Source: Sipunculus nudus
Taxonomy: Eukaryota; Annelida; Sipuncula; Golfingiida; Sipunculidae
Assembly (NCBI GenBank): GCA_026874595.1
Contig: CM049317.1
Location: 44,976,401 to 45,040,400 of the forward strand
Direction of reading: 5' to 3'
DNA: 64,000 nt
Part shown: one piece after another, positions 1-64,000 of the stretch
Layout of the letters: each line of letters begins with the position of its first letter
How positions within the stretch are numbered: position 1 is the first letter of the stretch
Notes under the pieces: model-generated
Database searches by the model: none
What the model was told of the DNA's origin: nothing
What the model saw: the letters and a program-made list of their open reading frames with translations, nothing else
Translations under genes and position numbers: made by a program

Positions 1-654
1 ACATAGTTATATACTTGGGAAAATAGACTCTAGTTTCAAATTTTTCATGTTAAGTGAGTAAATATTTTTCCTGATTTTTTACAAAGTCCATTTTGTTCGA
101 GCCCATAACTTAAAGAAATTATACTTAACAGACTTAATTTCTGGCATGTACATAGGATCTATATAGAGGAATATTTATGGTAAATATGAAGAAAAACAGA
201 GTGGTTTTGATATAAGGCAGTCCTGAAGTGTGAAAATAGGTTTTTAATAAAAAAATTGAGGTTTTTCCTTAATTTCTCAAAGGAAAGAAGACGCAAAGAC
301 CCAGTTTTCGGCTTGGTAGGAGATCTTGGTGACATCTAACATTGTGCCAAATTTTGGATTCCTAGGTCTTACAGTTTCAAAACGTGCCACATCTACGGAC
401 GCACAACCGACAATGGACCACGACTATAGCTCAGATGACATATAGTCAGCTGAGCTAAAAATTGAGGTTTTCCCTTAATTTCTCAAAGGAACGAAGTCTC
501 AAAGACCCAGTTTTCAGCTTCCGTGATCTTGGGGACATCTAACATTAAGCTGAATTTAGGATTCCTAGGTCTTACGGTTTCAAAACGTGCCACATCGATG
601 GACGGATGGACAACAGACCAAGACTATAACTCAGATGACTTATAGTCAGCTGAG
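1..654 (-). mobile_element. HINE tail, partial, with its last 190 bases duplicated
   Basis: The left edge lies inside an element of the same subfamily as 59.94-60.40 kb (ATAGACTCTAGTTTCAAA, TTTCTGGCATGTACATAGGA). It reaches CAGCTGAGCTAAAAA at about 444-458. From there the terminal part (TTGAGGTTTTCCCTTAATTT .. CAGCTGAGCTAAAAA) is repeated once more to about 660, a tandem copy of the terminus. The remainder lies outside the window. Confidence 0.65.
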
Positions 655-838
655 CTAAAAATGACATCAGTCTTTTTGAGCTGCAACAACCTTTTTTAAG
701 GGTGTTCAAACCAATTTTTACGTCGTGGACCCCTTCCTTTGAAGATCAGAAGACACTTTTTTAGGTATTTTTTTTGCTTTCCTGGGTTGGACCCTCCCCT
801 TTCTAGAATCCTGGACCCACCCCTGGGCATGTATAGCA
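655..838. other. Downstream of e14
   Basis: Plain sequence between the element tail and the e14 stop. No AATAAA on the gene's strand was found here, which leaves open whether transcription ends or e14 is spliced onward. Confidence 0.5.
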
Positions 839-1834
839 TTACAGATTATAAAGGTACATACCATGGCCAAGCGGGGTTGGTGAACGATATGTCGGGGTGA
901 CCGTGTGGATTCCCTGTGGTCCGGCCATGGCCACTTTGGGCATGGTGTTAAACTGCACGGCCTGTGGTCCCTGTATCAGCTGGGGACCCACCATGGCTTT
1001 TGTGCCATCAGCTATTACCACCTCCCCTGCTTTCTGTTGTCTGGTCTCCACAAGGGGCATCCTATTGGCTGTCACTATGGGAACAGCAGTGAACTGATTA
1101 GTTTGCAGGGGTGGTGGGGTGGTGCGAGTCGGCGTGGTCATACTGATAGGCACACTGTGGCGTACGATAGAATAACCTTGTACGGGTGTCTGTGCCATTC
1201 CGTTGGATGGCATCGTCACTGTGCCTTGTGACGGTGCTCTTTGCCCTGTTGGGTAAGTACTGTACTGAAGAAAAGAGGGCGCCATATTAACCCCATTCAT
1301 GGGCTGCCCCACAGCGAAGGGCTGGCCAGTATTTTGCTGGATCAGCTGATTGACAGGCATAGTGCCCTGACTAGGAGGAGTCCTGGACCTATACTGAGCC
1401 ACTGAGCCCATTTGATTACTCATAGACTGAAAGGTGACAGGTTGACCTTCGACCCCTGGTGGAGAGGGTAAGTACATGGGCCCAAGACCAGGCATCCCAG
1501 GCTGATAAGTTTGTCCAGATAATTCCTGCAACTGCTTTTGTCCCTGGGCCTGGGGAGCGTTTGTGGGCCCAGGCTGGGCTCCTTGCTGATATGTCGGCGT
1601 GTTATAATCCACAGCTTGTACAGTCATTTGCTGTGGCAGGCCCACCACAGAGTAGCCTTGGTACTGACTAGGATATTGTCCGCTTGGCTGCTGAGGTGCT
1701 ATTCCATGACCTTGAACTTGTAATTCTGACCCTGATCCCATGACTTGATCAGGTTGCTGCTGCTGGGTACCGTAGGGCATTGTGGGATACACATATCTGA
1801 CCTGGTTGCTTGTCTGTGCTACAGGATATGGCAC
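839..1834 (-). CDS. R3HDM1/2-like: e14: long Gln/Pro-rich C-terminal exon
   Basis: Acceptor TTGTCTCTTGTAG before 1834, phase 0. It reads VPYPVAQTSNQVRYVYPTMP and continues as a low-complexity Q/P/G/T-rich tail of about 331 residues, containing QYQGYSVVGLPQQ and other family-like YS(V/I) repeats. The frame stops at 839-841 (...GMYLYNL). However, CATG|GTATGT at 861-856 is an excellent donor (exon would end at 862, phase 1) and no AATAAA is visible between 839 and the window edge. The true end may therefore be a splice, with one or more further exons to the left. Both ends should be kept in the model until transcript data decide. Confidence 0.9.
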   Translation of the reverse strand: MPYPVAQTSNQVRYVYPTMPYGTQQQQPDQVMGSGSELQVQGHGIAPQQPSGQYPSQYQGYSVVGLPQQMTVQAVDYNTPTYQQGAQPGPTNAPQAQGQKQLQELSGQTYQPGMPGLGPMYLPSPPGVEGQPVTFQSMSNQMGSVAQYRSRTPPSQGTMPVNQLIQQNTGQPFAVGQPMNGVNMAPSFLQYSTYPTGQRAPSQGTVTMPSNGMAQTPVQGYSIVRHSVPISMTTPTRTTPPPLQTNQFTAVPIVTANRMPLVETRQQKAGEVVIADGTKAMVGPQLIQGPQAVQFNTMPKVAMAGPQGIHTVTPTYRSPTPLGHGMYLYNL

Positions 1835-1836
1835 CT

Positions 1837-2104
1837 ACAAGAGACAAGAGGACATCTCAATACCAATGAAATACATGGGTAAAATCTCACACCTCCAGTC
1901 TCATTATCTAATCTTATCATGTCTCTTAAAGGAGTCAATGCTGATTTCACTCTAATTTTTGAGGATGAAGTCACACTGCTTAAAGGTCGAAAAGAGTGTT
2001 GACAAGATTTTCTTCAAGATATGAATACACTTCACAGTATTCAATTTCGTCTGGTATGTTTTTAAATGCCCATACAGATGTGTCATGAAATTTGGTTCTG
2101 CAAC
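1837..2104 (-). other. Intron 13, acceptor-side part
   Basis: About 270 bases between the e14 acceptor and the minisatellite; pyrimidine tract on the gene's strand, otherwise plain AT-rich sequence. Confidence 0.7.
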
Positions 2105-2261
2105 ATTATACTTACTTATTTTTTGTATCTATCCTTGTGATTGAATGTATGCGTCCCTGATTTTGTATGTATCATTGTGACTGTATGTACACTTACCTGA
2201 TTTTGTATGTATCCTTGTGGCTGTATGTACACTTACTTGATTTTGTATGTATCCTTGTGGC
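2105..2261. repeat. Donor minisatellite of e13, far fragment
   Basis: About four 39/40-bp units (..TTTTGTATGTATCCTTGTGG, CTGTATGTACACTTACTTGA..), the outer ones degenerate (ATCATTGTGACTG, GCGTCCCTGA). They are the same units as at 6.78-8.23 kb and were separated from it by LINE insertion at 2262. On the minus strand each unit carries AAATCAA(G)GTAAGTGTACA. Confidence 0.9.
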
Positions 2262-2664
2262 TAAAAAATCCAGTACCAAACTGCCCACAAACAAAACAAC
2301 TGCTGAGCTGGTTACCATGTTTGGGGACTACTTTCATGACAAAATTACAAAGATTAAAAGTTCCATTAATCAGGAGGCTTACAAAGAGGAAGCCAGCCTT
2401 TCAATATCGGACAGTTACTTCAACAACTTCAGCATCTTATCAACAGTCGAGATGAACAAGATCTTAGCATCAATGCCAAATAAGAGTTGTACCATGGACC
2501 CAATCCCAACACAGTTGCTGAAAAGAGTTCTTAATGAAATTGGAACGGTTGTCGCTGCAATTGTCAATAAATCATTGACAGAGGGATATTTCCCGGAGGC
2601 TTTCAAGTCTGCTCTTGTGACCCCTCTGCTCAAAAAACAAACTTTAGATCCCAATTTTCCAAAC
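2262..2664 (+). pseudogene. CR1/L2-type LINE, 5'-truncated, segment 1 (pre-RT linker)
   Basis: The plus-strand frame SSTKLPTNKTTAELVTMFGD..MDPIPTQLLKRV..GYFPEAFKSALVTPLLKK is the region just before the reverse transcriptase palm in non-LTR retrotransposons. The element begins abruptly at 2262 inside a minisatellite unit (CCTTGTGGCT|AAAAAATCC), so endonuclease and 5' parts are missing, the usual result of incomplete target-primed reverse transcription. It is interrupted at about 2664 by a 2.6-kb element and resumes at about 5296. Frame and protein continue across the gap (..LDPNFPN / NYRPVSNLS..), showing that the LINE was open when it was hit. Confidence 0.9.
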
Positions 2665-5295
2665 AAGGGACCTATGGGTCACGACGCTCAGCTGTTATAT
2701 ATAATAAAAAAATATTATTTAGAAATGAGGCACATGCTGGTTTTGTGTGGTAATAAATATAAGCTGTATCATGAGTTGTTGTTGTTTAGCTTATGTATGA
2801 TTTTGATAGTACCTTTGGAGACAGGGAAGAGGATTGATTTCATTTATTTTATTAACAAATGGAGTACTACTGTCACACAGATTTTGACTTGGCCATATAA
2901 CTTATAAGCAGAACATATAATATAAGAGTTTAACTATTTATTAAAAAAATTACAAATATTGTCCCAAATATAATTTTTATTAAAAATAATAAGAGAATCA
3001 TATGATTTTTTAAAATGAAATATAACTGATATGATTATTAAAATAATATTAAAGAATATATTCATGAATGCATTCATGAATACATTTTGAAAGTATTTGC
3101 ACGAGTATTCATATACTTTCATTTTTACCTGAATTCCCATTCTTTATGCAAGAAATTTTATAATGGAGTACATAATCATATTCGTATTTAAATACAATTA
3201 CAAAGTATTCGCACCACGTCTGGTATTTATTCAGTTTTCACCAAACAATGATGTTGAGAATCCAGAATATACAAAATTCACACATTTAAATAATGATCAT
3301 AAGTACCTGGTTTTATGGCTTTTATTTATATTAAAAAATAACTGTAAAAAATTCATTTTGGACTAATTTCACATCAATGTACACACTAGACACAGTAGGA
3401 ATCTAGATTAATATTATCAACTGCATCTTTGTCTATCATTAATTTCCTTCATATAATCCTTAATGATTAGTAATGAATAATATGATTTACTTCTTTATCA
3501 TTAAAAATGAACTGAAAAATGCCATAGGTGACTGCATGGTGTTATTTGGAATATGTGACATTCTACCCATCGATACAAGATTCTTATATCATCAGTAACT
3601 GCAAGTTAATTTCCTGTTATTATAAACTAACAAATTCCTTTTCTATTTTTCTTTAATTTGTTATTAAAAACCAATAAAAATTTATTAATTTATTGTTTAT
3701 TGTTATGTTGTTGGTTAAAACTACTAGATGAGTTGGGTTGAACACCTGGATCAACTGTGGCTGGCCATCAGCTGCCTGGATTCTCCCCTCAAGCGTGCAT
3801 AATTTGATGAAAGGTCAACAAGGTCAACATACAGGCGACTCAAGAGGGGCTTGAGAGAGCCAAAGTCTGACAGGGTCTCATAAAAAACATTAATAAAAGC
3901 TACAATATTTGGCAAATTTCTTTCAGCTTTCTAAACTAAAAAGCTGAAATCCTTATGTGTGCAAGATATGAAAATTATATCAACAGTGCTCACGGGAAAC
4001 AAACGTGCCATGGTCACAGTTGGGCAAAATTTAAGGTACTAATTTTATATTTATACTAATAACTTATAAAATTTGAAAAATTCAGAACTAATTTTGAATA
4101 TTCAATTGAATCTTGATTAAATAATGTTACATCCCTGACAAAAAAAATCTCTAGCTTCAGCAATGCCCTTGTTAAGGGAGTAAATATATTTCTTATTTTT
4201 TCCAAAGTGCATTATGTTTGGGCCCATAACTTAAAAAAAATACACAATACTGACATCATTTCTGGCATGTGCATAGTGAATGTATAGAAAAATATGTATA
4301 TTATATATGATCAAAGTCAGATCAGTGGTTTTGATATTAGGCAGTCTTAAAGTGTAACATTGGGTTTTTAATGGATAAATTAAGTTTTTCATTGATATCT
4401 TGAAGGAATTAAGTCCTAGTGACCAAATTCTTGGCATGGTAGGGGATTTTGGAGAAATCTAACTGTATGCCAAATTTAAGGAACTTAGAGCTGAAGCTCG
4501 GGAGCTGAGCTCTAGCAAACTGCATAACACTAGCAATATGTGACATGGTGCTTGAAAACTTGAATAAAATCTACAGTTTTTGATCAACTGGTTTCAAATT
4601 TTTGGTGTTAACAGTTAAAATGCTAACAAAAACATGCTGTGAAAATTAAATCCACAGCAGTTACAGCAAAAAAACGTGCCATGGTCAAAGTTGGGCAAAA
4701 TTTAAGGTACCAATTTATTATTTTTGCTAATATTTTTAAAAATTTAAAAGATTTTGATCTAATTTTGGGTATACAATTTAATTTTGATTAATAAAAGTAA
4801 TATTACTGGAAAAAAAGTGCTTAGCTTTAACAAGTTTTGTGTTAAGTGATAAAATTTCTTTCCTGATTATTTAAAAAATGCATTATGTTTGGGCCCATAA
4901 CTTTTTTAAATTAAATAATACAGACCTAATTTCTGGCATGTACATAGGAATTATATAGAGGATTATTTATAGGAAATATGAGGAAAAACAGATGAGTGGT
5001 TTTGATATTAGGCAGTCCTAAAGTGTGAAAATAGGTTTTTAATAAAAAATTGAGGTTTTTCCTTAATTTCTCAAAGGAATGAAGTCGCAAAGACCCAGTT
5101 TTTGGCTTGGTAGGAGATCTTGGGGACATCTAACATTATGCTGAATTTTGGATTCCTAGGTCTTACGGTTTCAAAACGTGCCACATCTACGGACGGACGG
5201 ACCGACGGACGGACGGACGGACGGACAGACGGACGGACGACGGACAATGGACCACGACTATAGCTCAGATGACTTATAGTCAGCTGAGCTAAAAA
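2665..5295 (-). mobile_element. HINE/'pearl'-like element, copy 1 (in the LINE)
   Basis: About 2.63 kb. Left end AAGGGACCTATGGGTCACG then CGCTCAGCTG; right end TATAGTCAGCTGAGCTAAAA after an (ACGG)n run. CTCAGCTG/CAGCTGAG form short subterminal inverted repeats, and GACC-CATA-GGTC makes a small hairpin beside the left end. The LINE reads CCAAACA|ACTATCGACC across the insertion, so the site is A|A (T|T on the other strand) with no longer target duplication. TT insertion without duplication, subterminal repeats, a terminal hairpin and a microsatellite are the described marks of Helentron-associated non-autonomous elements. If so, the element's own 5' end is the (ACGG) side. No Rep/helicase frame is present. 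Confidence 0.75.
5195..5240. repeat. (ACGG)n tail microsatellite of HINE copy 1
   Basis: Run of ACGG with single interruptions (ACCG, ACAG) just before GGACAATGGACCACGACTAT. The same run is about 54 bp in copy 4 (59578-59631) and about 35 bp in the middle element (60317-60350); it is nearly lost in copy 2. Confidence 0.9.
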
Positions 5296-6777
5296 CTATC
5301 GACCAGTCTCCAATCTTTCATTTATTTCAAAAGTGCTTGAAAAAGTGGTAGATCAACAAATCAGGAATTATTTGAACAGTAATGGTCTTCAAGAGCCTTT
5401 TCAATCTGCCTACAGGAAAGGGCACAGCACCGAGACAGCTCTTGTTTGCGTCCAGAACGATATCGTCCGTGCAGTTGGTGAATGCAAAATTGTGCTGATT
5501 GTATTACTAGACCTTTCAGCTGCATTTGACACAGTGGATCACCACTGTTTTCTGAGAGCATTACAAAATTTGGGAATTGGAGGCACTGTGTTTAAATGGT
5601 TTACATCTTACCTAAAGGATCGTTCTCAGAGTGTCCACATCAAAGGAGTGAAATCTGGAACAAAGTCGTTGAATTGTGGTGTTCCTCAAGGGTCAGTATT
5701 GGGGCCTACCCTTTTCACCATCTACACAACATCATTAGGATATCTATTTCGTAAAATGGGCATAAATTACCATCTATATGCCGACGACACTCAGATTTAT
5801 ATTACATGCAAACCCACCGACATTGATGGAGCCATTAGTCAGCTTGAAACCTGTATAACATCAGTACAAAACTGGATGAGTCGACATACCCTTAAGTTGA
5901 ACAGTGACAAAACCGAATTCTTAGTAATTTCATCACAGTCAATGAGAAACAAGCTCACATCACCCACACTTCACATTGGAAACTGTAATATTTTACCCTC
6001 GCACTCTGCCAGGAATATTGGTATCATCATGAACTCAAACGCATCAATGGATGCCCATATTTCATCGGTGTGCAAGTCCGCTTATATGCACATCCGAAAT
6101 ATAGGCAAACTAAAGAAATATTTGGATAGTGATTCTCTTGAAACGGTCATTCATTCATTTATAACGACCAAGCTGGATTACTGCAATTCACTCTTATGCG
6201 GTGCTACATCTGCTCAATTGAATCGCCTGCAACGTATTCAAAATGTTGCAGCTAGAATTCTCACTGGGAAATCAAATTCGGAACACATCACACCAGTTTT
6301 GTATGCTCTTCACTGGTTGCCAGTTGAACAGCGAGTGAAATTTAAAGTTCTCACTTTGGTATATCAGTGTGTCTATGGGCTTGCACCCCAGTATCTTCAG
6401 GAATTGTTGCAACTATACAATCCATGCAGAGCATTGCGTTCTGCCGACCAATATTTACTGTGTGTCCCATTCACAAAATCAACACGAGTACAAAATAGTG
6501 CCTTCAGTGTCGCAGGGCCTAAAATGTGGAATGATCTCCCAGCGAAGTTGAGATCCATGTCCAGTTATTCTCAGTTTAAGAGTCAGTTGAAAACATTCTT
6601 ATTCATAAATCATTTTAGTACATAAAGACTTATTGTGTGCATGCATAAATACCTTTTTATCTTGATTGATAAGCATACACATGTATATTTTTATTATGTT
6701 TATTCATATCATTTGTACAGTGTTTTAGAGCACTCTGTGGATTTTACGCTATATAAAATAAATTATTATTATTATTA
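5296..6777 (+). pseudogene. CR1/L2-type LINE segment 2: reverse transcriptase and 3' tail
   Basis: The frame is open to 6625 and carries the RT blocks in order: YRPVSNLSFISKVLEKVV, FQSAYRKGHSTETAL, LLDLSAAFDTVDH, GVPQGSVLGPTLF, the catalytic YADDTQIY, then LKLNSDKTEFL, and a C-terminal domain with LDYCNSLLCG and LHWLPVEQRVKFK. This order is typical of the CR1/L2 group. After the stop there is a short 3'UTR ending ATATAAAATAAATTATTATT with an (ATT)n tail rather than poly(A), also typical of L2-type elements. No endonuclease domain is present. No clear target-site duplication is seen; about five bases of the minisatellite unit appear lost at the junction. Confidence 0.92.
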
Positions 6778-6778
6778 T

Positions 6779-8231
6779 ACACTTACTTATTTTGTATGTA
6801 TCCTTGTGGCTGTATGTACACTTACTTGATTTTGTATGTATCCTTGTGGCTACATGTACACTTACTTATTTTGTATGTATCCTTGTGGCTGTATGTACAC
6901 TTACTTGATTTTGTATGTATCCTTGTGGCTACATGTACACTTACTTATTTTGTATGTATCATTGTGGCTGTATGTACACTTACTTGATTTTGTATGTATC
7001 CTTGTGGCTACATGTACACTTACTTATTTTGTATGTATCCTTGTGGCTGTATGTACACTTACTTGATTTTGTATGTATCCTTGTGGCTACATGTACACTT
7101 ACTTATTTTGTATGTATCCTTGTGGCTACAAGTACACTTACTTGATTTTGTACGTATCCTTGTGGCTACATGTACACTTACTTATTTTGTATGTATCCTT
7201 GTGGCTACATGTACACTTACTTATTTTGTATGTATCTTTGTGGCTACATGTACACTTACTTATTTTGTATGTATCCTTGTGGCTGTATGTACACTTACTT
7301 GATTTTGTATGTATCCTTGTGGCTACATGTACACTTACTTATTTTGTATGTATCCTTGTGGCTACATGTACACTTACTTGATTTTGTAAGTATCCTTGTG
7401 GCTACATGTACACTTACTTATTTTGTATGTATCCTTGTGGCTACATGTACACTTACTTATTTTGTATGTATCCTTGTGGCTTCATGTACACTTACTTATT
7501 TTGTATGTATCCTTGTGGCTACATGTACACTTACTTATTTTGTATGTATCCTTGTGGCTGTATGTACACTTACTTGATTTTGTATGTATCCTTGTGGCTA
7601 CATGTAAACTTACTTATTTTGTATGTATCCTTGTGGCTACATGTACACTTACTTGATTTTGTAAGTATCCTTGTGGCCACATGTACACTTACTTATTTTG
7701 TATGTATCCTTGTGACTACATGTACACTTACTTATTTTGTATGTATCCTTGTGGCTTCATGAACTCTTACTTATTTTGTATGTATCCTTGTGGCTACATG
7801 TACACTTACTTGATTTTGTAAGTATCCTTGTGGCTACATGTACACTTACTTATTTTGTCTGTATCCTTGTGGCTGTATGTACACTTACTTGATTTTGTAA
7901 GTATCCTTGTGGCTACATATACACTTACGTATTTTGTATGTATCCTTGTGGCTACATGTACACTTACTTATTTTGTATGTATCCTTGTGGCTGTATGTAC
8001 ACTTACTTGATTTTGTATGTATCCTTGTGGCTACATATACATTTATTTATTTTGTATGTATCCTTGTGGTTGTATGTACACTTACTTATTTTGTATGTAT
8101 CCTTGTGGCTGTATGTACACTCACCTGATTTTGTATGTATCCTTGTGGCTACATATACACTTACTTATTTCATATGTTTCCTTGTGGTTGTATGTACACT
8201 TACTTGATTTTGTATGTATCCTTGTGGCTGC
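6779..8231. repeat. 39/40-bp minisatellite built from the e13 3' end and donor
   Basis: About 37 units. Two forms alternate in places: 40 bp with CTTACTTGATTTTG and 39 bp with CTTACTTATTTTG, giving a 79-bp higher-order period between 6836 and 7073. On the gene's strand each unit reads CCACAAGGATACATACAAAA-T(C)AA-GTAAGTGTACAT, that is, the last 24 coding bases of e13, its GTAAGT donor and the first intron bases. The true exon end (8204-8231) is the rightmost unit. Open frames of the form VSLWLYVHLL in all plus frames come from the repeat and are not genes. Confidence 0.95.
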
Positions 8232-8389
8232 ATGTACTGTTGTGGCATGGAGCCACTAGGGGGTACCATGTACATTTGCTGCCCAGGTGGCTGTCCACCA
8301 GATGGCTCTGGCGTCACACTATCCTGTGAAGGTGGTGCCTTCAGAGAAATCCCAGAGAACTGCTGATTGAGATCACTTGCGCTCGACTC
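8204..8389 (-). CDS. R3HDM1/2-like: e13: Pro/Gln-rich exon ending QGYIQNQ, beside a donor minisatellite
   Basis: Acceptor AAATTATGCAG before 8389, donor AAATCAA|GTAAGT at 8203; 186 bases, phase 0 both sides. It reads ESSASDLNQQFSGISLKAPP, then SQDSVTPEPSGGQPPGQQMY and MVPPSGSMPQQYMQPQGYIQ, ending NQ. The QGYIQ ending resembles a recurrent family motif. The last 24 exon bases (CCACAAGGATACATACAAAA then TCAA) and the donor are the unit of the 39/40-bp array downstream, so about 37 further GTAAGT donors follow. Use of a later donor would add 40 or 79 bases (both 3n+1) and run into stops, so the first donor should be the productive one. Confidence 0.87.
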
Positions 8390-9052
8390 CTGCATAATTT
8401 ACAATATATTTAAGCAACAAACTTATAATTCAGTCCATCTCCCATTATACTAAATAAGCACTACCATACAGCAGTGGTGTACATAGTTGATTTTCTAATG
8501 TTTACCTTAGTGTGTTCTTAACAATAAAATATGCCTGAAAACTGAAAGCAAGTTTGAAGACAGGTTACTGTTTACCTTGGATATAAGACATTACAGAACC
8601 ACAGCTGACTCAGTCTGAGAAGTTTGCCAATTAATACTAATCTGTGGTTACACAACAAACATTATCTTTGTTTGCTCTGTAAGTTTTAAAATTACAACAA
8701 GAGGTAACAAGACACAAGAATGACTGATTAAGTGGGATTTTTCTGTGTCTGTGACATTTCACTCTCTGTCCGAATGATATGATTCTACATGAATTTCAAA
8801 TGCAATTATGTTACCTTTAACCTTGAGCTGAAATTGTAAATGTATCATATGCATCATAACACCAATGCTTTGATTTATATAGTCATTAACATATTAAGTG
8901 ATCCCTGTATGGAAATACACTTATTGTTCATAAATGTGCAAACAGATATCCATCCCAAATCATCAGTTTTGTATTCTGCAAATTTTTAAAATTTTAATGT
9001 AAAAAAAGATGGCCTTGAAAATACTTCCATGACCTTGACCTAAGATACTGAC
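8390..9052 (-). other. Intron 12
   Basis: 660 bases between e12 and e13. No repeat array, element or further exon recognised. Confidence 0.7.
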
Positions 9053-9228
9053 CCCTGAGAGTGACCTTTGGTCTGCTGTCATGCCATAGTGAGTCAGTTG
9101 TTGACCTGCCGACAACGTCTGCGTCATCATGTGACCGGCCATCTGTTGTTGGTGTAACATCTGACCTTCGGGGGGCACTTGAGGTTGGTAACGATATAAA
9201 GACCCATCTGGGTTCTGATATGGTTTAG
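9053..9228 (-). CDS. R3HDM1/2-like: e12: NPDGS box and Gln-rich exon
   Basis: Acceptor ACCTGTTGCAG before 9228, phase 1. It reads KPYQNPDGSLYRYQPQVPPE, then GQMLHQQQMAGHMMTQTLSA and GQQLTHYGMTADQRSLSG. The donor chosen is TCAGGG|GTCAGT at 9052, because it leaves phase 0 as e13 requires. GTCAGT is a weaker donor, though e1 and e3 also use it here. TTAG|GTCAAG, 10 bases on, would break the phase. KPYQNPDGS completes the conserved box begun in e11. No tandem array is seen at this donor. Confidence 0.88.
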
Positions 9229-9591
9229 CTGCAACAGGTCAAACACAAAGTAAGTCTGCTGAAATAACATCCAGGGTCTGATATCAGTCAGGTGTAACAA
9301 GTCAAAATATCAGCAAGCCTTTCAATAATACAGCAAATAATGACATCAATGTTCTGGTTTATCAGGAGGAAAAAACCCGAAAAACTCAAAACAGTGTAAA
9401 CTAGCAATACATTAAATTAACTTGTGGTTATTTTCAGAATCACTTGAAAGCCATTATAGAACTGTTCTTTGACCATATAACATGATCTGCACTACAAGCA
9501 CATTTTTTTTCAAAGAATTTCAGGAAATTCCATCATATTTTTTCAAATCATGTTAAAGATGGTTTGTGTATGAGAACAAAACAGCCATTAA

Positions 9592-11256
9592 CTAGGGACC
9601 CATGGGTCTTGACGCTCAGGTGAATTTGTCTATAAGGATATTATATGTTTATGAGCTTTTTCAAAATATTGGTCCTGTGATCAGTTTGAAGCCAACCTGT
9701 CATTCCAAACTGGAGTTATCATCCAAAAACTAACTTTTGAATGGATGGGCCCTGTGAACTTGACCTTTGACCTAGTGACCCAAATATCAAAAGGAAACTT
9801 CCCTTATTGGCGTCTGCACCACATGTAAATGTGGAAGAAGGAAGGTTTGGGATGAAGTTTGGCTTAAAATGCATCCATAATTTTTGTAAAATTATCCTCA
9901 GATCACATGACCCCAAAATCAAAACAGTTCTTACTTTAGTGGTGAGCAATATAGAAGTCAAGTTTGAAACCAAAATTTGAATCAAATCTGGTGTAATCAA
10001 CAGAAACTAATAGGTGGAATGAAGGACCCTGTGACAAACATCTTTGACTTTGTTACCCTAAAATCCATAAGTTTCTTCCACTATTGGCAAGCAAGCAATA
10101 TCTGGAAGATGGAAGAACTGGGATAAAAAGGTTGGCTTAAAAATAAAATACATCCATTATCTTTTTATAGAATTGAGTCCTGTGGCCTTGACCTTTGACC
10201 CCTAAATCAAAAGGATTCTCACATTATTGGTGGGTCATATAAAAGTCTAGATTGAAACCAATATGTCAATCCAAACTGGAGTTATCATATAGAAACAAAT
10301 ATGTGGACAGATGGCCCCTGTGACCCAGTCCTTTGACTTTGTGGCTCAAAAACCAATCAGGTTATTCCACTATTGGCAGGTCAGCTATATATGCAAGATG
10401 CAAGGTTTTGGATGAAAAGGTTGGCTTAAAATGCATCCACAATCTTTCTAAATAAGTGGGTCCTGTGACCTTGACCTCTGACCAGAAAATCAACAGTTTC
10501 AACAGAGTTCTTGCATTGGAGGTGGGCCATATATAAGTCAAAATTGAAATCCCTATGTTAATCCAAACCAATTTGATGGACATACAGAAAGACAAACAAA
10601 CGGACAGACAGGGTGATTAATATAGGGCGTGCGCTTATTCAAGTGGGGCCCTAATTAACACACAAGGTTCAGGACACAGATGAAACCACAGTTGTGAATC
10701 TGATTGTATCGATATAATTTGGCAGTCTCAAAATGAAGGAAAAATGCATAAAAAATAGAAAAAAACCGGTGGCACCACCAGTCTTCAAAAACTGAAGAAA
10801 TCAATAATTATCAATAAACACACTGGATGAAACCACAGCTGAGAAACTGACAAAACTGCTGTCATTTGATGGTCTCAAAAACAGAAAAAAATTGTAAAAA
10901 TTAAAAAAAAAATACAGATGGTGCCATCAGTTTTCGGGAACTGACAAAACTAGTCATGGTAAAAATTCAAGGCAAGATTCATGCCAATCCATACATTAAT
11001 GTTCAAGATATTGGAGGTTTTGTATCATTTTTTTTTATTCTGGGGGGGGGGGGAGGGGGGGGGGGAGCTTAGCTTGGAGGATATAGGTCTAAGTGACTTA
11101 ATTTCAGGTTTCCATAGAGATTTTTTATGGACCTCCCTAGATTTTTAGTTACTGCAGTTACAATTTGTGCCCTGCTAACGGACGGCCTGACGGACAACAG
11201 ACAAAGTGCCATACTTATACCTCAGTTGGCTTACAGTCAGCTGGGCTAAAAACCCA
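9592..11256 (-). mobile_element. HINE-like element with TGACCTTTGACC motifs
   Basis: The left end CTAGGGACCCATGGGTCTTG then ACGCTCAGGTG matches the HINE left end. The right end, ACAGTCAGCTGGGCTAAAAA at about 11238-11256, follows CTAACGGACGGCCTGACGGA. The body differs from copies 1-4: it consists of diverged units of about 290 bp with CCTGTGACCTTGACCTTTGA-like segments (exact TGACCTTTGACC at 9761 and 10189), TTGGCTTAAAATGCATCCA and TATTGGCAGGT, then a G-run. Same termini with a different body suggests capture or fusion of unrelated sequence between conserved ends. Confidence 0.55.
11042..11065. repeat. G-run in a mobile element
   Basis: Twenty-four bases, all G except one A. Similar homopolymers are a C-run at 14154-14174 and a G-run at 56884-56894. 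Length is unreliable in sequencing. Confidence 0.9.
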
Positions 11257-13781
11257 TTGCTATCTTCCTTAATATGTTTTTTATTATTTTTTTTCTACAT
11301 CAGACTCAAATCCCCTAAATGTACCAGTTTTGAGACATGCTTGACATTTAACCATGGGAGAAGCTAAAAAAGAATGTTTTTCCTTAACATATCCATTTTA
11401 TTGATTGGAATGGGGTGGAGGGGATTTCTTCAGGAACTCTTATTTCAGTAAGAGTGATAAAGACTCCAGTCTGTCTGGAGTGATATGCTTACTATGTACC
11501 AAATAAGACCCACTTAGACCAATTATCAATTTATCAATTACCGGTATACTTATTTTATATTCAACAAGAGGCCAAGGGGTCAGTGCACTTAGCTGAAGTC
11601 TTCCATGGAGGTTATTAATCTTATAAACCATATCAACTGCCTTAGGGGCCATGTGCCCTTTCCTGTGTTCAGGATAATACATGCAACAGAACATTGTACA
11701 TCCCTGCATGGCAACCACTTTTGATTTCTGAGTCTTAAATTTCACAATGCCCTCCCACAGGGACAAATTATGATAAGCATTTAACATCATGTGGCTGGAA
11801 CAGTTATTGAGATTTGTACAAAATAAAATCTAGGTTTGCTATCTGGCAGTCATACAGGATTTCTGACAGGTCTGGTGGGTCACCATTAGTGCCCTGATTA
11901 TGGCTTGTCCATGATCATGGTTGGTCCAAGGGTGACAGCTATAGTTCAGCTGAGTGAAGCTTAAAAATGATTTATTCTCTGCATTTTTTTTTATCATGTT
12001 AGTAATAATGTTAGTAATCTGATGATTCCTGAAACACTTATATAAACTAAAAAGTCACATAGTATGACTTTGCTATATCCAGTCATTCCTTAAATCTATC
12101 ATTACTGCTGAACTAGATCTATATAACACAGTAAACCCAGAATAAGTGCTTAAATATATATAAACAAAATAACAAAAAAACTGGGAAACAGCTTGTAAAG
12201 TACCAGTGATTTAGTAATCTAACAATAAATACAAATCCTTTAAAAATGTATTTATTATGGTAATCTTCAAAAGGCTGAGAAAGCAGGTTCTTTTACAAGT
12301 CTTATAAGGACAGACATGATGGTTATTAAATACAAATTACCTTGTCATCATGAAGTTCAAAGTCAATTAAGCACACAACAATGGTCAGCAGAAAATCAAA
12401 TTAATTTGTATGGTAAATTAATTTCTGGTGAAATACATGATCAGATTGTATGATTACAAAGCCAAGCTAGATCACATATCATAGTTTTCCAGACAGCTGT
12501 TGTTAGTTTTTGATAACAGAACAACTGATAATACATTGTACATATATTTATCTACAAAAATCTTAGGAGAGGTGGCAATTTAAGCATGAATCATAGGTAA
12601 TTTGATGGCAAATTAGCTGACATTTCTGACTAGTCTGTTAACCACTAGATGCAAAGTTAAGGTGATCAATAATTCAAATCACTCTTCTACAAGATTGTTC
12701 AAAATACATTTAGGGATTAAAAATAAGCATTAAACATTTTAATTATTCTTTGTGTACTACTCTTAAATGCTTTAAACCAAAGGTATATGTTATTCCCTAT
12801 CTTGTCAGTGCCCTAAATAATAACAGGAAGGAAGCCAATATTATCATTTTGTTTCAGACAGAAGATTCATCCACATTAATTGACCTGACCTTGATAGTTT
12901 CAGTTAGCTGATAACATCTAGAACATGGCCTATATTCCTGTAGAGGAACTCACAACTTATTATTATTTAAGAAAGCAACAAAATCTTCAAGCTTTTCTAC
13001 GGACAGAAAAGAGCCAGTATATTATCAAAAATTTCACATGGGAAATCAGCATTCAAAAGAAAATTGAACACAGAAAGGAGGTATACATGTACACCAATGT
13101 TTTACTTACATGTGACATGCGGCTCACACTTTGACCTTATTTTACAGTGGTCTTTTCCCACTAAGCTTTAAGAGAAAGCTGAGTTGCGTTACAAACATAT
13201 CATAATAGGGCAAATATGCAAATAACTAAATCTTTAATACACACTTGGAATTTACAAGATGTGAGCCTGTGGACTTATATTTGGGGAAAAACCAGCCAAC
13301 ATCCTTAACATGTATTAAACTTTGTGTTAATTTGTCCCGATAGGTATTAAATATATGTATCTTATAATTAATCCTTATTGGGACAAATTAACACAAAGTA
13401 AGTCTTATCCTTAGTCTACTGCAGGCAATCAATGTGCAGGAAAAAAGCAGCTTATATAGCACATTTAAAACAGAAAAGCTTATCTTAATTATGGCTTGCC
13501 CTAAAGATGTTCAAAGAAACAAAACAACTACCCAAGCAATACTAAGCATTCTTACCACTGGATCGTCAGTGACAACCAGCTTACATGAAACATAACTACA
13601 CGTTCAGCGCCAGGATAATCAGTGAAAGATGGTAAAAGCAAACGGTGACAGTGGAAACGTGAAGGACCGTGACACAAAGAGAGTGCAATGGAAGAAGTGC
13701 AAGCAATCCAGAATTGGATATTATGTGACAACACACAGCGACAACGTGTGACACGAGAACATGCATGAAGCCTAGTGATAC
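11257..13781 (-). other. Intron 11, unique part
   Basis: Mostly AT-rich unique sequence. Only the hairpin at 13319-13399 stands out. Open frames at 11440-11790 (minus) and 12925-13134 (plus) have no recognisable content or matching splice signals. The e11 donor has no tandem copies. Confidence 0.6.
13319..13399. repeat. Perfect 20-bp inverted repeat (hairpin)
   Basis: Arms ACTTTGTGTTAATTTGTCCC (13319-13338) and its exact complement GGGACAAATTAACACAAAGT (13380-13399) around a 41-base AT-rich loop, in intron 11's upstream neighbour region below e11. Probably a tiny palindromic mobile remnant. Confidence 0.85.
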
Positions 13782-13916
13782 CTGTTTGTGGGTTTATGAT
13801 TAAGCTCCCAGGGGGTATGGTGTCGAGACTTGATGCCACCCACACAGCCATGGCACTCCCGTCCCCACTGTTGATGGGTACGAATGGAGGAACTGTGCCT
13901 GGCATCACACAATCCC
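13782..13916 (-). CDS. R3HDM1/2-like: e11: PPGSLIINPQT-box exon
   Basis: Acceptor TTTTTGCCCACAG before 13916, donor ACAAACAG|GTATCA at 13781; 135 bases, phase 1 to phase 1 (skippable without frameshift). It reads GDCVMPGTVPPFVPINSGDG, then SAMAVWVASSLDTIPPGSLI and INPQT. The final PPGSLIINPQT continues in e12 as A-KPYQNPDGSLYRY; the family consensus is a GS-hydrophobic-NPQTG-P-NPDGS box, so this short exon deep inside a long intron is confidently placed. Confidence 0.9.
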
Positions 13917-15731
13917 CTGTGGGCAAAAAGCACAGCCCTGTGTTACCATGGCAACCAGCACCTGTACAGTATCACACCTTAACTTTCATTGGTATATATG
14001 AGAAAAATTTGGCCAGATACATAAAACTTTATAAAATAATACAATTTAGGTTTTCCAGAATCTTTTCACCCTTCCAATGTCTTGATGTAGAGCCTGAACA
14101 CATTATTTTATGTTTTCAGAATGTAGGTGACCTACCATGTGATAATTTTTAAGCCCCCCCCCCCCCCCCCCCCCAGTCATATTATTTGATCTATCACACA
14201 CATACTGGACATGGATGTTCATTATATTATAATAATGAAGGATAACTCCAAACTGTTGCTCAAAACAGTCAGTCAAAATCAAGCTTTATAAATAACAGAG
14301 TTTGCAGACTTATACCATTCAAGCTTACATGCTAGATGCAGGGAACACATAAATGGGTGGCGTGCTCCAGCTGCACCACAGACTGTAGAAAAGTCTATGT
14401 TCACACTGGTTGCATTTTCTCTTCATTACGATTTGACCTAAATGAACCAGCATTAGCACAAGTAAACTCTAAACACATAGATGATCTAATATAAGAATGC
14501 TACATGAGCATTATAATGACAAAACCAGACCTCAATCTGGTCCAGTAACATCACATGTGCAGTTCTGTCTAGTTGGGTTATAAATAAGTGACTGGCAAAC
14601 CAAGAATATGTGCATTTATCAGGACTAAGTTTAGGCTACCCAATATTAATACAGTAAAAACACTTTGTTTAATGCAGATGTACTCTTTGTACATGGATAT
14701 CTAGGCATGGCCCAATTAGGCGAACGTTCGTTTTGTTCGCTCGAAGGTTACCAAAACTGGATTTAGGGTGAACGAAAAATTGTTCGCCTAAACTTTCTGG
14801 ACAAAAGCTATGGAATTTGATGAGATGTATAATTGTTTGTCGCAGAAGAAATATCCTGAATATATTCTTTCAACTATACCGGTCACTTTGTGTTCAATTT
14901 AATCCAAGTGTACCCTCTACATGCAGAATGATGGGGCCTAACCACATATTTACGGTAACCAATTTACTGCTTCACTGGCAGATGTCAGGTGGCCATGCAA
15001 TGATTTGCTTCAACCCCCCAATATTGTATGATATAGAGACTGCCGTACATGGGGTATGTTTGTATGTTGGAATAGCCAAAAGACCCTGGGTTGTTCTCGA
15101 ATGCTGCACTGGCCACTGACATACTTTGTGACAATGACAAATTCCCTCGTTTAATTTCCCACAAAAATTGGCAGTTGCATGAGTTCATATGCATTCCCAC
15201 ACAATTTCTTCAGATATAATTCAGCCTCACCCCTCACTAATAGGGCAAGATCATTTTTAAATACATCCAAAGAAGTAACATCAAACGAGTGATCTTTCAA
15301 CATAGTGGGTGCAATAATCACCAAGGTCTAGGAGTTACTATAACTTATATTAATAAACTTTTTAGACATGATTACGGATTAGAATTGTTTTATAATCTTG
15401 AAATTTAGCAAAAATATCAAACATAATATTTGGATTATCAGTTTTTGAAAATTTTAACAATGACAAGCAGCTTTGACCACACCGACCCCACCAGCCAACA
15501 TAATTATTTTCCAATGATTTCGTTTTATAACATATAATTTCAAATAACAAATCAGAAAAAAAGTTTGTAAATGATTTGTACAACAATTTTATTAAAAATC
15601 ATTAAACCTTTGATATTTTTTAAACACAGAATATGTTGTTAACATCATTTCTTTTAAATTGAGACAACAAAAAGGCAAAACATTTAAATTTGTTGGTCTT
15701 CATATGAACTTTATTTACAATTAAATAAAAA
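13917..15731 (-). other. Intron 10, part next to e11
   Basis: Holds the C-run (14154-14174) and the 76-bp inverted repeat (14716-14791). Nothing coding recognised. Intron 10 continues to 26451. Confidence 0.6.
14716..14791. repeat. 76-bp inverted-repeat element
   Basis: Starts TTAGGCGAACGTTCGTTTTG and ends with the inverted TTCGTT-like arm and GTTCGCCTAA; the outer 10 bases are a perfect inverted pair, the inner bases imperfect. No function seen. Confidence 0.6.
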
Positions 15732-18700
15732 CAAGGGACCCATGGGTCACGGCCCTCAGCTGTTATATATGATAAAAAATATGATTTGGAAAATGAGGCA
15801 CATGCTGGTTTTGTGTGGTAATAAATATAAGCTGTATTATGAGTTGTTGGTGTTTAGCTTATATATGATTTTGATAGTATCTTTGGAGATAGGGAAGAGG
15901 ATTGATTTCATTTATTTTATTAATAAATGGAGTGCTATTGTCACACAGATTTTGACTTGGCCATATAAGCTGCACATATAATAAAAGTTTAACTATTTAT
16001 TAAAATTTAATAACAAATATTGTGCCAAAATATTTTTTATTTAAAAAAATGATAAGAAAATCAAATGATTTTTTAAAAATAAAATATAACTGAAATGATT
16101 ATTAAAATAATATTATAGAATATATTCATGAATGCATTCATGAATACATTTCGAAAGTATCTGCACTGGTATTCAAATACTTTCATTTTTACCTAAATTC
16201 CCATTCTTATGCAAGAAATTTTATAATGCAGTACATATTCATATTCATATTCATATTCAAATACATTTGCAAAGCATTCGCACCATGTCTAGTATTTATT
16301 CAGTTTTGCCAAACAATGATGTTGAGAATCCAGAATATACAAAATTCACAAATTTAAATAATGATCATAAGTACCTGGTTTTATGGCTTTTATTTATATT
16401 AAAAAAAATAAATGTAATATATTCACTTTGGACTACTTTCACATCAATCTACACACTAGACACAGTAGGAATCTAGATTAATATTACCAACTGCATCTTT
16501 GTCTATAATTAATTTCCTTAATTCATATGATCCCTAATGATTAGTAATGAATAATATGATTTATTTTTTTATCATTAAAATTGAACTGAAAAAGACCATA
16601 GGTGACTGCATGGTGTTATTTGGAATAACATTGACATTGACATTCTATCCATCCATACAAGATTCTTACATCATCAGTAACTGTGAGTTAATTTCCTGTT
16701 ACTCATCAACCAACAAATTCCTTTTCTATTAATTTTTCTTTAATTAGTTATTAGAAACCAATAAAAATTTATTAATTTATTGTTAAGTTGTTTTGAAAAA
16801 AACAACTACTAGATGAGTTGGGTTGGACACCTGAATCAACTGTGGCTGGCCATAAGCTGCCTGGCTGCCCGAGTATATGCCTCATCTCAAGCGTGCATAA
16901 TTTGCTGAAAGGTCAACATACAGGTGACTGAAGAGGGGCTGGGTAGAGCCTGGGTCTGACAAGGTCTCATAAAAACATTAATAAAAGCTACAATTTTTGG
17001 CCAATTTCTTTCAGCTTTCTAAACTACAAAGCTGAAATCCTTATGTGTGCATGATATGAAAATTATATCAACAGTGCTCACAGGAAACAAACGTGCCATG
17101 GTCAAAGCTGGGCAAAATTTAAGGTACTAATTTTATATTTATACTAATAACTTATAAAATTTGAAAAATTCAGAACTAATTTTAGGTATTCAATTGAATC
17201 TTGATTAAATAATGTTACATCCCTGACAAAAAATCTCTAGCTTCAGCGATCTTCTTGTTAAGGGAGTAAATATATTTCTTGATTTTTTAAAAAGTGCATT
17301 ATGTTTGGGCCCATAACTTAAAACAATTACGCAATACTGACATCATTTCTGGCATGTGCATAGCTACTGTATAGAAAAATATGTATATTAAAAATGATCA
17401 AAGTCAGATCAGTGGTTTTGATATTAGGCAGTCTTAAAGTGTAACAATGGGTTTTTAATGGAAAAATGAAGTTTTTCATTAATATCTCCAAGGAATTAAG
17501 TCCTAGTGACCAAATTCTTGGCATGGTAGGGGATTTTGGAGACATCTAACTGTATGCCAAATTTTAAGAACTGAGAGCTGAAGCTGGGGAGCTGAGCTCT
17601 AGCAAACTGCATAACACTAGCTTGATGTAAACAATATGTGACATGGTGCTTGAAAACTTAAATAAAATCTACAGTTTTTGATCAACTGGTTTCAAATTTT
17701 TGGTGTTAACAGTTTAAAATGCTAACAAAAACATGCTATGAAAAAAAACGTGCCATGGTCAAATTAAGGCAAAATTTAAGGTACCAATTTTTTTATTTTT
17801 GCTAATATTTTAAAAAATGTAAAAGATTTTTGATCTAATTTTGGGTATACAATTTAATTTTGATTAATAAAAGTTATATTACTAGAAAAAAGTGCTTAGC
17901 TTTAACAAGTTTTGTGTTAAGTGATCAAATTTCTTTCCTGATTATTTTCAAAATGCATTATGTTTGGGCCCATAACTTTTTTAAACTAGAATACAGGTAG
18001 TCGACAAGCAACTACGTGTATCCGCAAAAATCAGAGTAGGACGGGTGAAGTGAGGCATGGATTGAGTGGCAAGGGGAAATAGAGTTACATGTGTTACATA
18101 TTAGAATGGATCTCAGCCACATAAACATGATTGTAGGTGGCGCCACCTGTTATTTGAACAAGAAACTATCCAAGATGTATACACATGCAAAATTTCAGGT
18201 GGAAAAGTCAAACCACAGCAGAGATATGAGTGATTTTATACCACAGCAGACAAACAGATGGACGCTGTGCAAAAATGGCTGCAGGTGGCGCCACCATTTT
18301 TGTGTATGTTATAAAGCTATCCAAGGGCTACATTTGTGTAATTTTTTTTTCCTGATTGGTCAAACAAGTCCAGAGATATAAGCATTAATGTCTGCAGCGT
18401 GAGCATGAATGGAGCTGGCGCCACCTGTCATAAAATCAAGAAAGCTATCCAGGATGTATACACATGCCGAATTACAGGTAATTTGGTCAAACGACTGTAG
18501 AGATTTGAGTGATTTTAACCCAAGGCAGACAAACAAATGGACGCTGTGCAAAAATGGCTGCAGGTGGTGCCACCATTTTTGTGTATGTTATAAAGCTATC
18601 CAAGGGCTACATTTGTGTAAATTTTTTTTCCTGATTGGTCGAATGAGTCCGGAGATATAAGCATGGATGTCTACAGCATGTACCTTAATGTAGGTGGCGC

Positions 18701-19803
18701 CACCTGTCATAAAATCAAGAAAGCTATCCAGGATGTATACGCATGCCGAATTTCAGGTAATTTGGTCAAACCACTGCAGAGATATGAGTGATTTTAACCC
18801 AAGGCAGACAAACAGATGGACGCTGTGCAAAAATGGCTGCAGGTGGTGCCACCATTTTTGTTTATGTTATACAGCTATCCAAGGGCTACATTTGTGTAAT
18901 TTTTTTTTTCCTGATTGGTCAAACAGTTCCTGAGATATGAGCTTGGATGTCTGCGGCATTAACGTGAATGTAGGTGGCGCCACCTGTCATAAAATCAAGA
19001 AAGCTATCTAGGATGTATACGCATGCCGAATTTTAGGTGAATCAGTCAAACCACTGCAGAGATATGAGTGATTTTAACCCAAGGCAGATGAACAGATGGA
19101 CACTGTGCAAACATGGTTGCAGGTGATGCCACCTTTTTTTGTGTATGTTATAAAGCTATCCAAGGGCTACATTTGTGCAAAATTTTTTTCCTGATCAGTC
19201 AAACGGTTCCCGAGATATGTGGGTTTATGTGTGAAAACAGACGCACAAAAGGACGCTGGGCAGAGAGGAAAGGTCAGAGGTCAAGGTAACTTGGTTAGGC
19301 ACCAGTTCACATGTGACCCGATAATTTGTGTAAGTTTCAGAAAAATCCATCCAGTAGTCTCAGAGGAGTTCTCGAGAAAAGAACGAGGCGGCGGCGGAAC
19401 CCGGTCAAAAACATAGTATCCGCAAATCTTTGTTTTGGCGGATACAATTATATAATACAAACCTAATTTCTGGCATGTACATAGGACCTATAGAGGATTA
19501 TTTATGGTAAATATGAGGAAAAACAGATGAGTGGTTTTGATATTAGGCAGTCCTGAAGTGTGAAAATAGGTTTTTAATAAAAAATTGAGGTTTTTCCTTA
19601 ATTTCTCAAAGGAATGAAGTCGCAAAGACCTAGTTTTCTGCTTGGTAGGAGATCTTGGGGATGTCTAACATTATGCCAAATTTTGGATTCCTAGGTTTTA
19701 CGGTTTCAAAACGTGCCATATCTACGGAGAGATGGACGGACGGATGGAAGGACAACGGACCATGACTATAGCTCAGATGACTTATGGTCAGCTGAGCTAA
19801 AAA
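15732..19803 (-). mobile_element. HINE/'pearl'-like element, copy 2, interrupted
   Basis: Same left end (ACAAGGGACCCATGGGTCAC) and right end (CAGCTGAGCTAAAAA) as copy 1, with the same internal order: AT-rich left part, 24-bp palindrome near 16.1 kb, the AACGTGCCATGGTCAAAG boxes near 17.1 and 17.75 kb, and the tail from 19.45 kb. It is more diverged than copies 1 and 4, so older. A foreign element of about 1.45 kb occupies 17995-19447. The (ACGG)n run is short and degenerate here. Confidence 0.75.
17995..19447. mobile_element. Insertion with four 280-bp tandem units and GTATCCGC ends
   Basis: Inserted in HINE copy 2 where other copies are continuous. It has short inverted ends: GTATCCGCAAAA on the left near 18018 and TTTTGGCGGATAC on the right at about 19435-19447. 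The interior is four tandem units of about 280 bp, each opening with (G/A)GGTGGCGCCACCTGT and containing AAGCTATCCAGGATGTATAC, GACGCTGTGCAAAAATGGCT and a second GGTGGYGCCACC. Open frames here (18091-18933) only reflect the tandem repeat. No transposase is visible, so it is non-autonomous; the family is not identified. Confidence 0.6.
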
Positions 19804-21734
19804 GTACAGATAGTCTAAATTTTTAAGCATTTTCACAAATTTGTAAGGCATAGGGGAGGCAGCTTTCATCTGTCCAATTTGCTTGTACAAGTTGGTGCCC
19901 ATGTTTTACAGTGCTCTTTTTTTTTTTAATAACACCAACTGCTACCTTATCAGCATGCATAAGAGTTACAAACATGGGGTGAGTACTGATATATGTTATG
20001 TAAGAAAACCCCACTATATGCTTACTTAAGGCAATTTAAGGAATATTTCTACCCTGTTGACAGTTTATTGAATAAACCATATAAAACAAATTTTTTTTAA
20101 TTGAATCTTTATTTCCAACTTTAAGCTACTAAAAATCATTGGTTCAATCACATATTGCTTGTTTGAGTTCAGTAAGTTGAATGTTTTGATTCATTTTGAT
20201 CTGACACATGGAATGGGTTACCCAATTTGAAAACTGGGTAATCCAAAAATGGGTTACCCAAATTTGAAATCTGGCCATGCCTGGAAATCTGAACACCAAG
20301 TACAATGACATCAGACGATGAAGCATTAGGAATAATAATACCTGTATTAATATTTCACATTCCTGCTTGATTTAACTATTATGGTTTGCCTGTGTGGGCA
20401 CATCTTACCTAGGGACCCGCCATCTATTTACTATATTTTCAGGACTGCTGAGCAGCACAACAAAACTGGACTCTCAACAGAGACTGTAACTTATAGTGCA
20501 GCCAGGCAGCTGATTTTTTACAGATCTGCATGGCTCATCTATGGAGACAACAGACTCATATGAAAGATCACACATCTAATACTGCCATATTTTACTAGAA
20601 AACTAATCTTGGACAACATAAATACCTTGGCTGGGAACCTAATCAGACTTTGATATATACTGAATATAAACCTGGAACACGCTTCACAAACTGCATGACT
20701 GGATCACAGGTTAACTCTAGAACAAAAGCAGCCCCTAATAAATACTAGTGATTGTCTCCAGCCCATGACCAGGATAAAATCTCATTATGGATGAAATCCA
20801 TCAAATTAAATACATTATGGTGATCCAGATTTCTTCAAAACTGAAAGGATTTTTCCTAATTGGTCAGCCTGCTCCTTCACAAAAAAATCATAAATTCATA
20901 TCTTTTAGGTTAAGCTGTTAACAGACAAACTGACCATGATGAAAACATGATCTCTCACCATCTGGCTGCAGTTTAATTACCATTGGTTCTGGGATTCTGG
21001 ATGTTCCCTTAAACGGGCTTTACCATAAAACCTGGAGCATGGTTACACACCAGTGTAATAATGAATGTCACAAAGCATTACATCAGGTCAGTGTCTATAC
21101 GAGTAGATTCAACAAGATGCACCTGTAGTCAGATTCACCCAGAACAGAGGTGTAGACTTTGACAGCCCCAGTGGGTGGGGAAATTTATCATTAATGCATT
21201 CCCTGAGTAAATGCATGCTTGAATGATTTTCTTCAAGTCACAGTTTCAGATATTAGGAAAATCTTCTTTAACAGCATGAAACAGGACATGCAATAATAGG
21301 TCAAGTATGAAACACTATTTGAGACAGAAATGAACAATTTTTTTTCAAACTGCGTATCAGATGTTTATATGAAATCTTTATAATTTAGTTCAATTTACTA
21401 ATGATATTCCTCATATCGTTATCTCGCACAAAAAAACAGCAGTTTATGCATCACCTAAGGTTTCATGTAACTGCATATATGCAGCGTAGGATTCTGGATA
21501 CCTCTGTAAAAAATAGGGAAAACTCAAGAACTGACATCGCTGACAAAATCAAATAAAATCAATATTGTGTTTAGGACAGGGAAACTTAAGTTATCTGGGG
21601 CCTCAAGTAGCAATTCATTCAAATTACCAAGCAATTTTATTAAATATTTTATTTATGTATGAAAACAAAACCCCTTAAAGAAAAATTTGCAACTGCAGTG
21701 CTTGATCAGAAATGTACAATTATTCGCTTGGTGT

Positions 21735-22070
21735 TTGCTCACACCCCTTTCACATGGCAAATGTTTTAGAGCATTCACTAGGAAATCCAAAGCGTTTTCA
21801 AACTGTTTTGGCCAAAGCTTTTGGATCAAGTTCAGGCGGTGTTTTCAAACCTTTTGAGTATGAATTGTTTTATCCACTTGGCTTTACTGTTGTGTGAATG
21901 GCCCCAAAAGGGTTTGGACCCAGTTTTCAAGCAACTCGGTCACAGCCCATGTGAAATGTGAAATGTATATAACACACAATGGTGCTTGATGCCCGTGTAA
22001 ACTTATCCTATTTGGCCAAACCGCTTTGCCAAAATAGGTTTGAAAATGTTTTGTGTGTGAAAGGAGTATC
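21735..22070. mobile_element. Possible small inverted-repeat element
   Basis: About 335 bp bounded by CACACCCCTTTCACATGG on the left and GTGTGTGAAAGGAGTATC on the right, which are imperfect inverted copies (CCTTTCACA / TGTGAAAGG). Further inner pairing is visible (CAAACTGTTTTGGCC.. / ..TTTGGCCAAACCGC, and CCCATGTGAAATG). No coding capacity. Target duplication not clear, so the ends are uncertain. Confidence 0.4.
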
Positions 22071-22794
22071 AGAGATCCAGACTGCTGGCAGGTGATACAT
22101 TGTAAGTTTACCCCAGCAGCTGCTGGCTTGAAGTTTCTTAGGGAGAACATGGGCAGGTATTTTTTGCCCCTTATCATTACTGATCAGTGCTAATCCAATG
22201 AAAATGTTCCATGAAAAACACTGCCAAAATGTATGTCACATATGCTTTTGATTAAAAAAATTATCTTTAATCTATGATGAATATGACACTTTTATACATG
22301 AGATACCATAATGTTATGGTCAGGTGGAATGTCTCAAGTTTCTCATAGGATTTTGCAGAGCTCTATCACAGCCTCCGATTTAGAATGATTTACCACAGGT
22401 CTCCTGGCATGCTATGATCAGTCGAAAGGAGAGACCATGCTAATCTAGTGCAGGCGCAAATGCCCAGTAGGCATTTCCTAAAGAAAGCAAGACAAATGTT
22501 TAGCTAGTTATATAATATCCTAAAGAACAAGAAAAACATAAGTGGCAATGCGGTATCCATGTTTGAGTTAATATAGCAGCCGTATTTCAAACTGGTTGCC
22601 ACTTGGTAATAAACAAGGCTTACAGGCCTAATGGGAACCTGTGCAATTGCATATACACCGGGTATATGCTGAACCATTACTTTTTAAAGCAAACGTGTAA
22701 TCTGCACATGAACAATGCAAATTATATACTAAAAATTTTGAACAAGAACCAAATACACAAACATCACTGCTGAAATACTGGCATGGGTGCACAC

Positions 22795-23165
22795 AACACA
22801 AAAATGATTGTAGCTGGAAACACCAGTCTTGTATACAACGAAGCTATCAGAGATATATACATATGCCCCATTTCAGGCTGATATATCAAACCCCTCCTGA
22901 GAAATAAGCAGGGACATACACTTTGCAAAAAATTTTTGTAGGTGTTGCGACTAGTCTAGTATCTGACAAAGCTATCAGATATGTATAAATATGCACAATT
23001 TCAGGCTGACATATAAAATCCCTCCTGAAAAATAAGCAGGCACATACACTGTGCAAAAGTCATTGTAGGTGGCTACACCAGTCTTGTGAACAAGAAAGCC
23101 ATCACAGATGCATGGACAGGTCAAAATATCAGACTAATACATCAAACTTCCCTTGAATCAGGTGC
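22795..23165. repeat. Three diverged tandem units with GTAGGTGG..CACCAGTC
   Basis: Units of about 125 bp: TTGTAGCTGGAAACACCAGT, AACGAAGCTATCAGAGATAT, CATTTCAGGCTGATATATCA and AAATAAGCAGGGACATACAC repeat at 22.80, 22.93 and 23.05 kb. They share wording with the 280-bp units at 18 kb (AAGCTATC, TTTCAGGT, GTAGGTGG). Confidence 0.6.
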
Positions 23166-23864
23166 ACTGGGAAAACCGGGCTTAGGTGACAAACGCAGTT
23201 GCCCGGAACAAATTGCTAGCTCCAGCTACCACACTGAGTGAACTCTTGACCTGCACCTGACTGCACTGAGTGAACTCTTGACCTGTACCTGGGTACACCA
23301 AGTGAACTCTTGACCAGTTGCATAATCTCACACAAATGGCAGTCTGCCAAAGCTATAAATAGATCCAGACTGACCTTTGGCTGGTTACCAAGTCTGCTAA
23401 GCTTAATATAGATACAGACTCAATCTTGGCCTGTAAGTGAATTTGTTTCAGATACTGAAAGACTTTGGCTAAAATGCTTTTTTTCAAGCTGACATATGCA
23501 TAAGTATATTTTTTATCAAATGTTTAGAATAATAAAAGATGTAGTCCTTTCATTGGTAAAGGGTCCAATAACAAGGGACTCCTAGAATCATTTTTATGCA
23601 ATGTTACAGAAGTTGAAACAACAGTTTTGCAGAAGAAGACTACTGCAGTCCTCAGTTTGAAAAAGGTTTACTAATAACCACAAGACCAATTTTGGCTTAC
23701 TATGTCTCTACCATAAATCAACAAACCCAATCTATCTTTATACAATTGAAAGAACCCTACCTTAGGATAATACTTCTGAAAAATTAAATGATTCAGCTTG
23801 ACAGTTTCATCATAAAATATTTTTAAACTGAAAGAGGCTAAAATTATTAGGTTTTTGTCCGTTA

Positions 23865-24400
23865 AAAAAAGGTTGATGTTGGTGGAACCACAAAAACTGC
23901 AATATCAATTATGGGTCATGTGACCAACATTTGCATAAAACCTGGTGATGCTAGCTCCTGTTGTTTCTGTAACTCAAACCCAAACCATTTGAAGAAACTA
24001 GAGAGAGCTTATCTCTGGGATTATTTCTGTGAAATATTGAACAATTTGGTTGAATGATTTCAGAGAAGAAGATTTTCACAGTTTTTTCCCAATAAAATGT
24101 AAGTTAATGCAGGTCGCACCACAAAACACTCAATCCCACAATATTTGTTTGTGGAAAGTTTTGCATAAAATTTAGGGATGCTATCTCCCGCTATTCCTGA
24201 GAAATAATTGGTTAATGTACTGATAACCAATGACCCTCATACAGAAAAGGTTGATGCAGGCGGTGCCACCAATACCTCAAATTCATATATGAGTAATGTG
24301 AACAACATTTGCATAAAATTTGGTGAAGATAGCTCCAGCTGTTTCTGATATTTTAATTCTAGTATCCTTTTTTGGCCAAATGACTATGTTCAGTTTCCTG
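23865..24400. repeat. Diverged tandem units with GATGCAGGYGGTGCCACC
   Basis: Units begin AAAAGGTTGATG(T/C)(T/A)GGTGG.. at about 23.87, 24.10 and 24.24 kb and contain AACATTTGCATAAAA and ATAGCTCC(A/T)GCTGTTTCTG. Related in design to the 18-kb and 22.8-kb repeats. No coding capacity. Confidence 0.55.
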
Positions 24401-24829
24401 TGACTCAGCCAAAATTCACAAAACTGGAATCATTCCAAGAAACTTGAGAGAGATGGTTTCAGAGATTATTTCTGTGAGATATTGAAACAATTTGGCTAGA
24501 CAAAAATTTTCAGAGAAGAAGCTTTTTTAAGTTGTTTTAGCTTTTTCCCTATAAAATCTATCCAACGTTTTTCTGAGCCAAGAGACAAGTGACTTTTCTG
24601 GAAATTAGATCCGAAGTGGACAAAGTATGATAAAGCATAAGAGATACTGGCAGATTACAACAATGAAGACAGTAGTGAGATCATGACGGTTTTGTACGTA
24701 GCTGCAGCATTTCTCAGAAAACTTATTAGCAAGTGTAAAATTCTATGATTTCAGTGAGGTATTTGATTGTAGTTTTTGATTAGAAATATGTTTACTTGAT
24801 CAAGCATGTTCTAAGTCTACCAGCAATAT

Positions 24830-26462
24830 GATTATCCTTAGCCCTGTGGTTACCTGGTTGAGTTCATCTTTTGTTCTCAGGCCCAGGTGAACCCTGCTTC
24901 AACCTGGTTAGGGTCAGCCCTGTCATTGTTTACCTTGTTATGAGAACCCCATCTTCACTTTATGAGGTGAGCACTGTGTTTTCACTTTAAGATGATTTAC
25001 CTCTGAGCTGATCTCTGGTTAGACCAGGCTTTGCCTGTTAAGAATTTGGTCAGCTGTGGTTTCCTTGGATATACCTTATACTGTCCTCACCTGATAGCAT
25101 CAGCTTTATTTACCTGGTAAGGGTTAGTTCTTTAATTACCTTGATAGGGTGAGCCCATTGTCTGCATGCAGATCAGGGCTCACCCTATCAGGTGTTTATC
25201 CGGTTAGGGCTAGGCCAGTATTTGTCTGGTATGACCTGGGTTAGGTCTGTATTAACCTGGTTAGTTTTAGCCTTGAGTTTATCTAGTAAGACCTGGGTTA
25301 GCTCTGTGTTTACCTAGCTAGCCATGTGTTTATCTAGTAAGACCTGGGTTAGCTCTGTGTTTACCTAGCTAGCCATGTGTTTATCTAGTAAGACCTGGGT
25401 TAGCTCTGTGTTTACCTGGCTAGCCATGTGTTTATCTGGTAAGACCTGGGTTAGCTCTGTGTTTACCTGGCTAGCCATGTGTTTATCTAGTAAGACCTGG
25501 GTTAGCTCTGTGTTTACCTGGCTAGTCGTGTTTATCTAGAAAGACCTGGGTTAGCTCTGTGTTTACCTGGCTAGCCATGTGTTTATCTAGTAAGACCTGG
25601 GTAAGGTCTGTGTTTACCTTGTTAGGGCTAGCCATGTGTTTGTGTAGTTAGACCAGGGCCAGCTCTGTGTTTACCTGGCAAGTCATGTGTGAGACCTGGG
25701 TTAGCTGTATTTACCTTGTTAGGGCTAGCCATGCATTTGTCTTGTAAGACCTTGGTTAGCTCTGTGTTTACCTGGTTAGGGCCAGCCCTGTGTTTGTGTA
25801 ATAAGACCTGGGTTAGCTGTGTTTACCTGGCTAGCCATGTGTTTACCTAGTAAGACCTAGGTTAGCTGTGTTTACCTTGTTAGGGCTAGCCATGTATTTG
25901 TGTAGTAAGACCTGGGTTAGCTTTGTGTTTACCTGGCTAGCCATGTAGCCATGTGTTTATCTAGTAAGACCTGGGTGAGCTGTGTTTACCTTGTTAGGGC
26001 TAGCCATGAGTTTGTCTTGTAAGACCTTGGTTAGCTCTGTGTTTACCTGGTTAGGGCCAGCCCAGTGTTTGTGTAATAAGACCTTGGTTAGCTGTGTTTA
26101 CCTGGCTAGCCATGTTGCCATGTGATTATTTAGTAAGACCAGGGTGAGCTGTGTTTACCTTGTTAGGGCTAGCCATGAGTTTGTCTTGGTTAGGGCCAGC
26201 CAAGTGTTTGTGTAATAAGACCTGGGTTAGCTGTGTTTACCTGGCTAGCCATGTGTTTATCTAGCAAGACCTGGGTTAGCTGTGTTTACCTTGTTAGGGC
26301 TAGCCCTGTGTTTGTGTAGTTAGACCTTGGTTAGCTCTGTGTTTACCTGGTAAGGACAAGCCCTGTGTTTGTGTAGTAAGACCTTAGTTAAGGGTGTGTT
26401 TTTCCTGATTAGAATTAGCCCTGGTAATGTTACTGTTAGCTCTGTCTTTACCTGGTTGAGGT
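24830..26462. repeat. 51-bp minisatellite containing the e10 donor
   Basis: The best units, at 25.26-25.63 kb, have a 51-bp period (GACCTGGGTTAGCTCTGTGT, TTACCTGGCTAGCCATGTGT, TTATCTAGTAA); longer mixed units run to 26.44 kb and degenerate ones from 24.83 kb. On the gene's strand the unit carries CCAG|GTAAACACAGAGCTAA. The e10 border reads CCAG|GTAAAGACAGAGCTAA, so the real exon end forms the right end of the array. Confidence 0.9.
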
Positions 26463-26592
26463 GGTTGTGGGCTGGTGGTAGACTGTCCACTACTGCTGGA
26501 CTCTGACAGTTGACTTGTGGGCGGTGAACTTGTGATGGTATGAGGCCGGCTATGTTGTAGACCAAAATTCATACCACTGCCACTAAGAGAGG
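26452..26592 (-). CDS. R3HDM1/2-like: e10: Ser/Pro-rich linker exon
   Basis: Acceptor ACATTTGTAG before 26592, donor CAACCAG|GTAAAG at 26451; 141 bases, phase 1 to phase 1. It reads SLSGSGMNFGLQHSRPHTIT, then SSPPTSQLSESSSSGQSTTS and PQPPQP. No folded domain. It joins e9 and e11 in phase, and its length is a multiple of three with equal phases, so it could be skipped without a frameshift. Its donor and following bases (CCAG|GTAAAgACAGAGCTAA) are the recurring element of the 51-bp array that begins immediately downstream. Confidence 0.87.
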
Positions 26593-27119
26593 CTACAAAT
26601 GTACAAATTATGATTAGAGAGACTTGTTTCTGTCATATCTTTATTGTACAATTTTAACATGTATGTTACACAGTACAGTTTATATAATCTTTCCATCAAA
26701 ATTCTTCATAAAAATATTTCAGTAAAAATTGGTACATAGAGTTATATAAATTTGTTTCCTTAAATATTTGACATATGCAAGATATCTTATTTAATTTACA
26801 ATTCATATTTTTTTATTAAGATTTTATTTGTTGAATAATTTATCCATTTTATGTGACACACACACCAGGTATAAAAAAATATATTGAACTTTTTGCCAGT
26901 ATCTGCATTGACAGCAGGAAACAGGTTTATTTACTGGCATAAAAAAGGCATATCTGGGTTGATCTATTAGAATATGGACACAAATTTTTATCTCTCCCAG
27001 AATTTCAGACTATTAGGGCTAAGTATAAGTTTAATTCAAATAAATTATTCCTTCAGACCCCAACCTAACCCCACCCTAACACAGGACTCATTATTAGTCA
27101 TCTTCTCCTATGCTTAGTT

Positions 27120-27250
27120 CTGGCATATTACCTCTATCATTCCACACAATTTACCTGTTTTCATGATAGGCATTCACCTGGCATGATCTACCTTTCTATA
27201 CTGGCACATTTCCTCCATGACACCTCACAGTTTACCTGTTTTTGTGATAG
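27120..27250. repeat. Two-copy tandem duplication over the e9 donor
   Basis: The segment CTGGCA(C/T)ATT..CC..CACA(G/A)TTTACCTGTTTT..TGATAGG occurs twice, 81 bp apart. On the gene's strand the copies are CTATCACAAAAACAG|GTAAAC (real, GT at 27235) and CTATCATGAAAACAG|GTAAAT (GT at 27154). A minimal version of the arrays at other donors of this gene. Confidence 0.8.
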
Positions 27251-27488
27251 GTATCCGTTGCTTGACTTCAGATTTGATAGATGGCGAGCCTCCGAAGCTG
27301 CTAGCTTTGGTAAAAGTGTTTTTTGTTCTGGCACTGGTGTCTGTGCTGTAACCACTGGATGAGTCCGTGCTGCTCCATGGGCGCTGGTCTAATGCACAGC
27401 GGCTCATGTCCTCCTTACTGCTGCGGGTACTCGAGTGGCGGGTTCCGATTCGACTTCCCCCATTTAGGTCCAGCAGATCTTGTGTAGA
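27236..27488 (-). CDS. R3HDM1/2-like: e9: Ser-rich linker with RPWSSTDS box
   Basis: Acceptor ATTTCACCAG before 27488, donor AAAACAG|GTAAAC at 27235; 253 bases, phase 0 to phase 1. It begins STQDLLDLNGGSRIGTRHSS and contains RPWSSTDSSSGYSTD and TKASSFGGSPS. RPWSSTDS and TKASSF are conserved blocks in R3HDM-type proteins; the rest is low-complexity and Ser-rich, a likely phosphorylated linker. A second donor copy 81 bases downstream (GT at 27154-27153) lies in phase, but its use would read into a TGA directly after the normal junction. Confidence 0.93.
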
Positions 27489-29069
27489 CTGGTGAAATGA
27501 CAGAAACTGTTTTCATTAGATCCAAGACAACATAACTAAACCAGAGATTTTTTTCTGTCTACTGCAATGACAGACATTATCACTTGATTACACCATGAAG
27601 ATTAAATAGCTTGGACCATTGTTCATGATAATAGGCTTTACAGCTGTTGCCTTTTGTACTCCCAGTGTCTTTACAAGTCGGCACAAGCCTTCCTGTGAAG
27701 GACAATTTGCCTACATTGTTATGAAATTTAGCTCAAGCTGAAATTTACATGTTATGTGAGCACATACTTATATAACGAGCATAGCTATGCCTATTCCATG
27801 GCTACAGAACACAATGCCCCTATACCGCATATTGGAAAAGCCAAGCTGTATTCAACCTCAGCATCTTCAGTGAGCAGTGCAGTATGGGTAATTCTGAACA
27901 TAATCATGTATAATTTTGACTAAATCTGACTTTCCATACAGTTACAGTATCAAGTTTCTTCTTTTCTAATAAGTTAAGCACATATCCTTGCGACTGATGA
28001 TAACTCCTTGTCTATAACTGTATGCAAGCCATTCATAGACAGTGCTCTTTGTGGGCCAGAAAAAAAGTAGGCATGCCCTTCAGACTACTCATTTTTTGTC
28101 CAGCTTTCCCTGAGAGCAAATCTCTGATTACAGTTATTGAAATGCAGGTTTAACTCCAAATGCAAACAATGTAACATTTGTCAAAAAGACTTGCATCTTA
28201 CATAACTGATACATTTAAATGGAATAATCTTCCAGGAAGGGGACTGTTTTGGTAACTACATTGCCAAGCAATACTGAGGGAATCAGCAAGAACAAATCAG
28301 GAAAACCACTATAGCATGAGCCTTATTCCAGAACAGACAGCTCTCATAAAAACCTGTCAGGTTTCTTACCAAGACCAAAAAGCAGTAATTCCGGTCCCTG
28401 TTTTCCAAATAATTATTTCTCTTTTCAATTTTAACCTTCATTATTACACACTGTATCTAAATCATGAAATCTTTATGTGTGTTGAAATAATATTAAACAC
28501 TTATTTCATCACTCTCACATGACTTTTGCTTTTTTCTTTCATTTTGTGACCAAATTTCTTACATGGCTCATTTGAAGTACTTTTATATCACAATTCATGA
28601 GTCATGCTATTTGAAGGATTGTTAGGCTTAATGAATAAACAACACAAATAGCATTTTAAGTTAATTTTAACTATGACTCTTTTGAGATCTTTGGATCTCT
28701 TTCAGGGTTGTACAAAATTGATATTTTCTTTATTGATTTTCTATTATTATTTTCTGCATCTATTATCAAAATGTTAACAGATCTGAGAACAAACCAAAAA
28801 TTAAAATATAATATAGACCTCCATAAGATAACAGAACTTAAGACAGACCATCAAAGGCCTGAGAAAAGCCTGAGTTTTATCACCTGTGAAAGATCCATGA
28901 ACCAAAGTAAGAATACATAAAAGTAAACATTTTGTTGAACAACCACTTAGTCACCTTAAAATGTATCCCCCAAACTGACAGAGACTTATCCCGCTGACAG
29001 ATAAAACAAAATGTCACTGACACACCACAAAACCTCCGCCTGAAAGTAACCTGCAGCTGGAGTGTGAAC
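27489..29069 (-). other. Intron 8, part next to e9
   Basis: Plain AT-rich sequence; no exon or element recognised. Confidence 0.6.
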
Positions 29070-31562
29070 TAGTATGGTCACATTTCTGAGAGCCATCAAG
29101 TACAGTCATTTCTGAGAGCCATCTAGTACAGCCACAGTACTGAGTGCAATCTTGTATAGTCACATTTCTCAGTGCCATCTAGTACAATCACATGACTAAG
29201 TGCCATCTAGTACAGTCACATTACAGAGTGCCATCTTGTACAGCCACAGTACTGAGTGCAATCTTCTATAGTCACATTTCTCAGTGCCATCTAGTACAAT
29301 CACATTACTGAGTGCCATCTAGTACAGTCACATTACTGAGTGCCATCTTGTACAGCCACAGTACTGAGTGCAATCTAGTATAGTCACAATTCTCAGTGCC
29401 ATCTAGTAGTCACATTTTCCAGTGCCATCTAGTATAGTCACATTTCTCTGTGCCATCTAGTACAGTCACATGACTGAGTGCCATCTAGGACAGCCACATT
29501 ACTAAGTGCAATCTAGTATAGTCACATTTCTCAGTGCCATCTAGTAGTCACATTTCCCAGTGCCATCTAGTACAGTCACATATCTATGTGCCATCTAGTA
29601 TAGTCACATTTCTCTTTGCCATCCAGTACAATCACGTGACTGAGTGCCATCTAGTACAGACATATGACTAAGTGTTATCTAGAACAGCCACAGTACTGAG
29701 TGCAATCTTGTATAGTCACATTTCTCAGTGCCATCTAGTAGTCACATTTTCCAGTGCAATCTAGTATAGTCACAATTCTCAGTGCCATCTAGTAGTCACA
29801 TTTTCGAGTGCCATCTAGTAGTCACATTTCTCAGTGCCATCTAGTATAGTCACATTTCTCTGTGCCATCTAGTACAGTCACATGACTGAGTGCCATCTAG
29901 GACAGCCACATTACTAAGTGCAATCTAGTATAGTCACATTTCTCAGTGCCATCTAGTAGTCACATTTCCCAGTGCCATCTAGTACAGTCACATATCTATG
30001 TGCCATCTAGTATAGTCACATTTCTCTTTGCCATCCAGTACAATCACGTGACTGAGTGCCATCTAGTACAGTCATATGACTAAGTGTTATCTAGAACAGC
30101 CACAGTACTGAGTGCAATCTTGTATAGTCACATTTCTCAGTGCCATCTAGTAGTCACATTTTCCAGTGCCATCTAGTAGTCACATTTCTCAGTGCCATCT
30201 AGTACTATTAAATTACTGAGTGCCATCTAGCACAGTCACATTACTGAGTGCCATCTAGTACAGTCACATGACTGAGTGCCATCTAGTACAGCCACAGTAC
30301 TGAGTGCAATCTAGTATCTAGTCACATTTCTCAGTGCCATCTAGTAGTCACATTTCCCAGTGCCATCTAGTAGTCACATTTCTCAGTGCCATCTAGTACA
30401 GTCACATTTCTCAGTGTCATCTAGTATAGTCACATTTCTCAGTGCCATCTAGTACAGGCACATTTCTCAGTGCCATCTAGTAAAGTCATATTTCTCTGTG
30501 CCATCTAGTACAGTCACATGACTGAGTGCCATCTAGTACAGTCACATGACTGAGTGCCATCTAGTACAGTCACAGTGATGAGTGCAATCTAGTATAGTCA
30601 CATTTCTCTGTGGCATCTAGTAGTCACATTTCCCAGTGCCATCTAGTAGTCACATTTCTCAGTGCCATCTAGTAGTCACATTTCTCTGTGCCATCTAGTA
30701 CAATCACATGACTGAGTGCCATCTAGTACAGTCACAGTACTGAGTGCAATCTAGTATACCGTATTTATTCCAATTTGGCAATCCCTCTAATTTCTCGACC
30801 CCAAAATATATTTTGAAAGCATTTAGTTAAGCTTAAACAACCCTGGGTAGTTTTTGGTTGGGTGACCACACGTACAAATCAGGGCCCGATAGAGAGCATG
30901 GGAGCTATGACCTTTTCCGGTCGTTTATATATTAACGTGCCTTTACTTTCCTTTATTTATTACGTATTATTGAAACAACTGGAAGTTACATGAGTTGCCG
31001 TCTATGTCAAGTGATCGTACCTATACAAGAAGTATCGATCATTTTGTAAAGTGACTGAGCTCAGTTTGATTAATCATTTGCTGACTCCGTATAATTCATG
31101 TGATGGTTGGAAGCCTGTTTGTAGGAAATACTGTTCAGTTAACAAAACAGACTTATAAACATCCATATTATCACTCAATCCATATGGCCGCTCGAGTGTC
31201 AGTGCAGCTTGGCGTCTCTAGGGAAGGTAATCCAACCGCAGGCCTCTAAAATCTCGACCACCGCAAATTCTGCCAGATGATAATTTACAAATATCCTCCA
31301 TCATCTCTACCTCTGAGAAAATTAATTATTTTTAAGTGGTCGCCAAATTAGAATAAATACAGTAGTTACATTTCTCAGTGCCATCTAGAACAGTTAAATT
31401 ACTGAGTGCCATCTAGTACAGTCACATTACTGAGTGCCATCTATTTCAGTCACATTTGTGAGAGCCATCTAGTACAGTCACATTTCTCAGTGCCATCTAG
31501 TATAGTCACATTTCTGAGTGCCATCTAATAGTCACATTTCTCAGTGCCACCTTGTATGGTCT
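29070..31562. repeat. 26/28-bp minisatellite in intron 8
   Basis: Units AGTGCCATCTAGTACAGTCA-CATTTCTC (28 bp) and AGTGCCATCTAGTAGTCACA-TTTCTC (26 bp) mixed with variants (TTACTGAG, ATGACTGAG, GCAATCTAGTATAG). Longer blocks of about 420 bp recur (compare 29.4-29.75 kb with 29.83-30.17 kb), a higher-order structure. Interrupted by the 604-bp MITE at 30759-31362. No splice site of this gene is recognisable in the unit. Confidence 0.93.
30759..31362. mobile_element. 604-bp inverted-repeat element (MITE) with TA duplication
   Basis: It sits in the 28-bp minisatellite. The left terminus CCGTATTTATTCCAATTTGG at 30759 and the right terminus, read on the other strand, CTGTATTTATTCTAATTTGG differ at two positions. 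The array reads CAATCTAGTA-TA-GTCACATTT elsewhere; here TA is duplicated on either side (30757-30758 and 31363-31364), as for Tc1/mariner-type insertion. No transposase frame. Because the array unit is known, the ends are exact to the base. Confidence 0.82.
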
Positions 31563-33511
31563 AGAAATCTAAACTGTAAAGTGCCTGTAAGTGCCCCAAA
31601 TTAAGGTGAAGATCACACAAATGTTAATCATTTCCAGGGAGTCATGTGTCACTGCTTTCCACCACGTTTATGCCAAATCCAAAGAGAACTCTGAAAGTTA
31701 TACCACTAATGAATGCATTATGTGAAAAGACCACTGCAACTTGACGTTAAGAGCAAAGCTCACTGAAAAGTTAATCAGTTGGAGGCACTAATACACTGAC
31801 ACTTTCCATCAACTTTTGAACCAAATCTAATGAAAACTTTTATATTGCATTATCAAGCAAATGAGGTCAAGGTCATGATTAAAATGGTAAATATATACAA
31901 TTTGATAATACTGGAGAGTTTGGTGTAATTCTGGTTGTTATTAGTGAAGCAAATGGCACTGCTAAAGTTAAGCTGTTTGACATAATTATATGGCAGTTTT
32001 GGGTCACAGTGACTTAATTTCAAAATAATGTTAAATTTAATACAGGGCAAGAAAAATAGACTTGCATGTCCACACACTCCCAACATAGCATTCAAGTGAA
32101 ATAAAGTCAGTGGTCAAAATGGAAAGTGCTTATAAATTTAGGTCAAATTTAGATCAAGGTCATACAGAAGTTAATGAATTCAAGGGAGCCCTACATCAAG
32201 CTTGAACCAGATCTAATAAAAAAAACTTGGGATGCTATCATGCTAGTGAGAAAACATGGCCCAAAGTCCACAGTGCAATGACCTTGAGAACAAATGTCAA
32301 GGTAACAGCACCAGGAATAATGTTTGAGACCTCTGTAATAAAGGAATATGATATGATGGTCACAGTCAGCAATGTGTCTGAGATGAGAGATACACTGTCC
32401 ATAAGTGCTGACACACCCACAAAAGCAACAAGCCCCATGCTGATTATTACAACATATGTCTTGGAACAATAGAAGCAACTGGTATCTCAAAAGAATGGAA
32501 TTATTACAAATACACAGATTGTATTTGCAACCTATATGACTTAGACATTTGGGCTTAGAAAACTAGAAATAACATTCACAGTCTTCCCAGTTTTGGCATT
32601 TTAATCTGAGTTCAAGTGCTGAAATGATGATCCCTGGCCTTGCTGTGCATCTCGTTAGTGTACTTCATATAATATCTTGCCAAACAAGTCTTAACAAACA
32701 ACAGTAAAAACAGGTAAGAACTGGACTCAGGTGACAACACTCACACAGCCATGCTAACTGGCAGCAAACAATTCACTCAAACAATGACATGTACACAAAA
32801 TGGCATCATTAGCATGAAAAGGAATACAAATAAATTTGAACCACAGTAAGAGTACATAAGGAAATTTAAATGAACAAGGGTGAGACATTGGCCTTGATTT
32901 GTTTTGTGTCACAGTGGGTAAGCAGAATAAAACTCACGAGCTGGTTATATTTATATCAGTACAGACAGACAGACACACACAAGGTGACAGTTTAAAAGCC
33001 AGAGCATTTAAATTGTAGCAGAGGAGCAGAGGCAACAGAACAACTGGGAATAGTATGCTCAATGTAATCTGGCAAAAATGAACAGCACAGACAACCTGGT
33101 GTCAGACCATATCCCAGGTACCTCCTAGTAGAGAAAGCCAAACTGAGGGTTTATCATGCATTCAACTCCAAAGCATTGGTGCCTGAAAAGTCTATAAATT
33201 AAACTCTAAACATCAGTGAGTTCAGGTACATATTTTTGACCATGAGTAAATCCTGGCCAAATTACAGCTTTGGTAAATGGTACAAAGCATGATCCAACAT
33301 CATGGTTCTGACCATGAGACACCAGAAACAAATGATCAGATTCTGTAGAAAGAACACTAAAGCCTAGCATTTTTATTAGGCATTAATCCAAAAACAAAGA
33401 GTCAGAACAAGACAGCTGAAATAAATGGTACTGGCACATACACTAAGAGAAATTAATGACTGTTCATACACACTGGACCCTTTGTATCAAGACAGAATGA
33501 AAGCTATGAAT
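31563..33511 (-). other. Intron 8, between the two minisatellites
   Basis: Unique-looking sequence with GGTCAAGGTCAT-type pieces (31.86, 32.15, 32.29 kb). Short open frames at 32191-32490 on both strands are not convincing. Confidence 0.55.
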
Positions 33512-36085
33512 AATGGTCAAGCTGAGATGATGGTCAAACTGGAGATGATGGTCAAGCTGAGGATGTTGGTCAAGCTGAAGGTGATGGTCAAGGTAAGGAT
33601 GACTGTCAAACAGAGGTGATGGTCAAGCTGAGGATAATCTGGATCAGGATGTGGTCAAGCTGAGGATGACCTGGTTCAGGGTGTGGTCATGCTGATATAT
33701 GATGATCTGGTTCAAGATGTGGTCAAGCTGAAGATGATCTGGTTCAGGGTGTGGTCAAGCTGAGGATGAAGTGGTTCAGGATGTGGTCAAGCTAAGGATG
33801 ATGGTAAAGCTGGGGACGGATGGTCAAGCCCAGAATGATGGCAAAGCTGTGTATCTGGTCAAGTTCAAGATATGGTCAAGTTGAGGACACTTGTCAAGTT
33901 GAGGATGCTGGTAACATTGAATATGCTAGATAATTGAGGATGATGGTCAAGCTGATGATGATCTGGTACAGGATGTGGTTAAGCTGAGGATGATCTGGTT
34001 CAGGGTGTGGTTAAGCTGAGGAATATCTGGTTCAGGATGTGGTCAAGCAGAGGATGATTTGGCTCAGGATGTATTCAAGCTGATGACAATCTGGTTCAGG
34101 ATGTGGTCAAACTGAAAATGATTTGGTTCAGGATGAGGTCAAGCATAAGATGATCTGGTTCAGAATGTGGTCAAGCTGAGGATGATCTGGTTCAAGATGT
34201 GGTCAAGCTGAAGATGATCTGGTTCAGGATGTGGTCAAGCTAAGAATGATGGTAAAGCTGGAGAGGGATGATCGAGCCCAGAATGATGGTAAAGCTGTGT
34301 ATTTGGTTCAGGATAATGGTTAAGCTGAGGACACTTGTTAAGTTGAGGATGCTGGTAAAATTGAATATGCTTGATAATTGAGGATGCTGGTCAAGCTGAT
34401 GATGATCTGTTACAGAATGTGGTTAAGCTGAGGAATATCTGGTTCAGGATGTGGTCAAGCAGAAGATGATTTGGCTCAGGATGTATTCAAGCTGATGACA
34501 ATCTGGTTCAGGATGGGGTCAAACTGAAAATGATTTGGTTCACGATGAGGTCAAGCATAAGATGATCTGGTTCAGGATGTGGTCAAGCTGAGGATGATCT
34601 GGTTCAAGATGTGGTCAAGCTGAAGATGATCTGGTTCAGGATGTGGTCAAGCTGAAGATGATCTGGTACAGGATGTGGTTAAGCTGAGGATGATCTGGTT
34701 CAAGATGTGGTCAAGCTGAAGATGATCTGGTTCAAGATGTGGTCAAGCTGAAGATGATCTGGTACAGGATGTGGTTAAGCTGAGGATGATCTGGTTCAAG
34801 ATGTGGTCAAGCTGAAGATGATCTGGTTCAAGATGTGGTCAAGCTGAGGATGATCTGGTTCAAGATGTGGTCAAGCTGAAGATGATCTGGTACAGGATGT
34901 GGTTAAGCTGAGGATGATCTGGTTCAGGGTGTGGTTAAGCTGAGGAATATCTGGTTCAGGATGTGGTCAAGCAGAGGATGATTTGGCTCAGGATGTATTC
35001 AAGCTGATGACAATCTGGTTCAGGATGTGGTCAAACTGAAAATGATTTGGTTCAGGATGAGGTCAAGCATAAGATGATCTGGTTCAGGATGTGGTCAAGC
35101 TGAGGATGATCTGGTTCAAGATGTGGTCAAGCTGAAGATGACTTGGCTCAGGATGTATTCAAGCTGATGACAATCTGGTTCAGGATGTGGTCAAACTGAA
35201 AATGATTTGGTTCAGGATGAGGTCAAGCATAAGATGATCTGGTTCAGGATGTGGTCAAGCTGAGGATGATCTGGTTCAAGATGTTGTCAAGCTGAAGATG
35301 ATCTGGTTCAGGATGTGGTCAAGCTAAGAATGATGGTAAAGCTGGAGAGGGATGATCGAGCCCAGAATGATGGCAAAGCTGTGTATTTGGTTCAGGATAA
35401 TGGTCAAGCTGAGGACACTTGTTAAGTTGAGGATGCTGGTAAAATTGAATATGCTTGATAATTGAGGATGCTGGTCAAGCTGATGGTGATCTGATTCAGG
35501 ATGTGGTTAAGCTGAGGATGATCTGGTTCAGGGTGTGATCAAGCTGAGGAATATCTGGTTCAGGATGTGGTCAAGCAGAGGATGACTTGGCTCAGGATGA
35601 GGTCAAGCATAAGATGATCTGAATCAGGATGTTGTCAAGTTGAGGATGATCTAGCTCAGGATGTTGACAAGCTGAGGTTGATCTGGTTCAAGACATGGTC
35701 AAGTTGAGAATGATCTTGTTCAGGATGTGGTCAAGCTGAGGATGATCTGGTTCAGGATGTGGTCATGTTGAGGATGAACTGGTTTAGGATGTGGTCAAGC
35801 TAAGGATGATGGTAAAGCTGGGGAGGGATGATCAAGCCCAGAATAATGGTAAAGCTGTGTATCTCATCAAGTTCAGGATAATGTTCAAGCTTAGGACGCT
35901 GGTCAAGTTGAAGATGCTGGTCACACTGAAGATGCCAGATAAATGGGAGGGTATCAGACAAGCTGAGGATAATGATAAAGGTGAAGATAATGGATAAATG
36001 GAGGATAAGTCAAACTAAGGATAACGGTCAAGCTGAGGATGATGGTCAAGCTGAGGATGCTCTGAGGATAATAGTCAAGCTAAGA
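33512..36085. repeat. 32-bp minisatellite with higher-order blocks in intron 8
   Basis: Basic unit GAGGATGATCTGGTTCAGGA-TGTGGTCAAGCT. Marked variants (ATTTGGCTCAGGATGTATTC, GAATATCTGGTTCAGGATGT, GGAGAGGGATGATCGAGCCC, AGTTGAGGATGCTGGTAA) recur in the same order at about 33.8-34.1, 34.25-34.6, 34.95-35.1 and 35.3-35.6 kb, so the array grew by copying blocks of 400-600 bp. Purine-rich on the plus strand. No link to an exon border seen. Confidence 0.93.
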
Positions 36086-36777
36086 AGACTTCCCAGAATT
36101 TAATAAAAAGAAAATTCCTTGATTTTTCCCTGATGGTGTTCATTATTTCCACTTATTTTCCAGGAAATCCCTGAACTGCAGAATGGCTGGAATGACCAGG
36201 TAACACAAGACCCTAATTACAGGTATAATGTCTGCAGTATGGACTCTGGACAGGCAACTTCAGCACAGGCTGGTCCAACCAGATAATTGTGATGAGAAAG
36301 GTAAATCTTAAGTTAGAGCAACAAGAAATCTATATAATCTTATCTTTTCCAAGCCAGACTAAAAACAATTAAGTGCAGCTCTGACTTCCATCCTGACCCC
36401 ACTGCTTTTATTTATATTGTAATAACATATTTTAATCATAGCAATCATTTGAGATACCAAATTCTGAACAATTACAGATCGACTAACGTTTACAATATTA
36501 TTGAAATAAGGAGATAGATAAGTATTATAAAAATATTTGTCCATGTGCTAGAATTATTTTTAGAAGCAATTAATTTCTGCCAGAGGTCTAAAGGTCTGAC
36601 AGTCTCTTTTTCACATATTTTAATGTCAACAGTAAGCTATAACATTAGGCTTGGTCAGGTCTCATTTCTCAACTGTCTTCTCAACTGCAAAAAAAATGAT
36701 GCTTTCATCTTAAATATGTTGCCACTGTCCAATCAAACTAAAGCTATGTTTCAAAGGATTTCACAATGAGCAGCTTG
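36086..36777 (-). other. Intron 8, between the 32-bp and 79-bp arrays
   Basis: Plain sequence; nothing recognised. Confidence 0.55.
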
Positions 36778-37260
36778 ACCAATGAAGGGTAGATTAGATG
36801 CAAAGAGGGTTATACAAGGGGTCACTCTACAACCAATCCACTCTCACATCTTGTCCATTGAGGGATAGGTTACAACAGCACATAGGGTTATACAAGGGGT
36901 CGCTCTACACCCAATATACTCTCATCTTTTGTCCATTAAGGGAAAGGTTACAGCAGCACAAAGGGTTTTACAAGGGGTCACACTACAACCAATCTGCTCT
37001 CATTTCTTTGTCCATTAAGGGATAGCTTACAGCAGCACAGGGGGTTGTACAAGGGGCCCCTCTACAACCAATCTACTCTGACCTTTCATCCATTAAGGGA
37101 TAGCTTACAGTAGCACAGGGGGTTGTACAAGGGGCCCCTCTACAACCAATCTACTCTGACCTTTCATCCATTAATAAAGGGATAGGTAACACTATGACTG
37201 AGGATTATACCAGGGGTCTCTCTATGGCCAATCTGCTCTCACCTCTTGTCCATTAAATAT
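36778..37260. repeat. About 79-bp tandem array containing the e8 3' end and donor
   Basis: About five and a half units with ACAAGGGGTC(A/G)CTCTAC, ACCAATCTGCTCTCA..TTGTCCATTAAGGGAT, TACAGCAGCACA. The exon border TTTAATGGACAAGAG|GTGAGAGCAG is the rightmost unit. In the other units the same place reads CAATGGACAAGAT|GTGAGAG, ACAAAAG|ATGAGAG, ACAAAGAA|ATGAGAG and GATGAAAG|GTCAGAG, so most copies have lost a usable GT or context. Confidence 0.85.
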
Positions 37261-37350
37261 CCTGGCTCTTGCTTTTTCGTATTCCTCCTCTCGCTCTTCA
37301 AAAGATTTGCTTTTTGGACCTTGTAAATCTGGACGATCAACACTCCTGGC
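37243..37350 (-). CDS. R3HDM1/2-like: e8: SUZ-type RNA-binding segment
   Basis: Acceptor ATGCTTCCAG before 37350, donor CAAGAG|GTGAGA at 37242; 108 bases, phase 0 both sides. It reads ARSVDRPDLQGPKSKSFEER, then EEEYEKARARIFNGQE. KSKSFEEREEEYEKARARIF is the hallmark of the SUZ domain next to R3H in this family, a basic/acidic helix reported to bind RNA. The last exon bases and the donor are repeated in a roughly 79-bp array of about five copies downstream; in most copies the GT has decayed. Confidence 0.95.
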
Positions 37351-40184
37351 CTGGAAGCATGCAACAGGGCAGGTCACAACATGTGTATGGTAACCAATCA
37401 GATCTCAATAAGTCAACCAACATGATCTTAACATATTTGTGTGAACTAATCAGATTTTTAAAGCTGTCAATTGCTTGATATGTTAAAGATATTGCAGCAG
37501 GTTTTGTGACCGACTGTTTTATTGTGTTCAGAATCCTGTCAACAGATGATTACCCTGACATTAGTCTGCCAGTAAATGCCAAATTCCTAAGTGAAAACAC
37601 AGGATAGGCAGGCCACTCCAGGAAGTTCCAGGATATGAAAACCACACATTCCCAGACTGAAACCAACGGCTAACTGGTATACTTAATGACTTTCCATACA
37701 CTTCCATGCATTATTACTTCTGTCCGAAAACATTTCATGTACATCATCTATCAGTCTGAACATTTTTTCCTGAGCTATATGATGTATGTAGCTGGCAGAT
37801 ATGTTATAATGAAATATTTGAAGCAAATAAAGTGAGAATTTAGGTGTACCATACTTCTGATGTTAATGATCACATTTACTGACCACTTTTTGTTAGAATG
37901 TCAGACATGTATGCTGCTCCTTTTTTTCTACAGCAAACCCATGAACAAATTCTGAGAATCTAAACTTCAGATGGCCTTGTATAACTTCTCAGAAATCCCA
38001 ACCTCTTTGACTTTTGCAGTATCTATTGTTATACAAATGAAATATCAGGTGTGGGAGTCACAGCAGGAATTTCCTGCACCGGGCATATCATCCTGGTGGC
38101 AAAGGTCAAGTTCTTACACTTTCACTTCTAACTTTCAGGAGTTCATTTCACATTCACCCTATTCACTTAAATATCCTTATGATATGTCTATCTATTCCCC
38201 AGCATTTGCATACAAACTAAAATAAACAAGGCTCCAGTCACCGAATGTGTACCTCCATAAACACAGAAATATCACATATCAGAAGTCCATAACATTGTCT
38301 GGTGCTGAAAATTCTTGCATAATCCATGAGATATGGCCCAAAGGCTGCTGGTGAAAGAATAAGCTTAGAACTGATTGGGGGAAAAAAAACAAACATGATG
38401 ATGAACTGAAACAACAGGCATGACAAAGTCTCAACACTACACCCCATCCCATCCTTGCCTCTCATCCAATGAGAGAGGTCAAAAAATGCATTTCATTTAA
38501 ACAAAATTCCTAGAATTTCATCAATTGAATTTGTTTGATTCCAGAATAATCATTTTGACCTGTTTCAAGGTTCTGAAACTTCCTAACTGTTCTTGAACAT
38601 GTGTTACTGTCAACTTGGTGAAACGAAAACAGTTCAATTTCCATGTAAATGCCACAGGGTGTGCTGAAAAACAAACATACTTAAGCCCTTTACCCCTGGA
38701 TATATTGTTTGGACATTTTACGAAACAGACTGACTACTTCCTCCTCTGAGCCAATCAAATTCCTTGATTTTCACTGATTTAAGGATTTTTTTCTCAGAAT
38801 AACAAACATTTTGTTGAATGAAAAATGTGATAATATTTTTTCCAGGTTTTCACTGATTTTAATGATAGTTAAGGATCCTGAAATGTCAGGACACAGATAG
38901 TAAGAGAAATTGTAAATGTTAAGACAAAATACTATCTTACAAACTTCAAGCGAAAGGCCTTGTGAAAGAGTCACCAAAAAAAGATGCTAAGTTCACTTAA
39001 ACACACATTACATAAGTCTTGTATCAGTGTTCTCAGCATTTCATAACAACAATTTTCTCAAAAGTTTTCCCTAATTTTCCAAGATGAATCTTTTTATTTT
39101 CTGGATCATTATATCAGCCACTTAAAATATTAAAAAGAAACCAGCGCTAGACATCCTGAGGGTACTCTGTACATGCTACAAAATATAACAGACTGACCAA
39201 TGTATCTTTTGAACTTATCAAATTCAATGACTCTTCCTCAATTCCAGAGGTTTAAAAAAATCAAAGGACTCTTTCCCTGACTAGGATATCTGACTTTCCA
39301 GGTTTTCAATAATTTTCAGGATGGCTTTATAACAATGTGAAATCCAAAGCCAACAGACACCACTTAAGCATACATAATGACATAAAGCTGAGCAAGGATG
39401 AGACAACAATGTGACAATAATATCAAGGTGGCAGTTTTCAACAAATAGGGCCCATGCAGATCTATGGTACACTCCTGAAGCAGTGGTCTTGTACATTTGT
39501 TCCAACTCATTCCACATACCCACTGTTTACATTTGCCATGTGTGCCATATACAACCACCTGGGGCACTGTATCACATCACCATGTCAAAAATTTAGTCCC
39601 CTAGGTGTTCCTACAGCACACATAATGATCAAGCCCTAAACAGAATGAGGTGGTTTTGTTTGAGTGATCTGAAGTTGTATTATTATTCAAAGCAGGTTTT
39701 GTGTTGTAAAGTTGAAACAAATCACACAGTATTTATACGCATGTCAACAGCTGTTTTCTCTCCTCCAGACTGACCTGATCTTGACAACAGGCAACAAGGA
39801 ATCCATGGCGGATATCACCATACTGCCCAAGCAAGTCTGTGACAAACAGCCATGCATCAAAGAAACCTGGCGCGGCATTCTGACAAGCTGGTTGGAACAT
39901 TCTTATTCCTGTGGAAGCTTCCTGGCAGCTCTATATGATCAAGGTAACCATAGCCAAGCAGTGTGGGAGTGGAATGGGTTAGAAGGAATGAAACATGATT
40001 GTTGCCACAGGAGTGCATACCTATGCTTGAAAATGAAAAAAAATGCTGTAAACATGAATATACTGAATCCAAGACAAGGGCATCTGTTTTTAGCTAATTC
40101 TATAATAAAATATTTGAAGCCATTTACATTTTATGTATATATGGAATTACAGCTGAGAACAGTCAAGCAGTCAAGGAAACTCAC
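37351..40184 (-). other. Intron 7
   Basis: About 2.8 kb with no array at the e7 donor and no clear element. Open frames on both strands at 39.28-40.23 kb overlap each other and lack recognisable content. Confidence 0.6.
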
Positions 40185-40284
40185 ATCATCAGAGCTGGGA
40201 AAATGGCGGCGGAGTATCTGCTTCTTTGGCTGATTTTCTGTGCCGCCTTCTCCACCGATGTGTTCAGAGAACTTGAAATCCGGT
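40185..40284 (-). CDS. R3HDM1/2-like: e7: post-R3H exon (start of SUZ region)
   Basis: Acceptor TTTATTTGTGCAG before 40284, donor GATGAT|GTGAGT at 40184; 100 bases, phase 2 to phase 0. With the split Ile it reads I-PDFKFSEHIGGEGGTENQ, then PKKQILRRHFPSSDD. The FSEHI..ILRR pattern matches the family stretch linking R3H to the SUZ segment. An open frame on the opposite strand (39712-40233) overlaps it and is regarded as a shadow. Confidence 0.93.
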
Positions 40285-40564
40285 CTGCACAAATAAATTA
40301 AAAATAAAGAGGTAATGATTGGCAGTAAATACAACAGACAGCAGCAACAAATGAGTGACAGATGATACAAAATAAAAGCACAGTCCCACATTACAGAAAA
40401 TGTTATCATCAGGTGTCAACCACAATGACAACCAGACTTACACATGGTGCTATTAGGTTGCATAGATTTGCTGTTTCACAACAATTAGACATTCAAGGGT
40501 TATTAAAGAATTAACTGCCTTTTTATTAGATGAAACTGAAGGTCTGTTGTATTGTATATCCCTT

Positions 40565-41766
<1,202 letters not shown>

Positions 41767-41911
41767 TCATTATCGTGTATGAAACTGGTGACATCTTGTT
41801 CCAGTTTCAAGAGAAATATGCGGTCCTTGGGGTTTTTGTTGAGAGTCATTCTGATGAAGCCCTCCAGATTTGTGCCTGTTGAGTCTGTGTAGGCATTTTC
41901 TGTGCTTGAAT
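41767..41911 (-). CDS. R3HDM1/2-like: e5: R3H domain, first half
   Basis: Acceptor AATTTTCAG before 41911, donor AATGA|GTGAGT at 41766; 145 bases, phase 1 to phase 2. It encodes SSTENAYTDSTGTNLEGFIR, then MTLNKNPKDRIFLLKLEQDV and TSFIHDNE. The NPKDR..LLKLEQ segment is the conserved opening of the R3H domain in R3HDM/ARPP21 proteins (roughly residues 170-205 of the model). R3H domains bind single-stranded nucleic acid. The split codon with e6 makes Glu. No tandem array is seen at this donor, unlike at several other exons of the gene. Confidence 0.94.
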
Positions 41912-42234
41912 CTGAAAATTATATTTCACATATTTTATACATCAACAAAGTGTGCATAAGCTTAAAAAGACTTAAAAATGCTGCTTATAATCTGAAACAT
42001 GAAATTTTCATAAATTTCAAAAGACCAGGACAATAATCCTGTATAGTCCAACACCCCAGGAGGGGATATAAACACATTTATGTAAAATATTAATAACTCA
42101 CTTATTCATTCACTTTCTAAAAATGACTAAGAAAAAATCTATATTATTTATAAAAATATCTGCCATTTAAAACTGAAAATGACTATAGCACTAATTTGTA
42201 AAGATATTTTGCATCACAGACCAGTGGTCTGCTG

Positions 42235-43440
42235 TGTTTAGACATCCTTGAGTGGCATAGAGTCATTTTACATGGACTGCTGTGTACGATACTCCTTGAG
42301 AGGCTCAGGGTCATTTGAAGTACTGCTGTATATACATACTTCTTGAGGCACAGGGACATTTTAAGTGGACTGCTGTATATAAATACTTCTTGAGGCACAG
42401 GGACATTTTAAGTGGACTGCTGTATATACATACTTCTTGAGGCACAGGGACATTTTAAGTGGACTGCTGTATATAAATACTTCTTGAGGCACAGGGACAT
42501 TTTAAGTGGACTGCTGTATATAAATACTTCTTGAGGCACAGGGACATTTTAAGTGGACTGCTGTATATACATACTTCTTGAGGCACAGGGACATTTTAAG
42601 TGGACTGCTGTATATAAATACTTCTTGAGGCACAGGGACATTTTAAGTTGACTGCTGTATATAAATACTTCTTGAGGCACAGGGACATTTTAAGTGGACT
42701 GCTGTATATACATACTTCTTGAGGCACACGGACATTTTAAGTGGACTGCTGTATATAAATACTTCTTGAGGCACAGGGTCATTTGAAGTAGACTGCTGTA
42801 TATAAATACTTCTTGAGGCACACGGACATTTTAAGTGGACTGCTGTATATAAATACTTCTTGAGGCTCAGGGTCATTTGAAGTAGACTGCTGTATATAAA
42901 TACTTCTTGAGGCACACGGACATTTTAAGTGGACTGCTGTATATAAATACTTCTTGAGGCACAGGGACATTTTAAGTGGACTGCTGTATATAAATACTTC
43001 TTGAGGCACAGGGACATTTTAAGTGGACTGCTGTATATAAATACTTCTTGAGGCACAGGGACATTTTAAGTGGACTGCTGTATATACATACTTCTTGAGG
43101 CACAGGGACATTTTAAGTGGACTGCTGTATATAAATACTTCTTGAGGCATAGGGACATTTTAAGTGGACTGCTGTATATAAATACTTCTTGAGGCACAGG
43201 GACATTTTAAGTGGACTGCTGTATATAAATACTTCTTGAGGCACAGGGACATTTTAAGTGGACTGCTGTATATAAATACTTCTTGAGGCACAGGGACATT
43301 TTAAGTGGACTGCTGTATATACATACTTCTTGAGGCACACGGACATTTTAAGTGGACTGCTGTATATAAATACTTCTTGAGGCACAGGGACATTTTAAGT
43401 GGACTGCTGTATATACATACTTCTTGAGAGGCATGGAGAT
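42235..43440. repeat. 47-bp minisatellite containing the e4 3' end and donor
   Basis: About 26 units, mostly very uniform: CACAGGGACATTTTAAGTGG, ACTGCTGTATATAAATACTT, CTTGAGG. On the gene's strand the unit has TGCCTCAAGAA|GTATTTATATACAGCAG, against the real e4 border TGCCTCTCAAGAA|GTATGTATATACAGC. A minority of units (those with TATATACATACTT, for example near 42.43, 42.57, 42.71, 43.09, 43.32 kb) keep GTATGT. Two variants carry CACAGGGTCATTTGAAG. Minus-strand frames through it are repeat artefacts. Confidence 0.93.
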
Positions 43441-43487
43441 GTGGCACTCTCTGATGATTCTTCTTTCTCTAGGGACCTCTTCTCTCT
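43421..43487 (-). CDS. R3HDM1/2-like: e4: short exon before the R3H domain
   Basis: 67 bases. The acceptor is TTTGTTTTATAG before 43487 (T-rich tract) and the donor is TCAAGAA|GTATGT at 43420; phase 0 in, phase 1 out. It reads REKRSLEKEESSESATSPCL then SR, and the split codon makes Asn with e5, giving SRN-SSTENAYTDSTG. That resembles the family motif of an Arg-Asp-Ser-Ser stretch ahead of YTDSTG. The last 13 exon bases and the donor are the seed of the 47-bp array that fills the start of the next intron, so a correct donor choice must be made against about 26 near copies. Confidence 0.83.
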
Positions 43488-44738
43488 CTATAAAACAAAA
43501 CAAAAAAAAACAATGTGGCATAAAGGGACCTGATCTTCAAACATCAATTTTCTTCTGTCCTATTAACAGTTTTGCAACTTGAACATGTAAATTTTCAGAT
43601 AAATAGTTGTCCTTAATATTTTCTTGTTTATCCCTTTTTCCTTAAGGCACTCTTACACACAGTCATTTGGATATTTGACTTCTCTGATGTTTTAAATCTG
43701 ACCAACAGATAGCCTCATCGAGCCTTCAGTTAGGCCCTGCGACAGTGTCATGTGAGAGGCAGGTAATCAGGTCAAACACTGGCTGAATCAATCATCCATG
43801 ATCACAAGAAGTACCAAGGCTCTCTGATGCACTGTCATCAATGATTTACCTCCAGGTAATAAGACGGTATATGCTCTTTTGTAAATACTGCAGATTATTT
43901 TGTTATATTACCTCCAAAAAGGATAAATTTTCTGTTTCTACTACTGTTTATTTGTGTTGTTTGTTAGCAGAATTACACAAAATTTCCTTAACTGATTTCA
44001 CAAAACTGATTGAGGGTGATGATATTATCTTCATACTGTAAAGCTGTGCTTACAGAGGCCTTGATTCATCAAGCTGCTCTGGTGTCTATATCATGGTGCA
44101 CAGTAGGTTTGCATTTCCTGATTTAAAAGACACTGTTATCTCCCTTCTATCAAAAATAAATTCAGCAGATCTTTAGCTTTACATTCATGCATGTCATAAT
44201 GTAATATACATCAGGTTTTATGTACAATCTATAACTGTGGTTTACTTCATAATTTGGGGTTTGTCAACATTACAGTGTTTCACGAGTGTTTCATTTTTTC
44301 GCAATCAAACAATAAATAAGATCTATACACATTATTAACCATTATTACAGGAATTATTCATATCAAATATGTGCACAAAATCTTATTAACAAAGAAATAT
44401 TGTTTGTTAATGGTAAACAACTGGTAAAATCTGATATCATTTAAATTAAAATATCAATCTTGAAACAAACAACCCCTATTTTTTTATTCACAATGTCAAC
44501 CTTTTACTTTTCAACTTTGGTCTGCAACAAGGGGATCTCTTATTCATGTAGATTTTATTTTCCTGATAATTCACCTTTTGCCAATAACATAAATTTGGAA
44601 ACTTTTTATACAAGAAGTCACTACAGCATTTATTCCATAAAACAGAGGCAAAACCTGTAACTTATCTGGTCCCTGAAGCCCTTCCCTGCTCAACTGATGC
44701 CCAGTGTTATTCTGACCTGATGCATGCTGGTAGCTAAA
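43488..44738 (-). other. Intron 3, part next to e4
   Basis: Plain AT-rich sequence before the 55-bp array; nothing coding recognised. Confidence 0.6.
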
Positions 44739-45740
44739 CACCCATCAAGGCAAGCCTTCCGTGAATGGTTTATCAAACTAACTACTAGACAGGGAGGATC
44801 ACAGGCCAGTCTTCCATGAATGGTTTATCAAGCTAACTACTAGACAGGGAGGATCACAGGCCAGCCTTCCATGAATGGTTTATCAAGCTAAGTATTAGAC
44901 AGGGAGGATCACAGGCCAGCCTTTCATGAATGGTTTATCAAGCTAACTACTAGACAGGGAGGATCACAGGCCAGCCTTCCATGAATGGTTTATCAAGCTA
45001 ACTACTAGACAGGAAGGATCACAGGCCAGCCTTCCAAGAATGGTTTATCAAGCTAACTACTGGACAGGGAGGATCACAGGCCAGCCTTCCATGAGTGGTT
45101 TATGAAGCTATCTACTAGACAGGGAGGATCACAGGTTAACCTTCCATGAATGGTTCATCAAGCTAACTACTAGACAGGGAGGATCACAGGCCAGCCTTCC
45201 ATGAATGGTTTATCAAGCTAACTACTAGACAGGGAGGATCACAGGCCAGCCTTCCATGAATGGTTTATCAAGCTAACTACTAGACAGGAAGGATCACAGG
45301 CCAGCCTTCCAAGAATGGTTTATCAAGCTAACTACTGGACAGGGAGGATCACAGGCCAGCCTTCCATGAGTGGTTTATGAAGCTATCTACTAGACAGGGA
45401 GGATCACAGGTTAACCTTCCATGAATGGTTCATCAAGCTAACTACTAGACAGGGAGGATCACAGGCCAGCCTTCCATGAGTGGTTTATCAAGCTAACTAC
45501 TAGACAGGGAGGATCACAGGCCAGCCTTCCATGAATGGTTTATCAAGCTAACTATTAGACAGGGAGGATCCAAGGCCAGCCTCCAATGAATGGTTCATCA
45601 AGCTAACTACTAGACAGGGAGGATCACAGGACACCCTCCTATGAATGGTTCATCAAGCTAACAACTTGGTAGGGAGGATCCCAGGCCAGCCTCCCATGAT
45701 TGATTTATCAAGCTAACTACTTGACAGGGAGGATCCCAAG
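44739..45740. repeat. 55-bp minisatellite in intron 3
   Basis: About 18 units of CCAGCCTTCCATGAATGGTT, TATCAAGCTAACTACTAGAC, AGGGAGGATCACAGG. A five-unit block with private variants (CCAAGAATGG, ACTGGACAGG, GAGTGGTTTATGAAGCTATC, GGTTAACC) occurs twice, about 274 bp apart (45.03 and 45.30 kb). Units at the right end (45.55-45.73 kb) are diverged. Not derived from the e3 donor nearby. Confidence 0.93.
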
Positions 45741-45908
45741 TAATTCTTGTGTGGATCTAGATTAAGGGGCAAATACAGCAGGATTGTTTTGCTTGTTGGC
45801 TGACTGTGCTTTTTACCTTATTATTTCACAAGTAAGAACAAATTTACACTGTATACATGAGACTGCAGGCTATGTATATATCTGTACCATTTGAGTGAGC
45901 GTACTGAC

Positions 45909-46076
45909 CAGTTTTGACGTGACGCTGCTGACAGCCAGTGTGGAGCCAGAGTTACTGGTGGTTGTCGTCATTGTGGGCTGTGTGGAGAGGGTCTCCTGTA
46001 ACATTGCCTCCGGAGGAGGGGAAGCGTCGTCTTGTAATGCCAGGCTCCTCACAAGTTTCATCCTCTGAGGCGCCAC
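45909..46076 (-). CDS. R3HDM1/2-like: e3: KLVRSLA-box exon
   Basis: Acceptor TTTGCCCCCAG before 46076, phase 0. It reads VAPQRMKLVRSLALQDDASP, then PPEAMLQET and a Thr/Ser-rich run. KLVRSLA followed by acidic residues and a Pro run is a conserved N-terminal element I recognise from R3HDM-type proteins, ahead of the R3H domain. Two donors keep phase 0: CTG|GTCAGT at 45908 (preferred, better U1 match) and ATG|GTACAG at 45887, which would add seven residues (VSTLTQM). The transcript choice is open. The exon lies just right of a 55-bp minisatellite that does not include this donor. Confidence 0.82.
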
Positions 46077-46134
46077 CTGGGGGCAAATAAATCAAGAAGT
46101 TGTTCTAACAGCCAAAGCTATTTTAAACTAGACA

Positions 46135-49100
46135 TTTGTTGGCACCGCAGGTGCCAGAGTATCCCCAGACATAGTACGCCCCCCCCTCCCTCCTTTAAGA
46201 ATAGGCCTCCATTTTTAGCAGCATATACTGACACTTGGCAAGCAATTATTGTTTCTTCAATCTATCAATCCACAATCTTTTTGAAGATATTGGTCCTGTG
46301 ACCTTGACCTTTTGGCACATCACAAGGCTATCCAAGATCTTCTGTCACCTTGATTTTGGGACCAATCCATGCAAACAATCTTGAGATATTTAAGAGTTTG
46401 TGTAATTTTCAGCAGAAATGGACCTATTCAAGGTCAAGGTCACTCTCTTAGCAAAGGTCATGACCCCATTATAAATAGGCTTCATCCTCTTACCTATATC
46501 TATACATATGTAAAGTTTGATAAAGATCCGTGAATTTTTTTTAGTTATCTTTTAAAGATGTGTCCTGTGACCTTGACCTTTGACCTCATGACCCCAAAAT
46601 CAATTGGTCTTGCTTTTTCAATGGGACATATATAAGTCAAGTTTGAAATCTATAGATCAACAAGTGACCCATGGGTCATGACGCTCAGCTGCCAAGTATG
46701 ACCTGTGACATCATGGACTGAGATTATCAACTTCCAGTCAAATTTTGAAGAACCAATTTGCCAATTTGTTGAAAATTTTCTATGACAACAGAAATATATA
46801 TCACCTATGTCTGGTTAAAACACAGTGAATTGATGGTCTGAGGAAAATGCATGATTGTTAAGCTATCAGGAACTATTCCAACAGCTTGCTTGAAACCTGT
46901 CAGTCTCAAAGGAACACCACAAAGGGCAAATATAAGATCAAAATATATAGCAAAAATCAAGGAAATACATGCAAGAATTATTGAGAAACAGGTGCTTCTG
47001 TATGAATTTTTATTCAATACAAGCCAACTGTACTGCACTTTTATAAATGATGGTAATATTTATTCAGAAATATTTGACCCAATCCTTTACAAGATTACTT
47101 AAATATACATCCAACTGCATTCACTTTAACTGTTCTTGAGATAATATGATCAAAAGGAATTAAAAGATGGTTGCCTGGTGGCCATATTGGACTTCTGACA
47201 AGTCTGAAATCAGACAACAAACATTCTCTAAATCGGACCAAACATTAAAGAAAAATTACTGAAACTGCACTGAAGAAAGAATTTCTAAGGTGGCTAACTG
47301 GCAGACATGATGGATTTCTGACAAGTATGACATTTGATATCTCACATTCTCCAATAAGAGACCAAACTTGGGGCAAATTATCCAGTAATGAATGCCCAAA
47401 ATAATTCAAAAGGCATGTCCAGGCCCTCATATCAGATTTATAGATATGCAATTGTAAAAAGTGTAAGTCCAATATTTTTTATTATCACTCTGCTTTTCAA
47501 TGGGGTCAGCAGGGTAGGTAAACTGCCAAACCTGAAAGAAAAGGAATGCAGAAAGCATGACTAAGAGTCTTGAAATAAAACAAAAAGCCATCCTAAATCA
47601 AGGTACACATCCACATATTATGAGAACAAACACTTGCTTTTATATGTGGTGATATATATAAAAATATTCAGATATCTAGGAAACTAAGTTTATTGCTAGG
47701 ATTCCATAAAATAAACTGCAAAATGTTCCCATCATCTTATAAATCAGTAGCTAAACCTTAATACTATACTCTCATAGTCTTAATGCCTGGCTGAAGCATT
47801 CTGACAACAGTGTTTTTGTTATGAAGTAACGAGGTACTTATCACTGAGCCTTATCACTTAATAGGCTGATACAAAAGGGAGTCATATGTCACCAGTGTCA
47901 CTCACAATTACAGCCACACAGGGAGATGTACCAGCTGGAGTGGGATGGTTATATATACAAGGAAATAGAGATGGTCTATAAAATAAGTAATTGTGAACAT
48001 CGCTGACCTATGACCTTGGCCTTTTGCCCATATATCAACTGGATTCTTTCCAAATGATGGGTAACTACTAACCACTTAAATCTGGTGTAATTACTTGGCA
48101 ACCAATGGGTGAATAACTTTGACCTGCAACCTTTAACCTGCTGACCAACTGACCCCAAAATCAATAAGTTATTTATTCAAGCAAAAAGACCCATAAATAT
48201 GAAGTTTGAGTCAAACTGAGTGATGAATAGATGTGGCATATGTGAAAGACTGAAGGTTTGGGTTGAACAGTTACACTTGAAATATGCTCACAAGCATTTA
48301 GAACAATTAAATATTGTGACCTTGACCTTTGACTTTTTGACCTCAACATCAATAGGCTTCTTCTCTTATTGGTAGGTAAGCCATATATGACAGATGGAAG
48401 GTACAGATTGAAAAGTTTGCCTGAAAATGACTCCACGCAAGAAGTGGGTGCTGTGAACTTGACCTTTGACCTCAAAATCAACAGGTCTTTTCCCCTGTTG
48501 GCAGTGAAGCGATATCAGTGCTGGAAGGTTTGGAATAAAAAGTCTAGCTTGAAATGTGTCCACAACCTTTTCAAAGAAGTGGATCCTGTGACCCTGACCT
48601 TTGACCTTGTGACCTCAAAATCTATAGGATTCTTCTCCAACTTAGTAAGTGAGCTATATGTGAAAAATCAAAGAATTGGGATGAAATGGTTGGCTTAAAA
48701 TGCATCCACAGGCTTTTCAAAGAAGAGGCTCCTGTGACCTTGACCTTTGACCTCAAAAAAATTATGGTTCTTCCCCTGTTGGTAGGTGAGCTGTATATGA
48801 AAGATGGAAGGTTTGGGATGAAAATTTTGTCTCAAAGAGTTATTTCTGGGGGGTGCAAACACACCCCATAACTTCGAGAATATAGGTCGCAGTGACCTAA
48901 TTTCAGGTTTGCGAGGAGATCTTTTTATAACCTCTAAGACTGCATTGGGTTCATGGCCCTATCCCCCACGGTTACCATTTGTGCCCTGCTAACGGACGGA
49001 CGGCCTGCCGGACAGACAGACGGAAGGACGACAGACAAAGACCCATCGCTATAGCCCAGCATGACTGAAAGTCAGCTGAGCTAAAAACAGCAGGAATTAT

Positions 49101-50880
49101 CATCCAGAAACTAATTTTTTGACAGATGGCTCCTGTGGCCTTGACCTTTGACCTTGTGACCCCAAAATTGATATTGATCATCCACTTTTATATATAAATC
49201 AATAGAGGTCTAGATTTATTGATGGGCCATATATAAGTCAGGTTTGAAATCCATATATTAATCCAAGCTTGAATTATCATCTCGGGAAGTAATTTTTGGA
49301 CAGATGGCTCCTGTGACCTTCACCTTTGACCTTGTGACCTCACAATTGACAGGCGTCTTCCTCTATTGGCAGGGGAACTGTATGTGCAAGATGAAATATC
49401 TGAGATGAAATGTTTGGCTGAAAATGCATCCACAATCTTTTTAAAGATGTGTCCTGTGATCTTGACCTTTGACCTCATGACCCAAAAAACAATTTGGGTC
49501 TTGCTTTTTCAGTGGGACATATACAAGTCAAGTTTGAAATCCATACATCAATAAAAGCAGGAATTATCATTCAGAAACTAATTTTGGACAGATGGCTCCT
49601 GTGACCTTCACCTTTGACCTTGTGACCTCAAAATTGATAGGGGTCTTCCACTCTTGGCAGGTGAACTATATGTGCTTGATGAAAGATCTGAGATGAAAAG
49701 TTTTGCTGAAAATGCATCCACAATCTTTTTAAAGATGTGTCCTGTGACCTTCACCTTTGACCTCATGACCCCAAAATCAATTCGGGTCTTGCTTTTCCAA
49801 TGGGTCATATACAAGTCAAGTTTGAAATCCATACATCAATAAAAGCAGGAATTATCATCCAGAAACTAATTTTTAGACAGATGGCTCCTGTGACCTTCAC
49901 TTTTGACCTCAAAATTGATAGGGGTCTTCCTTTATTGGAAGATGAACTATATGTGCAAGATGAAAGGTCTGAGATGAAATGTTTGGCTGAAAATGCATCC
50001 ACAATCTTTTTAAAGATGTGTCCTGTGACCTTGACCTTTGACCTCATGACCCCAAAATCAATTGTAGTCTTGCTTTTTCAATGGGACATATATAAGTCAA
50101 GTTTGAAATCAATACATCAATAAAAGCAGGAATTATCATCCAGAAACTAATTTTTTGACAGATAGCTCCTGTGGCCTTGACCTTTGACCTTGTGACCCCA
50201 AAACTAATATGGATCATCCACTATTGGCAAGTGAGCTATATATTCAAGATGGAAGACCTGGGATGAATGTTTGGCTTAAAATGCATCCACAGTATCTTTT
50301 AAGATGCGAGTCCAGTGACCTTGACCTTTGACCTCATGACCCTAGAACCTATAGGGTTCTTACTTTAGTGGTGGGCCATACATAAGTCACGTTTGAAATC
50401 CATATGGCTATCAACACTGGAGATATCATAAGAGGTGTGTAATTTTCACCAAATATGGACACATTAAAGGTCAAGGCCACTCTCATGGTAAAGGTCATGA
50501 CCCAAATGTAAATAGACCTCATCCCATAACCCATCTCTCTACATGTGCATAATATGAAAGAAATCTGTCCATTAGTTTTTGACTTATAATGCTTACAGTA
50601 CTGTCAAGTGGCAATTATGGGGGTATTAAAAGGCGTAAAAACAAGAAAAGGATAATAGGTGGCGCCACCAGTTTCCAGTATATCACAAGGCTATCCAAGA
50701 TCTTCGGTCACCTTGATTTTGGGACCAGTCCATGCAAGCTTAATTGAGATATTTAAGAATTTGTGTCATTTTCAGCAAAAATGGACCTATTCAAGGTCAA
50801 GGTCACTCTCCTAGCATAGGTCATGACCCCATTTTAAATAGGCTTCGTCTCCTTACCTAAATCTATACAAATGTAAAGTT
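46135..50880. repeat. Host repeat with about 290-bp tandem units rich in TGACCTTTGACC
   Basis: Outside the nested element (46660-49087), units of about 285-300 bp follow one another at roughly 49.15-50.60 kb. Each has GAATTATCATCCAGAAACTA, ATGGCTCCTGTGACCTT, TGACCTTTGACC or CACCTTTGACC, TGAAAATGCATCCACAATCT and AGTCAAGTTTGAAATC. A related piece lies at 46.28-46.66 kb. The far ends are unclear. There is one GGTGGCGCCACC at 50658. Open frames in this stretch (for example 48369-50123) follow the tandem unit and are not genes. Confidence 0.6.
46660..49087 (-). mobile_element. HINE-like element nested in a TGACC-rich repeat
   Basis: The left end CAAGTGACCCATGGGTCATG then ACGCTCAGCTG is at 46660 and the right end GTCAGCTGAGCTAAAAAC is at 49070-49087, after CTAACGGACGGACGG. 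The host repeat reads ..GAAATCTATAGATCAA / AGCAGGAATTATCATCCAG.. across the insertion, the same sentence found uninterrupted at 49.54, 49.83 and 50.11 kb (CATCAATAAAAGCAGGAATT). The body holds plain AT-rich sequence (46.7-47.98 kb) and then TGACCTTTGACC units (48.0-48.8 kb). Confidence 0.55.
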
Positions 50881-51403
50881 TGAAAAAGTACTTGATACAG
50901 AGCTTGGGTAACCTGAAAGAAATATTATATGTGGAATTTTCATCACTAAGTCGCATTAAATGGGCATTTCCCATTCAGTTTTCACCTGAGAAAGCCAGTA
51001 TCATTTAATGTAATTTCACGATGGTACTCCTGCACTCACAAATACTGTTTCAAACAGTGAATTCTGCACATTCACGTCCGTTTTCTGCGATCACAGAAAA
51101 TCTTGGGCTCTGCAGATTGTGTTGTGATGTGATGGATATTTCCTAACAGAAAGACATAATGTGTTCTGGTGTGATTGTTATTCTTCCCACAAGAAGTTGT
51201 GTTGTGATGGATATTCTTTAAAAAAGAAAAACAATGGAACGTGGGGAACCTGGAAAGGAATGTGTAAACTGATATCCATGTTATGACAAACTTGTTGTGG
51301 GTGGTTGTGTGATGTATCTTCATCTCAATATAAAGGCATCTTTGCATGTCTGAAGTTCTTTTATATTAAGCACTACCACAAGAACACCAACGTTTATACT
51401 CAC
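50881..51403 (-). other. Intron 2, part next to e2
   Basis: Contains loosely repeated GTTGTGATG(TGATG)GATATT(T/C) segments at about 51.12 and 51.20 kb and GTTGTGGGTGGTTGTGTGAT near 51.29 kb; no array at the e2 donor. Confidence 0.5.
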
Positions 51404-51516
51404 AGAAGGTGGCCCGCTGGCATCGGAGTCTTGACTTTGTTGGCATGGTAACCTGTCCAGGCATGGCTCCTCAGGACTCTCAGATTCTGGCGTGGGGCCG
51501 GGACTCTCTACAGATA
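51404..51516 (-). CDS. R3HDM1/2-like: e2: Pro/Glu/Ser-rich N-terminal exon
   Basis: Acceptor TTCATACAG before 51516 and donor TTCT|GTGAGT at 51403; 113 bases, entering in phase 1 and leaving in phase 0, which fits e1 and e3 exactly. It encodes about 38 residues, with SVESPGPTPESESPEEP followed by CLDRLPCQQSQDSDASGPPS. This is low-complexity and probably disordered. No domain is recognised, so the call rests on splice signals, phase and position between e1 and e3. An overlapping plus-strand open frame at 51409-51594 looks like a shadow. Confidence 0.75.
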
Positions 51517-51897
51517 CTGTATGAACAACACATCAAAACTGTCTATATAATTTCAGTACATTCATGCATGTACATATTGGTAGAGTTTACCTGAAATGCC
51601 TCACTTGAACATGTTAGGCTTGATTGACAATATACAGATCAACTTGCCACTTCCCCCAATTTTCTGTTCTCAAATACATGGAATGTGTTCACTTTCTTAA
51701 CACTGAAACCATGTGATAAGATGTCTGGGAGTGGGTTTGGATTAGGTGTAATGTCAACCAACTGATACATCCCTGGGATAAGCGCAAAGATGCTTTAGCC
51801 AAGATTCACAGCCAATCAGAGATTCATAGTACATTAAACACCTGCCCATTCATTTTAATTCATGTTAATGAAAATCATGATTCCTATACTGACATCC

Positions 51898-51981
<84 letters not shown>

Positions 51982-53928
51982 TGAAAAGTTCACATGGCTT
52001 ACACTCTTCCATGCGTAAATAAGAATGCTGGATGAGCTTGGTACAAAAGTATTAGGCTCACAGTTTGATGATCAGATTTTCATGACCTTTTTTTCATGAC
52101 CTTAACAAAAATTCATAAGCTTTACATGTTATTCTGCACAGAATGTGGTTGCCAAGATTCATTAAATTATTAACAATTTACCAACAGAAAGACAGCATGG
52201 ATGAGCGACATATTTGACAACCTGCAAATAAAATTTCATGACTTTTTAGAATTTTGAAATTCATGACTTTTTCAGGGTGTGTCTAGCAGAGACAATGTTG
52301 TCAAAACATTAACCTGGTTGATTCTTTCAGATCAAAGCAGCAGTGGTTAAATTTCTAGGCTAAGTTAAGATCATTTTCATAGGAACCTTGGGAATTCTTT
52401 TATTGCTCCTAAGGGGGAAAACATCTATTGAAACTTCTGTTCACCAGCCAGTATTTTGGGGTGGTAGAACACCTGCAGAACTGCAGCAGTAGTTAATAGT
52501 ATGATAAAGCAGAGTTGGAGGAAACATTAATATGTTTTGTAAAACCACAATACTGAAAACCTTGTAATAACTTATAACCTTATAATGCTGTGTTTATAAG
52601 CCACAGAAATGCACAATGGACCTACCGTCCTAATCCAATTTTCCATGCTAATTATTTGCGTTAAATATCGATGCTACATCATTGAACACATTTCTATAAA
52701 GCTCCAGGACACCCTACCGTAAAGTTGATACTTTTTAATTTATTTACGTGGGAATTTCTCATGAATATTAATGAAATGCTAATTAAGACTCTGTTGGCAA
52801 GCCGATTGGTTGAATTGAGTCAGCAAAGTGACACAAGGTTTGCCAACAAGTGCAATGTTTCAAATGACCGTGCCATGCTGTTATGACAATAACTGATATA
52901 AAACTTCCACAAAAGATTGGTATCTATCAAAATTATTATCATTTTGTACTTAAAATGTGAATATTTTTCATTCCCAAAGACAATTTCTGTGTTTATGATG
53001 CCTGTTATGAAGGTCAAGAGATGTCACCAATTTTAAAGATGGTGGCCGTCTGACTAGCTGCTTGATAGACCTCGTGCTTTGACAATTTTCAGAATACGTT
53101 TTTAACAGAATAAATATGAAAAGATGTTAAATAAAGCTTATTTACTAAAATTCAAGAATGTTTATTATGTCTTTAGATGAAAAAGACGTCTGACATCGTT
53201 TTGAAACTGTTAACAATCATGCATTTCCAGGGGGGATTCCCCCAAAAAACTCAACAGGCGACAAAAAGGGAAATACACACTTTACCGGGAGAACCAAAAC
53301 GATCTAAGTTGACAATACATAGGTTGAAATATATATAAATGTTAGATTTTACCATTCTGGTGGACTTCTGGCTATTTCCATGGGGTTTTATACATATCTG
53401 TTGGAAAAATCTGTGAATTTGCCTTTTTTTGTCACCTTTCTATGAAGTTTACCTGGTCTTAATTAGTTATTCATACCTGAACAGGTAGGCAATTGCAATT
53501 ATTTGAAATCAATATGAAATTTCATGTCAATTATAAAAGTTTTACTTTTATAAATTTCTTCGAACAAATCGAATAATGGTTTTGTCTAATTTATTTCAGA
53601 ACTCCCCACCTATAATTACTTAAATAACCTTATTCAAATTTCATTAACCTGTTTGACCTAGATCTTCCAATGTTCCGTGACAATACACCAAGTACCGGCG
53701 GATGATAATTCCCTTATTGGTCCTAAATTCTACAATGTCTTCACTGGGATACACTACAGACATTCATGTACACATATGCTAAAACAACATAGACACTTTA
53801 CTTATCTGAATTTACCTGATTTACCTGGTTTTATTAATAGATATATGTGAAATTTATGATTGGTTAAGTCATTAACCTCTTGCTTGGTATCTCTGTAAAA
53901 TGTGTTAAAAATTTCACAAGGAGCCAAC
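51517..53928 (-). other. Intron 1, left part
   Basis: Contains the TA microsatellite; the rest is AT-rich unique sequence with no exon recognised. Confidence 0.6.
51901..51980. repeat. (TA)40 microsatellite
   Basis: Eighty bases of uninterrupted TA in intron 1, likely polymorphic in length and prone to assembly error. Confidence 0.97.
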
Positions 53929-55879
53929 AACAAGGGACCTATGGGTCACCGTGCTCAGCTGTTATATATGTTAAAAAAATATGAATTTAAAATGAGGCAC
54001 ATGCTGGTTTTGTGTGGTAATAAATATAAGCTGTATTATGAGTTGTAGTTGTTTAGCTTATGTATGATTTTGATAGTATCTTTGGAGATAGGGAAGAGGA
54101 TTGATTTCATTTATTTTATTAATAAATGGAGTGCTATTGTCACACAGATTTTGACTTGGCCATATAAGCAGCACATATAATATAAGTTTAACTATTTATT
54201 AAAATTTAAAAACAAATATTGTGCCAAAATATTTTTTATTTAAAAAAATGATAAGAAAATCAAATGATTTTTTAAAAATGAAATATAACTGAAATGATTA
54301 TTAAAATAATATTATAGAATATATTCATGAATGCATTCATGAATACATTTCGAAAGTATCTGCACTGGTATTCAAATACTTTCATTTTTACCTAAATTCC
54401 CATTCTTATGCAAGAAATTTTTTAATGCAGTACATATTCATATTCATATTCAAATACATTTGCAAAGCATTCGCACCATGTCTGGTATTTATTCAGTTTT
54501 TGCCAAACAATGATGCTGAGAATCCAGAATATACAAAATTCACAAATTTAAATAATGATCATAAGTACCTGGTTTTATGGCTTTTATTTATATTTAAAAA
54601 AAATAAATGTAATATATTCACTTTGGACTACTTTCACACCAATCTACACACTAGACACAGTAGGAATCTAGATTAATATTACCAACCGCATCTTTGTCTA
54701 TCATTAATTTCCTTCATATGATCCCTAATGATTAGTAATGAATAATATGATTTACTTTTTTATCATTAAAATTGAACTGAAAAATACCATAGGTGACTGC
54801 ATGGTGTTATTTGGAATATGTGACATTCTATCCATCAATACAAGATTCTTATATCATCAGTAACTGCAAGTTAATTTCCTGTTATTATACACTAACAAAT
54901 TCCTTTTCTATTTTTCTTTAATTTGTTATTAAAAACCAATAAAAATTTATTAATTTATTGTTTATTGTTATGTTGTTGGTCAAAACTACTAGATGAGTTG
55001 GGTTGAACACCTGGATCAACTGTGGCTGTCCATAAGCTGCCTGGCTGCCCAAGTGTATGTTTCGCCTCAAGCATGCATAATTTGCTGAAAGTTCAACAAG
55101 GTCAACATACAGGTGACTCAAGAGGGGCTGGAGAGAGCCAAGGTCTGACATGGTATCATAAAAACATTAATAAAAGCTACAATTTTTGGCCAGTTTCTGT
55201 CAGCTTTCTAAACTACAAAGCTGAAATCCTTATGTGTGCATGATATGAAAATTATATCAACAGTGCTCACAGGAAACAAACGTGCCATGGTCAAAGTTGG
55301 GCAAAATTTAAGGTACTAATTTTATATTTATACTAATAACTTATAAAATTTGAAAAATTCAGAACTAATTTTGGGTATTTAATTGAATCTTGATTAAATA
55401 ATGTTACATCCCTGACAAAAAAATCTCTAGCTTCAGCAATCCCCTTGTTAAGGGAGTAAATATATTTCTTGATTTTTTACAAAGTGCATTATGTTTTGGC
55501 CCGTAACTTAAAACAATTACGCAATACTGACATCATTTTTGGCATGTGCATAGAGAACGTATAGAAAAATATGTATATTATATTTGATTTTTTTTATAAG
55601 TTTTTCATTAATATCTCGAAGGAATTAAGTCCTAGTGACCAAATTCTTGGCATGGTAGGGGATTTTGGAAACATCTAATTGTATACCAAATTTTAGGAAC
55701 TGAGAGCTGAAGCTGGGGAGCTGATTTCTTGCCAGATGTAAACAATATAATACATGGTGCTTGAAAACTTGAATAAAATCTACAGTTTTTGATCAAATGG
55801 TTTCAAATTTTTTGGTGTTAACAGACAAAATGCTAACAAAAACATGCTGTGAAAATTAAATCCAAAGTACTTTCAGAAA

Positions 55880-58800
55880 ACAAGGGACCTATGGGTCACT
55901 GTGCTCAGCTGACATTAACCTTGAAGGTGAAAATCTAAAATAATATCTAATGGAGATAAAGTGTAAGAGGAAGAGGTAATAAAGGCCATGGTTGGTTCAT
56001 ATGATTGGTTTGTATTGATGAGCAAGAAATTGTTGCAAAAAATATTTTGTGACCTGACCATGTGTTTCCTAATGTTGAAACTAAAGCATGTGAGCAGTTT
56101 GTGAAAAAATGATCTGTACTTTTACCATGATCATTAGTTGGTTTTTCGATTAACTGTTGACATTTCAGTAGTTTACACATTTGTTCAATTGAATCTATTT
56201 TTTTGCATAATATATATTATTGAATATATATGTATTTTATTTATGAAATGTATACAGTTGAAATATAGCTAATTAACAACATAAAACAGGGCAAACAAAG
56301 CCTGATCTCAAATTCTGCTGAGGCAGGAAAATAATGAAGAAATGTTTGTATTAAATCCTGATTTTTTTATCACATCAATTATTTTCTAATTTAAGTTTAT
56401 ATTTCTATACATTTCCAATTTAACATATATATCTGAATATAAAAGTTGATTCATAATTCTCAATTGCATCATCATAAATCTCAATCTTGTCAGATAACAC
56501 CACATCATGCATACAAATGTTTATTTATTTTTTACCACAAAAATATATCTTTTAAATCTGCAAAACAATAAATATCTAAAAATAATACTTGATTTAGATT
56601 TCACAATTTTTAATTGTGTCTTTATTTATCCATAATGTGCTTCATATTTTATAATAATTTATGCATACTGATGGGTTCCTTTATATTTGTTAAAATCATT
56701 TAAAAGAAAACTGATTTCTTAAAAATGCTACATTACACAACATTGCATCTTCTGGATTACACCTTGAATTATTTTTTCAAGGAAAGTTTTTGCATATCCG
56801 AGTGGAAACAGCATTACAATTAAGGAGATACAGTGAAAACAATAACAATTACTGCATAACACTTGGTAGGTTTGGTTTACAAGGGGGGGGGGGGAGATTG
56901 GGGTTGTGATATGAGAATAACTGTACACCTGTCACAGCAGGGGATCTCCCCCAGTGACTGTAACAAATCAGAAACCCTGGCATAGCTGACTTCCAGTGAC
57001 CTGGAGTGGGACCCTGCATCTGTAATCAAAGCAAGTGACTACAGAAAAACAAGGGACCTATGGGTCACGACGCTCAGCTGTTATATATGATAAAAAAATA
57101 TTATTTAGAAATGAGGCACATGCTGGTTTTGTGTGGTAATAAATATAAGCTGTATTATGAGTTGTTGTTGTTTAGCTTATGTATGATTTTGATAGTACCT
57201 TTGGAGACAGGGAAGAGGATTGATTTCATTTATTTTATTAACAAATGGAGTACTACTGTCACACAGATTTTGACTTGGCCATATAACTTATAAGCAGAAC
57301 ATATAATAGCAGAGTTTAACTATTTATTAAAAAAATTACAAATATTGTCCCAAATATAATTTTTATTAAAAATAATAAGAGAATCATATGATTTTCTAAA
57401 ATGAAATATAACTGATATGATTATTAAAATAATATTAAAGAATATATTCATGAATGCATTCATGAATACATTTTGAAAGTATTTGCACGAGTATTCATAT
57501 ACTTTCATTTTTACCTGAATTCCCATTCTTTATGCAAGAAATTTAATGGAGTACATAATCATATTCATATTTAAATACAATTACAAAGTATTCGCACCAT
57601 GTCTGGTATTTATTCAGTTTTCACCAAACAATGATGTTGAGAATCCAGAATATACAAAATTCACACATTTAAATAATGATCATAAGTACCTGGTTTTATG
57701 GCTTTTATTTATATTAAAAAATAACTGTAAAAAATTCATTTTGGACTTATTTCACATCAATGTACACACTAGACACAGGAGGAAACTAGATTAATATTAT
57801 CAACTGCATCTTTGTCTATCATTAATTTCCTTCATATAATCCCTAATGATTAGTAATGAATAATATGATTTACTTCATTATCATTAAAATTGAACTGAAA
57901 ATGCCATAGGTGACTGCATGGTGTTATTTGGAATATGTGACATTCTACCCGTCGATACAAGATTCTTATATCATCAGTAACTGCAAGTTAATTTCCTGTT
58001 ATTATAAACTAACAAATTCCTTTTCTATTTTTCTTTAATTTGTTATTAAAAACCAATAAAAATTTATTAATTTATTGTTTATTGTTATGTTGTTGGTTAA
58101 AACTACTAGATGAGTTGGGTTGGACACCTGGATCAACTGTGGCTGGCCATAAGCTGCCTGGATTCTCACCTCAAGCGTGCATAATTTGATGAAAGGTCAA
58201 CAAGGTCAACAAGGTCAACATACAGGTGACTCAAGAGGGGCTGGAGAGAGCCAAAGTCTGACAGGGTCTCATAAAAAACAATAATAAAAGCTACAATTTT
58301 TGGCCAGTTTCTGTAAGCTTTCTAAACTAAAAAGCTGAAATCCTTATGTGTGCATGATATGAAAATTATATCAACAGTGCTCACGGGAAACAAACGTGCC
58401 ATGGTCACAGTTGGGCAAAATTTAAGGTACTAATTTTATATTTATACTAATAACTTATAAAATATGAAAAATTCAGAACTACTTTTGGGTATTCAATTGA
58501 ATCTTGATTAAATAATGTTACATCCCTGACAAAAAAATCTCTAGCTTCAGCAATGTCCTTGTTAAGGGAGTAAATATATTTCTTGATTTTTTACAAAGTG
58601 CATTATGTTTGGGCCCATAACTTAAAACAATTATGCAATACTGACATCATTCTGGCATGTGCATAGCGAATGTATAGAAAAATATGTATATTATTTATGA
58701 TTAAAGTCAGATCAGTGGTTTTGATATTAGGCAGTCTTAAAGTGTAACAATGGGTTTTTAATGGAAAAATGAAGTTTTTCATTGATATCTCGAAGGAATT

Positions 58801-60402
58801 AAGTCCTAGTGACCAAATTCTTGGCATGGTAGGGGATTTTGGAGAAATCTAACTGTATCCCAAATTTAAGGAACTTATAGCTGAAGCTCGGGAGCTGAGC
58901 TCTAGCAAACTGCATAACACTAGCAATATGTGACATGGTGCTTGAAAACTTGAATAAAATCTACAGTTTTTGATCAACTGGTTTCAAATTTTTTGTGTTA
59001 ACAGTTGAAATGCTAACAAAAACATGCTGTGAAAATTAAATCCACAGCATTTACAGCAAAAAAACGTGCCATGGTCAAAGTTGGGCAAAATTTAAGGTAC
59101 CAATTTTTTATTTTTGCTAATATTTTAAAAAATTTAAAAGATTTTGATCTAATTTTGGGTATACAATTTTATTTTGATTAATAAAAGTAATATTACTGGA
59201 AAAAAGTGCTTAGCTTTAACAAGTTTTGTGTTAAGTGATAAAATTTCTTTCCTGATTATTTACAAAATGCATTATGTTTGGGCCCATAACTTTTTTAAAT
59301 TATATAATACAGACCTAATTTCTGGCATGTACATAGGAATTATATAGAGGATTATTTATAGGAAATATGAGGAAAAACAGATGAGTAGTTTTGATATTAG
59401 GCAGTCCTGAAGTGTGAATATAGGTTTTTAATAAAAAATTGAGGTTTTTCCTTAATTTCTCAAAGGAATGAAGTCGCAAAGACCCAGTTTTCGGCTTGGT
59501 AGGAGATCTTGGGGACATCTAACATTATGCTGAATTTTGGATTCCTAGGTCTTACGGTTTCAAAATGTGCCACATCTACGGACGGACGGACGGACGGACG
59601 GACGGACGGACGGACGGACAGACGGACGGACGACGGACAATGGACCACGACTATAGCTCAGATGACTTATAGTCAGCTGAGCTAAAAATCAATAACTAGC
59701 TTAATTTTCAAGCTTTTATTTCCAAATTTCAGATTTAGACAAACTAAATATTTATGTTTACATGCTGTGAAAATTAAATCAATGGTGCTTACAGGAAAAA
59801 AACGTGCCATGGTCAAAGTAGGGCAAAATTTAAGGTACTGATTTTTTTTTTATGCTAATAACTTAAAAAATTTACAAAATTCAGATCTAATTTTGGGTAA
59901 ACAATTGAATCTTAATTAAACATAAGTTATATACATGAAAAAATAGACTCTAGTTTCAAAATTTTTCATGTTAAGTGAGTTATTATTTTTCCTGATTTTT
60001 TACAAAGTCCAATATGTTTGGGCCCACAACTTAGAGAATTTATACTTTACAGACTTATTTCTGGCATGTACATAGGAACTATATAGAGGAATATTTATGG
60101 TAAATATGAGGAAAAACAGATGAGTGGTTTTGATATGAGGCAGTCCTGAAGTGTGAAAATAGGATTTTAATAAAAAATTGAGGTTTTTCCTTAATTTCTC
60201 AAAGGAACGAAGTTGCAAAGACCCAGTTTTTCGCTTGGTAGGAGATCTTGGGGACATCTAACATTATGCTGAATTTTGGATTCCTAGGTCTTACGGTTTC
60301 AAAACGTGCCACATCTACGGACGGACGGACGGACAGACGGACGGACGACGGACAATGGACCACGACTATAGCTCAGATGACTTATAGTCAGCTGAGCTAA
60401 AA
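55880..60402 (-). mobile_element. HINE-type element, different body (middle of the nest)
   Basis: The left end is ACAAGGGACCTATGGGTCAC then TGTGCTCAGCTG. The body (55.92-57.05 kb) is unlike copies 1-4, but the tail after 59.69 kb is shared, with GCTTACAGGAAAAAAACGTG near 59.8 kb and (ACGG)n near 60.32 kb. It ends CAGCTGAGCTAAAAA at 60402. The tail subfamily (ATAGACTCTAGTTTCAAA at 59944) is the same as the sequence at the left edge of the window. Interrupted at 57049-59688 by copy 4. Confidence 0.62.
57049..59688 (-). mobile_element. HINE/'pearl'-like element, copy 4 (innermost)
   Basis: About 2.64 kb, very close to copy 1 along its whole length with only scattered differences and the same order of boxes, so both moved recently. 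Left end ACAAGGGACCTATGGGTCAC, right end CAGCTGAGCTAAAAA. It carries the longest (ACGG)n run (about 59578-59631) and the 24-bp palindrome near 57.45 kb. Flanks AGAAAAA / TCAATAACT show insertion in an A-run. Confidence 0.75.
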
Positions 60403-60739
60403 AACGTGCCATGGTCAAAATTGGGCAAAATTTAAGGTACCAATTTTTTATTTTTGTTAATATTTTAAAAAATTTTAAAGATTTTGATCTAATTTTGGGT
60501 ATACAATTTAATTTTGATTAATTAAAGTTATATTACTGGAAAAAAAGTCCATGACTTATAGTCAGCTGAGCTAAAAACTGATCAGGTTATCAATCATAAC
60601 ATTAGTGTACAGTGTTTCAACATTCAAAGTGTGAGAAACCTAAAATTAATCTGAACAGTAAGAGGGGTGTTTTGTGACAACCAAATACAAACCAGTAAAG
60701 GGTTAAAGGATCTGACATGGATGACACTGGACTACTGAC

Positions 60740-60893
60740 CTGTAGGGACTACCGTGGCATCAGATGCTTCAGAACTTGGGCTCACATCATCTTCGTCGAC
60801 TTCCTCAATCTCGTCCTGCTTGCTCAGCTTGGATTTGCTCCTCTGGCGTTCTAGCGTTTCCATGCTTACCTCAAGTGGCCAGACACTTCACTC
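60740..60893 (-). CDS. R3HDM1/2-like: e1: first coding exon, acidic N-terminus
   Basis: Coding starts at the ATG at 60863-60861. Its context is AAGC-ATG-G (purine at -3, G at +4), and an in-frame TGA lies 27 bases upstream, which favours this Met. The frame reads METLERQRSKSKLSK, then a strongly acidic run (DEIEEVDEDD), a Ser patch, and ends VVPT with donor ACAG|GTCAGT at 60739, phase 1. The upstream 5'UTR part is bounded by an acceptor-like TTGTAG at 60894-60895, so a noncoding 5' exon probably lies further right. No conserved domain is recognised. It belongs to this gene because it joins e2 in phase and continues the acidic/Ser-rich style of family N-termini. A more upstream true start in another exon cannot be excluded. 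Confidence 0.68.
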
Positions 60894-61455
60894 CTACAAG
60901 TATAACATCACAACAGTTAGAGCAAGATTACTAAACCCTTCACTCCCACATGTATAACATCACAACAGTTAGAGCAAGATTACTAAACCCTTCACTCCTA
61001 CAAGTATAACATCACAACAGTTAGAGCAAGATTACTAAACCCTTCACTCCCACATGTATTACAGCATAACACTTAAACAAGAATACAAACCCTTTATGAG
61101 TATAACATCATAACAGTCAGAGCAAGAATACAAACCTTTCACTCTTACAAGTATAACTTCATAACAGAGCACTATTAACACAATAACAGACTATTCAGTC
61201 TTACAGATCTAACATCATAACAGAGCTCTATTAACAGACTCTTCACTCTAACAGATCTAAATTCATAACAGAGCTCTATTAACAGACTCTTCACTCTTAC
61301 AGATCTAACATCATAACATACAGAGCACTTTTAACAGACTATTCATTCTTACAGATCTAACAAGATAACAAGCAGAGCACCACTAACAGACTCTTCACTC
61401 CTACAGATATAACATCATAACAATAAGAGCACTACTAACAGACTCTTCATTTTTA
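60886..61455. repeat. 50-55-bp tandem array containing the e1 acceptor
   Basis: The first three units are nearly perfect (CCTTCACTCCTACAAGTATA, ACATCACAACAGTTAGAGCA, AGATTACTAAAC); further right they degenerate (TTCACTCTTACAGATCTAAC, ATCATAACAGAGCTCTATTA, ACAGAC). On the gene's strand the unit includes TTATACTTGTAG|GAGTGAAG, the 3' splice site of e1. This is the mirror case of the donor arrays. Confidence 0.75.
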
Positions 61456-62828
61456 CAAATAATTCATAAATATTTATGGAGATATTCTATGTAGAATACT
61501 GTATGCTAAGATCACAAAAATGGTACCCTCACAATACAGTTTACAAGTGAAAATCATGAAAAAGTATCCCCAGGAATATGAAGCCAACCACAGTGTATGT
61601 CTGCCATACGGTCAATGTATGGCTAAACTTGTAATTTCCCATGATTCACTGGGTGTAATTACAGTTTAAGCAAAGTCTAAGTATATATGTGATTAGTATA
61701 ATTGTGATCTCAAGAGATATCACAAATTAGTTAAGCTTGATATAATAAATCAAATCATTTATATCCTTATATAACTGGAGGATTTGGTCTTGGTCAAAGA
61801 AAGTGTTATTCCACTCTAAACTTTGCCCATACAAATTCCCTTGCCACCAAACACTCCAGGCCTTGAATTTCATTTTTGGAAATAACAAGCTACTGCTGCC
61901 TGTCAAATTTGAAGTTGACAGGCAACAAAGAAATTTGACATTTTTTTTCATTTGTTTGCATTATTTTATTTGGAATAAAGTCTGATGCAGCCATCGTGAC
62001 GATGGTGGATGAAATGGAGACACGGACGGGGGTTGGGAAATGGGAATTTTTTTACCAGGTCATAATTTAATAGCAGGCTTAATTTGGACGATGATAGACC
62101 TTATAATAGATATATTAATGGTGTTCCCAGTATTTATTAATATACTTTATATGTTAAACACTAGGCACGCAGGTTTTTACAATTGAACACAGTGTGAATA
62201 CGATGTAGTTTTCAGCGAAACTGTATTACCAATATCCTTATACAGCGGACCAATCGGATAACGCGTAACATAATGTATACGTGTAGCCCACGCTGCAGTA
62301 ACCGCTATGCTTAGCTATGATTGGCTGATAACAGCCCGCCATAAAAGATCATTTTTCTAATTAGCCGCTGGTAGTCATTTTTTTCTGAAATGATCCCCAA
62401 ATTTTCCCAGAGTAGATCAGAATGGTGGCTAGCTTAGCGCCACCATGTGTCACTGTAAGAGACTATTGACTCATTTGCTGGTTTCCCTGGCCAGTTTCCT
62501 CGTAAACGGGGAACCAGTAACACTAAGTTTTTTTTTTTCATTAAAAGGCATATGTATATAGTGGCTGCGATTGTGATTGTGTACAGACATGAAGGATGCA
62601 GTCAGGAATTTTTTTGACCGGCAGAGGTTCGTGGCTGACCGCAGCCAGCCAATTTTAAACGGCATTTGCCGGTTGCCGGTCATCAAATTAAAAAAGAGGG
62701 GCTGCCATTCTGCATAAACACTAAACCTACAGGCTGCATGTTCAAATTATGAGTTTACTGTTAGTTTAATATAATTTTTTATCATGTATTAAATACTGAA
62801 CTTATATATGGACAAGAGTTTATAAACA
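61456..62828. promoter_or_regulatory. Upstream region with CCAAT boxes; possible promoter (weak)
   Basis: No exon of the R3H gene was found here. At 62.23-62.36 kb the base composition becomes less AT-rich, with GACCAATCGGATAACGCG, ACGCTGCAGTAACCGC, GATTGGCTGAT (an inverted CCAAT) and AGCCCGCC, a pattern common near animal promoters. A further plus-strand GCGCCACCATGTG at about 62438-62450 has a perfect translation-start context followed by 38 open codons. Whether this is the R3H gene's first exon region, a divergent gene or neither cannot be told without transcript data. Confidence 0.25.
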
Positions 62829-63423
62829 AGTGGCTCATGCGCCATGGTGCTCAGATGAATTCAAGGAGCCTTGAACAAAGGGTAAAAAGACTCCCGGAGT
62901 ACTCAAAATGATGCATTTTTGCCAATAGACCTTAGATACAGGTAACAGTGACCTTATTCTACATCCAGCTGCTACCATTTGTGCCCTTCTGACTAACAGT
63001 GTGTGAAAATCAATTTCTTTCACACTGTTTGCAGAAAATAGGTCACAATGACATTATTTCAGGTTTCCAAGGGGATGTTTTTTATGGACGTGCCTGAAAG
63101 TCATGCATGAGGATTCTAGGGCTATTGGATACAATTTGTGCCCAGTCTGTCTCACTGAATGCTTGTTTTCTCCCCATGTTCGCAAAATATAGGTCAGCAT
63201 GACCTAATTTCAGAAGGGAGATTTGCCTAGGACTTTCCTGGATGTAGAGTTAGAAATTTCTAGGTCCTACTGTTATGGTTTGTGCCCTGATAACAGACAA
63301 ACACTTCATTTGAAGTTACAATTTGTGCCCGGTTTAAGGACAGCCAGACGGCAGGACAACTGGACGGAAGACGGACAAAGGGTGATCCCTATAGCTCAGA
63401 TGACTTACAGTCAGCTGAGCTAA
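62829..63423 (-). mobile_element. Short, diverged HINE-like copy
   Basis: The left end GTGGCTCATGCGCCATGGTG then CTCAGATG is only loosely like the family start. The right end TATAGCTCAGATGACTTACA then GTCAGCTGAGCTAA at 63423 is typical. Inside are repeated TAGGTCACAATGAC / ATTTCAGGTTTCCAAGG / ATTTGTGCCC segments at 62.94, 63.03, 63.19 and 63.31 kb, also present at the ends of the 9.6-kb and 46.7-kb copies. About 0.6 kb, no coding capacity. Confidence 0.45.
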
Positions 63424-63475
63424 TGAACAAAAAAGACTTATTTTTCAAAGTTTTTTATTTCAGTTCCAACCTTAT

Positions 63476-64000
63476 CTACATCAGGGAATGTTGAAACAAA
63501 GTTGAACATGATCTTGAGAATGCTTTCTTATTCAGATTTGTGGATCCATTATAAATGTACATGAAGCAGCAGCAGGAGCTAACAAACTGATATGCATCAC
63601 ATTGACAATACATGACAGCACTAGAAATTCCTGGTATCAGATACCACAGTATTCCAAGACAATTAAGGCATACCCATCTAAAACAGGCCCACTTCTTCTG
63701 AAGCATATATTGACACTTTACAAGGCCAAGGTCAGCAGGGTAAAGGTCACCAATTTTTAACTTGTTCAACAATTTGGTGGAAACAATTTGTGTATCCAAT
63801 TTGAATAAGAAATCTGCAGGATAATTTTCACATATTGCAAGAATGATGTATTTAAACCCAGAAACTCTTAAAAAGTCTGTGTCCCATGTAGCTTCTCTGG
63901 TACAGGCTAAATACAGCAACCAGGCCAGATACCTGATTTTGATCAAATTGAGTTGTACATCAGCTGTACTCACTATTAGAAACCTCACCAGCGTAATCCC
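63476..64000 (-). CDS. Unidentified open reading frame, open to the right edge
   Basis: A minus-strand frame of about 170 codons starts beyond or near the window edge (open at 64000; the first candidate start is a GTG at 63988) and stops at 63476-63478. It contains TREATWDTDFLRVSGFKYII, a hydrophobic N-terminal stretch (RYLAWLLYLAC) and a Cys-rich C-terminal part (SCCCFMYIYNGS). I do not recognise the family. It could be the last exon of another minus-strand gene, an open frame inside an unrecorded repeat, or chance, though 170 codons is long for chance in AT-rich DNA. It lies just right of a mobile-element tail ending at 63423. Confidence 0.3.
   Translation of the reverse strand, partial: GITLVRFLIVSTADVQLNLIKIRYLAWLLYLACTREATWDTDFLRVSGFKYIILAICENYPADFLFKLDTQIVSTKLLNKLKIGDLYPADLGLVKCQYMLQKKWACFRWVCLNCLGILWYLIPGISSAVMYCQCDAYQFVSSCCCFMYIYNGSTNLNKKAFSRSCSTLFQHSLM

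Follow-up and report, generated by a model that had tools for sequence, protein, structure and literature searches.

The window analysed here is a stretch of 64,000 nt from Sipunculus nudus (GCA_026874595.1, CM049317.1, 44,976,401-45,040,400, forward strand), and most of the features discussed below belong to one predicted gene on its minus strand, which we take to be R3HDM-like. The gene model was made from splice signals, coding bias and reading frame, and is thus a prediction from sequence, made with approximate splice-site weights, an approximate human codon table and approximate R3HDM peptide motifs. It comprises 14 coding exons (e1 to e14) and 13 introns, the latter summing to 57,172 bases, and it encodes 950 residues with intron phases that agree at 13 of 13 introns. 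The predicted protein matches the Pfam families R3H (3.7e-12) and SUZ (2.7e-12), as well as PDB entry 1whr (KIAA1002; 2.7e-45). When the protein segment from e5 to part of e10 was searched against the genome (1.43 Gb in 153 contigs), all five matches lay within the R3HDM-like locus itself, and the gene therefore appears to be single copy. The features are as follows, in window positions and in the order of transcription of the gene.

839..60863, minus strand: R3HDM-like gene, predicted splice model, with e1 at 60863 and the stop in e14 at 839
60886..61457, minus strand: array of 52-bp units ahead of e1 (TRF; acceptor seed score)
42264..43428, minus strand: e4 donor array, 47-bp unit, 24.8 copies, exon ends at 43421 (TRF; seed score 25)
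40555..40731, limits approximate, minus strand: e6 donor repeat, exon ends at 40708 (score 20; sequence reading)
36800..37256, minus strand: e8 donor array, 78-80-bp unit, 5.8 copies, exon ends at 37243 (TRF; score 23)
27099..27265, limits approximate, minus strand: e9 donor repeat, 81 bp, exon ends at 27236 (score 22)
25268..26456, minus strand: e10 donor array, about 51 bp, irregular, exon ends at 26452 (TRF; score 18)
9204..9320, minus strand: e12 acceptor repeat, two copies, first exon base at 9228 (seed score)
6778..8237, minus strand: e13 donor array, 39/40-bp unit, exon ends at 8204 (TRF; score 40)
2260..6777, plus strand: LINE-type insertion between the two pieces of the e13 array, outer limits taken from the array ends
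2121..2259, minus strand: far piece of the e13 array (DNA search, 84% identity; sequence reading)

Repeats across splice donors

A previous sequence-only reading of this DNA had pointed to repeats across the exon-intron border at e4, e6, e8, e9, e10 and e13, with a unit that holds the exon end together with the donor. To score each donor, a 40-base seed (25 exon and 15 intron bases) was aligned to the 250 bases that follow. Indeed, the same six of the 13 donors score between 18 and 40, while the remaining seven score 6-11, so that the distribution is bimodal, and units of the kind described are found in the repeats of the gene, with lengths from 39 to 81 bp. In a Markov null of 2000 trials with 40-base seeds, the 99% and 99.9% levels were 16 and 18, and the maximum was 19.

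All six score at least 18, but they differ in strength: the four arrays at e4, e8, e10 and e13 are real, while e6 and e9 are weak. The e6 donor is followed by three degenerate copies at a spacing of 46-48 bp, and the e9 repeat has two copies in all, as judged by sequence reading and alignment. At e10, where the TRF-drawn array (25268-26384) starts 67 bases beyond the donor, sequence reading indicates that the unit takes in only about 5 exon bases. The clearest of the six is e13, with 34 exon bases inside the array by alignment. Its 39/40-bp repeat at the donor was described correctly, but not as a divided one: from its sequence, the array has been split in two by a LINE insertion that carries a reverse-transcriptase ORF (5288-6622; Pfam RVT_1, 3.6e-36) with PDB matches to LINE-1 ORF2, and the far piece lies at 2121-2259.

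Across the six donor repeats, the copies are 0.69-1.0 identical to the true border. In a separate alignment, used for e9 and e13, the e6 and e10 rows matched the seed to itself and were set aside. The GT is kept in 24 of the 24 downstream e4 copies in which the donor position could be aligned (25 copies were found), in 22/23 at e10 and in 35/36 at e13, and in fewer copies at e8 (3/5) and e6 (1/3). With GT intact in most copies at e4, e10 and e13, decoy donors have evidently not been purged from the large arrays.

How unusual this is within the gene depends on the background chosen. Of 7950 intron positions in the R3HDM-like gene, 17.8% score at least 18, while only 2.2% do so as 5' repeat edges. 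Against the edge rate, 6/13 donors gives a binomial P of 1.7e-7, and the four strong arrays alone give 1.4e-4; against plain repeat coverage, 6/13 gives 0.017. The gene was chosen as striking, and all three values are uncorrected for that choice.

Repeats across splice acceptors of the same gene

The sequence-only reading named donors alone, but two acceptors, one of them a candidate, are spanned as well. The e12 acceptor has a seed score of 19 (20 with a longer seed). Ahead of e1, the 52-bp unit contains a candidate 5'UTR acceptor, CTTGTAG/GAGTGAAG, with its first exon base at 60893 and a seed score of 25 upstream against 9 downstream. Weaker acceptor signals in intron 4 (14, or 17 with the longer seed) and intron 8 (13, or 15) were left uncounted. 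The difference between donors (6/13) and acceptors (2/14) in the gene is not significant (Fisher 0.10); compared with the 6/160 acceptors of the sample described below, the acceptor count gives Fisher 0.13.

Private units and old exon ends

Pieces of the e4, e8 and e13 repeats were searched against the genome, and each matched only at its own locus, in a search that skips very common words. Introners are dispersed intron-creating elements with homologous sequence across many introns of a genome, whereas these three repeats are found at their own locus only. A dispersed repeat family or introner was therefore rejected, with three of the six donor repeats searched and each private to the locus. 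Exchange between paralogues as the source of the arrays was likewise rejected, since the gene appears to be single copy.

Two of the repeated exon ends can be placed in conserved protein sequence. The e6 exon end aligns with 1whr across the e6-e7 junction, and the e8 exon end falls at residue 322, where the SUZ profile match reaches residue 321. Judged by this homology, the coding sequence at both exon ends is old, which suggests that copying ran from the exon border into the intron at these sites.

Border repeats in a sample of other genes

As a wider reference, we used 160 exons, each with 500-base flanks, that were matched by Myosin_head, Cpn60_TCP1, Kinesin and UCH (186,256 bases in all). 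The exons were picked by hand among the 319 matches listed (75, 63, 126 and 55, respectively) before any repeat was viewed; matches containing a stop were excluded, as were contigs of bacterial appearance and the majority of overlapping matches and of long open frames, and further matches were dropped to stay within caps. The Aldedh family, with 11 matches in long single frames on small contigs, was not used. The sample thus covers conserved genes only, with predicted splice sites. Control positions lay in the introns 60-200 bases away at a spacing of 10 bases, and are not independent of each other. A first boundary caller, built on the same approximate splice-site weights and codon table, gave 117 donors (3 of them with repeats at score 16) and 84 acceptors (2 with repeats); it was loosened after TRF revealed missed acceptors inside arrays, and then gave 155 donors and 160 acceptors.

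At score 16, repeats were found at 3/155 donors compared with 36/2325 intron edge positions (Fisher 0.73), and at 6/160 acceptors compared with 68/2400 (Fisher 0.46); donors and acceptors did not differ from each other either (Fisher 0.50). At score 18, the counts were 1/155 donors against 24/2325 edges, and 6/160 acceptors against 64/2400. The 95% limits on the sampled donor rate are 0.4-5.6%, and since the score-16 threshold admits about 1% by chance, that rate is partly noise. The repeats identified by reading the sequence or by TRF are the following.

Donors with border repeats (sequence, TRF): L150 (81 bp, 6.7 copies), L023 and L008 (two copies each)
Acceptor arrays (sequence, TRF): L080 (61 bp, 8.2 copies) and L096 (31 bp, 16.9 copies)
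Further acceptor repeats read in the sequence: L107 and L134

The six acceptors that score at least 16 are L043, L080, L088, L096, L107 and L141, with L088 and L141 identified by score alone; the L134 array scores 14 and thus falls outside these six. Two other arrays were seen and left uncounted, one ending near the acceptor of L139 and one starting 7 bases into the intron of L061 without including the donor.

In this sample of 160 exons, repeats show neither a preference for splice sites nor an avoidance of them. The sequence-only reading had argued that chance placement would not pick donors repeatedly; in the sample, donors carry repeats at about the rate of nearby intron positions. It had also asked whether repeats overlap donors more often than other intron positions, and within these 160 exons they do not, an outcome that speaks against its reading in that scope.

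Crowding in one gene

Compared with the sample, the R3HDM-like gene is nonetheless exceptional, with repeats at 6/13 donors against 3/155 (Fisher 4.5e-6). Assuming 25,000 genes with 13 introns each, the expected number of such genes is 0.002 at the point rate of the sample and 0.89 at its upper 95% limit. Arrays make up 20.5% of the window, compared with 2.5% and 2.7% of the adjacent 10-kb stretches. In nine other stretches (L161, L162 and L165-L171) the content is 2.5-12.5%, and in a kinesin gene it reaches 50.7% (L163) and 25.8% (L164); L161-L165 were selected for the acceptor matches of their genes, and are therefore not random. This array-dense kinesin gene has an acceptor match (L096), but none of its three called donors is matched (L096, L110, L118). 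A denser gene without matches at its called donors indicates that density alone is insufficient for the pattern of the R3HDM-like gene, and with flanks of 2.5% and 2.7% we rejected array density in the region as a full cause. With its six donor repeats, the R3HDM-like gene is an unexplained outlier. The crowding is probably due to a high local rate of tandem duplication, for which we have no explanation.

A proposed model of harmless duplication and its alternatives

We think it likely that the repeats are mirage-type minisatellites, in which tandem duplications straddle splice sites by chance, are tolerated, and then expand within introns. A local tandem duplication with breakpoints on either side of a splice site would double the exon end, the GT and the start of the intron. 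The outermost donor copy, which adjoins the exon, would stay functional, as would the exon-adjoining copy at acceptors, and the surplus copies would fall within the intron, making the event near neutral. Unequal exchange or slippage could later multiply the unit within the intron. Copies that extended past the border would disrupt the encoded protein and be lost, and we infer that the arrays stop at the exon because exonic copies are selected against. The occurrence of the same anatomy at both intron ends, the private units (three of six searched), the age of the coding sequence at the e6 and e8 exon ends and the intact decoy GTs of e4, e10 and e13 all fit such a harmless straddling duplication. 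Tandem duplication as a route to intron growth had been among the earlier suggestions, and duplication does lengthen introns here. Rogers reportedly described a related route of intron gain by tandem duplication, where a new intron comes out of a duplicated AGGT segment. With regard to gain of this type, the coding sequence is old at the e6 and e8 borders, whatever the age of the introns.

A different explanation would be that mutation is targeted to donors, with R-loops, transcription-coupled slippage or U1-related pausing provoking duplication in at least some genes; the sequence-only reading had invoked a mechanism acting at donors, with R-loops and transcription-coupled slippage among its suggestions. 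The 6/13 donors against 2/14 acceptors in the gene, and the strong excess over the sample (4.5e-6), are what such targeting would give. We nevertheless consider it unlikely: the sampled donors (3/155) exceed neither the intron positions nor the acceptors (6/160), and acceptor arrays of the same anatomy exist. The sense-strand GC skews of the six repeats (-0.13, -0.01, 0.10, 0.30, -0.21 and 0.01) have nothing in common, and this range of -0.21 to +0.30 lends no support to the R-loops suggested earlier; an R-loop or strand-asymmetry mechanism was therefore rejected. There is a small chance that duplication is provoked at donors in some genes, whose introns would grow from their 5' splice sites, with the R3HDM-like gene as a hotspot and the sampled conserved genes cold.

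The retention of GT in nearly all e4, e10 and e13 copies, with invariant G and T columns in the aligned e4 and e10 copies, could also be read as selection for redundant donors, either securing splicing or providing regulated alternative 5' splice sites in the R3HDM-like gene. However, nearly all columns are conserved (mean 0.976 at e4 and 0.968 at e13), and the G column of e13 ranks just 24th of 40. In addition, 18 of 24 e4 copies score below the true site as a donor, the e4 period of 47 bp is not divisible by three, and the reading frame closes shortly past the e13 donor. We therefore regard selection on the extra donors as very improbable.

We give about as little credence to the reverse direction, where an intron array came first and the donor of its first unit was recruited, leaving a repeat-derived exon end. 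The 34 exon bases within the e13 array, at an exon end for which no homologue is at hand, would suit this order of events, but at e6 and e8 the exon ends encode conserved protein sequence. Lastly, misassembly of the arrays is hardly credible, given the divergence of copies from the true border (identity 0.69-1.0), the presence of degenerate low-copy cases, and the same kind of repeat in other genes on other contigs.

Relation to known border repeats

The preferred reading, chance duplications tolerated across splice sites, has a close counterpart in amphioxus, even though no described system had been thought to match. The mirages of the amphioxus Adh3 and globin genes are tandem repeats across exon-intron borders, at either border, with units of 10-160 bp and splice signals in many, but not all, copies; normal splicing is suggested to be undisturbed, and their length is polymorphic, somatically too (PMC3087553). 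The repeats in S. nudus share the unit that spans the border (at the six donors and, at score 16, at nine sampled borders), the occurrence at both donors and acceptors (here e12 and the candidate e1 acceptor, together with L080, L096, L107 and L134) and the unit length, 39 to 81 bp here. They differ in belonging to another genome, in affecting six donors of one gene, and in being known from the sequence of one assembly.

Two other cases are related. In human genes within segmental duplications, internal tandem repeats at exon-intron boundaries alter gene structure (PMC2812944). These too are minisatellites across exon-intron borders, but they vary among recent paralogues, whereas the gene here appears to be single copy and is known from genomic sequence alone. 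In the potato RdRp gene, an intron was gained by a tandem duplication crossing the intron-exon border (PMC4974935); the duplication of a segment bearing splice signals is shared, while the repeats described here sit in existing introns. For border-spanning repeats in a mollusc, we found no report among the titles surveyed, where subscription journals are thinly covered, and this is weak evidence of absence. Both a donor-specific mechanism and novelty of kind are unsupported, and the R3HDM-like arrays are a dense case of the known mirage kind.

These data add another animal genome to those with a little-known kind of repeat, named from amphioxus and with related human cases in the literature searched, and provide its frequencies at both ends of introns. 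The crowding of six donor repeats into a single gene is a concrete outlier for any explanation to account for, and whether splice sites attract duplication is a question that can be put directly to test given an annotated genome. The repeats may also show a simple route by which introns lengthen without harm.

Tandem arrays and mobile elements

The 39/40-bp array that spans the donor of e13 in the R3HDM-like gene (6778-8237) has a far piece at 2121-2259, and the two pieces flank an insertion on both sides:

2260-6777, plus strand, LINE-type element with a reverse transcriptase ORF at 5288-6622

Because this element separates the two pieces, the e13 array is probably older than the LINE-type insertion. 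Another array of the window lies near a donor without reaching it:

44744-45735, 55-bp array of 18 copies, downstream of the e3 donor

The e3 donor falls outside this array, which starts 173 bases past it. Shorter repeats were also found in the window:

3054-3086, 16118-16150, 54317-54349 and 57440-57472, 12-bp tandem (GAATACATTCAT)

All four occurrences are identical in length and lie close to repeated peptides in translation, which suggests that these sites are copies of one dispersed mobile element.

Elsewhere on the same contig, a kinesin gene is rich in arrays:

G000:C12:42570700-42580699, kinesin gene stretch (L163), 50.7% tandem array

The next piece of this gene (L164) is 25.8% tandem array, while nine other stretches range from 2.5 to 12.5%, far below L163.

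Bacterial genes in the assembly

Bacterial genes were observed on small contigs of the assembly. Nine GroEL matches, all of 276.5 bits, are spread across eight contigs (C61, C62, C66, C72, C73, C75, C89, C99); C74 has one match, split in two pieces (stretch L173). The GroEL of C61 (stretch L172) shares at most 69% identity with the 80 relatives listed, an Omnitrophota MAG being the best among the matches listed. Judged by the GroEL of C61, the assembly contains an associated bacterium or a contaminant with no near relative among those matches.
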